A DNA stretch of 64,000 nt from Lepas anatifera (Eukaryota > Arthropoda > Thecostraca > Lepadidae). Location: positions 137,001-201,000 of the forward strand of contig JAOTON010001078.1 in assembly GCA_034440635.1 (NCBI GenBank), read 5' to 3'. Positions 1-64,000 of the stretch are shown here, one piece after another. The stretch's first letter is position 1; each line of letters begins with the position of its first letter. The position numbers were made by a program, and so were the translations under genes. Under the pieces are notes generated by a model that saw nothing but the letters and a program-made list of their open reading frames with translations, had not been told where the DNA came from and did no database searches.

Positions 1-482
1 TAGGTGATAGACTGGATGCAATAGGGAAGGTCTCGCCATCAATGCCGGAGTAGTGTGGGTGGTACCTTGGCAGTTCTGGAACTGAGTAAGTGGGCCCAGC
101 AGGCATAGAAGTTTGGAAAATCTTTTGGGGTATATACACAAAGAGTAAGCAAACAGAAAAAACGGTTTAGACAATAGAAGAGTAACACCAAGTAGACCCA
201 CCAAGAATTTTAGAGTGAATCATAATAGATCTAAAATAGTTTAACTATGTTGTGATGTTGGAAACAAATGAGCATCATGATTGATTACAATAATAGCAAA
301 TCAAATATCTAATTCCGGAGACTGCATACACATGGCACATTAAGATGAAACCTTGCGAAAATTGTGTTATGCAAACACGCATGCAAACAACCCAAAAGAA
401 GCCAAACATGAACCAGCAAGTGAGCAAAAAATAAAATATAGTTAGTAGAAGAAGAAGTAAGGAAGATGAGAGCTCTGTTTGG
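1..482. other. no gene seen
   Basis: AT-rich sequence with no coding or repeat signal that I can support. It may be the far end of the minus-strand retroelement next to it. Confidence 0.4.
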
Positions 483-1885
483 TTAGACGGAGTCTGTTTG
501 GCCTGTTGCTGTTAAAGGGGATGATGGCCTGGGGACGAGGTCTGTAGCCAAGTCTCTCAGCTGTTGGGCGTAGCCAGGCGGCGGAGTGCGCAGGGGCGGA
601 ATAGAGGGCAAGCCAGCTCCAGCGGATGAAATACCAGCGCGGCCTGGCAAACCAGGACTCCGAGTGAGACCCGCAGCAGCCCCACGTTCACCCGGAGAGT
701 CACCACCAGCCCCGGTCACGGAGGCACGCCCCTCCACCCCCACCCCACCCACCACACCGCAAGACGGAACCTCAACAGAGGCTCCAAGCTCGGGCACGGA
801 GGCAGAGGGCACCACTGTCACACAAACATTTCCCCCACGAGCGCCATGCAGCGGGGCATCTCTTGCCGGGGCCACGGGAGCATGATCAGCAGGGCAAGGG
901 ACGTGGACAGCACCCCCAGCAGCAACAGGTTCGCCAGAACCACCACAGGGGGCCCCGCCCACCAGCAGCTGGTGAGGCCCCCCGATTGGAACCACCTCAC
1001 AGGCAGCGCCGGCCACAGCACCACCTTGACGCGTGCGGCGATGAGCCGCAAGTGCAGTGTCCGCCGCTGACCCCACAACCGCCGGGGGTAGGGAGGTCCC
1101 TTTTGACATCATTGAGCGCTTAGGCACCGTGTCATCAATGTTTGCTCTTCCCCCCGATCGCTGCAGAGTTGGAGTATGTCCACCCTGGTGGAGTGCACCG
1201 GGACCTCCGTGGCCTTGGTAGAGTTGTGAAGCCTGATGAAGATTCTCCCACTGTTTGTATAATAGGACACAAAAGGGGATCCGTCTTTGGGGTTATGGAG
1301 CTTCTGCAGCATCTTAACTACGGCTAGACGCTGGGGAGTCAAGCTTTCGTGCACCAGCAGACCACGGCGCTCAGGACGGACCCTACGGCTGTACACATAC
1401 ATCCTCTGATCCAGGTAGGCAAATCGCACCAAAATCACCCTCTTACTCTGGAGCCGATGGCATGCAGTGATTTCCCCCGATCGGACGGTAACTCCCAGGT
1501 AGTCCTTCATCAGAGAGATAGCCACCCTTCTGGTGTCCTCATCCCTTTCAGGAGGAGGAACAACCCTACCTGACAGCAGGAGAGTAAACTTCCTGCTGTA
1601 CTGGCATTGCTCCTCCAATGCGTCCACCAGCTGTGCCTGGTTATGCGACAGCTGGGCATGGCCATCCAGAGCCGAGGAACAGCTTTGCTCGAGATTGGTG
1701 ATACTGGCTCTCAGGGACTCCCCCCATTTCCATATTTTCAGACACCTTGCACTCGCATGTCCTAAGCTCAGAGCGAACCTCCCTAACCTCCCCTCGAAGT
1801 GCCTCAATAAAAAATTAAAAACACATTGAGGCCTAAATAGAACATAAATTCTCTCATCAGACCAGTACTGGCTCAGCGGCCGCAA
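483..1885 (-). mobile_element. non-LTR retrotransposon ORF1-like region, decayed
   Basis: Minus-strand open frame 1885-1109 (258 codons) has the look of an ORF1 nucleic-acid-binding protein of CR1/Jockey-type retrotransposons. A heptad-like stretch (around SITNLEQSCSSALDGHAQ) is followed by an RRM-like part with ILVRFAYLDQRMYVYSRR and the family-typical LLVHESLTPQRLAVVKMLQK, then a short SGRIFIRL strand. A second frame, 1127-483 (214 codons, rich in Gly, Ala and Pro), overlaps its end by 19 bases and may be the continuation after a frameshift. On the minus strand it lies downstream of the reverse transcriptase fragment at 1857-3390, so the order is RT then ORF1, the reverse of a single element. 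It is either a second copy in tandem or a rearrangement. The clade is not resolved. Confidence 0.6.
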
Positions 1886-3390
1886 ACACAGCTATATTTT
1901 TCTTTAGTATCCCGAGTGGATCAAAGAATATATCGCTGAGGGGTGACACGTTTAAAAAGCTGTTCACCACATGAGGTAAACGATTAAAAACTCCTGAGGC
2001 AACAGCGTTCACTCTAGCCGGCGGTACACTAAAAAAAGTAGAACGGGACATCCTAGTGGTTCTGACCGGCACATGTACCGTAAAACCTTCTAAAAGATGT
2101 GACGATGAGATGAGGCCCCTTAAAAACTTTACATAAAAACAAGATATCCCTTTGGTGGCGCCTAGCCGGGAGGGATTGCACATTGTAGAAACTAAGGAGG
2201 TACTTGTAGTCTAGCACAGCACTGGCAGGCTCAGTATGGTTCGCTAGCCACATGAGGAATTTATGTTGAACCCTCTCTACGCGAATGAGATGACCTTTTG
2301 CTGTCCCGCCCCAAATGACGGAGCAGTATTCAAGAATTGACCGAACATTCGCCTTGAACACGGATACGGCCGCACGCTTGTCCAGTTTGTGTCTGGGGGA
2401 AGCTGACTGGAAGGTTCGAATGAGAAGGCCTAATGCCCTATTGGCTTTTAGTACTATGGAATTGATGTGCGCCTGAAAAGTGAGTATTTGGTCCAGAATG
2501 ACGCCTAGATCTCGGATGGTGTCGACATTTTCCAGAATTTTGCCGCTGATTTTGTAAGATGAAGGGATGAAATTGCGGTTTAGAGTGATTTTGAATGCTT
2601 TACATTTTGATGCGTTAAGCTTGAGCTTCCAGTCCGCTGCCCAGCGCGCAACCGCATCCAAGGGATTTTGAAGTCTGATGACGTCATTATGGGTGCCAAT
2701 TTGACAGGAAATTTTCACGTCATCGGCAAACATCAAACAGTTTGTAGAGATTACAGATGGCAAATCATTCACGTAGAGAAGGAACAACAAAGGTGAGATA
2801 TGCCCGCCTTCCGGCGTCCCCGAGACAGCCGGAGTTCAGTCGGACATTTTTCCATTTAACACGACTCTCTGCTTCCGCCTCCCGAAGTACGATGTGCGCC
2901 ATTTCAAAGCTTGTCCGTCCAGACCATACATACATCGAAGTTTATAGAGCAGTAGGCGATGATTTACACTTTGGAAGGCATTGGAGAAATCTGTGTAAAC
3001 CACATCGAGCTGAGACTTATCTTGAATGGCCACCCATCCATGTGCAAGTAAAGATAACATATTTGAAGCGCAAAATCGATGCTGTATGAACCCGTGTTGA
3101 GTGTCCGAAAGAAGAGATCTGACGTGTTGATAAATCTGATCGCTGACTATTTTCTCAAACACTTTTGCACACAAAGGCAATAATGAAACCGAACGATAGT
3201 TTTCTGGATTTTTTTCTAGAGCATTTTTTATAAATGGGGACAATATTTGCCTCTGCCCACTGTTCTGGAAATATACCGTTAGCCAGTGATAAGCGGAAAA
3301 ACTTGCACAGAGGAACGGCCAATTCCACGGCACACTCCTTAAGAATGCGAGCGCTTAGGCCGTCAGGGCCACAAGCATCGACCCTCGGCG
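1857..3390 (-). mobile_element. decayed reverse transcriptase fragment (Jockey/CR1-like)
   Basis: Read on the minus strand, this stretch carries a 5'-truncated reverse transcriptase broken over several frames. In order: CGPDGLSARILKECAVELA (near 3370), the finger/palm part with LDVVYTDFSNAFQSVNHRLL (near 2950), LLFLLYVNDLP followed by the catalytic LMFADDVKI (about 2790-2720), the thumb with LEYCSVIWGG (about 2320), and a C-terminal tail with FFSVPPARVNA ending near 1860. There is an in-frame TGA between the two palm blocks, near 2825, and frameshifts near 3200 and 2085. No endonuclease precedes it; its 5' side abuts a GC-rich short repeat. It cannot make an active protein. Confidence 0.85.
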
Positions 3391-4085
3391 CAACGCCCCT
3401 CCCCGATTGACTCTTGGCGCCCCTTGAAATGGTCACGGCGCCCCCTGAAAGGTCGATGGCACCCCCTGATATGTCGCTTCCCACCGCCCCCCAGGATGCG
3501 AAAATCCGATAGGATTTTGCGCCTACCTAATAGGTGTTGCCAAGGGTCTCAAGCTCCCCCCTCAAGATATCAGAGTGCATGTAGTAAAAACATACGCGGA
3601 GACTGATCGAAGGCAATGATGGGAGATGTTTGAGCCCTTAGCCCCCCCCCAAAGAAGTCCTGGATGTGAGAATTGGCCACTCTGTGATAGAATTTGGCAC
3701 CCCCTGCTCGGATGACGCCCCTTTCGAAAAAAACTTGGATCCGCCTATGCCTCCTTCTACTCCTTTGAGCCTGCTTCTTGCAGGGGTAGGCCTTTATACT
3801 TGGGCCGCTATAATAGGCGGATCCAGGATTGCCGATCGGGGGGACACCTTCCCGGGGTTCCATTCTTTACCGGAAAACCCTATCGGATGGGCGCAAAATC
3901 CTATCGGTGGGAGGTGATTTTCGCATCCTGGGGGGAGGTGGGAAGCGACATTTCAGGGGGGCGCTGTGACCATTTCAGGGGGCGCCGAAGGTCACTGGGG
4001 GGGGCACGAACTCACTTTTCCCCTGGATCCGCCTATGGAGCACGTGCCCACTTTGCCCCCCTCCTGGATCCGCCTATGGCTGCCA
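3391..4085. repeat. cluster of short GC-rich dispersed elements with GGCGGATCC ends
   Basis: Two copies of the same unit lie in opposite orientation: about 3391-3545 reads on the minus strand and about 3812-4036 on the plus strand. Shared blocks are GATGCGAAAATC/GATTTTCGCATC, GGGAAGCGACAT and GGGGGCGCC. The plus copy starts ATAGGCGGATCCAGG and ends CCTGGATCCGCCTAT, a 15-bp inverted repeat. Single ends also occur near 3745 and 4063. The same family recurs at 16235-16475. The ends resemble small non-autonomous hAT-type elements, but I found no convincing target duplication here. Confidence 0.6.
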
Positions 4086-6046
4086 TTAATATTTAGTCCG
4101 GGAAACTGACATATTGAAATAATTCGGTAGATATACGCCTTTATTCATTTTAAGCTGTCTGAAATTCCAGTTGGAATCTACGATGGAAAATGTGTTTCCA
4201 AATATGGGTCATTGTTTCCCTTGTTGGGAACGTAGCCATTCTTGGGAACGCTGACCACAATTTCCCCCACTGAAATGAGGGGCAGCAGCGCGGCTGAGCA
4301 CTCTAGCGATCCTGCCTCTCACTCTATCATTTTGAATCCGTACATATATATTCATATCACACAAAGCACAATTGTTAAAAATACAAAACACTGCAACACT
4401 GCACAAGGTTTTCCCACCATCCCAGATGTTTTTTTTTGCCCTGGGTCACACTAGGTCAGGTCACAAGGCAAGGTCAACCTAGGTCACCTCACTTCAAATT
4501 TTAGCTCTACCATAGCTACATTTTTTAAACTTATTGATTTTAAACTATGTTTAATGCCCCCCCGTGTTGACTAAATGTATATTTGGGATTTTTCAATTTA
4601 TTGACTTGAGGTCAGGTCACAAGGTGACCTCTCCCATTGAAAAAGCATGGGACAATATGTCTTATGATCTTGAGAACCTGAGAGCTATCTTAAAATCACA
4701 AAGGTGATTACAAATGTTTGAGTTTCTCAGAAACACATTTTTGGCCATTATTTCATGGATTCCAGTCGTTATATTTTCCCTTTGACTTATCTGAGGTCAT
4801 CATAGGTTACCAGGGATCAAAACAGTATTTTGGTGATAACTTTTGACCTAACGAAGCTAGAGCTCTGAATTAATTATCATTGTCTATATCTTGTCACTGG
4901 CTTTCATTTTATATACAGCAAGGTCAATTTCCTACCTTTCATTTCTTTAGGTCATGTCAGGCCACGAGGTGCTCTTTTAGAGGTGAAACCACTGGCAGGA
5001 GGTCATTATGTTCCATATAGCGGAGAACGCCCTGAATTTTCCCCATAGAATGTACTGTCCCAGACCTCAATGGCTCTAATGGCATGAGAGCTATGCCCAG
5101 GTTTCTTAAGCATTGCATATTTTAATGGAAATAGCCTATTGTGACATAAGTTGACCTCTGGAGGTCAAACTATTGACCTGAGTGCTCAAACACTGGACAG
5201 TAAAATAATTCTGAATTCATACAAGCTTTTTAATGCACTTTGCAGATTTTTGCTAATCCCCATATTTTCGGAGTTAGAGGGGGCCATCGATGGCCCCAGT
5301 GGGGCGAAGATGGCGCCGGACCCCTGGTGGGGCCCGGGTTGAGAAAACATGTTTCATGCCCAGCTGCATGATTGAGCCCACATAAAAAATTTTCAGTTTT
5401 TTTCAGAATGCAATTTTCCACCTGCAAACAGTGAGGTGCCACCTAAAACATTCCCCCCTCATCTCAGTGAGTAGTCTGGGTGTCTCCTTTCAGTCTATCA
5501 ACAAAATCCCGAATTTTGGTTGGTATCTTCGTCTGCTGGTAATGATATAGTCCTTCTCCGCTCTGTTCCTGTCATTCTCTTCTATCTCTTCCCTTTCCAC
5601 GTATCTCCCTCTCTGTGTAAATGGTATATTTGACGCCGTCTGACTCAAAGCAGAGCAGTGAAAGCCTCTAAACCCAAATACATTTATCTTCAGCTGGCGT
5701 CAAAGGCTTTAGAGCACGATTAAAGAGGGAAAATAATCGTGTTGAGTAACAGTAAAAAATGTGCGAACTGCTAGAACCTGTGAGCCAGCATCTGCGCCAC
5801 CAAAACTAGCCTGTTTTAAGCCATGTGAGGCACCACTCCATAACACACCGTACCTTCTTACTTGCGTGACCAACATCTGTCTCTGACCAGCCCCTGGCTA
5901 AAGCCTAGCGGATGGAAGACTGTGGTAAACAAGTACTGTGAGCTAAAACTAACCTAAAGCCTCACACTGACACATCTGAACCAGGCCGTAAAAAAGGTAA
6001 CGCCCGCGGGTGACGACCCCTCCCCGTGGTGGCTGCTGTAGGTGCA
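4086..6046. other. intergenic; AGGTCA-rich repeat, no gene
   Basis: No coding exon is supported. Between about 4440 and 5345 the sequence is rich in AGGTCAGGTCAC-like words and ends with a GGCCATCGATGGCC palindrome followed by a CCCAGTGGGGCG block. That end resembles the right end of the TTAA-flanked element at 22839-23843, so this is probably a diverged relative. The last kilobase before NEK8 is ordinary upstream sequence, with an AG at a possible splice acceptor just before the start codon (6039-6040). Confidence 0.45.
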
Positions 6047-7954
6047 ATGGACGAGTACGAGCGGCTGCGCCAGATCGGCCGCGGTGCCTTTGGGCAGGTC
6101 CACCTGGGCCGCAGGCGACAGGACCGCCGCCACATCATCCTCAAGTACATCGCCATGCCGGAGGAGGACACCAAGGAGGTGCTGAACGAGGTGCAGGTCC
6201 TCCGGCTGCTGTCGCACCCCAATATTATCGAGTACATTGCCAACTTCGTGCAGGACCACCACCTGGTCATTGTGATGGAGTACGCGGCGGGAGGAACGCT
6301 GCACGACTACCTCATCAGTCGGCAGGACAGCCCCATGGAGGAGGCCCAGGTGCTGCACTTCTTCAGCCAGATGCTGCTGGCTGTGCAGCACATCCACGGA
6401 CTCAACATCCTGCACAGGGACCTGAAGAGCGAGAACATGCTGCTGGACCGCGAGAGACAGGTGCTGAAGGTGGGCGACTTCGGCATCAGCAAGATTCTGG
6501 CCACCAAGACGCTGGCGACGACCGTGGTCGGCACCCCCTGCTACCTTTCGCCGGAGCTGTGCGAGGGAAAGCCCTACAACAGAAAGTCGGACGTGTGGGC
6601 CCTGGGCTGTCTGCTGTACGAGATGGTAGCTCTGCGCCGCACGTTCGAGGCCGCCACTCTGGCCGCGCTGGTTCTGAAGATTCTGCGGGGCTCCTACACA
6701 CCGCTGCCGCCGCACTGCAGCGACGGTCTGCGCCGGCTGGTGTCGCAGATTCTGGTGCTGGACGCCGCCCGCCGGCCCACCGTCACACAGATGATCGCGC
6801 ACGCGACGGTGGCGCCCCACTTCTGCCGGCTGTACACCGACCTCGGCATGATTCCCTGGCACGCCGCCGCCCGGCCGCTCAGCATGTCCGCCTCTCAGAC
6901 GCTGGGCGCCGGCCGCACTGGAGCCTTGGGCGCCGTGTGGGCGGTCCGACGTCCGTCCGAGCCGCCCGCCGTCCCGCCGGCCGACTCGCTCTGGACGGTG
7001 ACGTCATCAGCAGAGATGGCGCTGCTGCAGCTGGACACGGAGCCGGTGGGCCGAAGGCTGGTGGACGCCGGCAGGGGCGCTCCGGCGGCTGTGTGTGTCA
7101 CCGCCGCCGGCCACGCTGCCATCTGGTGGCTGGCGGGAGGAGATACCTCACCTCCGCAGCCGCCACAGATCATTGACTGTCCCGCCGGAGTGACGTTCGC
7201 CCAGGTGGCGTGCGGCGGCGGAAGTGGCGCGGCCACCCGTACCGTGGCGTTTGTGACGCAGCGCGGCATCGTGCTGATGTGCACCATGACCTCCGCACCG
7301 GCGCAGGTTTCGCCACAGATCGTGCAGGCCCTGCTTGGTCACGAGGTGGCGCAGGTGAGCTGCGGCTCCGACCACGTCCTTGCCCTGACCTCGGCCGGCG
7401 CCGTCTTCTCCTGGGGCGGCAACTCTGACGGCCAGCTGGGCTCGGGCACCCGTCGTGCTGCGGGTTCCCCGTCGCCGCTGGCGCTGCCCCCTGGCGTGGT
7501 GGCCAGCCGCGTCCGGGCCGGCAACGCCTGCTCCCTCGTCATCACCGCCGACGGCCGTCTCTTCACCTGCGGCCTCAACACCGCCGGTCGGCTCGGCGCC
7601 ACTGACAAGTCCGCAGACGGCGGGGCGAAGACGGGCGAGCGCCGGCTCCGGCCCGCCGCCGCGTCGCTCCCCGAGCCGGTGCTGGACGCCGTCCCGTGCC
7701 TCTCCCGCACGGCCGTCCTCACCTCTGACGGCGCGCTGGTGTGGCTCGGAGGCGGGGAGGCGGCACCGGTGCGCTCGCCCCTGCCGGCCGCCGTCAGCGC
7801 CATCTGTGGCACGGCGTCCGCCGTGCTGGCGCTCTGTGGCGGCGGGCTGTACGCGGTGAGAGAGGCGGCGGTGAAACTGCCGGTGAGGCTGGAGATGCCG
7901 GCGGCGGGGAGGCCGCGGCTGGCAGAGGGCGGCCTCCTGCTGCTGCGACAGTGA
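6047..7954 (+). CDS. NEK8: serine/threonine-protein kinase NEK8 (NIMA-related kinase with RCC1 repeats)
   Basis: Encodes 635 residues in one uninterrupted frame. The kinase domain covers about residues 4-255: glycine loop GRGAFG (11-16), ATP-binding Lys33, catalytic HRD (123-125), DFG (144-146), and the activation segment TVVGTPCYLSPELCEGKPYN, a strong NEK8 hallmark. The C-terminal half (about 300-635) has RCC1-type blades, clearest in CGSDHVLALTSAGAVFSWGG and in the next blade with LFTCGLNTAGRLGA. Vertebrate NEK8 is about 690 residues, so the propeller is slightly short. Known role: kinase of the proximal ciliary (inversin) compartment. I chose the ATG at 6047 because MDEYERLRQIGRGAFG aligns with the family N-terminus; a GTG 7 codons upstream adds nothing conserved. 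The lack of introns contrasts with its neighbours. ATP-site residues are intact, so it should be functional. Confidence 0.93.
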   Translation: MDEYERLRQIGRGAFGQVHLGRRRQDRRHIILKYIAMPEEDTKEVLNEVQVLRLLSHPNIIEYIANFVQDHHLVIVMEYAAGGTLHDYLISRQDSPMEEAQVLHFFSQMLLAVQHIHGLNILHRDLKSENMLLDRERQVLKVGDFGISKILATKTLATTVVGTPCYLSPELCEGKPYNRKSDVWALGCLLYEMVALRRTFEAATLAALVLKILRGSYTPLPPHCSDGLRRLVSQILVLDAARRPTVTQMIAHATVAPHFCRLYTDLGMIPWHAAARPLSMSASQTLGAGRTGALGAVWAVRRPSEPPAVPPADSLWTVTSSAEMALLQLDTEPVGRRLVDAGRGAPAAVCVTAAGHAAIWWLAGGDTSPPQPPQIIDCPAGVTFAQVACGGGSGAATRTVAFVTQRGIVLMCTMTSAPAQVSPQIVQALLGHEVAQVSCGSDHVLALTSAGAVFSWGGNSDGQLGSGTRRAAGSPSPLALPPGVVASRVRAGNACSLVITADGRLFTCGLNTAGRLGATDKSADGGAKTGERRLRPAAASLPEPVLDAVPCLSRTAVLTSDGALVWLGGGEAAPVRSPLPAAVSAICGTASAVLALCGGGLYAVREAAVKLPVRLEMPAAGRPRLAEGGLLLLRQ

Positions 7955-9539
7955 TGCGGGAGAGAGCACGGGCGCACTGGGTGTGGCAGCGCTGTCTCGG
8001 CAGGCTCTAGTGGTGGGGTGGTTTAGCTGTAGCAGTTGAAGGGCTGCTGCTCGCACAATGTTGGCAGTCTGTGCGGGACTAGCCCTGATCCAGCAGCTGC
8101 CCTCCACTTCCCTAAGTGCGAAGGCTGGAGTCAGGCTTGATAACAATCGAGATCTCATATATTTTCTGTGTTCTGACTCGGTGGGATTCGTGGGTGTGCC
8201 ATGCAGTGCTCTTAGATGCGGAATAGATAAGTGTACGGTAAGATATGTCGTTTGTTAACGAAGGAGGCCTTAGATATTGGCTGTGCTTTATGCCGATTTA
8301 AAGTAGTAATGCTATTCACGCTCATCGTACTTTGTTAAGAGCTGTTGAAAATCGAAGCAACGCTGGTTATCGTATGCAGCCGATGTTTTGTGCCATTTAC
8401 ACTTCACGTGAGTGACATTATTAGCACGCACGGGTGTCAAATGAGTGATATTTCCCATGTGGCCTTGAGTCATGTTCATGACACATTTCATCTATTGTGA
8501 ATCTTTCCTGAACTATCGAGTTTGATTCAAAACCTGCACTGCTGTGATAATAATGCGAATGATATACCTTTAGATGTGCAATAATATGTGCTTGTGCTTG
8601 TAACATCAGTGAAACCATAAAATGTATCTGCACCAACACTACGTGATGTTGTTTTGCGACTTTTTGTGAATTACTCAAAGCATTTGTTACCATTTACGTA
8701 GTCATTGATTGTTTTGTGAAGTGTTGTGATAGATCTGGAGCCTACTGACAGCCTAGTGGTGCGAGCTCTCGAAGATGCAGCGCTATGGCTATTCCTTTGC
8801 GTGCTGGCTATATACGTTCTACGTTCATGGGGTGGAGAAACTTCGGGTTGCAGTTCTTCTTAGTCACTGGTATTCGTCCACTCTACATTAAGTACAATTT
8901 GAAGACCCGATCTCCATCTTTCCACAGGCAATCACCTAATTGCAATGAAACAGTTTTCGGCGCAGAATGTGTTTTTATTATATTCCATGTGTTATTTTGG
9001 GTTTTGTCTCGTGAAAAATAAATGTAGAAGTGTGGAAGGCCGTGTTTTTCGCCAGTTAATGGGGCACCCCGCTGCAGACGAACTCTCAAGGCCCTCGCTA
9101 GTTGCAGCCTTGGAAGTCAGACTGGTGGTGCAGAAACACTAGAAATGTGTACAGTACGTGCATCATATCAAATAACACGCACTTTTGGTTTCTGCGGTTA
9201 AATATTTGATCGTTCCTTGACGTGCTTGCTATTTATCAAGCCTGTTTTATTTCTTAGCTTATGCTGATCGATGTATTTGGTTTCAATGATGCACATCTGT
9301 TCGGATTTTATTTCTAGTTTCATTGCATTTGCACTGCCTAAAATGCACCATTTGTTTCAGGGAGTTCTTGGCGTGCACAGTTTCTGGTGAACGTCAGCAC
9401 TTTTACTTCCTCAAGCTTTTCAATGGCTACAAGTAAAGCTCTGCTGTTCGTGGTTGTACCAGCCTAAACGTGATATTCTTCCTGTGGGTTTATTTCCACA
9501 CGCTGCACTGGCTTCTGTCTATAGTTCACCTGCCTGCTG
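7955..9539. other. NEK8 3' region and HLCS upstream region
   Basis: No exon is supported. An AATAAA at 9017-9022 is a possible polyadenylation signal for NEK8, about 1.06 kb past its stop. Sequence after that is AT-rich and should contain the HLCS promoter and any 5' non-coding exon; no clear core element was recognised. Confidence 0.4.
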
Positions 9540-10891
9540 ATGTTTGCCGTGTCAAGGACGAACCTCCTGAAGGAGTTGCGATCTAGATCCGGAGTTTTGG
9601 GTATACTTGCGGTCTCTACGTGCAAGAAGGACGCGGTTTGTGGCGAAGAGCGAGTCCCAGTGTCGCGGAGCGTGACGGATGCCATGCAGGATGTAAGACT
9701 CGCCTTCGCCAAGCCGCCGAACATTCTCATCCACCATGGCGACAGTCACGGCCAAGGTCGCCTTCGACGTCTGGTGACATCTATCGTGGGAACAGCGAAC
9801 TACACTGTATACGACCTGCCGTTGGCGGCGCCACCCGTCTGGGTGGACAACACTTCGCTGCTGGTGGTTTCCGGTGAACTAAGCGCCGCAGTTTCGGCGC
9901 AGGTGGCGAAATACATACAGCAGGGCGGGGCTGTGTTCGCGCTGACATCTAGTCTCAAACTTCCCGAACTCGTGGAGGCTTCAATGGATGTAAACGTCAA
10001 CGGTGACGGGTTTCTCATGACATACCGTAACCATAGCAACGTTCCGTGTCGATATAGTGGCTCCAGATTGCGTTGCTTTCAAACTGCGTGTTCCGAAGGA
10101 AGTATTAAACTGAGCTATCCGGTTATGTGTGAATCTCAGCCCCCCGGAAACGTACCTCGTGAGCACGGCAGTGAAAACGACCAAAGTCCACATTCCTCTA
10201 AAGTTCCCACAGCTACACTCGGGGCGTCTCCCACGTCTGAGTCACCGCCATCGCCCAGATCGCCTTCCCTGCCGGGGAATCAGTGCAGTGCGCCGCCATC
10301 GGAGCTCTCTGCGCCGATACCCCCACTTCCCTGCCCGGCCATCGTGCGATGCTTCTACACCAAGTCAGGCGGCACGGTCCTGCTGGCGCAGCTGGCGTGG
10401 GATGTGACGTCACCGGAGCAGATAGCGTTGATTCGCTCTCTTCTGCAGCACGAGCTGGGCGTGAAGTGTGAGGAGCCGGCAGGCAATGAGGTTATATACC
10501 GAGCGGGCCATATACTGACGACAGACGACGCTGATGTGGCGAGATTCCGAAACACACCACCTCCCGCCAGGCGCGTGTCCCGCGCTACACCTCGTCACAT
10601 CATCCCACGACATCACCGCATCGGCTGACGTCCTCCCCATCACTGTGTCAGCCCCCGCTCCTGCTCAGTTCAACAGCCGACTATACCGCCGCCACCTGCG
10701 CACCAGTACCCCCCCTGGGCCGGTGTCTGGTGTACCTGCCGGTGGTGACCAGCAGTCTGGACGTGCTGCAGGACGGCCGTCTGCCGCACGGCGCGGTGGT
10801 GGTGAGCGACATTCAGACGCGGGGCCGCGGCCGCGGCGGCAACCGCTGGCTCAGTCCGGCCGGCTGCTGCATGCTGGCGCTAAAACTACAG
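9540..10891 (+). CDS. HLCS: HLCS exon 1 (with two apparent +1 frameshifts)
   Basis: Reads in one frame from 9540 to about 10560, in the next to the C run at about 10710, and in the third to the donor CAG|GTGAGC at 10892. The middle block (FNSRLYRRHLRT) and the last block (YLPVVTSSLDVLQDG) match consecutive parts of the family. Confidence 0.88.
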
Positions 10892-12365
10892 GTGAGCGGA
10901 GAACCCGCCCGGCTAGGGTGTAATCTTTGACGCGTGTGCATTTTAAGACTCGTAAAAGTTGTTTATATTGCTCGAGATCTAGCTTAAAATATAAAATGAC
11001 ACATTTCTCTTAGATGTTGTGTTAGGCGTATGTCATCACGGAAGCTTATGAGTTTTGACTTCGCTGTGACGTCTTCGTTATTAAAATGTCCTATTTCTCG
11101 GGAAGCTTGCGGAAGGGTTGGGTTCCACAGGTCAGCCTTCCATCGATGGCGGTAGCATCAAGTTTCGGCATAGTATTCGGGGTCAAACCTTCCAGGCCCT
11201 TTTTACCAGGCGGAGCCGTGTCGTGCTCTCAGAGCGGCTAATGACACACGGTTTTGGAACCGTTGCTCTGGCTTCTATTTGTATGAGTGCTGACTTCTGT
11301 AGCATACAGGAGGGTGGTGGTGGCGCACACAGCCCCTGCATATTGTGATGAACTTAACCACTTCCAGACAAACAGTGCCGTGGTCTCACGGAACTGGTCA
11401 GTTGGTGAGCGTTGGGCTCCGGCCCGCTGCTCAGCATGCGTGCAGTGCATGTCCGGCTTGGGATCGGTTCCCTGAGACGCTCCGGCGTCAATGTTTGCCC
11501 GACGTAGGTCGGCTGGCAACCGACTGGTGGAGGGTGACCTGAGCGGGGCGGCCGTCCCTGTGCTTTGTGGGACGTTAACTTTGGCTTCTAATTATCCCTT
11601 CATTGTGGGAGTTGCTCGTTCGGGTGGTGGGGTCGGGGTCTCGTGACAGTCCCTTGAGGACTTTGTGAGACTCCGACTCCAGCAGCCGACTGGGAAAAGT
11701 TGAAAATTAAATGGTCAGCCGACAAGACATGATCCGTGTGCTCCGCGACCGCCTCGATCGTAATGCTCAGCTGACGTGCATGCTGTTCCGCCGCACTACC
11801 CGTCGCCCGCCGCCACCAGGTGGACCTGAACTCCGCCCTCGGCCAGCGGCTCTCCTGGCTGCAGCACATGCTGGCCCTGGCCGTGGTGGAAGCCGTCGAC
11901 GACCCCAGTCTCGGCCTCAAGTGGCCCAACGACCTGTACTGGGCCGGACGCACCAAGGTCGGCGGTGTGCTGGTGGAGACCAGCGTGACCGGTCGGGACG
12001 TTGTCTGCAGACTCGGGGTGGGGGTCAATCTCGACAACCGTGCCCCGACCGTGTGTCTGAACTCGCTACTGGCGCGGCCTGTAACTCGGGAGGAGCTGCT
12101 GGGTCGGCTGCTGACGCGGCTGGAGAGCCTGCTGGCTGCCGAGGTGGAGGACCTGGCGGCGATGTACCGCCGGCGCTGGCTGCACGAGCGGCAGAGGGTG
12201 ACGGTGTGGAGGGACGGGCAGGAGAGGAGGGCCGAGGTCGCCGGCCTGGATGAGCACGGATTTCTGAGGGTGAGGTGCGAAGCAGGCGGAGAAGAGAGCG
12301 TGATGCCAGACGGGAACAGTTTCGATATGACGCGCGGACTGATTTTGCCCAAACAAAATCAATGA
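9540..12365 (+). CDS. HLCS: biotin-protein ligase (holocarboxylase synthetase), two exons
   Basis: Attaches biotin to carboxylases through biotinyl-AMP. Exon 1 is 9540-10891 and exon 2 is 11820-12365, joined in phase 0. The N-terminal third has the glutamine-amidotransferase-like part of eukaryotic ligases (KPPNILIHHGDSHGQG, then VWVDNTSLLVVSG). A Ser/Pro-rich linker follows, then the catalytic domain: the biotinyl-AMP loop RGRGRGGNRWLSPAGC at the end of exon 1, KWPNDLYWAGRTKVGGVLVE early in exon 2, and the C-terminal cap ending PDGNSFDMTRGLILPK. Exon 1 changes frame twice, near 10545-10590 and at a run of seven C about 10706-10712; each needs one base less. With both corrected the protein is about 631 residues (human form 726). 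The start at 9540 is the first ATG of the frame; translation could begin at 9684. Confidence 0.92.
10892..11819 (+). other. HLCS: HLCS intron 1
   Basis: A 928-bp GT-AG intron with donor GTGAGC and acceptor CCACCAG. Nothing else was recognised inside it. Confidence 0.85.
11820..12365 (+). CDS. HLCS: HLCS exon 2 (catalytic core and C-terminal cap)
   Basis: 181 codons plus TGA. Starts VDLNSALGQRLSWLQHM; carries KWPND at exon residues 34-38 and the C-terminal DGNSFDM. Uninterrupted. Confidence 0.95.
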   Translation: MDLNSALGQRLSWLQHMLALAVVEAVDDPSLGLKWPNDLYWAGRTKVGGVLVETSVTGRDVVCRLGVGVNLDNRAPTVCLNSLLARPVTREELLGRLLTRLESLLAAEVEDLAAMYRRRWLHERQRVTVWRDGQERRAEVAGLDEHGFLRVRCEAGGEESVMPDGNSFDMTRGLILPKQNQ

Positions 12366-13449
12366 CAAGGACGGACAAGGCTATATTGTACTGGTATTGC
12401 TGGCCGTGGGCAGTAGGTTTCACTGGGAACCACGCTTGGCAGGGGATTCAAGAGTCGATTGTGGGTCCAGTTTAGGCTGTGTTTTGGCTAGTTTGCGTGT
12501 CAGTCAGGGGAAACGAGCAGCACTGTGATAGACTAGTTTGAAATGATTTAGCCGTTCAAAAAGCTCTTGCGTGTCAGTACCATTACATATCTGAGATTCT
12601 GCTCTGATCGTTTTGCCAGTTGGATGCAAGCGTTTTTGACATAGATGGTTCGATGACTTGTTTTCAGTGAGAGCAGGTATTTGTATTTTCTTTAAATGCT
12701 CTTGTCTGTGATATTGTACTTTTGGGGATGTTGGTGTAATCTGGGACTAAGTCAGTGGCATAGCCGAGTGGGCGGGTGGGTCAGTGGGATTTGGACCCCT
12801 TCCCTTGGAGATATGTCGCTGCCCCAAACTCGGTAGGCCATCCCAAACCAACGAGCGAGGTGGGATAGCGCCTGCCCTCTTTTACAACGACCCTGTTACC
12901 AGCTCATGTGTCACCTCCAAGGAGAGTCCAGAAGAGCAGGCAGATCATCCATTTTGTAAAGGCGCTTCTTGAAATATTTCCAGCACCCACTGAAACCCCA
13001 CTTGCTTTTTTCCCCAGAACGCGACTAGCGCCGCTCCTGATGATCTCTGGTTCAAATGTCGCTCCTTGCCCGAGTGCCCATCCTCGATACGACATCTTGG
13101 TTCCGCTTGTTTTCGCCGCCAGGTCCCCTATCCACTAGCTACCCTCCGCGTCGTGGCCGCCCCCCCCCAGTGTTGTCCTTAGTGAGAGGTGCGGCACTGC
13201 GGAGGTGTCTTTCCCCATGATGGGTTCGCCCTCTGTTGAGCTCCCGGAGCGAATCCTTGCAACGCAGCTGGACTAAGTCACTGCTTTGGCGCCGGTGTCG
13301 GATCAGTCAATCGTGTAGAATGAACTGTGTATGAATCATTCTCTTTTCTCATAACGAGGGAGAGCCTTGGAATATAATGCACTTACATAATTCATTTGAA
13401 ATACACGCGAAGGTACTCGGCAATTTTCAAGTTTTTATATAGGTCACTA
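12366..13449. other. intergenic, nothing recognised
   Basis: No exon or repeat with defined ends is supported. Short open frames here have no family features. Confidence 0.4.
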
Positions 13450-13646
13450 CAGGGCATATTTTAAGCTACAAAGTGGTGGGCTTTTTCCCACCAGTCCCCA
13501 TGCTATGTCCACCAGTGAACGGCCCTGGACGGCCCAGTGCCCACCACTCACCAGTCATCTGATGCTCTAAGTGTGCCCTTTTAGTGGGAATTTGTGCCCT
13601 TTTCAGCCGAATGCCCACCAGTCCCAATTCCTTAAAATATACCCTG
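13450..13646. mobile_element. 197-bp hAT-type miniature element with exact 8-bp target duplication
   Basis: Terminal inverted repeats CAGGGCATATTTTAAG (13450-13465) and, on the minus strand, CAGGGTATATTTTAAG (13646-13631) match at 15 of 16 positions. They are flanked by an exact 8-bp direct repeat, GGTCACTA, at 13442-13449 and 13647-13654. Eight-base duplications and CAGGG-type ends are typical of hAT transposons. The inside has no coding capacity, so it is a non-autonomous copy. Confidence 0.9.
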
Positions 13647-13654
13647 GGTCACTA

Positions 13655-14520
13655 GAGGTCATCGAATGTGAAACTGGGTAGGAAGTAAAGAAGTACACAT
13701 AGAAATAACAAAAAAGTGTGCCTAGGAAACTAGAAAATCACAGGTCAATGGGTATACTGAATCTGAGAACATTCCTACATACTAAAACATTGTTCAAACT
13801 ATATCTAAGCACCGTGGTCCAAAGGTCGATTTGGGCGCCATTTAACACTACTTTTAGAAGAAATGGAGCAAAGTTCGTGGAACCTTTCAAAACCTTCGGG
13901 AAGACGAATTGATTCTGTGCTAACAACGCTTATGTTCAGTCAATTGGGGTCAACCTAGTTTAAAAGTTCTTTAACGTCACGGTTGAATTATTTTGACACG
14001 TATGTACATGCCTTCAGGACAGTTGTGTCATGGTATTAATGAGCCCATAATTATGAGCTGTTTTAAAACTGTTCATTTGATGTCAATAAAGCACGCATAC
14101 ACTCTGGCCTACACTGGGTATTTCCATACACGACTTGTTAGTTACGTCCTTTCGAACCGTTCCCTTGCATCGAATAGTCTGATGTTTTCCACTTCGTAGT
14201 GGAAGACGGCCTGTCGACGTCTCGCCATGCCTGGCGATAGCCGAGGGACGGCTGCTGCTCGGCGATTGGTTTGGGCTGCGAGTCGAATTAGCACTCTGTG
14301 TTGGGAGCGGTCTGGGCTGGAGTTTGATTGGGTGCAGTTTCGGGGTCCATCTGGGAGCACTCGGGTAGTAGGTGACTTGGCCTTTGCACGAGCGCTTCCG
14401 GTCAGGGGCCTGCCGACGGTGTGCGAAGGAACTCGAACTTTCCCAGATAAGCTGTCGTGTCCGCTTGGGTTTCTTGTTTTATATTGCAGTTGCTGATATT
14501 TTTATATGCGTTGCAAGGGC
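13655..14520. other. intergenic, nothing recognised
   Basis: No gene is supported. An AATAAA near 14085 is too far from HLCS to assign with confidence. Confidence 0.4.
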
Positions 14521-14640
14521 CCCCACCCAGTGGCGGCGGATGCTCTTTTCGGATGGAGGGGGCAATAATTTTTCCAGGGGGCCCCCTTGACGATGGGGCC
14601 CCCTCGGCAGCAAGGGCCCCCTAAAAACTGCAATGGATTG
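14521..14640. repeat. GC-rich repeat fragment with GGGGCCCCC blocks
   Basis: Begins CAGTGGCGGCGGATG and contains several GGGGGCCCCC-type palindromic blocks, as in other dispersed elements of this window. The ends are not defined. Confidence 0.4.
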
Positions 14641-14676
14641 GTTGGGACTTGCTGCCTGAGGTCGGAGGTATAAGCG

Positions 14677-14810
14677 CAGGGGCGGATCCAGGGGGGCTGA
14701 GGGGGCTTCAGCCCTCCTTTGCCCCATTTTGGTCTTTTTCGCCCTATTCCCCCTTTTCGCCATTTTTCAAGCTCAGCCACTCCCCTTGCAAAATCCTGGT
14801 TCCGCTCCTG
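14677..14810. mobile_element. 134-bp hAT-type miniature element
   Basis: Starts CAGGGGCGGATCCAGG; the other end read on the minus strand is CAGGAGCGGAACCAGG, 14 of 16 matching. Flanks are TATAAGCG (14669-14676) and CATAAGCG (14811-14818), an 8-bp duplication with one mismatch. No coding capacity. Confidence 0.8.
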
Positions 14811-15339
14811 CATAAGCGTCAAAAATGGTAAAGTTGTATTTGGCACAGTACAAAATGTCTATTCCTCCCTGTTGTTTAGTTGGCCCGTGTAAAAATGGTT
14901 TTGCCTTCCCATTCGATTTTCACACGATCTCGGATTCCAAGCTGGAATATGTTTCCTGTAGTGCAGCAAAATAAGCAGCGTATTTAACATGTAGATGTCG
15001 AAATAATGGATCTGCGTTTTATAGGTTCACGTAAGCCTTGGACATTGAACGTCAAGCTTTAAGCTCTAGCGTCACGTTAGGAGTTTAGCAAAATATAATA
15101 ACGGTACAACAACGGCCTTCCGAGGCAAATAATTCTTCTGTTAAAAATGAATGCTGTTTGTTCGTATGCATCTACATAATAAAGCATGGTTGGTAACACG
15201 AATTATTATATTCTGAGTATTTTGTTTCGGAAAATTCCGTCTCCCGCAGAATGAGAACTGGGGGCGCTTTGATGCTGTCGTCTATGTCGGCACAGAAAAA
15301 CACGCAAATGACAGGCATACTGACTTGAGCACACAAGAC
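14811..15339. other. intergenic, nothing recognised
   Basis: AT-rich and without a supported gene or repeat. Confidence 0.4.
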
Positions 15340-15910
15340 CCAGCTCGGGGCCCTAAGAAACGGCTCGGGGCTCCTTGAGACGGAGCTTGGGGGCTCCTAG
15401 AGATCAAGCCCGAGGCTCCCGAGCCCAAGCTCAGGGCCCTGAGACCAAGTTTGGGGGCCTCTGAAACAAAGCTTGGAGGCCCTTGAAACCAAGCTCAAGG
15501 CCCCCAATCTCGGGAGCCCCTTAGACCAATCTGGGAGGCCCCCTGAGACCAAGCTCGGAGCCCTGAGACACAGCTCGGGGCCCCTGAGACCAAGCTTGGG
15601 GGCTCCTAGAGATCAAGCTCGAATGCCCCCGAGTCCAAGCTCAGGGTTAGCTGGAGCCCCCAAATCAGTTAGCTTTGGGGGCTCCAGACTATCTCAGGTG
15701 CCTCCAGCTCAACACAGCGGGCCCCAGATTAGCTCAGATGACCATATCAGCTTAGGAGCCCGGCTCAGCTCAGGGGCCCCAGGTCGGCTTATAATTGCGT
15801 CTCAAAACAACTCAAGGAGGCCACTTCAAGCTCCATGGTCCCCAGCTCAGCTCAGGGGCCTAAAACTTTGCGTGAGTCCTAGATTAGCTTAGGGTCCCCA
15901 GATTAGCCTA
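15340..15910. repeat. degenerate tandem repeat of GGGGCCCCTGAGACCAAGCT-like units
   Basis: Successive units of about 25-45 bp share the words GGGGCCC, GAGACCAAGCT and GAGATCAAGC. After about 15660 the words change to CAGCTCAGGGGCCCC, giving the array a partly mirrored look. Units are too diverged to set one consensus by eye. Confidence 0.6.
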
Positions 15911-16061
15911 AGGTAGGATTGGCGCTGGACTGCTGGAGAGACGGTGCATTTAACAAATTTGTAGCATCAAATCTATGGTAACGCAGGCGCTACGCCAGAA
16001 TAAAAACGGCCATTGAATTTTGAATGTACATTCGATGAGATTACAGTTGTATACGCTTGGC

Positions 16062-16475
16062 CAGTGGCGGATCCAGGTTTTCGTTTTGAGGTGAAGGGAC
16101 GTCGAGTGTGCTCAGCCCTAAAAAATTGGTGGGTTTGGTGTTAAATCTTTTTGCTTTCCTAGATCTTCCCTTAAAAGTTTTTTTGAGAAATGAGGGTGAT
16201 ATCAGGGGTTTGAGGGGGAGGTGCCTCCTTTGCTCCCCATAGGTGGATACAGGATTGCTGATTGGGGGGGGCCATCCGGACTAGTGGGCGCCTCTTTTGA
16301 CCGGAACCGGGGGAAAACCTATCGGTGGGAGCCGATTTTTGCATCCTGGGAGAAGGGGGTGGGAAGCGGCATTTCAGGGGGCGCCATCGACCTTTCAAGG
16401 GGGCGCCGGGGGTCGATTGGGGAGGCACGTGCCCCGTCCTCTGCCCCTCCCCCTGGATCCGCGTATGTGTTCCCG
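16062..16475. repeat. GGCGGATCC-family dispersed elements
   Basis: A CAGTGGCGGATCCAGG end lies at 16062. From about 16235 comes a copy of the unit seen at 3812-4036, sharing GATTGGGGG near its start, CTATCGGTGGGAG, GGGAAGCGGCAT and GGGGGCGCC, and ending CCTGGATCCGCGTAT near 16466. No target duplication was recognised. Confidence 0.6.
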
Positions 16476-18165
16476 TTTTCACCTTTGTTGGTGGTGGTCA
16501 TGATAGCTGCAGGGAGAGCTAAGAATATGAAAGAAATATGTTGGGACAGGTTTATGGTAAAGTTATAAGAAATGTGCCGCCTGAGCACTTGCGGTTCAAA
16601 TGTCTCCCTTTTTCCTTACTGAAAGGGATTTCAAAGTAAATTTGGAGGTTTAAAGGAGTTTATTGTAGAGTTTTATAGCTTCGCTCATTGCCAGTTTTAG
16701 CTCCATCCATCAACAACAAAATGATGGATGAAGGAAGGAAGGGAAACAAGAGGGGAGCATTGTTGTGATCCGGTGGGCGGTTGGAGAAGAGGGTCGTGAG
16801 AGTGCCCTCACTCACGCCTCACGCACACTAAGGTTAGTAGGCCTGTTGTGCTCGCAACAGTTTCCAGTCGCTTGGACCAGCTGGGATAAGATATCTGGCT
16901 GCTCTGGCTGTACTAGTCGCAGCAAGTGGTGGGGGGTCAGTAGGTACTTCAGTAGAGACCAGCTTGAGTGGCCGGGAGTGGGGGAGGTTGTGTCAGGTTC
17001 ATCGCATCCTCCCGGTCCAATGTTTGTGCTGTATGGGTGGTGGTGGTGAGGATGGTGTAGTGTGCTGGCTGGTGTCTGAAATTCATGGATGAATTTATTC
17101 ATTTATTGCAACAGTTGATTTTTGGAGAATAGTGGCAGTGTCCCAAAAACTGGTTTTGTGCTGCCAGGGTGCTGAGTGTAAAATTCGTTTTGGAAGATAT
17201 ACCCAGTCAGCATTTGGAAAATGCAAAATGAAAAGGAGCAATATTTTGAATGGCAATTCATGGCCTTAAACAAACATTTCTTTAACATTTAGGAAAATAT
17301 GTTATCTGAACTACTTTACCTCTATGCCCCTTTACACATTATACCTTTGAATACCCTTATGTTTATTTGATCTCAGTGTCTGTTCTAAAATAGTTAGGAA
17401 GGCTTGAGGGTTTTAAGCTAATTAGTGTAAGATCAAGCTCTTAACATGCTTATTATATAGCCCTGCTTTTAGAGTGCTTGTTGTTTTTGAGATTTGATAT
17501 TTTTCAGGGTTTAATGAGATTGGTTAAGTTCGTCCTTTTCAGCATTTTGTTTCAACAATTTTTACCCTCATTTGAACCCTCAGCTGCTTCATGAATCTTG
17601 CATTTTGTTCTATTTGGCAGTTGCTGCCTCCTATTTTCAGTTATATTTTTATTGAGGCTGGAGGTTGGTCTTTGACTTCATTTATTATTATCTCCATGTT
17701 TTAAATAAACTTGAAGATTATGCCTTTATTTTTAGGTGAAGCCCCAATCATATTCACTGGTAAAATAGGTTTCAGGAGCCCTTTCTTGTCTACTTTGTTG
17801 AGCCATGTGAATCATGGTGACAGTATAATTATGTGGATCCATCTTAGTGCCTAGGTGCTGCGGCTTAGTTACCTACCCTCATTAGAAGCATCTGATCTGT
17901 TTGCCCTGTTGAATGGTTGCCTACCTGCATTACCATACTCCTTGCAATGGATAGGTGGATACTTGATGAATACTCTCTTTATTTCTTTACTTTGCTGTTC
18001 TTGTCTTGTGGTTAATGTTGATGTGGTAATTTTTTAGGTATCTGTCAGCTTCTTGTCAGTTTACCTGTTTTCCCATGTCATGTCCTACATGTGACCAAGC
18101 AGCTCCTCCATTTTCACATGCTTTGAACCTTTTCTATTCTGCCACCTTGACCACAGGTCCCAGGT
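16476..18165. other. intergenic, upstream of OPLAH, nothing recognised
   Basis: AT-rich sequence. No exon is supported; the OPLAH promoter may lie in the downstream part. Confidence 0.35.
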
Positions 18166-18664
<499 letters not shown>

Positions 18665-18816
18665 CTTTCACTCACTCTCACCCTTCCTGCCTGCCTTTCT
18701 TGTTGGTCCTACATTCTGTATTTTGTATTTTTTCTGCTTATCCAAGTGTTGAAAGCCTCTGATGCCTTGCCTGTTATTTTTCAGACCAGACCTGCCTTGC
18801 TGCCGCTTGTGTCGCC

Positions 18817-18978
18817 ATGACTGACAAGTTCGAGTTCTCCATTGACCGTGGCGGCACGTTCACCGACATCTACGCGCGATGTCCGGGCGGCCGCGTGCGT
18901 ACGCTGAAGCTGCTCTCCTCCGACCCTGCTCGGTACCCGGACGCACCTACCGAGGGCATACGCCGCATACTGCAACAG
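18817..18978 (+). CDS. OPLAH: OPLAH exon 1
   Basis: 54 codons from ATG, with the nucleotide-binding signature [18 protein letters not shown] and the end EGIRRILQQ. Donor GTTCGC is weak but the next exon joins in phase 0. Confidence 0.95.
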
Positions 18979-21900
18979 GTTCGCATCAGGCTGGTACCAG
19001 TGTGAAAAAACACCGTCGTTTCCGTTATTTAACACCCACGGGAGGGGCGTTATGACTTGAGAATTGGAAAGTATATCGAGCGTGGATCAGAGCATAGGTA
19101 TTACCTTCCCTTTATATGCCAGTACCCTCATCTTGAAACTTGGAAGTATTGGGAATGATAGAAAAGGATGGCGAATGATAGTCCCTGCGTGTGGCGGGGA
19201 CCTGCTAGGAATCACGTAGGTGTTTGTTTTGGGGTGTTTTGGCCGGACAACCAGTGAACCGTATTCTTCACCACACATTGACGTAGGTGTTTGTTTCGGG
19301 GTATCGCCGCCGAAAAACACGTGAACCGTATCATTCTTCACCACACATTGACGTAGGTGTTTGTTTCGGGGGATCGTCGCCGGACAACCAGTGAACCTTA
19401 CTATTCTTCACCACACATTGACGTAGGTGTTTGTTTCGGGGTATCGCCACCGGACAGCCAGTGAACCGTATTATTCTTCACCACACATTGACGTAGGTGT
19501 TTGTTTCGGGGGACCGTCGCCGGACAACCAGTGAACCTTAGTATTCTTCACCACACATTGACGTAGGTGTTTGTTTCGGGGTACCGTCGCCGGACAACCA
19601 GTGAACCTTAGTATTCTTCACCACACATTGACGTAGGTGTTTGTTTCGGGGTATCGTCGCCGGACAACCAGTGAACCGTATCATTCTTCACCACACATTG
19701 ACGTAGGTGTTTGTTTCGGGGTACCGTCGCCGGACAACCAGTGAACCTTAGTATTCTTCACCACACATTGACGTAGGTGTTTGTTTCGGGGTATCGTCGC
19801 CGGACAACCAGTGAACCTAGTATTCTTCACCACACATTGACGTAGTTGTTTGTTTCGGGGTATCGCCGCCGAAAAACACGTGAACCGTATCATTCTTCAC
19901 CACACATTGACGTAGGTGTTTGTTTCGGGGGTACGGCCGCCGGACAACCAGTGAACCTACTATTCTTCACCACACATTGACGTAGGTGTTTGTTTCGGGG
20001 GTATCACCACCGGACAACCAGTGAACCTTAGTATTCTTCACCACACATTGACGTAGGTGTTTGTTTCGGGGGATGGTCGCCGGACAACCAGTGAACCTTA
20101 GTATTCTTCACCACACATTGACGTAGGTGTTTGTTTCGGGGTATCGCCGCCGGACAACCAGTGAACCTTACTATTCTTCACCACTTGTTTTTTTTAGGTT
20201 CATGGCGCTGGTAACTAGATAATATTTTTGTCGAATTCTGGGTCACGAAGGATATTTCAACGCGTTTTATAATAAATTGTTACCTCATGACTATCCTTTT
20301 TCTGCTAAGTGCTGAGAGTTAGTTGCTTATGTGTGCTTGTAGGCAGTTCAAAATCACGTAACGCCTGTTTTGTGATTTTTCCTCGCCCTTTTTACTATGT
20401 AACGTTTTTGACGCCAATGTGTAACCGTTAGGTACTTGCCCTTGCGTTACGTATTTAATGGCCGGTCCCTTGAGGTTGCGCCAATTGGAGGCCATAAAAA
20501 ATAGCGCTCACTGCGTTACTGACGGAGCTAATGGTTAAAATGCCCGCCTGTGTGCTACTTGGCAGAGGCATAATACGACATAGATGACCGTTGGAATTGA
20601 CGGCCGAGAGAAAGTCGATGATTGGTCCCATCACACCAGTGTCCCGGCGAATCGGCGCACTCAGCGTCAACTCCCGCTGCCGCTGGTCACAGTACCTGGC
20701 TCTGCCTATTTTGGAATCAGGGCGTGACATCGGTACATGGTGGACCGGACGGGGTTCCAGGCAGCTACGCGCAGAGTGGTCTCATTTCCCCGCGGAACCG
20801 CAGGAACGAGACATTAACCGTCAGCCGACCTCCTTCCCAGGTCTGACTGTTCTTTAGATGGTGCATTTTCTTCCGAGCTAAATTGTCCTTTCTTGATCTT
20901 GGTGCGTTTTATTTACACACAGCCGGCTCGGACTAGTTTGTCCCGTCGCGGACGTCGTATGCATAAATTTATTGAGAAAAAGAAACTTGGAAAATGATAG
21001 CCAACCTCCCAGGAATGGAGGAATGCTTACAATTTCGTGGAGTTCACCGGAATAATGGTAACCGAGGTCGGAAGTCTAGTGCGCAAGGTTGCCATTCCTG
21101 GATATTCTCAGACCATAATCCAAAAGGCCACAGCCACATGGACCTCAAGATGTTGTGCAGGTCCTTATTAGTCCCGAGGTGTCAGCTTTGGCCGCCTCTG
21201 TCCCCCTTCGTAAAATAGCCTGAGAAGTCGCTGTGTACGCTAGAAGTACGCTAGGGATGATCATGCCACCGCTGGGGGAGAGGCGCTCAATCATTTTCGA
21301 TCGGTGCGAGACAAACCACCGAGCTCTCGGAAACGGACCGGCAGAATGGAAGGTTCTGCATCCGGATGCGTTACTGAAACTTTTTCAGTTGTCAGGGAGC
21401 GAGCCTATCATCATTGGCCCGTTTGTATTCTCCAGACTGCCGGCCGCTACATATCAGGCCTGGGTTCCAAGCCGTTATGAGAATTGAAAATACCAATGGA
21501 TCCTGGCATGGACAAACTTTGTGCCGAGTTAAACCAGTCCACTCCTTTTGCCCGCGCTTTCCTCACTCCCTGGTGGGCTGTGGTCGGGAGCCTAACTCCG
21601 GCATGAATAATCACGACACGTAACGTTACATGGCTTTTTCGGGAGCGAAAACTTCCAACGTGGATTTTGTGCGAGAGTTAAGAGTAGTTCAGATTTAGAA
21701 TTTGTGTCTTTGAAATCAGTGGCCCTGGGTCAACAATATCCAATCGCATTCCAAATTGAGTTCAGAACTTTATTATGACAGCAGAGCTGCAGAAAGGGCT
21801 TTTAGTCGAAATGTGGGATTGCGCAGCCTTTTTGTACCACCAATCGATGGCCATAGGGGAAAACGCGAGGTGAAAGAATTAGCTCGATCAAATGGGCTCA

Positions 21901-24900
21901 AATCAAATCAAAGAAAAAGCTCGATCATAAAGTTTGTCAGCAATGAGCCGGGGCCGGTGGAGCCAAGTTTGTTCAGGCTCAGTCGCGGGGGGGCTGCACC
22001 CTGGCGGTGGCAGGTGTGTCTCGAGAGTGATGGAATAGGTCTGGTGTTATTTATTGGATGATAACAAACATGTTCGCCAAACCCTCCCTCAATTCCTCCA
22101 TCCCCCATCACCGCGCAATATGACCAGTAGCTACAACCGATGTTATGCAAAATTCGGGGTACCAGAGAATCCATAGCAATCGCACATTGCTGTGGAGTGG
22201 ATGCCTTTAGTCCGTTTTGGTCGCAGACGAAGTACGTCCGGAGTGAAAGCGATGGTGGTGTGTGACAGTTCTCCATTCGGCTGGGGCGTCTGCACCTGTA
22301 GTGTCTCGGACATGATGGACAGTCGCTGATCGACGGTGATTGATTTGGCATGTTCTCTGCTGACAGTATATTATCTTAGAAGCTTGAAGTGCTCTGCCTT
22401 TCTATTCATAAACAGTGCTGTGGGCGTCTAGCCGCTGCTCGATAAACATTCGCCGTAGATCGATCGGAAATGCTGTGCTGCACCATCTCCTTCACCTGAG
22501 CCTGTTGTCAGACTAACTATTGCAGTGATTTAAGACGGAACACTGTCCCGAAAGACAAGCAGATGGTGGAGATGAGGTCTTGGGTGGGCTTTTTTCTCAA
22601 GTGTCCGGTTGTAATTCGTGATAAATTCTCACTGTCCCGTAAAAGCCAGTCAATGTAAAGTGGGGGGGGGGATTTTCTTGCGTGAATATGGTGCAAAATT
22701 TGGGAAAGTTGAATCCAAAGGCAGAAGTGCCCACCTGTCCGAAGTTCCAGGCCTCTGGTTGTGACCTCCAACATGGGCCGCGGTCAGATGGCGCATCTGA
22801 TGCATTACGCTGGATCCTTGGGATCACATCTCCCTTAACACGCGCCCCGCTGGGGGGCGAAATTCGCCCCCTCCTGGTTTCCCCCGGATAACGCAAAAAC
22901 GAAGAGACGCAGAACGAAACTTACAGTACCTTATCCTTAATCAATGCTACGCATCTCACTAAATTTGTTAGGTCAGGTCACGTCAGATCAAGGAGCTATC
23001 CAAGATCAAGCGACCCGACCTCAAAACCTAAAATTCCGAGTTTGAAGCTGCGCCTAAGGAGCATCAGCCAACCGATCAGTTTAAAACTTTCACAATATGA
23101 TTAGGCCATTAGGGTCTACAAATCTGCTACCTCGGAATTTCGATATTGTTGACCTAAGGTGGGGTCAAGGTTTTGGTCACCCCATTATAAGCCTATGGAG
23201 AAAAATAGAAAGGGCTCGTTTTCGGTAAATACGCGATAGATAAAGCTGAAAATGCTCAAACGGTGTATTCTTACCACGATCTTTACCATATTGTTGAGTG
23301 GTTTGACCATCTGACCTCTCAAAGGTCATATCAGGCCACAGGAGCATACAGTGATTGTTTTGCCAATAAACTCTCACTAAATTGAAATAAAGCTCCCATT
23401 TTGCTTGCATTGTGTTTGTATTGTCACGGGAAGTCGATTTATATGCAACATGGCCATGTCAGGTCACCCTGTGACCTTGACCTAGCTCGAGCTCAGGTCA
23501 TTTTCACAGTTTGACCTAGCAAGGTCATATTATACATAATTCAATTCGCCACAATGAGAGGAATTCAATGATGCATAAGTATTTGCTCTAGCTCCGCTAA
23601 GGAAAAGTCTAGAAGGAGAAAACTGCCCTGTTGTAAGCCTATGGGACATTTTTGACCTATGCTGACCTCAATATTGACCTGACATAAAAATACTACTCAT
23701 AATTTCTCTTCGTCTGGCCAAGAGCTTTCAAACGCCGACCGTAATTTTTCTTTAGCTTTCTTGGGAAATGAGATACGGAGGGGGAGGGCGAAGTTCGCCT
23801 CCCAGCGGGGCGCGTCGTGCCAGGGACCCCAGCGGGGCGCATGTTAATTCTCAGGACCAGATTTCTATTTCATATGTTATTGTTAGGAGGACGGCCAGTA
23901 ACGCTAGGGCGGGAGAAGCACCGGCGGTTAGCGACACTGTCAATCCTCTCTGGTTCTGTTTACGCAGATGTCACAGCTGATGACTGACACGACGCAGCTA
24001 ATTACCGTCAGCCAATGAACGCCAAATTAGACGTGTTGACGATTCTGTCGTGTTCTCTGTCGCAGCGGTGATGTGCTGGTCTTCGAAAAAAGTATCGAGA
24101 ATATTGTAATAACATCTCTCAGTTTCCTTTCAAACCGGGAAAGTAGGAAACTGAAGGCGATGGAATTAGCAGCTATCAACTCGTCTTTTAAAATCCCGAA
24201 ATTTCCCCTCGGCCAACGGAAGGCCGACTTTTTCACCATAAGCACTGGTGCCGATGGTGAGTCATCCACCCCTCAACGATCATCCGTCAAGTACTCAAGA
24301 TTGTGTACATAAAAACCACATACTTACCGTGCCTAAATTGTTTGTCTCTTGTGGAATGCGTTAACATTGTAAACCCCCTTTAAAATCTGTACCCAAATCA
24401 CATGGGCGGATATCCTGTGGCCGAATTCGGCTGAGCTGGGGGAGGAGATTCGAGCTCACATATGGAAGTAATGAATGTGCCTGCAAACGATGCGTGCAAT
24501 GCAATGCAGTGAGGTATGCAAAGGCCCGAGCGGTGCACGGGACAGCGCTGTCGATATGTGCATCGTGGTAGTTCGAACAGCCTGTGACCTAGTTGGTTCT
24601 CCGAATGGTGGGAGTGGAGACACACACGAGCTTATTCTGTGAAATCGTATGATGTCCTGCTTCTGTATGGAGTGTAAGACTAAGGGGGCAGGCTTAGTGG
24701 ACCCCTTAATGAGGGAAAATAACTGGAAAAATGAGCTTGGCTTTGTCCTTGTCACATTTACTTCTTTCTTCTTCGGTCTCATTATCCGTAATTTGTGTAA
24801 CTTCTAACCTCACGGTGAGAGTTTACACCCACTTATCTTATGCTAAAGGGAGTTCTTTGTGAGACAAAATTGAAAAAATGGCTCAGATCCAGTGGTGAAT

Positions 24901-27900
24901 TCAACGCCAAAAATTTGTAAAATTGTTCAAAAATGATACCTGGATGTCTACATCACTCCAGCTCACTGATTACCTGCAAGCTAATAATGAAATTATTTGA
25001 AATTTGCATGGTTTGCTCTATGGGAGAAAACAATTTGTTTTATTCGATATTGTCACCGGACCTTCATGCATACTGCATTCCCATTGACGAAGATATGCTA
25101 GCTTTCCCTGTTCTCCTGGTTGGAGGAGTAAAGACATGTCTTGGTGCGAACCCAATAGCGGGGAGACTATTACCTGCGTGGACGTCCTGGCCAGTGGCCT
25201 CCAGTTTGACCAGCGCTCGTACACCCCCGGCAGGAGACGGGCCGCCCGTTCCCTCAAGGCTCCCCCATCGACACCAGCGGGATCGCCTCCATCCGGATGG
25301 GAACCACGGTGGCCACCAACGCGCTGCTGGAGCAGAAGGGGGCGCCGATGGCGCTGCTGGTGACGCGCGGCTTCCGAGACGCCCTCCACATCGGCACTCA
25401 GGCGCGACCCAACATCTTCGACCTGGTGAGGGCAGCCGCTGCCGAGGGGCCAGGGCGGAGCTGCACCGCTCCTTTTTGATTGGGTGTGTGGGGGGTTGTT
25501 TTAGAGATTGGGGGTAGTTCTAGAGCCCGGTTTGACCTTGACGAATGGAGGTTTATTTTATTATATTTTCGTGTGACTGAATTCGGGGTGCAGAACAGCA
25601 TGAATGTGTATTCTGTAAACGGAGCGGTCTCCCTGACTGGCCAGGATTGTATTTTTACCGTGGTAAAACTAGTTTTGGGTATAAAAAAACAGTTTTACAC
25701 ATTTAAACTGGCTTACAACGGTATAAAAAACTGAGTGGAACTAGGAGAAGCGGGGCAGGTAGAAAATATTCGGTAAATTCGACAAGACCTTCTGATATCG
25801 GCGCAGAGCTGAGGGTGAGGAAGCTTCTAACAGTACCTGTATCATTTCGCAACTCCTAGGGGGGAGGCTTTTCAGGAAAATAATTAATATGTTTAAGCTT
25901 TCTAAATTCCAATGTCATTATAAGATTTTTAAATCTTCATACGCCAAGAACTCGGTAGACTAAATAATGTTTGGCGACGTCGTCAGTCGTCACTTACGAA
26001 CACGGCAGTTAATGTAAACAAATTATCGAAGGAGATGAGCTGCAAATCGGTTAGTAAACAAATCAAACAGATTGCTTAGCACGTATTTGGCTCTACTCGA
26101 TTTTTATATAGGTTAGTAAACTTGGAGATGATGAGATTGTTCCGATGGCTGATCATGATGAGACAATTTTTTGGGGATTTCCTGACTGGGTGGTCGAAGT
26201 ATCGGATCGTCGCTGAGCATTTAGGATTAGCGGATGGATAGTAATAATACAGTCAACATCAGCACGTAGGATGCGGAATCAAACTATTAAATAATTATGT
26301 CGCTTTTGATCACCTTATCCAATAGCCGGTGAATGCTAACGGACTGCGCATGCGCTTGAAACTCAATAATTAATGCATGCGATGATTCCACTCCGGTACC
26401 GAAAAGTTTTCATAAGCCACCTTTCTCATGAGCCACCTTCCAGGTTAACACGTTGCTTTGTCCCCTCCCCCAAAAAAGCTGGCTCTCTGGATTTCTTACA
26501 TGGATAAGAGTAAAAATGAAAAGACAAAGGAAAGAGCGAGAAGTACTCGCCTCTCCAATAGCTAAGGTGAACTATCAGAAGTAAGTTAGTCCTGGGAAGT
26601 ATGATTAAAAGAGCAAACGTCGTTTCCAACAATACTCCTGAAGAAAGTAGAAAAAGGTTTAATTTGGTAACGAACACCGGGAGGTGGTGGAGGTGGATGA
26701 ACACGTGCTGACAGTCGCCTCCCACAGTCGGCGGCGTGTCCGGACGTGCTGTACCGGGAGGTGGTGGAGGTGGATGAACACGTGCTGACGCTCCCCTCCC
26801 ACAGTCGGCGGCCTGTCCGGACGTGCTGTACCGGGGAGGTGGTGGAGGTGGATGAACACGTGCTGACAGGCCCCTCCCACAGTCGGCGGCCTGTCCGGAC
26901 GTGCTGTACCGGGAGGTGGTGGAGGTGGATGAACACGTGCTGACGCCCTCCCACAGTCGGCGGCCTGTCCGGACGTCCTGTACCGGGAGGTGGTGGAGGT
27001 GGATGAACACGTGCTGACAGTCCCTCCACAGTCGGCGGCCTGTCCGGACGTCCTGTACCGGGAGGTGGTGGAGGTGGATGAACACGTGCTGACAGTCCCC
27101 TCCACAGTCGGCGGCCTGTCCGGACGTGCTGTACCGGAGGTGGTGGAGGTGGATGAACACGTGCTTACGCCCTCCACAGTGGCGGCCTGTCCGGACGTGC
27201 TGTACCGGGAGGTGGTGGAGGTGGATGAACACGTGCTGACGCTCCCCTCCACAGTCGGCGGCCTGTCCGGACGTCCTGTACCGGGAGGTGGTGGAGGTGG
27301 ATGAACACGTGCTGACAGTCCCCTCCCACAGTCGGCGGCCTGTCCGGACGTGCTGTACCGGGAGGTGGTGGAGGTGGATGAACACGTGCTGACAGTCCCC
27401 TCCACAGTCGGCGGCCTGTCCGGACGTGCTGTACCGGGAGGTGGTGGAGGTGGATGAACACGTGCTGACGCTCCCTCCCACAGTCGGCGGCCTGTCCGGA
27501 CGTGCTGTACCGGGAGGTGGTGGAGGTGGATGAACACGTGCTGACGCTCCCCTCCCACAGTCGGCGGCGTGTCCGGACGTGCTGTACCGGGAGGTGGTGG
27601 AGGTGGATGAGCACGTGCTGACGCTCCCTCCCACAGTCGGCGGCCTGTCCGGACGTGCTGTACCGGGAGGTGGTGGAGGTGGATGAACACGTGCTGACGG
27701 TCCCCTCCCACAGTCGGCGGCGTGTCCGGACGTGCTGTACCGGGAGGTGGTGGAGGTGGATGAACACGTGCTGACGCTCCCCTCCCACAGTCGGCGGCCT
27801 GTCCGGACGTGCTGTACCGGGAGGTGGTGGAGGTGGATGAACACGTGCTGACGCTCCCCTCCCACAGTCGGCGGCCTGTCCGGACGTGCTGTACCGGGAG

Positions 27901-30900
27901 GTGGTGGAGGTGGATGAACACGTGCTGACACTCCCTACACAGTCGGCGGCCTGTCCGGACGTGCTGTACCGGGAGGTGGTGGAGGTGGATGAACACGTGC
28001 TGACGCTCCCCTCCACAGTCGGCGGCCTGTCCGGGCGTGCTGTACCGGGAGGTGGTGGAGGTGGATGAACACGTGCTGACGTCCCTCCACAGTCGGCGGC
28101 GTGTCCGGACGTGCTGTACCGGGAGGTGGTGGAGGTGGATGAACACGTGCTGACAGTCCCCTCCACAGTCGGCGGCGTGTCCGGACGTGCTGTACCGGGA
28201 GGTGGTGGAGGTGGATGAACACGTGCTGACGCTCCCTCCCACAGTCGGCGGCCTGTCCGGACGTGCTGTACCGGGAGGTGGTGGAGGTGGATGAACACGT
28301 GCTAACAGTCCCCTCCACAGTCGGCGGCGTGTCCGGACGTGCTGTACCGGGAGGTGGTGGAGGTGGATGAACACGTGCTGACACTCCCTCCCACAGTCGG
28401 CGGCCTGTCCGGACGTGCTGTACCGGGAGGTGGTGGAGGTGGATGAACACGTGCTGACACTCCCTCACAGTCGGCGGCCTGTCCGGACGTGCTGTACCGG
28501 GAGGTGGTGGAGGTGGATGAACACGTGCTGACGCTCCCCTCCCACAGTCGGCGGCGTGTCCGGACGTGCTGTACCGGGAGGTGGTGGAGGTGGATGAGCG
28601 GTTGATTCTGGCGTCAGAGCGGTGTGAAATGCAGCACCAGTACCGACGCGTCACCGCCGCCTCCGGTGGGTTCTGAAGCAGATGGACGAGGTCTTACCTG
28701 TTGTGTTTTAGAGAGGGAGCGTTGTTTTATTGTTTGCGTGTTTTTCACTTTGAGGGAGTGTCCCACTTTTATAATGGGTTTTTAATTAAGATTGTAATTT
28801 TGTAGAGCGTGTCGAGAAACCACTATTGCAGGTTCTGTGTGTCGCCGCTGACTGACAGGTCAGGTTCTGTGTGACCTGACTCTGACAGGTTAGGTTCTGT
28901 GTGACGCCCCTGACTGTGACAGGTCAGGTTCTGTGTAACCCCTGACTCTGACAGGTCAGGTTCTGTGTGACCTGACTCTGACAGGTCAGCCTCTGTGTGA
29001 CGCCCTGACTGACAGGTCAGGAGCTGCTGGTGGAGCGTGAGCCGGACCTGGCGTCGCTGGAGCCGCAGCTGCAGAGTCTGCTGAAGCGGGGCATCACCAG
29101 CCTGGCGGTCGTCCTCATGCATGCCTACCTGTGAGTGGCCGCGGACGTGTCTGTGAGTGTGCACTGCTGTAGATCCACTGACACCGTGTACCTGGGAGAT
29201 GACGCCCGGCGGTGACGGCTGAGGTCAGACACATGACCCCGGTGGTCGCTCCTGCAGTTACCCGGAGCACGAGCGGGCGGTGGGGGCGCTGGCCGAGCGG
29301 CTGGGGTTCGACCAGGTGAGCCTGTCGTCGACGGTGATGGCGATGGCTCGGCTGGTGCCGCGCGGCCTCACCACCGCTGCCGACGCCTACCTCACCCCCT
29401 GCATCCGCCAGTACCTGCAGGTACGCCGCCCCCTGCCGCCGACGCCCAGCTCGGCCCCTGTCTCTTACCGGCGCTGTATAGTCTTCTACATTTTGGCTAG
29501 GTTTGTGCTCGGCCTTTTCAAGCGGTATACATTATTGTTTCAATATTGTGTGTATAGACGTGCATTTGAATGCTTCTTGGATTTCGTTTTGTTGCCTAAA
29601 TGCCGTGTAGAAGAAGGCTGATCTTTTGGCAAGATACTGAAAATCAATACTGACAAATTCATACCAGAGCACGTGGGCTATTTAAGTGTGCTGTCCCTTT
29701 TGTCGTTATACATATGTTCTATTGCTTCGCTTAGTGCACTGCTTAGCGCTGCAATTACTGCGTTTCTTATGCACTTGTGCTTGTTACCGTTACCATGTCC
29801 AGCGTCTTCTTCCTTCGTTCTGTTGGTCATGATTCTGCTGCTCAACCTCTTAGTCCTATCAGGAGACGATAATTATGCGAGACCCCTATGGCGGATATGG
29901 TTTTTAGTTTGTGGCCGCCTTTCCAAACATTTGCCTATTGTCAATTACTTCTGCCAGGTTAGCCGCCAATCTGTTTTTACCTGTCGAGGCCTTACAATCG
30001 CTTCGGTGTTTGGCCTCCGCCGCTGCGGCTAGGCCGCGGAGAGGCGTCAGAACCCTTATCAAGCACAGCGGTTTTGAAATTATTTACAGTTACCGTGCCT
30101 TTCGCTGGAGATGTGTTGAGACAAAACCATAAATACTCAATAGATTTTGAATCACGCATGCACAAACCAACATTCACTTACAAATGGATTCTGTATACAA
30201 ACATAAACGTTCTTCATATCCTCCCCATGCACGCGTGCTGATATGCCCGTTAAGTTGGTAGTTGGTGCGGAGAATTTGAACCGTGGGCGTGCTACCCAGG
30301 AGACGGGTATCGTTCCCGTGAGCTACCCAGACTACAAGTGCTCTGTCTGTGCCGTAGTCTGGTCCCACCTCGCCTGTGTTGTACCTGCTTTCAGAGCTTT
30401 AGTTCTGGCTTTCTCAATCAGCTGCGGGACGTCAATGTGCTCTTTATGCAGAGTGACGGCGGGCTGACCACCATGCAGAGGTAAGCCGCGCTGGCCGAGG
30501 TTTCACGGCATGTGCCTACTCACCGCGTGTGTCCTGCGGCAGACTGGTCTAGCAGACTGATCTATTGCCAGTGTTCCCTCAGGGGTGCTGTTAAACCCTT
30601 CTCTACCCAGTTCTATTGTCAGGCTTCCCTCAGGAGTGCTGCTTAACCCCATGGCTCGATGACTAACTCAAGGCGGACCACCATGTCTGACGTGCCTTCT
30701 TTGTTGAGCCTCATCTTGATATGGGATTCAGTGGAGGTCTTCCGGCGCTTTAGCTTTCTCAGCTATATGGCTTTCTAACTGCTTTGCATTTCGCCTGATC
30801 CAGTGGTATCTAAACTCCGCTCCAGTATCTAAACACTGCAGCTAGATGGCGTAACTACGTGATCCGCAGTATAACCACTTATGCAAAAGTGTCTAACTCA

Positions 30901-33900
30901 TATGCGCCCCGTTGTGCGATCTGACGGTGTCGTGCCCAGTCACCCGGGACCGGACCCTCCGTGTTCTTCCGTTGTTCTGTCACCATCTCAGAGTTTGCGG
31001 CATGTGCTTGTCCAGCCGGGCGTGACTATGACCGGCCACAGGTGCGGCTGAGTGGTCCAGCCTGGCTTCAGACATGGTCGGGAGTGCCGACACATCAGTG
31101 TGCTCTGTGCGGCTTGTGACGAAAGGGAAGTGCCCTGTCGGACGTCAGAGACAACTGACATTAACGAGTGGCCGCGGGCGCCGTGTTCTATTATGCGAGG
31201 AGCATGAACCTGCGTGTCTTAGGAACTGACAGTCCTACCAGCGGGAGAAGAATGTACTGTGGTTCCTTTCGTGATTAACCTTTCCGGGAGAGCGTGAGCA
31301 AGTGGTTGGTCAGGTCTGGAGTTTTTGTGCAATGTTATTAAAGATGAAAATCGAATCTCATTTGTATCTCGTTTCATCAGCCAGGTCATCAGTGGAAGAT
31401 GTCTGTATGTTTTTCATGATATTGCAACTTGAAGATCTTGGAAGATGGCTGGCGCGTTCCCCGAACTTGCATATGAGGAGGGGGACGTCCTCCCAAAATT
31501 ATGGGGACTTTGGTTATTTTACATTTTCACCCAATTACCTGCGTGGACCCACGTGGATGTACCAAATTCACTTTTCTGAAGTGTACCGGTAGCGTTTTCA
31601 AAAGCCATAACGTTCAAACTTTGTCTCCCACCCTCCCCCCAGCCACCGCCAGTCCGAGGCCCCCCCTAGTAAAAATTTCATGGTGACGCCCCTGCAAATG
31701 AGCTCATCTAGGTGAGAGACTGAGGTACGCCTAATACATGTAGTGGGCATACTAAACGTACTGCAATTGCTCTCAAAATTATGCGGCCATCTAGTTCCAT
31801 GTGGTGGCCAGATTACCCTGTAGGATGCGGGCGAATGGTTGGTGGCGGAACGATTTGTTTATTCGAAATTCCACAGAAAACCAATGATGATAGTTGTTGT
31901 TTCCAGGACAGATATTGGGGCTGAATTGAGTTCAATAAGTCATTGTAAATGACTTCACCGTCGTTAGAGGGTCTGCGTCTCGTGCGTTAACCGGCGTGGC
32001 GCGCCGGCAGTTGTAACTGGTGCGTTAACCGGCGTGGCGCGCCGGCAGTTGTAACTGGTGCGTTAACCGGCGTGGCGCGCCGGCAGTTGTAACTGGTGCG
32101 TTAACCGGCGTGGTGCGCCGGCAGTTTCCGCGGCAGCCGCGCCATCCTGTCGGGCCCGGCCGGCGGCGTGGTCGGGTACGCCCGGACCACACACGGCCGC
32201 CAGACGGAGCGCGCCGTCATCGGCTTCGACATGGGCGGCACCAGCACCGACGTCAGCCGCTTCGACGGCGGCTACGAGCACGTGTTCGAGACGACGACGG
32301 CCGGGGTGGTGATCCAGGCGCCGCAGCTGGACGTCAACACGGTGGCGGCCGGCGGAGGCTCGGTGCTGACCTTCCGGGCCGGGATGTTCGTGGTCGGGCC
32401 GGAGTCGGCCGGTGCCCACCCAGGTGAGCCCGCGCACGGCGACCAGCCGCACGGTGGAAGGTATACACTGTCGTCTAGTGGTGGACGTGGTTAAGCTTTC
32501 TGCTTCTGTCTGTCGCTGAATTGTGGACGAGATGGGTCTGGTTACATATATTTGCTTAGCCCCCAAGGAACCCGCATGTTCGAGATATTAGCGCTACCTG
32601 CCGCTGTCGTGTTGCACAGTTTCTGTCCCGTGTGATTAGTGGTACCTGCGCTGGTGTGTTGGCACACTCTGTCCCGTGCATGACCGGCCTCTGGGGTGGG
32701 TGTGGGGTGTGCGTGCGGTCGGGCTGTGACCGCGTTCCCGGCCACCAGGGCCGGTCTGTTACAAGAAGGGCGGTCCACTGACGGTGACCGACGCCAACCT
32801 GGTGCTGGGCCGCCTCCTGCCCGAGTTCTTCCCGCGCATCTTCGGTCCCAACGAGGACCAGCCCCTGGACGCCGACGCCGCTCGTGCCCAGTTTCAGACC
32901 CTCACTGACGACGTAAGCCTGCGCCCCAGACCACCACGACAGTTAAAGTCAGCGCCAGTTCCAGATGCCCAATGGTGATTTCAACCCTCTACTCCGTTTA
33001 CCCCTCGTCCGTTTCTAGAGCCTCACCCTTGCTGATAGTCCGATCATAGTGCCAGTCCTGACTGGTTAGTACGTTCACCTGTTTTAGAAGGCGCTCTCCT
33101 CGTCCTGTGTTCCTGGTATCGCTGGGGCGGCAGCGGGAGGACGGGGGACGGCTGAGGCGTCTGTTTTGTATAACCAGCGGCCAGACTCGGCTCTGTGCCA
33201 GGGACGCCTCTGACGGTTGACCCGCTCCGTGGCCCCTCCCCGGCAGGTGAACCGGTTCCTGCAGTCCGAGGCAGGCGGCGGCGCCGCGCCCATGTCCGTG
33301 GAGGAGGTCGCCATGGGCTTCATCCGCGTGGCCAACGAGACCATGTGCCGCCCGATCCGCTCCCTCACACAGGTGCGGCACGAGACTGCAGCGCTGCCCT
33401 TGTTCCGGTGGTCCTTTATTGGGTTTATATCTTGCAATTTCTGGCGTTGCTGAAATGTTTTGACCTGTTTGATATTCTTGGAGATGACACTAAAGATATA
33501 TATTCAACGCTCAATTTTTCATCTAGATAAAAATGTAGGTACGAAGATAGCCGGACAAGTTGCACGATAATCGCAGCGTCTCTCCCGTCTATCTGGGGTA
33601 ATCAGTGCATGTGCTTCCTTACTTTATGGCTTTTTATTAGGCGTTCTGTGCATAGCACCTTTGCCCGCCTCTAAAGGAGTGTGTGGGAGAATTTTAGAAT
33701 TTTGTGTGAGGGCAAGCTACGTTAGTCTGTTAAAGCAATGGGAGTTATTTCAAGTAATGGGTTGCAAGATGTTTTAGCTTGCAAATGGATCGGTCGTGGC
33801 AATGGCATAGCCATGCCAAGGGAGGTCTTTTAATAAGTTTAGACCCGCAGAGTGCGAAGGTTATTTCTGTGGTTGAAGACCTTAAATTTAGAATTTGAAA

Positions 33901-36900
33901 TTTAGAATTTGGAATTTAGAATTTGGAATTTAGAATTTGGAATTTAGAATTTTGTGTGTCAGCTATTGATGTCCGCTTGTATACGTTACTCGAAAACCTC
34001 CGTTAACTTAATAATTTCGTTTTTTAGAAAGTGCGCTAAACACCTGGCCAGGGTGCCGCGAATTTACCCTGCAACCCGGAGGTGAAGTTGCAGCTCCCCT
34101 CTCCGGCTGGGCAGCCGCCGCGCAGAGAAAGAAGTGTGAGAGGATAGTTAGATTGTTAGTAAGAGTATAGGTGTGGTTAGTATAGACCCGCAGTGAAAGG
34201 TATCACTGCGGTGAAGAAAACTAACCTATCTAACCTAACCTGATTTCAAAGATAGCCTAACATAACCTATCCTTAGCCTACAATGAACCATTTAAAGGTT
34301 ACAAAACTATTGCTTAAATTTCGCAGTGGATCATCTATGATTGGAACATAGGCAAGTCCTACTTTGGGGGTGCACCATGCACCCTCATCATATATACTGG
34401 GAGGGGTGATTTATAGAAACTTCTCTAGCCCAGAGTCCTTTAGGAATGTAAAGACTTTTTTCGAGTAGCTCAGGATGGTCGTTCCCGAGCAGAGTTTTTA
34501 GGTCTACAGGGATGTTTTGGATTCGGCAGTAATCTAGCATGGGTTGCCGATGGGTATTGTGCTGGGGACAATCGATGAGAATGTGATAGGGATTCTCCAT
34601 TGCGTCGCAGGTACCACAGGTACCCGCGTTCCAATAGGCATTTAATTTTGTGTGTCCATTTCTGAGTCTGGTTAGAATAACCTCGCGCCGGCGACTCTTT
34701 TGGTTGGAACTGGGCCAGTAGCCGATGTTAGGCTTGATATAGAATAGGTGGGCGCTGTGGTTTGTAGTCCAGTCATTTTGAATTTGCTTCCGGATGGTGT
34801 CCTGGAGGAGAGCTTTGCTATCGTCTCCAGACCACGTTAAGGGTGCGATCTCTCTAAGTTCTAGGGACTTTTTTGCCTGCTCATCGGCCTTTTCATTTCC
34901 TTGAATTTTGCAGTGGCCCGGGATCCAAAGAAAAGAGACATCAGGGGTATCATCGATACCTTTCTGAATATCTGCTATAACGTGGTGGCTGGGGTTGACT
35001 ACGTTACTGATGGCCTGCAGGACAGATTTAGAGTCTGAACAGATGACGGCTGAGTTGATATTTTGGGTTCTGATTATGGCTAATGCATTTAGGATGGCAA
35101 CAGCCTCGGCTGTGAAGATAGAGCAGTTGTCCGGAAGTCTTTTCTGAAGGCAAATGTTTTGCCCCCAGATGCCAAGGCCTACTTTTTCGCCTATTTTGGA
35201 GCCGTCTGTAAATATAAAGGTCTTGTCCGCGTTACAAGATCGGAACTCTACGAATTTTTGGGAGACTTCTTCCTCTGAGAAGTCCGTTTTACGGGAAGTG
35301 AAAAGAAATTCCACTTTGGGCTCTTTTCGAGTCCAGAAGCGGGAGAGTGGGGGTTTGCCTATTGTCGCTGGCAGTGCAAGATTTAGGCTTTCCAGGGTTT
35401 TCGCTACTCTGTGCTTAAATGGGGGCCACTTCTGTAGAGTGGCTTTATTTGCTCGTCTGGGATGGGCAAAACATTGTTTTGCCGGGTGATTTTCGGTGGA
35501 TTGAACCTTGATGTAGTAAGAAATAAGCTGGGCGTCGCGTCTTGTCTGTAGTGGGCACAGCCCGCTATCAGTTAGCAGGCTGGTGATGGGGGATTCTCTG
35601 AGCGCGCCTGTGGCTGCCCGGATACTGGCGTTTTGGACTCGCTCTAGCTTTAATTTATTGGTCTTGTTCGTCGAGTCAAAAACGAACGAATTATATTCGA
35701 GAATGGACCGAATCAGGGACTTGTAGAGCATAAGCAGGGTCTTTCGATCCCCGCCATACTCTGTGCCGCCGAGCATGCGGAGAATGTTGACTCGCTTTTG
35801 ACAGCTAGAGACGACTTTGGTGATGTGCTCATTGAAACTCAATCGGGAATCTAGGGTGACGCCCAAGAATTTGAAGCTGTTGCTGCATTCAATAGGTTTA
35901 CCAGAGATTTGGAGCCGTGGAGGGTCGTGTCTGGAATGCGCTCTGGCAAAGACAACGACTGATGATTTTTCCGCCGAGAGTGATAGACCCATTAAACTAC
36001 ACCAATTATCGATGTCGTTTAAGCTATCCTGCAACTGCGTAGTTGCGTGTTGGAATTCTGGTTCGTTATACCGCCTGGTATCGATTGCAGTGGCTTTCCA
36101 AATGGCGACATCGTCCGCAAAAAGGGAGTAATTTATTCCAGGCGGTAGCTTTTTGGCGAAGAGATCATTGATCATTACTAGAAAGAGGGTGGGGGACAGA
36201 ACGCTACCCTGGGGTGTGCCTTGGTCCTGGGTTGCCAGGTAGGAGAATGTGGTGCCACAACGGACTTTAAATTTTCGGTCCTTGAGAAAGTTTTCAATGA
36301 ATTTTGCAAGGTGGTCACGAATTCCTAGCTTGCTTAATTTAAACAAAAGGGCGTCTTTTTGTACGCGATCGAACGCCGATTTAATGTCTAAGAATGCAGC
36401 TATTGTTACTTGCTTTTTGTAAAAGCCATTTTGGATGTCACTGACTAGTTTCACCAAATTGTCAGTGGTGGCTCGCCCGCGCCGGAAGCCTGATTGCATA
36501 GCATCAAGCTTCTTTTCGAGGATCTCGTGAAGTCTAACGTTTACCATGCGCTCGACAAGCTTGCTAGCACAGCTAGTAAGCGAAATTGGGCGATAACCTT
36601 TTGGGTCTGTTTTTTCTTTGCCAGGTTTTGGAAGGGGGAATTATAATACTCTCTCGCCACGATGTGGGGAAAGAGTCGCTAAGAAACATGTTGTTAATGG
36701 CCGAAAGCAGGTACTTTAGTGCTGTTTGGCTGAGGTGCCTGAAGAAAGAGTAGTGAATTTCGTCAGGGCCCACTGCAGTGTTTCCACACTTGCTAATGGC
36801 GTAATTTAGCTCGGTCATTGTAAATGGTACATTATAATACTCTTGATTACCATAATTGATGAATGTGTGCTTTTTGCACCATTCTGCCTGGTCTTTGGAG

Positions 36901-39900
36901 CGCTGGCTGTATGAGTTGTTAGCTGCGACACTGGCGTAATGATCAGCAAATTTATCCATGACTTCCTTAGGTTCGGTGATGGGTTGGCCAGCTATTTTTA
37001 GTTGAGGGAAAGGTCCACGGGGTGGTCGCTTCGCAGAGAAAGCTCTAATGGTTTTCCAGACTTGGGTGGTGGGAGTGAAGCGGTTGAATTTGGAGGCAAA
37101 AGAGTTGAAACTGTCCTTTTGAACCCGCTTGCACGTGTTTCGAAAGTGTTCTTTTGCTGCCCGAAGTGCGGATCGAGTAGGGCTGTGTGCCCTCCTCTCA
37201 TATGCCTTGCGGGCTCTAATCATTTGAGCTTTGGCGTGTGCCGTCTCTGCGTTCCACCATGGGGCTCCGTTTTTCTTTCGGGGTCCTCTGGTTTTTGGTA
37301 TCGCTACTTGTGCTGCTGAGCTTATGGCTCTTAGTATTAATTCAATGTCTGCCGAGTGTGGGTCACCTTCGGTGACCAGTGTGAGGTCGACCTCTGCCTC
37401 AAATTTTGTCCAGTCCGCTCGTTTTAGATTCCAGGAAGGGGTATACAGATCAACGCGGTCGAGTGCTCCTTGGGGGACATTGATTTTGATTGGGAGGTGA
37501 TCGCTCATGCCTGGGTTGTCTTCGACATCCCAGGTAAACAGTGACGCAATTCTAGGCGTGCAGCACGAAATATCAATGGCTGTGTCTAAATGTCCGCTTT
37601 GCGTTGCTTGGCGGGTTGGTGCGCCGTTATTTAGGATAACTAAATTTTGAGAACCTATTGCGTCATATATAATTTCACCTCTACGATTTGGCGTGGCGCT
37701 GCCCCAGGATGGGTGGTGACCATTCAAGTCTCCAAGTAATAACAAAGGCCCGTTTATTTGATTAAATAGTTGTGCGAGGTCCTGATCCGTTGGATCAGGG
37801 TCGCAAGGGGATATGTATATTGAAACAACCGTCAATTGGACGTGTTGTATTTTCAAACTAATAGCTACACAGTCCAGTGATGTTACCAAAGGCACGTGAC
37901 TGTGTGGGATGCTATTTTCTATTAGGATGGCTGTGCCTCCCTTACGGACAGCAGCGTTTACGTTATGGCGATACCAAGAGTAACCCGAGATTTTGTATTT
38001 ATCGTTATCTTTATCAGTAAAGTGGGTCTCTTGTAATGCTGCTAGTGCCGGTTTTTTCTCAGCAAATATTGATGAAAAAAGCGGGAATTTCCCGATAAGG
38101 CCATTTGTATTCCATTGCAGAATTGAACCCATGGTGGTTTTTAACGTTTGTGATTAGGGGATCTACGCTTACGAAGGTTATACGAGCACCTGCTGCTGCT
38201 GCTATCGCTAGCAGGAGAAACTGGGGTGGAGTGTCTGGAAAAGCTAATTTTCCTTGCTACGGGTGAGCTGCCGGGGCTGGAGGAGCCGGGGCTGGGGGTT
38301 TCCAGGAGGGGAGCTCTGGAAGTGTTTATAACAGTTTTTGCAGAGCTCGTCTCTGAAGCACTGCTGGTGTCAGAGACGGTCTCTGTCCCGGACAGCTCGT
38401 TGTCAGACTGACTTTTGTCGTCTGACGTTTCAAAGTCACTTGAAAACTGAAACTGCATATAATGACCTATGAGGTCGGTTTGGGATCCGCAAGTGCGGGT
38501 GGCCGGTGCTGTTTGGAAAGAAGCATCGCTTCTTTCCAAGGAGAGAGGAGCAGATTCAGTTTGTGTTGAAATATTTACTTTTTGGATTTTGGGTTTGAGT
38601 GGCAGCCGTTTTACCCTGAGGGGTGGGCTGCCACTCGTTAAAGGCCTTCTCGGAGCCTGCCTTTGGCGGCGCCTGGGAAGGGGAGCACCGGTGAATTTAG
38701 AGTGCTTGGGGGCAGGTAGCGAGGGGAAATCAGACTTTTCAGTCACTCGTGCAGAGTGGCTTTGCCACCCTGCTGCTGGTGTCCAGGTCTTCCTGGTGAT
38801 TTTAGGTGCCTGAGGGGCGGGAGGATTTTCGGTCGGAAGACCTGGCGGAGAACTAGTGCGGGTCGGGAGATCCTCCCAGCCCGCAGCGGGCGTCCACCTG
38901 CGCCAAAAAGTGATTGCGCCACGTGGTGGGGGAGGGGGACGGACGGCCTGATGGGCGCCAAGAAAAGGGGCTCCATTAGGGGGCGGATGTGGCGGCTTGT
39001 GTTTTTGGGAGGCTGAGGATGTTTGGAAATGGGGTGTTCCTGGCTGGCTGTGCTGGGGGCTGCTGTGGTAGCCTTGCTACCACAGCTTTTTGGGACTGTG
39101 CGGCTCTTTTCTTTTTGCAGCACTTCTTTGCGGGCCAGGTCAAACGGGAGCTTTTTTCCTCAGCCAAAACGTTAACCTCTTTTTCTCGGAGCCAGGTCGG
39201 GCACTTGGGATTATCTGCCCCATGAGCGCCGCCACAGGCAGCGCACTTGAGGCTTTTAGAGGTGCAATCTTTAGTGCGGTGCTTAGCACTGCACTTGCCG
39301 CATCGTGGGGTGGGGTTCTTGCAGTTGGTTTCTACGTGCCCGTACCTTTGACAAGTTTGGCAACGAATAGGGAGGGGTAGTACGGCCTAACTGGGTAGAC
39401 ACAGTCGCCCAGTTTAATTTGGCCGTAGTCATCCCGACACTTTGTGTCGAAGGTAACAATGAATCTGTGGTCTCGTAGACGTGGGTCTTTTTGCGTAGAA
39501 TTTTTGTTGGGGTTGAATTTTTCGAGGGCTAGCACATTTTGACCTTTAAAGTCAAACATGTGCTCAAGGTCCACATCAGAGAGATGGGACACTTCCGGGG
39601 CATTGATGATGCCCCGGTAGAAGTTAAGGGAGTGGTGGACAGAAAAGATGACTGGTTTCGACGCATGTGCTTCCTTGTGAAACGTCGGCAGGCTCGCGGC
39701 CACGACACGTCCCAGCACGCGCTGGCCTGTTTCGGCGGCGCTGGGGGCCAGCACGCATGCGCAATAGCGCGCTCTCTCGGAATGAGCACCGTCTTCGTAC
39801 ACCGGTGAGGCAAAACCGGGGGTGCGGCCACGTCCGAGTAATTTTCCGGCTGCATAGATGGTGTGTTGATGTCAGTGAGCGCTCCAACCCTACTGTGTTA

Positions 39901-42900
39901 TTTGAAGATAATTTTTAGAGGGACGAAACCCCACGCATCTTCTGAAGTGCATAGTGAAGTATATGGTAGTGGCTGACGGTTCGTACCGAAGTTGATTCGA
40001 TTTTTACCGCTACCCCACGGTTCAAATGCCCGGCCGTTAGCCTACGTCGCAGTTACCCTGCCACTGTCCCAGACTGCAGCTACCCTCCAGCCCCCGCCCG
40101 CTGTACCGGCGCGGCGGAGGCTGCGGGAGGTGCATGTTTGACGGGGGCTGTACCGGCAGGTACGCCGGCATCCTCTCCGCCTTCGGGATGGCGCTGGCCG
40201 ACGTGGTGCACGAGGCGCAGGAGCCATGCGGGAAAGCCTACCAGCCAGGTGAACGTCGCGGCAGAGTGCCAAAGTCCTACGCGAAAGTGGTGTTGGAATT
40301 AGTGCCCACCACGTGAGAGCTGGGGGAGATTCCTGGCTCTCATCGGAGGGAGAACTATCATTCTGGGAAATGTCCGTGTTATGAATGCTTAGCTGGTTTT
40401 TTAATTGATTTATCTTTGTGAATGTGTATTTGAAGTTTCAGCGAAAGGGACTTTTATAGACTAAGAGTTGAAAACAGGGTGCCATCTCATAAGATCATGT
40501 GTCGAGACACTCCCAAACATATAAGTACTTGTTGGAAATCATTGCATTTTTCTGTTAAGAGTAGAGATAATTCTTGCATTAGTGTGGATCATTTTCTGTC
40601 TCGTAGAGATTCGCAACAAGTCGCCGGCGTCAGAATCGGAGGTATTTGTTGAAGTCATTTCAGTAACATTGAAACATCGTAGGAGTGCCGAAGGTCAGTA
40701 AGGCACATACAAATGGAGCGGAAATCACAGTGCGCAGGGAGGACCTTCTGCTGAACGGCATGTCTCACATTTCAGATAACTTCTCCTACTTTGACGCGCG
40801 GCTGTCGGCGCTGTCTGAGCTGTGTCGCAACAAACTGCGCCAGCAGGGATTCGCGGAGGATAAGGTCGGTGGCTGCTCGTGTCCGAGGTTCTGTGTAACA
40901 CTTGGACTTGTTTTTTACGTTTATCTCCTCGTCTCCTAAGATGGTCTAAAGGGGTTTGTAAAAGTGTGTACTTTTAGGCGGTTTGCGCGAACAGCTTGTA
41001 AAAGTTTGTATTTTGACCTCCACGCACACTTTCAACACAGTCACGTTCGCTGTTTTTCGTGCCTTAGCAGACGTTTCCACCCATCCCGTAACCTCCTTTT
41101 TGCTACGGGCCGTTGCATTGATAATGTATTCAGTACCTTATGTTTTCCTGCAGTAAATTTTCCGGATTCTTGTGAAGTTTGTCAACCTGCGAAACTGCAC
41201 GACATTGAAGATGGTTGATAGCAACACGCCCGCCAAAATTGGTAGAAAAACTTTGTGAACCTTTGTACTTTCTTACCACAAATTTCTTGTAAAAGTTAGT
41301 ATTTTTGCTATTGAAAATAGCGCGAACTCCCTGAATGTGCATTGTGTTGTGGAAGTGTCCGGTTTTCTGGTGTTTCCTGGTGTTTACGGTCTGTTCTACT
41401 ACCCCAGCTCGACACTGAGGTGTGATTGGCGTTGTTGTGGTACTGTCCTGTTTCCTGGTGTTCACGGTCTGTTGTGCGACCCCAGCTCGACTCTGAGGTG
41501 TGGCTGGCGTTGTTGTGGTACTGTCCTGTTTCCTGGTGTTCACGGTCTGTTGTGCGACCCCAGCTCGACACTGAGGTGTGATTGGCGTTGTTGTGGTACT
41601 GTCCTGTTTCCTGGTGTTCACGGTCTGTTGTGCGACCCCAGCTCGACACTGAGGTGTGATTGGCGTTGTTGTGGTACTGTCCTGTTTCCTGGTGTTCACG
41701 GTCTGTTTTACTACCCCAGCTCGACACTGAGGTGTGGCTGGCGTTGTTGTGGTACTGTCCTGTTTCCTGGTGTTCACGGTCTGCTGTGCGACCCCAGCTC
41801 GACTCTGAGGTGTGGCTGGCGTTGTTGTGGTACTGTCCTGTTTCCTGGTGTTCACGGTCTGTTGTGCGACCCCAGCTCGACACTGAGGTGTACCTGCACC
41901 TGCGGTACGACCGGACCGACTGCGCCCTGATGGTGCAGCCATCGGCCGCCAGGGGCGCTGCCGGCAGTTGTCCTGAGCACGGCGACTTCATGGCCGCCTT
42001 CCAGGAGCGGTGAGTTAACGTTGCGGCGGGCGGTGGTCAGCGCCTCCCAACACGCATGCCTACCATTGTGTGCTACATGCAATTAACAAGTGATTTGTAT
42101 TTTTGGCTGTAAGACCTGAAGGAAGATTGCCATTGTCTACAAAGATTGTTGTGGATATATGTACCTGTTCACAAACTTAAAAAGTTAAAATTCAAACCTA
42201 TGCATTTTCCTGCATGCATTTGCATTTTTCAAACCTATGGTTTTCTAGGAAGATTCTGTTGTTACCTACGTCCGTACGTAATTTTCCGGCCTTGGTCTTA
42301 ATTTTTTCGATAGCATAGTGTACTTATATCGAAGTTGTATTTCGAAGTAATCGAGTCTTAAGTGAATGGAGCTCAGAATCCTGGAATTATCGGGACTTGT
42401 AGGATATTTCAGGTTTTATATTCTGAACTTTGTTGCCACCTGTAGCCACGACCCGATCGTCTGAAGATATTGAGTTCTTTTATGTTAATCCTGTCGATTT
42501 TGGAAGATTTTGAATGCCGCTACACGGCTTTTAGCCCGACTGAGATTCGCCGACGGTGGATGTGAGATAGAGCATGGCATGACATCCGGATGTGCGGGGT
42601 TGAGTTCTCTCAGACACCTGGCCAGGGAGCGTACCGGAGCTGAATATGTTCTGGACAATGGCACGTGTATCGCGTCAGTGTGATGCCATCTTTAGGGAAC
42701 TACGTAACGAAGTGCCTTTGTCTTAGAGTGACTCGTCAGAACATCCAGGTCACTTTGAGATCACTCGCAAAGCGGTGCCAGTCTTAGCGCAATTGAGCGT
42801 TTCTGTGTCCCTTCTACACATTTTGACGACTGTATTTACCTCTCAGGGATCCTGGTACGTGTTACCTTATACTTAAGGGCAAAACAATATGAAAGCTAAG

Positions 42901-45900
42901 TTGAGGTGGGTAACAGAAAATTATGCGTGCTCAGACAGGTCAATCAGTGGTGAATACATCTAGAATTAAGGATAGTTGATAGCAAATGTAATCTAAATAC
43001 AAGGTCGGGTGCCGTGAAACGGGTGGAGTAAGCGTCGTCTCAAGACTACCGCAGGCCGTTGCCTTGATGCTTGTTTGTGGGCGAATCTGCCCTCACTTAA
43101 CCAGCCGACTTGAAACCTACCGTGCCTTCATCGGATGTAACGTCTATCGTCACATATATTAAGGATGATTGTCTCCTCACACCTGTGGCGCGTGTTCCAG
43201 CTACAAGAAGGAGTTCGGTTTCGTGATCGGCGACCGGGCAGTAATCGTGGACGACATCCGTGTCCGGGGCGTGGGCCGCTCCGGCGTGGAGGACGACCAC
43301 GAGCTGTCGCCCTCCGCCACACCGCCCACCCCCAAAACGGTAGGCACCACCGCCCCGGCCGACGCCGTCCGGTCCCGAAACGGTAGCTGGAACCGCCTGA
43401 ACCACTGACAACCGCCCACGCTCAGTATGATGGGTGGAATGAGTGCTTGTGCACCGATCGCGTTATTTGTGTAAGGTTACATGCTTCGATGACCAAAATG
43501 AAAGCCTGTCTGTATGTTTGAGCTGAACCGTGGAGAGAAGTCGTGAAGTGAACGCCGTCAGATGTGGGGTGTCCAGCTCCAGATTTCTGGTCTGTTGGAC
43601 AATGTCCATTGCCAGGTTTACAACCGTAAGAAACTAATGAATGCCGCTGTACTGTGGTGAAGCGGAATACCTGAGCCGTGGACGGCGGCGGGTAATGGAC
43701 ACTGTTGGTGCGAGGGGTTTATTTCGGAGGCTTGTCAAAGGTGAGGGTCTGGAATCTTCGGCCCTCCGTCCCACCATTGTGTTGGTGTGCCATAAAGTGA
43801 AGAGGTGTGATGCCCGAGTTTGACGATAATTTCCTTTCAAATAGGGCTGTAGGTCAGGCTTAAATTGCGTCGACAGAGGCAAGCCACAATCCGTGTCACC
43901 ATGGGATGAGACTGTTACGAAACATGTTGTTTCCTGTTTCTAACTTTGGTCTGGTGCTTTAGCTTTGAATCCTGACACAGGCCGCAGTACACTGTGGTAC
44001 CGGCACTGCTGTGTTGAGCCGTGTGCCGCTGCACCCCCAGGAGGCGGCGGTGTTCTTCGAGGGCGGCGTCCGCAGCGTGGGCGTGTACCTGCTGGAGCAG
44101 CTGGGCGCCGGGGACCAGGTGGCGGGACCGGCCGTCCTCATGGACGCCCTCAGCACCATCCTGGTGGAGCCCGGTGAGCAGCGCTTTTTTACATGTTGAC
44201 TGAATCCTTGTATTTTAGCCTAATTACACCATCATCTGTATCTTTGTTTGTCACAGACTCTGTTTCTGTTCCATGTGAAAGACTACTTCTGTGTTCCACC
44301 TCTGTGATCTCTGTGACAGACTGTACCTCTGTGTTCCATGTGACAGACTTGGTCTTTGCCCCGTGTGACAGATGGTTTCTCTGTTCTCTGTGTCAGACCG
44401 TGTCTCTCTTCTGTGCAACAGACTGTGCCTCAGTGTTCCGTGTGACAGACTGTTCCTCTGTTCTCGTGTGACAGACAGGCCCCCTGTTCTCTGTGTATCA
44501 GACTGTGTCTCTGTTCTGTGTAACAGACTGTGCGGCCACCATCACGACTCGGGGAGACGTGCGGATCCAGGTGGGCTCCGGCCAGCGCGGCCTCCATCGG
44601 CGCCGAGCTCGACTCCATCCAGCTCAGCATATTCTCACACCGCTTTATGAGCCTGGCCGAGCAGATGGGCAGGTGAGAGGTAGGGCAGGACACGTGGACA
44701 CGGCGCGGGAGAGTGACACGCACAGCGGACATGCACGTGTAGACAGGAATCAAGAGAGTAGGTAGATATTGGAAGGGGGAGTCGTACGGCAAATATATTG
44801 TGTTTATGTGCTTGCGCTTTGCTCTTACCATGATTAGCTTCGCGAGTGTAACAAATCGACCTGGAACATTGTGGTTGTCTTATAATGTATTCGTCAATTG
44901 CCCTATTATTATCAGGTCTGAATTTATGTACGGGAGCTCACCAGTGGGTTGTGAATTGTGGCCTGGGCCGCTGTTGGCCCGCTCACAGGAGCGACTACAT
45001 TACGATACCGCTTTGTCAGGGTTCTCCAGCGGACCTCCATCTCGACCAACATCAAGGAGCGTCTGGACTTTTCGTGCGCGCTGTTTGGTCCGGACGGTGG
45101 CCTGGTGTCCAACGCGCCGCATATACCCGTCCACCTGGGAGCCATGCAGGAGGCCGTACAGTACCAGGTGCGATGTCAGAGACTGTACGGCATCCGGTGC
45201 TGTTTAACGCTGTCAGCCCCTGTTTTGGATGGAAAGTCAAATCTATGGCAGTTGGCAAAAATAACATTTCATTTTCCTATCTTGTTAGGCCGTACTTCAT
45301 CTAGGGGCATCGCCGTGTTCGTATTGTAATCTGGTTTCGTGGTACCGGCCCTTTAGATAAACTAGCAAAAAGTAGATATACTAGCAGATGTACTAGCATG
45401 GGGCTGGCGAAAGAGAAAATCTCCAGCTCAGAGTAGGTGGTGTGGCTGTATCTCGCCGCGCGCCGTCTGTGGCTCCGTCCGCGTTCACAGGCCGGAGACG
45501 GCTGTCTGTGCGTCAGATGCGGGTTCGGGTTGATGACGGCTGTCTGTGCGTCAGATGCGGGTTCGGGTTGATGACGGGTGTCTGTGCGTCAGATGCGGGC
45601 GCGGGTTGATGACGGCTGTCTGTGCGTAAGATGCGGGCACAGTTGATGACGTCTGTCTGTGCGTCAGATGCGGGTTTGGGTTGATGACGGCTGTCTGTGC
45701 GTCAGATGCGGGTTTGGGTTGATGACGGCTGTCTGTGCGTCAGATGCGGGTTCGGGTTGATGACGGCTGTCTGTGCGTCAGATGCGGGTTCGGGTTGATG
45801 ACGGCTGTCTGTGCGTCAGATGCGGGTTTGGGTTGATGACGGCTGTCTGTGCGTCAGATGCGGGCGCGGGTTGATGAGGGCTGTCTGTGCGTCAGATGCG

Positions 45901-48900
45901 GGTTCGGGTTGATGACGGCTGTCTGTGCGTCAGATGCGGGCGCGGTTTGATGACAGCTGTCTGTACGTCAGATGCGGGCACGAGTTGATGACGGCTGTCT
46001 GTGCGCCAGATGCGGGTTTGGGTTGATGACGGCTGTCTGTGCGCCAGATGCGGGTTCGGGTTGATGACGGCTGTCTGTGCGTCAGATGCGGGTTCGGGTT
46101 GATGACGGCTGTCTGTGCGTCAGATGCGGGCGCGGGTTGATGACGTGTGTCTGTGCGTCAGATGCGGGCGCGGTTTGATGACAGCTGTCTGTACGTCAGA
46201 TGCGGGCACGGGTTGATGGCGGCTGTCTGTGCGCCAGATGCGGGTTTGGGTTGATGACGGCTGTCTGTGCGTCAGATGCGGGTTCGGGTTGATGACGGCT
46301 GTCTGTGCGTCAGATGCGGGTTCGGGTTGATGACGGCTGTCTGTGCGTCAGATGCGGGCGCGGGTTGATGACGTGTGTCTGTGCGTCAGATGCGGGCGCG
46401 GTTTGATGACGGCTGTCTGTGCGCCAGATGCGGGTTCGGGTTGATGACGGCTGTCTGTGCGCCAGATGCGGGTTCGGGTTGATGACGGCTGTCTGTGCGT
46501 CAGATGCGGGTTCGGGTTGATGACGGCTGTCTGTGCGTCAGATGCGGGCGCGGGTTGATGACTGTGTCTGTGCGTCAGATGCGGGCGCGGTTTGATGACA
46601 GCTGTCTGTACGTCAGATGCGGGCACGGGTTGATGGCGGCTGTCTGTGCGTCAGATGCGGGTTCGGGTTGATGACGGCTGTTTGTGCGTCAGATGCGGGT
46701 TCGGGTTGATGACGGCTGTCTGTGCGTCAGATGCAGGCGCGGGTTGATGACGTGTGTCTGTGCGTCAGATGCGGGCGCGGTTTGATGACGGCTGTCTGTG
46801 CGCCAGATGCGGGTTCGGGTTGATGACGGCTGTCTGTGCGTCAGATGCGGGTTCGGGTTGATGACGGCTGTCTGTGCGTCAGATGCGGGTTCGGGTTGAT
46901 GACGGCTGTCTGTGCGTCAGATGCGGGCGCGGGTTGATGACGTGTGTCTGTGCGTCAGATGCGGGCGCGGTTTGATGACAGCTGTCTGTACGTCAGATGC
47001 GGGCACGGGTTGATGGCGGCTGTCTGTGCGTCAGATGCGGGTTCGGGTTGATGACGGCTGTTTGTGCGTCAGATGCGGGTTCGGGTTGATGACGGCTGTT
47101 TGTGCGCCAGATGCGGGTTCGGGGTGATGACGGCTGTCTGTGCGTCAGATGCGAGCGCGGGTTGATGACGGCTGTCTGTGCGTCAGATGCGGGCGCGGGG
47201 AACCGACATTCGGCGGGGGGACGTGCTGCTGTCCAACCACCCGGCGGCCGGCGGCTCCCACCTGCCCGACCTCACCGTCATCACACCAGTCTTCCACCGG
47301 TCAGTCGTACCGTCATCCACCGTCATCACACCCGTCTTGTTTATTTGTTTATTAAGAGTTGATGAGCAACAGGGTAAGCCCCAGTGACAGCTAGTCCAGA
47401 TGGTGAAACACTCACAGTACAGTACTATAAAAGGTGATGTACATACAACAAGGACACGATAAAATATAACTAATGGAGCGACATCAGGCATAATACATGG
47501 TAAAAATGTTTCACAAAAGCAGCACCATTATAAATAAACTAAGTCGTACCGACCTTACCTTAATGGCGACATATTGAGAACTTGAAGGAGACTCAGCCTG
47601 ACCAATCTCAGATTGCGTCACTCCGCCGGTCAATAGAGCTGGAGAAAAGAATCGCGCCAGTTTGAGAATGTGATGCAAGTTTCTATATTGAAGCGTCATG
47701 TTCCACTTCACTCTAACTGAGCGGGCTGAGAACTCGAGTCCCGTTTGAGAGCGCCTGTCCCTCACTGGCTGTGATTTTCAGTGACTCGGAGACGCCGATA
47801 TTTTTCGTGGCGTCGCGGGGTCACCACGCCGACATCGGCGGCATCACGCCCGGCTCCATGCCGCCCCACTCCAAGTCGCTCTCTGAGGAGGGCGCCTGCT
47901 TCAAGTCCTTCAAACTGGTGGAGGGCGGGGTCTTCCAGGTGGGTGGAGAACCAGGCACCCGTTTTGAACTGTCGCTTCTTCTGTTTTCTGTTTTTTTATG
48001 CAGTAAATGTTTTGCGGTTTCAACTAGGTTTAATTCCGCTTTATTGAATTCCATGTTAATGCTGGTAGGGTATCTCTGGTGCGGCACATGTCCCAGCAAC
48101 CCCAGCAATAGCTGCATCCTCATGCTAATACCGAGACTACCAGTGATCTGCTGCTTGGCGACCTACTTTAATCAAAAGTTGAAAGATAGAATCCGCACAA
48201 CCTCTCTCTGCCGTGTGTCTGGGCCAGTGTAACATGTCCTCTCCGTGTGTCGGGGCCAGTATAACCTCTCCCCGCCCTTGCGTCAGAAGGCGGTGGTGAT
48301 GCCGTCTCACCCTGTGTCAGCTAATGTAACCTCTCGCCGCCTTGTATCAGGAGGCGGCGGTGACGGCGGCGCTGCAGGCACCCGGAGACATCCCCGGCAG
48401 CTCCGGCACCCGTAATCTGCGCGACAACCTCTCCGACCTGCGCGCCCAGGTGGCCGCAAACCAAAAAGGTAGCCACCAGACAGAACTCCAGCAGTGGAGC
48501 CGGCTGACGGGCTTCAGAGGCTGAGCTCGTCCTCTGGAGCTGTTGCTCGTGTGTTGTGGAGTTGTTGCAGGTCAAAGTTGAGCTGCTCCAGTGCCGTGAT
48601 CATAACAATTCAATTCTCTCTTGGTCTCATTGTATCTGTCTGTAGTCAGTGTTGGTCTCAGTATGTCCATCACGCTCAAAAGTTTTTGTCTCAGTGCTCC
48701 GTCTCCCGGCAAGGTATTGGCCTGGTCTCGAGCTGTATATCCTCTCTCCCATCCCTCCATGTCTCAGTGCTCCGTCTGCCGGCAGGGTATCGGCCTGGTC
48801 TCGGAGCTGATTGAACAGTACAGCCTGGAGGTGGTGCAGGCGTATATGGCGCACGTGCGGCGAGCTGCCGAGCTGGCGGTGCGGGAGCTGCTGCGGGAGG

Positions 48901-51900
48901 TGGGCGCGCGCGCCCGCAGCCGCTGCGGAGCTGCGCAGCTCACCTTCACCGACAGCATGGACGACGGTACAGAGCTGCAGCTCACCGTCGAGATCGACGA
49001 GGAGGCCGGCAGTGCCACGTTCGACTTTAGGTCAGAGCAACTGGAAGGGGCGATGGGAAGTCCGAATTCATAAGGGTGCTGGATGAGCAGATTAACATCC
49101 GCCAATAGCGTCGTGGTTGCATTAACGCCGCCTTCAACAAGTTTGCTGGTAGAAACGGCGGCAGTGCGCTGGTGAGGGGACAGGCTGCGGACGTGTGACC
49201 GGTCTTGCGTACCGACAGCGGCACCGGCTACGAGGTGTGGGGTAACTGTAACGCCCCGCGGGCCATCACCCTGTCGGCCCTCATTTACTGCCTCAGGTGC
49301 ATGGTGGGACACGACGTCCCGCTCAACCAGGTGAGCACCGATGCCGCTGACAACTCTGGCGGAACCCCCCCAATCTCGTACTGTTGTGGTCTCACTGCAT
49401 GGCTGGTGAGGCTGCTGAAGCGTGTACGCAGTGGCCTGTAAGTTAGACGACTGTAAGTAAGTTCAATACGCTCGTATGATTAAAAAAACGGGAATACGAT
49501 TACGTCTCATTGCAGAGCGTAATAAGCCTTTCTATGTGTTTTTTTCTTCAAGTGGCTCTCTGTGGTTTGGCCCCATTGAGTTTATTGGCGACCATTGGTT
49601 CCGTAGGTTTGTAAACTTCCGCTGTCACCGTGACCTGCGGTGCACGTCCTGTACGTACCAGCGCCGCTGTCGGGTGCCGGCAGGGGTGTCTGGCGCCGAT
49701 CCAGGTGCGGATCCCGGCCGGCTCGATCCTGGACCCGTCGGAGGGCGCTGCGGTGGTGGGCGGCAACGTGCTGACCTCTCAGAGGGTGGTGGACGTGGTG
49801 CTGGGCGCCTTCCGCGCCTGCGCCGCCAGCCAGGGCTGCATGAACAACGTCACCTTCGGCGACGAGCTGTTTGGCTACTACGAGACGGTGGCTGGCGGCG
49901 GCGGAGCGGTGAGACCGGGAATGCAACGGATGGGGCTGGACGTAACCTGTTGTGGGAGCTATTTCATACAGTTTCAGTTGTGTTTTAAATATAATGTGGC
50001 ACCTTAGCCGTGGAGTTTAAGCTGAGGTAGTCTTGCGGACCGAAAGCCTTCGGTTATATATTTCACTTGTCCTGGAACTCATCGATTTCAAACCGAATAT
50101 GGCCCCGCACCTGCCTTTCCGTGCGCTTTTCTATTTTAAATTTAAATAGAAACGAAATATGAAACTCCCGTGACCGATGGCTCATTTCAAATCCCGCGAA
50201 GGTCATTTAAAGTTTTGCGTTCCCGCGAAACCATGGAACTCGATAAAGCTAAGTCGTGTTCAAATGTTTCACAATAGTCCTTGGCTGGGGCTACCTCGTT
50301 GTCGTTACTGGACGTTCAGATTGAATGTGAAAGTAGGATAAAGTGTTTTTTTACATTGGTCAAGTCTTAGTCTCTTGATCGAACGAATTATAAAAAGGTC
50401 TTGGTGCACTAAGTCCATTTGAACTACAGTTCTCACGATTTCCTGCGCCCGCGAGGTCTCTCGCTGCTCATGGATACAATTTTACACATTAGCGACCCGA
50501 CCCGACCCTACCGTTCCGCTGATAAAACGCCGATAGCTCCTCGAATAGGTGTCGGACAGGAATGAAACTTGGCAGTGGCAGACTCAGACTTTCATTTCGG
50601 CGGGGGAGGGGGTCAATCCCACCCCAATTTTACCCGGGATAACCTCCTACTATGTGGTTACTAGGGCCACTCAGAAATTTCGGGGAGGAGGCTTGAACCC
50701 CCAGTCGCCTCCCCCCTCTTCATGGGTATATCTCCGCCACTGACCCATGGGTAGCAGCATCAATTCAGTTCATGCGTCTAATTTTCGAGAGAAAAATCGT
50801 AACCCTACGTACGAGGGATCTGTGTTCTCCCAGACCTTGCAGCACACTCCGAATGAGGATTTTGAGAGTTTCGAGGGCTGGAAAAACGTAATATTCGCCG
50901 CCGGACTGCGCGTGAGCTTTGAGAGAAAGTCTATATTTCCGAATATTTGTTTGACTGTAGTTGATGGTGTTTACACCGACGAATTTGTCTCTTCAGAAAG
51001 TACAAAAGGAAACGTTGAATCATTTATCAAATTGTTTCCCTGATGGTTTGCTTATCCTGTTACATTTAACTTGCCGATAGGTAAGACATTCGTTTAGCAC
51101 GGCAGGACTTTATGTGTGATGTCGTTGCGTTTATGTTCGAGGATGAGCATAAATCATCCAATGAAGTCTAGGCCATTGTTTCACTTGTCAATTGGAAACA
51201 GAAGCTTCCGTTCGGTAATCGTCAATAAAGGCGTGTTACTGGTGTTTATTCCGTTTCGCCGAAGCCACGTGCCCTCCATCGCTGCTGAGTGGTTTGTATG
51301 GCGCGGGATGCCTGATCGTTCTGCGCTCTTCCCAGTCCCCCAGGTCCGAGCGTTCTGCGCTCTTTCGAGTCTCCTATGTCTGAGCGTTGAATGTTTGCAA
51401 CTAGGGGTTTCTTGCACTTAATTCGGCTTCGTCGAGTGAACCCTGTAACATTGCTGCTGGTCAGCTGAGCTGGAGCCGCCACTTCGGTCGATATCCAGTC
51501 TGTGGGCCGCCACCTGGCAGGTGGCAGGAGGCAGCGGCCGCCGTGACCGCCCCTGCGCCGACAGGGCGCCGGCTGGGAGGGCCGCAGCGGCGTGCACAGC
51601 CACATGACCAACACGCGCATCACCGACCCGGAGATCCTGGAGGCGCGCTACCCGGTGCTGGTGCGCCAGTTCTGTCTGCGGCCCCACTCCGGCGGCGGCG
51701 GCCGGCACAGGTCAGCGGGGGCACCGGGGGAGACGGTGTCAGGTCAGCGGGGGCACCGGGGGAGAGGGGTCAGGTCAGGTCAGCGGGGGCACCGGGAGAA
51801 ACGGGGTCAGGTCAGGTCAGTGGTGGCACCGGGGAGAGTGGGTCAGGTCAGGTCAGTGGTGGTGCCGGGGAGAGGGGGTCAGGTCAGGTCAGCGGTGGCA

Positions 51901-54900
51901 CCGGGGAGAAACGGGTCAGGTCAATGGTGACACTGGGGGAGAGGGGGGTCAGGTCAGGTCAGCGGTGGTACCGGGGGAGAGGGTCAGGTCAGTGGTGACA
52001 CCGGGGGAGAGGGGGTCAGGTCAGGTCAGCGGTGGCACCGGGGGAGAGGGGGTCAGGTCAGGTCAGTGGTGGTTCGGGGGAGAGGGGTCAGGTCAGGTCA
52101 GTGGTGGCACCGGGGGAGAGGGGGTCAGGTCAATGGTGGCACCGGGGAGAGGGGGTCAGGTCAATGGTGGCACCGGGGGAGAGGGGGTCAGGTCAATGGT
52201 GGCACCGGGGGAGGTCAGGTCAATGGTGGCACCGGGGGAGGTCAGGTCAATGGTCGCACCGGGGGAGGTCAGGTCAATGGTGGCACCGGGGGAGGTCAGG
52301 TCAATGGTGGCACCGGGGAGGTCAGGTCAGTGGTGTTACAGGGGAGAAACGGGTCAGGTTAGTGGTGGCACCGGGGGAGAGGGGGTCAGGTTAGTGGTGC
52401 ACGGGGAGAAACGTGGTCAGGTCAGTGGTGCGCGGGGAGACGGGATAGGGTCAGGTCAGGTTAGTTGTGCACGGGGGAGAAACGTGGTCCGGTCAGTGGC
52501 GCACGGGGAGACGGGATAGGGTCAGGTCAGGTTAGTTGCGCACGGGGAGATGTGGTACCCCGAAGTTGTGACCGAAGGAGGCGCAGGGAATGTTTTCCGC
52601 ACCAGCTCTGGTCACGACGCGGTGATAGTAGACTAAATCCAATCAAACTCTGTGATTTTTTCAGTAAGCATGAATCGTAACTGTGGGATTGCCTTTCACC
52701 GCCATGAAATCGCTTCCAAACAATTTCGACACTTTGCATCGCATATGCCATTGCAATGTTGGCAGGCTTATATAATGTCCTGCCTTAATTCTAACCTCCC
52801 GGCCTCCATTCACAAGTCTGGATCGAGTGTTTTTCCCAGCGCGCTGCAGTCTGGTTCGGCCCCAGTCTGTTGTACTGGTTACTCCGGCGTCTGCGCGGTG
52901 GCCGGCCGCGGCGGCGTGTTGTAAGCCTGCGTCCGTGTCTGGTCCTCAGGGGCGGCGATGGCGTGGTGAGGGAACTCACCTTCCGTAAGCCGCTGACGCT
53001 GTCGATTCTGACGGAGCGCCGTGTGTTCGCACCCTACGGAATGGACGGTAAGGGACTGTTCACTTGGAACCGCTGGAGGTCGGTGGATGATGCGGAGATC
53101 ACGATTTATGCTGAGCGATACGTTATTAAATGCCCAGGCTTTGCTGTCGCCGAGGTGACATTCAAAACGGGCATGGGAATCCATCGAGTATTGGCAGGGT
53201 TGGACTGCAAAGTCCTAGATTTTTCATTAATTTTGACGAATGTATTTGGATTTTCAAGTCTTTATTTAAAGAGGATTTTGGGGATTGGATTCCAGTCCAG
53301 TTGAATCGGATTATCACAGATCTGAGTTTAAAAATGATTTTTCCGGTTTTTTTTAATTATATCATGTTTCAGGCTTTCGAAGCCGTCAGTATATTCCTTG
53401 ACTGCTCAGCTTGCTTTGCGCTGACCTTTCAGTGGTTGGAAATCTTAAATGTCTCATAGGGGTTGCAGGTTTGGACTACAATCATTTTTCTCAGGATTTG
53501 CTGATGCCTGGAAGTCATTTAGCAGGCCTTAGTTTCTATTTTACAAAGCACGTTCTGGCAGTGGTAACTAACAGTATTCCAGTTGTACATGCTGATATCC
53601 AGGTTTCTGTTCGAAGCAAGACAATAATTTTGCTGTCGCCTTCCAGCTGTGGTGATTGATGAGTTTAACAGACAACTGGATCGACCAGCACTTTTAACTG
53701 GCTGACAATTAATTGGATGCGATTCGTCAGTTCTACGGAGCCAGTCGTGTTCCATTAGCCGCGAACTCGACAGTTTGAGGGAATATTCCTTGTTTCCATA
53801 GAAACACTTAGCCACAGCGCTCGGAGTCCGAGTGGGGCGGGTCCAGAGAGGTTTGATGTGTCTGAATTGGGCCGTCTGCGTCGTTTCCGGCGGCGTCGGT
53901 GATATTTCCGGGCGGCGGCGCGCGGCCGGAGCGGCGCGGGACGCGTGCTGCCGACTCAGCTGTTGTCCCCTGACAGGCGGGCAGCCCGGGCAGCGCGGCA
54001 GAAACCTGATGCTCAAGAAGGACGGCAGGACCATCAACCTCGGGGCCAAAACATCCGTCGAGGTGGAAACCGAGGTAACCTGCTAGTCTCGATGTATCTG
54101 CAGTTACAAAGAACAAGCTTTTAGATGTGTGAGAGGAGCTGTCCTGTCTTTGAAACCTGTAAATGATAATGAAATATCATATGGAGACGCGATTTTTATA
54201 TCTTGAGCCATTTTATGACCTATTCATGTGAAACATAAGCCTCGAAATCTGTGAGCGAAACCAGGAAACACGTGATACCCGTGTCTGTAGCGAGCAGAAT
54301 GATATGGCTGTCCGACAGACTGGCCGAACTGCGTGGTCAGCACTCCGGATACGTCCACTTGGACATGTTGTTGCAGTTGTTGGAGGGAAAATGTGTTTGT
54401 CACCCACTTTCAGTCGGATAGACGTTTTAGCTTTTAGCCAGGGACGGGTTGTAGCCTTAAGCTCACTTTTGGCTAGGGACGACACGGGGCGCTGGTCCCC
54501 TCTGATCGACCTTTCTCCTGCGAAGATACAAGGTCGCGCTATATGGCCAAGTCGCTGAAAGCGCCCTAAAACCCCAATACACGCGAAGATACAAGGTCTT
54601 CGCCGCTAATCCGAATTACCCATATGGCATCTCCTCCGCTAAATTTCCATGTGTTCGCAGAATTACAGCACTGACACCGTAACCTAGGCTGAGCCGATGA
54701 CTGAGGCTGACTTGGGTCCCGAAAATTATCCTTGCAAATGGCAGATTAGGCCTCACATTTAATTTATTTCGCAAAAGTCTTAAGAATTGTATTAAAAGAA
54801 CAAAAAGGTTAGAGTGGGAATCTGGAAAATGTGAATTTGGGCAGTAACTTTAAGATCGTGAGAAAACATTTTACGTAAAAAATATGTTTCTGGTTTCTAG

Positions 54901-55377
54901 TTATAATTGATGAAGCAAATTTATTCTGATTACTTCTTTGTACATGACACTTTGTACTGCGGTTCAAGAGCAAGACCTTCAGATACAAGTAGCTCACGTT
55001 TGGCGAATTTAAAGTTGCGTGTTTTTTATATCACGTGCTCTGCTGACAGCCCGGTGTTAATTCCTCCCACACATTTACCTCGATACGTTTATAGTGGCGA
55101 TACCGAATTCGTGCTTGCACATATTCCACGAACGTTCAAATCCTGGTAGCGAATAATTACCACGCGGCTCTGCCATTCCCGCGTGTGATCTGGACCGCCC
55201 CTGACCTCTGCTGTGCCGCAGGACACGTTCCGGCTCCTGACACCGGGCGGCGGCGGGTTCGGCGCCGCCGACAGCGCCGGAGACGCCACCGCGACGTCCG
55301 CCACCGCCGCCGCGCCAAAAACGTTCTTGGCGCGCGGCAGTCTGCACGACTACCGGCGCGCCCAGGAGTCTGTATAG
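18817..55377 (+). CDS. OPLAH: 5-oxoprolinase (ATP-hydrolysing), 27 exons, complete gene
   Basis: Cytosolic enzyme of the gamma-glutamyl cycle: 5-oxo-L-proline + ATP + water to L-glutamate. Exons: 18817-18978, 25234-25425, 28548-28665, 29016-29130, 29258-29420, 30395-30480, 32125-32423, 32749-32912, 33247-33372, 39692-39804, 40160-40248, 40776-40864, 41876-42009, 43201-43339, 44041-44173, 44527-44672, 45020-45167, 47187-47299, 47782-47938, 48351-48468, 48786-49030, 49219-49330, 49684-49908, 51565-51710, 52950-53047, 53977-54074, 55222-55377. All introns are GT-AG and phases agree, except one extra base each in exons 16 and 20. Corrected length is 1293 residues (human 1288). Order: hydantoinase A N-terminal part (exons 1-6, IDRGGTFTD), hydantoinase A (exons 7-15, [14 protein letters not shown]), hydantoinase B (exons 16-27, [20 protein letters not shown]). 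Kozak context GCCATGA. Repeat arrays overlap many exon edges. Confidence 0.97.
19200..20186. repeat. 70-bp minisatellite, about 13-14 copies, OPLAH intron 1
   Basis: The word CACACATTGACGTAGGTG recurs every 70 bp from about 19272 to 20114 with few changes. Unlike other arrays in this gene it starts about 220 bp inside the intron and does not touch an exon. Confidence 0.95.
20187..22838. other. OPLAH intron 1, middle part, nothing recognised
   Basis: About 2.6 kb of non-repetitive-looking intron sequence. Small open frames carry no family features. Confidence 0.4.
22839..23843. mobile_element. 1005-bp TTAA-flanked miniature element (piggyBac-like)
   Basis: Both sides carry TTAA (22835-22838 and 23844-23847). 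The left end reads CACGCGCCCCGCTGG and the right end, on the minus strand, CATGCGCCCCGCTGG: 14 of 15 matching. The end is repeated just inside on the right (around 23802-23814). Subterminal palindromes built on GGCGAA-TTCGCC lie near 22852-22872 and 23778-23800. The interior has many AGGTCA words and no transposase frame. TTAA duplication is the mark of piggyBac-type transposition; the family name is inferred. Confidence 0.85.
23848..25233. other. OPLAH intron 1, end part, nothing recognised
   Basis: No exon or repeat with definable ends. The acceptor CCCCCGGCAG closes the intron at 25233. Confidence 0.4.
25234..25425 (+). CDS. OPLAH: OPLAH exon 2
   Basis: 64 codons, phase 0 on both sides. 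Contains [20 protein letters not shown] and [20 protein letters not shown]. Donor GTGAGG. Confidence 0.95.
25426..26679. other. OPLAH intron 2, first part, nothing recognised
   Basis: About 1.25 kb of AT-rich intron before the minisatellite. No coding or mobile-element signal. Confidence 0.4.
26680..28600. repeat. 77-bp minisatellite repeating the exon 3 splice acceptor, about 26 copies
   Basis: Each unit (74-78 bp) contains the intron end CTCCCACAG, the AG acceptor, and a copy of the first part of exon 3 ([17 protein letters not shown]). The last unit is the real exon 3 start. Units are nearly identical; differences are mostly 1-3 base deletions in the C-rich tract and a G/C change. Long open frames on the minus strand across it are products of the repetition. 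Confidence 0.95.
28548..28665 (+). CDS. OPLAH: OPLAH exon 3
   Basis: 118 bp, [20 protein letters not shown] to RRVTAAS plus one base. Its first ~50 bp are the repeat unit of the preceding array; after VDE the sequence leaves the unit. Donor GTGGGT. Confidence 0.92.
28835..29020. repeat. 30-34-bp array repeating the exon 4 acceptor
   Basis: About five to six imperfect copies of CTGACAGGTCAGGTTCTGTG. The last copy provides the acceptor GACAG and the first five exon bases GTCAG. Confidence 0.85.
29016..29130 (+). CDS. OPLAH: OPLAH exon 4
   Basis: 115 bp from phase 1 to phase 2; [20 protein letters not shown] and [12 protein letters not shown]. Donor GTGAGT. Confidence 0.94.
29258..29420 (+). 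CDS. OPLAH: OPLAH exon 5
   Basis: 163 bp, [35 protein letters not shown] and [14 protein letters not shown]. Contains an internal CAG|GTGAGC at 29312-29317 that matches a consensus donor. Confidence 0.95.
29421..30261. other. OPLAH intron 5, nothing recognised in most of it
   Basis: AT-rich intron; only the tRNA-like stretch near its end stands out. Confidence 0.4.
30264..30335 (-). repeat. tRNA-like stretch, possible SINE head
   Basis: On the minus strand it shows a box A-like TAGCTCACGGG and, about 45 bp on, a box B-like GGTTCAAATTC, followed by TCCGCACCA. A complete cloverleaf could not be drawn by eye, so a tRNA-derived SINE or a decayed tRNA is more likely than an active gene. Confidence 0.3.
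30395..30480 (+). CDS. OPLAH: OPLAH exon 6
   Basis: 86 bp, [20 protein letters not shown] and DGGLTTMQ. Acceptor CTGCTTTCAG, donor GTAAGC; ends in phase 2. Confidence 0.93.
30481..31984. other. OPLAH intron 6, mostly unremarkable
   Basis: Apart from the dispersed repeat at 31480-31693, no structure was recognised. Confidence 0.4.
31480..31693. repeat. dispersed repeat, copy 1 (GGGGGACGTCC element)
   Basis: Starts near GGGGGACGTCCTCCC and ends GGTGACGCCCCTG, a hAT-like CAGGGGCGTCACC end on the minus strand. A second copy lies at 55669-55915. The left end seems truncated in both. Confidence 0.6.
31985..32126. repeat. 38-bp tandem repeat, 4 copies, ending at the exon 7 acceptor
   Basis: Unit GTGCGTTAACCGGCGTGGCG plus CGCCGGCAGTTGTAACTG. 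The last copy gives the exon 7 acceptor GCCGGCAG|TT, so all four copies carry the same candidate AG. Confidence 0.92.
32125..32423 (+). CDS. OPLAH: OPLAH exon 7
   Basis: 299 bp, the largest exon. [48 protein letters not shown] [12 protein letters not shown], and [11 protein letters not shown]. Phase 2 in, phase 1 out. Confidence 0.96.
32749..32912 (+). CDS. OPLAH: OPLAH exon 8
   Basis: 164 bp, [38 protein letters not shown]. Introns on both sides (325 and 334 bp) hold nothing recognised. Confidence 0.95.
33247..33372 (+). CDS. OPLAH: OPLAH exon 9
   Basis: 42 codons, phase 0 both sides: [39 protein letters not shown]. Donor GTGCGG. Confidence 0.95.
33373..33879. other. OPLAH intron 9, first part, nothing recognised
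   Basis: AT-rich intron before the AT minisatellite and the retrotransposon. Confidence 0.4.
33880..33957. repeat. AT-rich 14-bp tandem repeat (GAATTTGGAATTTA)
   Basis: About five units. It lies beyond the 3' side of the retrotransposon and could be its simple-repeat tail, which is common in I-group elements, but the link is not proven. Confidence 0.7.
34388..38132 (-). pseudogene. retrotransposon ORF2: endonuclease, reverse transcriptase, RNase H
   Basis: Two frames, 38132-36573 and 36547-34388, joined by one extra base in a run of five C near 36640; otherwise open for about 1250 codons. The first frame holds the APE-type endonuclease ([43 protein letters not shown]) and the start of the reverse transcriptase ([15 protein letters not shown]). 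The second has [10 protein letters not shown] (residues 51-60), [11 protein letters not shown] (109-119), catalytic FADD (143-146), an RNase H domain ([37 protein letters not shown]) and a C-terminal zinc-binding CGTC...YHILIDC. Nearly intact and therefore a young insertion, or intact if the extra base is an assembly error. Confidence 0.9.
38141..39675 (-). pseudogene. retrotransposon ORF1 (gag-like, CCHC zinc knuckles), frameshifted
   Basis: Read over several frames on the minus strand: a gag-like domain with [19 protein letters not shown] and [23 protein letters not shown] knuckles around 39340-39200 ([44 protein letters not shown]), then a Pro/Ser-rich basic tail that ends at 38141 ([19 protein letters not shown]). 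At least three frame changes (near 39370, 39100 and 38745). It is probably 5'-truncated, since no start codon in context precedes the gag domain. Eight bases separate its stop from the ORF2 start. Confidence 0.8.
39692..39804 (+). CDS. OPLAH: OPLAH exon 10
   Basis: 113 bp: [37 protein letters not shown], phase 0 in and 2 out. Its acceptor AACGTCGGCAG is only a few bases away from retrotransposon sequence. Confidence 0.94.
40160..40248 (+). CDS. OPLAH: OPLAH exon 11
   Basis: 89 bp: [29 protein letters not shown]. The flanking introns (355 and 527 bp) hold nothing recognised. Confidence 0.94.
40776..40864 (+). CDS. OPLAH: OPLAH exon 12
   Basis: 89 bp: [29 protein letters not shown]. Acceptor CACATTTCAG; donor GTCGGT is non-optimal. 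Confidence 0.9.
41380..41890. repeat. exact 78-bp array repeating the exon 13 acceptor, 7 acceptors
   Basis: The acceptor CCCCAG|CTCGAC recurs with exon-side starts at 41408, 41486, 41564, 41642, 41720, 41798 and 41876, a constant 78-bp step, so all are in the same frame. Each unit carries the exon start (L-D-T/S-E-V) and a pyrimidine-rich TGTCCTGTTTCCTGGTGTTC tract. Confidence 0.96.
41876..42009 (+). CDS. OPLAH: OPLAH exon 13
   Basis: 134 bp: [20 protein letters not shown] and [10 protein letters not shown]. The first 15 bp belong to the preceding array. Donor GTGAGT. Confidence 0.93.
42010..43200. other. OPLAH intron 13, nothing recognised
   Basis: 1191 bp without coding signal or repeats that I can define. 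Confidence 0.5.
43201..43339 (+). CDS. OPLAH: OPLAH exon 14
   Basis: 139 bp: [32 protein letters not shown], ending TPPTPKT. Donor GTAGGC. The next intron (701 bp) holds nothing recognised. Confidence 0.94.
44041..44173 (+). CDS. OPLAH: OPLAH exon 15
   Basis: 133 bp: [20 protein letters not shown] and [12 protein letters not shown] plus one base. Acceptor GCACCCCCAG, donor GTGAGC. Confidence 0.94.
44240..44535. repeat. degenerate array of GTGACAGACTGTG units ending at the exon 16 acceptor
   Basis: About eight imperfect copies of TGTGACAGACTGTGCCTCTG with spacing of roughly 25-40 bp. The last supplies the acceptor GTAACAG and the exon bases ACTGTG. Confidence 0.85.
44527..44672 (+). CDS. OPLAH: OPLAH exon 16 (one extra base)
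   Basis: 146 bp: [18 protein letters not shown], then a frame change near 44580 in CTCCGGCC, then [20 protein letters not shown] and AEQMG. The exon is one base too long for the phases of its neighbours, confirming a single extra base. Confidence 0.88.
45020..45167 (+). CDS. OPLAH: OPLAH exon 17
   Basis: 148 bp: [49 protein letters not shown]. Very highly conserved in the family. Confidence 0.97.
45494..47200. repeat. 38-bp minisatellite, about 44 copies, running into exon 18
   Basis: Unit GATGACGGCTGTCTGTGCGT plus CAGATGCGGGTTCGGGTT. The last unit provides the exon 18 acceptor GTGCGTCAG and the exon bases ATGCGGGCGCGGG. Variants (GCGCGG for TTCGGG, GTGTGT for GGCTGT, GCGCCAG for GCGTCAG) recur in a pattern that suggests higher-order duplication of about 8-10 units. 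Confidence 0.95.
47187..47299 (+). CDS. OPLAH: OPLAH exon 18
   Basis: 113 bp: [37 protein letters not shown]. Residues MRARG come from repeat-unit sequence. Donor GTCAGT. Confidence 0.93.
47266..47340. repeat. duplication of the exon 18 end across its donor
   Basis: CACCGTCATCACACCAGTCT at the exon end reappears as CACCGTCATCACACCCGTCT at about 47318-47337, inside intron 18. Confidence 0.8.
47782..47938 (+). CDS. OPLAH: OPLAH exon 19
   Basis: 157 bp: [20 protein letters not shown] and [13 protein letters not shown]. Acceptor GTGATTTTCAG, donor GTGGGT. Carries the most conserved part of hydantoinase B. Confidence 0.97.
48195..48360. repeat. three imperfect repeats ending at the exon 20 acceptor
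   Basis: Units with CCGTGTGTC-GGGCCAGT-TAACCTCTC and CGTCAGAAGGCGGTGGTGATGC. The last copy gives TTGTATCAG|GAGGCGGCGGTGACGG, so an exon-start look-alike lies about 65 bp upstream. Confidence 0.75.
48351..48468 (+). CDS. OPLAH: OPLAH exon 20 (one extra base)
   Basis: [38 protein letters not shown] and Lys. The run of five A before the donor GTAGCC is one base too long to join exon 21 in frame. Confidence 0.92.
48677..48830. repeat. duplicated exon 21 acceptor region
   Basis: CAGTGCTCCGTCTCCCGGCA and GTATTGGCCTGGTCTCGAGC at about 48691-48732 repeat the true CAGTGCTCCGTCTGCCGGCAG with GGTATCGGCCTGGTCTCGGAGC about 77 bp further on. Confidence 0.85.
48786..49030 (+). CDS. OPLAH: OPLAH exon 21
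   Basis: 245 bp: [61 protein letters not shown]. Donor GTCAGA. Confidence 0.94.
49219..49330 (+). CDS. OPLAH: OPLAH exon 22
   Basis: 112 bp: [37 protein letters not shown]. Donor GTGAGC. The next intron (353 bp) holds nothing recognised. Confidence 0.96.
49684..49908 (+). CDS. OPLAH: OPLAH exon 23
   Basis: 75 codons, phase 0 both sides: [58 protein letters not shown]. Donor GTGAGA. Confidence 0.97.
49909..51564. other. OPLAH intron 23
   Basis: Apart from the hAT-like candidate at 50573-50742, nothing was recognised. Confidence 0.45.
50573..50742. mobile_element. 170-bp hAT-like miniature element, candidate
   Basis: Starts CAGTGGCAGA; the other end on the minus strand is CAGTGGCGGA, 9 of 10 matching. 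Flanking octamers AAACTTGG and ACCCATGG agree at only 5 of 8 positions, so the insertion is old or the ends are wrong. Confidence 0.5.
51565..51710 (+). CDS. OPLAH: OPLAH exon 24
   Basis: 146 bp: [40 protein letters not shown], then SGGGGRH. Acceptor GCGCCGACAG. The donor GTCAGC is the first unit of a long array. Confidence 0.95.
51711..52550. repeat. 30-37-bp minisatellite starting at the exon 24 donor, more than 20 copies
   Basis: Consensus GGTCAGGTCAGTGGTGGCAC plus CGGGGGAGAGGG. The array begins at the donor itself (CACAG|GTCAGCGGGGGCACC), so copies of the 5' splice site GGTCAG fill the first 840 bp of intron 24. Confidence 0.95.
52950..53047 (+). CDS. OPLAH: OPLAH exon 25
   Basis: 98 bp: [32 protein letters not shown]. 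Acceptor GGTCCTCAG, donor GTAAGG. The following intron (929 bp) holds nothing recognised. Confidence 0.96.
53977..54074 (+). CDS. OPLAH: OPLAH exon 26
   Basis: 98 bp: [32 protein letters not shown]. Acceptor CCCCTGACAG, donor GTAACC. The following 1147-bp intron holds only a small duplication of GCGAAGATACAAGGTC near 54520-54595. Confidence 0.96.
55222..55377 (+). CDS. OPLAH: OPLAH exon 27 (last)
   Basis: 51 codons and [17 protein letters not shown], an Ala/Thr-rich insert, and the family C-terminus [11 protein letters not shown]. Confidence 0.97.
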   Translation, partial: DTFRLLTPGGGGFGAADSAGDATATSATAAAPKTFLARGSLHDYRRAQESV

Positions 55378-55668
55378 CGCGCAACTGCAGAGGCGAGGTC
55401 CACTTACGCGAATTTCGTACCGAGGTGCTCAATGTAATTCATTAGCCTTTTATCAGGAGTCGTCTGTGTGGGTTGTGCGATGATGGTGCTGCCCTAGATT
55501 GGGGGCGACGACGTATGGAAGCTGTCGTTTAAGGTATGCGTAATAGATGGCGGTGGTGGGCGCCGTTAGCGTGGGCCGGGGCCTTGGGACTGCCACAAGC
55601 TGTGAATAGCATTTATTTATATATATGGGACGCATTTATGGGGTAGTCATGAGCGTCGAAGTAGGGGG

Positions 55669-55915
55669 GACGTGTCTCAACTTGAGAATTAGGGGGACGT
55701 CCCTCCCCGCACAAAATAATTATGGCACTTGATTATTTTATTTGCATTTTCTTACCACTATCTGCATGGATGCAATGAATTATCAAATCCATTGCTTTGA
55801 AGCCTACCGGCAGCTTTTCCAAAGATACCCAATACGCCCGCATTTTGACCCCCCAGTCATTGCTAGTCCGGATCGCCCCCCTCCCCACATTAAAAAATCC
55901 GTGGCGACGTTGCCT
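55669..55915. repeat. dispersed repeat, copy 2 (GGGGGACGTCC element)
   Basis: Shares with 31480-31693 the start GGGGGACGTCC, the AAAATAATTATGGCACTTG-like block and the end TCCGTGGCGACG...CCTG. It lies about 290 bp past the OPLAH stop codon. Confidence 0.6.
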
Positions 55916-56872
55916 GGGTGTCTTAACGGAAAACGTTAGCTGTTACTTTGCAGTTCATTTGTGCATCAAATGGTCTGAAGTGGGTCTTGGTCCATTATTC
56001 AATCTTAGCCGCCTTTTTTCTTGCCAGCTCTCAATGCTTATACATGCAGTGATTTAGTTGACTCTTGTTTTTGTTTTTCAACTGTAAGCAGCAGATGTTT
56101 CCATCGCATTTCTTACATTACGACGGTGCTGAAGTCTTCTGCTGACCTGCACCGTTCTGCTGTCCGTTTCGCCGTTTTAACAGGGTGTAGGCTGTGCATA
56201 AAACACGTGTGCCTTGGAGCAGGCCTTGTCTATCGCACGTGTTTGACAGCGTGTTCTCCCCCTATGCAAGTTTCAGCATGTTGGAGGTTCGTCGCTGGTG
56301 TGTGGAAATGGTACACGCGCTGTAGTCACATCGCCGCAGTGGCTGCAATATTGGTGCAATACGTAACTCATGGGGAATACAATACACTCATCCTTTTGAA
56401 TGATGTTCGGCTGCTCCTCAAAATGGGCGTGTCTATGTTGGCACACGTGTGACTGGCGGGCGCGGTATGGCCACATCTCCCGCACAGGCGTGTCAGAGGA
56501 CCACTTCCAGCGGTGACTGGACACGGGTACCGGAGGTGCCGGCCTGTTGTCACGAGAGGAGAGGTTGGTTTGGCAGAGCCGTGGTCGGGTCGGGGTCGAA
56601 GGTCCCGTGTTCATATAGGTGTACCCAGATGTTTTCAACTACAAAGCCGATCACAAACCTGCGTGAGAGTGAAGAGCAATTTACATGGAGTCTAGGCGCG
56701 TGTCGCCCTAGAACATGCGAGTGTTGTGTAAGCATTCCAGCATGCAAGAGTCTTGACAGCACACATCAGGGCAGTGTGCGTCCGAGGCAGGTTTTCACTG
56801 CTGGAGCTTCCGGGAGAACATGCATCGTCTCAGCTACCCCGAGCTAACTCCAGAGGCGAGAAATAGCGCGGC
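55916..56872. other. intergenic, nothing recognised
   Basis: No supported gene. Several short open frames have no family features. Confidence 0.4.
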
Positions 56873-57243
56873 TAACGATGATTTACAAGATCGTTCATGA
56901 GGCGGCAGCTATAAAGACATAAAAAGTAGATTGACGCCGGCCGCAGACGGCCCACTGGAGGACGTCGTTAACAGCCTCTGGCGCCTCCATCGAGCGCAGA
57001 GTACCATCTGAGCTTATTCCTATTCATTCCAAAGACGGTCCAAGATTGGAACGCCCTGCTGGAGAAATGATCGGGGCAATTGCCTGTCAATTCGTTCTTT
57101 GACCATTTTTAACAAAGCTAGTCATTCCTTCTCGTTTGCTAGTGTGTCTTCTGTAAGCTATTTTATGCTGTGATATGGGGAACTAAGCACGCCGGAATTC
57201 ACGTAATAACTAACTCATTCTGGTCAATAAAGTTTAGACAAGA
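56873..57243 (+). mobile_element. 3' end of a CR1/Jockey-like retrotransposon, decayed
   Basis: Plus-strand remnant of the reverse transcriptase C-terminus: MIYKIVHEAAA near the start, PKTVQDWNALLEK near 57030-57070, then after a frame change QLPVNSFFDHF and a stop. It ends with GTCAATAAAGTTTAGACAAG, probably the polyadenylation signal of the element. Confidence 0.65.
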
Positions 57244-57683
57244 CCCACTTTACATTTGGAGGTCATAGACAATTGAAGCCGCATGGACGTGGCTGCTGCC
57301 CCTCCCCCGAAAATTGGCACAGTCCTGCTCTTTCACGAAGTGCTCTACGCTTTGGCCGCTCCCTTCCACCATTCTCCATGGACCTATCCAACACTTATCA
57401 CTTCTCTTAAATGGCGACGTGATGAAGATTTCTATCACGTATTCCCCGCACGAGTTTCGTGCTGCTAGCTCGCATACTCCGAAATCGTTATTAGGGGGAA
57501 TGGGGTTGGGTGGGTGGGTGCCCCCTTCATGCTCGAGCCGGCGTGAGACGCCCCACGGTGCAGGCGTGAACAGAGCAATTGCTGCGGTGTGAAGCAGCGG
57601 CACGAAAGCCAACCTCGTGCGGCGACTTTCTCACAGAACGAATCTGGTGGTCCGCTGGATCGCTGGGGCGAAACTCCAACAAC

Positions 57684-57770
57684 ATGGGAAGATCATGCCA
57701 TATTTTCGGTTGCTTCTCAGCTAAGCCATCCAACGAACTGAATGAAGCCTGTCAAAGCTTTGAAGGGTAA
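57684..57770 (+). pseudogene. short frame resembling a THAP-domain start
   Basis: MGRSCHIFGCFSAKPSN has the C-x4-C spacing of THAP zinc domains found in P-type transposases and host proteins. The frame stops after 28 codons and no continuation was found, so this is a weak call. Confidence 0.2.
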
Positions 57771-57959
57771 AAGTTGATCAGTAAGTACATGCGTGCTACC
57801 GTTATCATTTCCTCGAGCGAAAGAGCAGGGTGTTGCATGGTGACGGGCGTAGAAATGAGTTCACAATTCTGACAGTCCTCACCCAAAGTCAAACGAACGA
57901 CGTGTTCGAAAAACAAGTCCCGTGTAATATATGATAAATCGCGTGGCAAAGCGGCAACA

Positions 57960-58310
57960 CTACACAGGACGTGTGGCGTGTGCAGGAGCGGCAGCGCCTG
58001 CGCCGTCTCCTGCGGCACCGCCCACCAGGCGGCGCTCGGACTCGGTCTCAGACGGAATGTCGAGTGAACAACAGACGGGGCGCCGCAACGGGCGCCGGCG
58101 CTGGCGCCCCGCCGGCGGTCGAGGTGCCGCGGGCGCCTGCGCCGGCCCGCTGGGAGCGCCCCACAGCCGAGGCGCCCACACCAGTGTGGCGCCCGGCTGC
58201 CAGCGCAAGCAGCCTGGAAACTCACCCTCTGCAATGCGGCATGGTTTCTCAACGGGAAACAGCGCCAGGCTCTCGAGAAACCGTGTAGGGGGGCGGGCAC
58301 AACGTTAAAA
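57960..58310 (-). other. GC-rich island with a possible first exon on the minus strand
   Basis: A GC-rich block between AT-rich flanks. On the minus strand an ATG at 58242-58240 is followed by five codons and a consensus-like donor, CAGAGG|GTGAGT (exon end 58226). A minus-strand frame further on reads DIPSETESERRLVGGAAGDG, which looks coding in composition. No family was recognised and the joining exons are unknown. Confidence 0.25.
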
Positions 58311-58414
58311 TGCAAAATATCCTCCATAACCACCTAGTAGTAACCTAGTCTCTTCGCTCTCAGCCTACCCACCAGATCAGCTCCAGCGAGCGTACAAGAT
58401 TCTCTCAACTCACA

Positions 58415-58460
58415 CGCAACAACCAATCACACGCGCTTCCGGTAGCCATAGCAACCACAG
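58415..58460. promoter_or_regulatory. promoter-like cluster: CCAAT, ETS core and RFX X-box
   Basis: ACCAATCAC lies at about 58420, CTTCCGG at about 58436, and GTAGCCATAGCAAC at 58442-58455, a full match to the X-box GTNRCC-N2-RGYAAC bound by RFX factors, typical of ciliary gene promoters. It lies about 200 bp upstream of the minus-strand ATG at 58242. Confidence 0.45.
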
Positions 58461-59484
58461 TTCCACTCGTCACGGCTGATAAATGAAGCAGACTAAAGCT
58501 TCCACCTATGAAAAGTGAGTGAGCTTGTTAAAACAGCCCGGACAACGCGGTTCACACCGCGAGGCATCAACTGTAACGGTGCGGTAGCGACTAACGGCGG
58601 CTCAAAATCACACTGGATTTGTAGACGGATACGGATTTCCGGGCAAGAATCACATGCCTGGCCTATATAGCTTCTTTAAAGCTATGCCTAATTTTTCCTA
58701 AGAAATGACACTTTCCAAAATCCGATTCTGTCACACGCTTTCAAAGATTGAAAAAGTTAGATTTTCTATTTTGAGGGATTAAATATCACATGATTTTCGC
58801 GTATTTTACCAAATTTACCCGCAGTCTGGAGTCAATCGTCCGCCTGTAGGTCACCTACTTCACCGCTACCCCATACTTCGCCCATAGAAATTCCACAACG
58901 GAGACTTTGCCTTACACTTGTAAGCAGAAGGACATACGTAGACACATAGTGAATAGTAGAGAGACAACGCCTCAAAAGTGAGGGTTGCTTCACGTGGCGG
59001 AGTCCGAGTGGTGCAAACAGCGCCGCTGGCTGCTCCACAGCCGCTCTCAATCCAGCGTGGTATCTCCGAACTTCCACCAGATGGCCACAATCTCAGGGCG
59101 CACGCCACCCGACCGCCCCCTCCAACCTCACACCCCATAATGTTCCTGTCACAGCGCCTGCTGGGATTTAGCGCACTTCATCATCCATCCCTCCGACTCT
59201 TCACTCCTCCACCACCAAGAATGCTCACTGCGCATCACGCCAGACAACGCTTTCGCGGTTTGTGGCAGTTTGCTTCGCGGTAAGTGGCGGGCTCGCAGCA
59301 CTGTTCCAGGTAAAACGCTGAGTTCTGGAGACAGTAAAATCACTATCACGCCCACGCAGGCCCTATTCGATAACGCCCAGCTCCTGCTGATTGTGACTCG
59401 GTTCGCTCCAGCCTCCGCCTTTACCCTCTCTCTGTCGTTATCGGGAGCGGAGCGGTGCGGCTCCAGGCTGACCACCTCCTCCAC
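58461..59484. other. intergenic / 3' region of the minus-strand calcium-sensor gene
   Basis: No exon supported. No clear AATAAA for the minus-strand gene was found within it. Confidence 0.35.
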
Positions 59485-59670
59485 TTACGCTGCCGTCGGG
59501 TTCAGCATCTTGGAGAGCTCCTCGTCCTGCAGACAGCCCTTGAGGAACTCCTCCTGTGTCAGCTGTTTGTCGCCGTTCTCGTCCATCCGCGCGAAAATGG
59601 TTTTGGCGCGCTCCTCGGCCGAGTCCTGTGGCTTGGACGGCGAAGAGGTACCCAGCATGTCATAAATAGC
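59485..59670 (-). CDS. neuronal calcium sensor family protein (recoverin/NCS type), last coding exon
   Basis: Sixty-one codons and TAA on the minus strand after an acceptor TTTTTTCCCAG. It starts AIYDMLG, the helix between the third and fourth EF-hands in NCS proteins, then AEERAKTIFARMD and the fourth EF-hand loop DENGDKQLTQEE (Ca2+ ligands at loop positions 1, 3, 5, 9 and 12), closing with FLKGCLQDEELSKML. These are membrane-associated Ca2+ sensors that regulate signalling, mainly in neurons. The tail differs from frequenin and neurocalcin, and is closer in feel to the KChIP/NCS-2-like group, so I give no symbol. Upstream exons would lie to the right on the minus strand; none could be identified up to the window end. 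Confidence 0.85.
   Translation of the reverse strand, partial: AIYDMLGTSSPSKPQDSAEERAKTIFARMDENGDKQLTQEEFLKGCLQDEELSKMLNPTAA

Positions 59671-64000
<4,330 letters not shown>

Follow-up and report, generated by a model that had tools for sequence, protein, structure and literature searches.

Tandem arrays at 3' splice sites of the Lepas anatifera OPLAH gene as candidate mirage-type minisatellites

Tandem repeat arrays whose units contain a 3' splice site together with the first bases of the next exon were repeatedly observed in the 5-oxoprolinase (OPLAH) gene of Lepas anatifera, and arrays crossing 3' splice sites were also found in other genes of this genome. We propose, with a probability of about 0.6, that the OPLAH boundary arrays are mirage-type minisatellites, which would have begun as silent duplications of acceptor modules and then expanded.

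The gene is located at 18817..55374 on the plus strand of the window, that is, of the whole 64,000-nucleotide stretch analysed, which is part of a 1.04-Gb assembly of 2126 contigs. Spliced alignment to the 5-oxoprolinase of Amphibalanus amphitrite (P0001) gave a model of 27 coding exons and 26 introns, in agreement with the intron count of the original prediction, and the proteins nearest to the product were those of A. amphitrite (70% of the draft) and Pollicipes pollicipes (77% over 85%). Two program-placed mini-exons of 11 and 2 bp, both at apparent 1-bp frameshifts, were removed from the model. These frameshifts are located in exon 16 (about 44560-44590) and, at a run of A, at the end of exon 20 (48460-48468), and they may reflect base errors, polymorphism or decay, all of which fit. 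The alignment to P0001 contained eight single-residue gaps, four of which were in exon 16 beside the apparent frameshift.

Several other features were recognized in the window. A 646-aa intronless open frame at 6014-7951 on the plus strand, which we take to be NEK8/NEK9-like and which is perhaps a retrogene, encodes a protein kinase domain followed by RCC1 repeats (Pfam). A biotin-protein ligase gene, with a C-terminal frame containing BPL_LplA_LipB and BPL_C, is located at about 9525-12362 on the same strand, and no array of the TRF list was found in this stretch. Intron 9 of OPLAH harbors, on the minus strand (34388-39897), a non-LTR retrotransposon with long open frames, one of which contains reverse transcriptase and RNase H. 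A pure CT dinucleotide repeat of 880 bp was observed at 61102-61981, and a second CT-rich run (18168-18659) is located directly ahead of the OPLAH start.

TRF identified 11 arrays in OPLAH (merged arrays, period of 9 or more), including six that cross a 3' splice site (introns 2, 3, 6, 12, 15 and 17), one that crosses a 5' splice site (intron 24) and four that touch no junction. The array of intron 2 (26676..28597; this and all the following OPLAH repeats are on the plus strand) has about 25 copies of a 76-bp unit that holds CTGAC, pyrimidines and CAG, and it ends 50 bases inside the exon. In intron 3 (28829..29021), a unit of about 30 bp (96-bp compound) includes 6 exon bases, in intron 12 (41371..41891), 6.7 copies of a 78-bp unit include 16, and in intron 15 (44301..44532), 9 copies of a unit of about 25 bp include 6. 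The array of intron 17 (45497..47193) consists of about 45 copies of a 38-bp unit with 7 exon bases according to TRF, and its best copies, which recur at 152 and 190 bp, contain 12-13 exon bases. The intron 6 array (31982..32126; 38-bp unit, 3.8 copies) ends at the 3' splice site with only 2 exon bases, perhaps by chance, and the exon sequence shared with the 3' arrays ranges from these 2 bases up to the 50 of intron 2. Diverged two-copy duplications, absent from the TRF list, include the 3' splice sites of intron 19 (48262..48363; 13 exon bases, 84% identity) and intron 20 (48688..48809; 24 exon bases, 92% identity), and the upstream copy at intron 20 has CAA where the exon copy has CAG. At the 5' splice site of intron 24, an array (51708..52550) has units of about 27-39 bp carrying CAG and GTCAG on the two sides of the junction, with 3 exon bases. 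A partial copy of the end of exon 18 is located 45 bp downstream in intron 18 (47280..47338); this match consists of 14 nt of exon end and zero intron bases, leaving the splice site outside. The arrays away from exons, in intron 1 (19214..20184; 70-bp unit, 13.9 copies), intron 7 (32587..32678; 48-bp unit), intron 9 (33885..33952; 14-bp unit) and intron 23 (51317..51388; 34-bp unit), were scored as misses.

For introns 2, 3, 6, 12, 15, 17, 19 and 20, none of 200 shuffles scored as high as the best match inside the intron of the window around the 3' splice site (p = 0.005), and the same result was obtained for the 5' ends of introns 18 and 24. Copies in register numbered 24, 2, 4, 7, 8 and 45 in introns 2, 3, 6, 12, 15 and 17, respectively, and 1 (the exon copy alone) and 2 at the diverged sites of introns 19 and 20. 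Boundary-spanning units are clear at seven 3' boundaries, two of which are two-copy, and at one 5' boundary. The original prediction of units spanning the 3' splice site in eight introns is borne out for introns 2, 3, 12, 15, 17, 19 and 20 and only marginally for intron 6, and that of repeats starting from the 5' splice site is borne out for intron 24 and not for intron 18; of the 10 introns (among 26) that it had counted as affected, eight are thereby clear cases, with intron 6 a borderline one and intron 18 lacking a splice-site copy. Judged by eye against the consensus, several units appear to hold a whole acceptor, with a branch-point-like sequence, a pyrimidine tract and CAG.

Blastn searches with ten OPLAH repeats (E 1e-4) against the window and 224 kb of other loci returned zero matches away from each repeat's own place, so the unit sequences are unrelated, as originally noted, and the exon portion of every unit is that of the local exon. 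Both observations argue against a dispersed satellite or introner-like element inserted at splice sites, an explanation that we consider highly improbable. The apparent frameshifts in two exons hint at leftover base errors, as might accompany false tandem duplication in the assembly; however, the copies differ among themselves (mean column conservation 0.95-0.97), compound periods are present (229 bp in intron 2 and the recurrences of intron 17), and like structure occurs on several further contigs, which leaves very little room for an assembly artefact. An unusual density of repeats in OPLAH was ruled out, with 11 arrays in 36.6 kb compared with 45 in 150 kb from 15 stretches (the 15 existing of 20 asked for), four of which flank the window.

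Two null models were used for the positions of the arrays. In the first, whole arrays were placed at random with a maximum of 80 exon bases, and in the second, one unit per array was placed (seed level), either uniformly or matched for GC. In OPLAH, the six 3' crossings among 11 arrays compare with 0.32 expected at seed level (P = 2.5e-6, the floor of the test), 0.66 expected after GC matching (P at the same floor) and 0.57 expected under full-length placement (P = 0.0005, again the floor). One crossing of a 5' splice site was observed, with 0.32 expected.

To these data were added ten further genes, each in part: ATP1A, SERCA, an ATP7-like gene, SPCA, PMCA, CCT2, CCT4, CCT6, CCT7 and CCT8. 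The genes were located by Pfam searches and picked blind to repeats; five of the ten contigs matching P-type ATPase genes were taken, and among the nine contigs matching CCT/HSP60 genes, most of the gene was taken from four and part of it from a fifth, the choice being made for compactness. Exon models were obtained by spliced alignment to protein sequences, and exons or edges regarded as unreliable were left out (L024 exon 9; L025 exon 1 and some edges; L026 exons 1 and 8-10; L028 exons 4-6; L031 and L032 exon 3; cut first and last edges), as were one wholly exonic array (L024) and the arrays beyond the reliable-exon span in L024-L028. Among the 15 arrays counted, five span a 3' junction; ATP1A has two of these, and SERCA, CCT2 and CCT8 have one each. 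The expected number was 0.79 under uniform placement (P = 0.0006) and 1.83 under GC matching (P = 0.018), the excess being modest after matching, and one of the 15 crosses a 5' splice site (ATP7-like gene, L026). The CCT8 piece (L033), the sole array of which crosses a 3' splice site, was chosen for exon density and added after the result for the other nine genes. For these nine, full-length placement was applied first and gave 4 crossings versus 1.58 expected (P = 0.058); seed-level placement, adopted afterwards, gave 4 of 14 arrays versus 0.61 expected under uniform (P = 0.0023) and 1.38 under GC-matched placement (P = 0.034). With TRF score thresholds of 30, 40 and 50, the nine genes had 4 crossings each time, for which full-length placement predicts 1.94, 1.73 and 1.57, respectively; a threshold of 80 left 3, with 1.41 predicted.

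Outside these counts, a degenerate 5' splice-site array follows exon 2 of the SPCA-like gene (L027, about 1653-1791). On the minus strand of the ATP1A piece (L024), two segments at about 230-334 and 1243-1338 both match ATP1A residues from 817 on, as if an exon had been duplicated or were mutually exclusive.

The eleven genes together contain 26 arrays, 87 3' splice sites and 82 5' splice sites. Eleven of the 26 arrays cross a 3' splice site versus 2.48 expected under GC matching (P = 5e-6), and two cross a 5' splice site versus 1.93 expected, which is no excess; counted by junction, 11/87 3' sites and 2/82 5' sites are crossed (Fisher P = 0.018). The original suggestion that separate events hit one type of position is supported, both by OPLAH and by the other genes. 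The suggestion that exon edges in general are favored holds at 3' splice sites and fails at 5' splice sites. OPLAH supplies most of the pooled signal and was itself picked for its repeats, and the ten other genes are the fair test; a difference between OPLAH (6/26 3' sites crossed) and the other genes (5/61) was not shown (Fisher P = 0.078).

GC matching lowered the pooled 3' excess from about 10-fold to about 4-fold, and GC content accounts for part of it. Composition might even be the whole cause, if arrays start in GC-rich DNA, exon edges are GC-rich and selection halts the spread into coding sequence. In line with this, the 45 arrays of the 15 stretches have 54% GC versus 47% in matched random segments, GC climbs from about 0.47 to 0.62 across 3' splice sites, and the expectation doubles under GC matching; the excess that persists after matching, together with the lack of one at the 5' splice-site edges of the same exons, nevertheless makes an effect of composition only rather improbable. 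A mutational hotspot linked to 3' splice sites, arising from R-loops, transcription-coupled breakage or a DNA structure of the branch point, pyrimidine tract and AG, and acting on top of tolerance, would fit an excess that is restricted to 3' junctions and survives GC matching, as well as the units that, by eye, contain entire acceptor modules. However, the coding strand of the edge arrays shows no consistent pyrimidine enrichment (pyrimidine fraction 0.46-0.61 in ten 3' arrays), no breakpoint motif was shown, and selection against duplicates of the 5' site could yield an equal asymmetry, so we entertain a hotspot only tentatively.

Coding-like sequence, called with a codon-usage score trained on OPLAH and the other genes modelled here, adjoins 7 of 86 array ends in random stretches of the same genome, compared with 1.6% of 4507 windows (P = 0.0005); against 3.32 expected after GC matching, the result is borderline (P = 0.045). 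Three of the seven flanks (L009, L013 and L014) are legible as exon edges, and the other four are not. At L009, about 26 copies of a unit with a branch-point-like sequence, CAG and 16 exon bases precede an exon with a weak C2H2 match below the Pfam cut-off. In L013, a VPS13-like exon (PDB match, E 1e-11) has 33 copies at its 5' splice site, and the L014 array stops just before the AG of a RING-H2 exon.

The 3' arrays, with units of 17-82 bp, end inside the exon at +2, 6, 6, 7, 8, 9, 16, 22, 33, 40 and 50 relative to the 3' splice site, and upstream ends are found at -15, -15 and then -67 and -70, with none from -14 to 0. Ends within the exon outnumber those within the last 60 intron bases by 11 to 2 (P = 0.022). 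Counted by base in seven genes (score of 36 or more), duplicated sequence covers 12 of 61 3' splice sites and 319 of 1951 intron positions, and 3 of 366 positions in exon interiors and 1 of 59 5' splice sites; by this measure, duplication is not more frequent at 3' splice sites than at positions within introns. The 3' excess concerns the end positions of arrays, not base coverage. The seed-level test was preferred because intron coverage is raised by long arrays and a junction at which an array was seeded always persists in the last unit, a choice that other readers might weigh differently. Survivorship could also shape these positions: if arrays originated uniformly and those anchored in exons escaped spanning deletions, the latter would persist longer. 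This would account for exon-anchored arrays without a hotspot, and exon interiors are indeed almost free of duplications, but it also predicts an excess at 5' splice sites and in arrays just outside exons, neither of which was observed in these small numbers, and we consider it unlikely.

The AG was kept in all of the in-register copies of introns 2 (24/24), 3 (2/2), 6 (4/4), 12 (7/7), 15 (8/8) and 17 (45/45) and in 1/2 of those of intron 20, counts that are biased upward as the copies were located by a core containing the junction. In the arrays of introns 2, 12 and 17, the AG columns show no variation, but neither do fractions of 0.73, 0.83 and 0.35 of adjacent column pairs, respectively. 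Selection on decoy acceptors was dropped as a candidate, since the AG columns are no better kept than other columns of the unit, and there is thus no sign that decoys are used or selected. No gradient of similarity toward the exon copy was observed along the arrays of introns 2, 12 and 17. The exon-proximal copy runs on into an open exon matching P0001. Reading from one unit upstream broke the frame or met a stop at introns 2, 3, 6, 15 and 17 (at introns 2 and 3, the cut tested lay away from the AG), and at intron 12 the frame stayed open from the next copy upstream. Judging from the protein alignment alone, OPLAH is probably spliced at the last, exon-proximal copy.

In the mirage-type reading that we favor, a local tandem duplication would copy an acceptor module, consisting of the branch-point-like sequence, the pyrimidine tract, the AG and the first 2-50 exon bases. 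Such a duplication would be silent because splicing would keep using, through exon definition, the copy adjoining the intact exon, leaving the mRNA unchanged, and the surplus copies could then expand intron-ward through slippage or unequal exchange. Duplications ending between the branch point and the AG would disturb the geometry of the acceptor and be purged, and duplications confined to the exon, unlike those spanning the acceptor, would change the message. Since other duplications would be purged, the surviving arrays near exons would be those that include the AG and end inside the exon, and the sharp exon end and the few ends just upstream of the AG would both follow from tolerance of acceptor-spanning duplications. 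Tolerance by itself falls short of explaining the number of 3' seeds beyond that predicted from length and GC; likewise, selection only, the alternative offered with the original prediction, accounts for arrays stopping inside exons but not for their excess over seed-level placement. What is left of the 3' excess may stem from a hotspot, from longer persistence of exon-anchored arrays or from selection that acts more strongly on 5' duplicates. It is conceivable, though doubtful, that a process specific to 3' splice sites, tied to transcription or splicing rather than composition, copied whole acceptor modules at a sizeable share of the introns (11/87 3' splice sites tested) independently of lancelets and would still be supplying decoy acceptors, lengthening introns and perhaps giving rise to new exons or introns.

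If true genome-wide, a lancelet oddity would reach arthropods, and tandem repeats could be said to prefer acceptor sites. The arrays would provide a natural test of how the spliceosome settles on one acceptor where as many as about 45 are nearly identical, and of whether introns grow and arise through tandem duplication of their splice sites. For annotation, repeat masking and gene finders may stumble on exon starts copied dozens of times.

The OPLAH arrays share features with ordinary GC-rich minisatellites, including GC-rich units, compound periods and a density like that in the 15 other stretches, but they differ in being placed at acceptor modules instead of at arbitrary positions. The gain of introns through tandem duplication of pieces bearing splice sites has been proposed in the Rogers model, Zhuo 2007 and Gao and Lynch 2009, as cited in PMC3087553; the OPLAH arrays resemble that process in that tandem duplication adds extra splice signals, and differ from it in that existing introns are enlarged and no newly formed intron was demonstrated. 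Among the matches listed in the literature search, none dealt with boundary minisatellites in arthropods. The original prediction knew of no named system that fits, but the mirages of lancelets have this structure. According to the reports (PMC3087553, PMC3902484), lancelet mirages are tandem units across the exon-intron boundary, 3' or 5', with lengths of 10-72 and 150-160 bp, for which the local exon is the source and in which many copies retain AG or GT; regular splicing is undisturbed, lengths vary between haplotypes and somatically, and the authors propose a role in intron gain. The OPLAH units likewise cross the boundary, come from the local exon and keep the AG in most in-register copies, 5' boundaries are also affected here (intron 24, the ATP7-like gene and the VPS13-like exon), and the unit lengths of our 3' arrays are bracketed by those of mirages. 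The arrays described here differ in their crustacean host, in reaching about 45 copies, in affecting eight introns, or nine if intron 6 is included, among the 26 of a single gene, in a measured excess that is confined to 3' splice sites, and in being known from one assembled sequence, compared with the reports on splicing and instability in lancelets. The OPLAH arrays would extend the mirage structure to a new phylum, with a measured preference for 3' splice sites.
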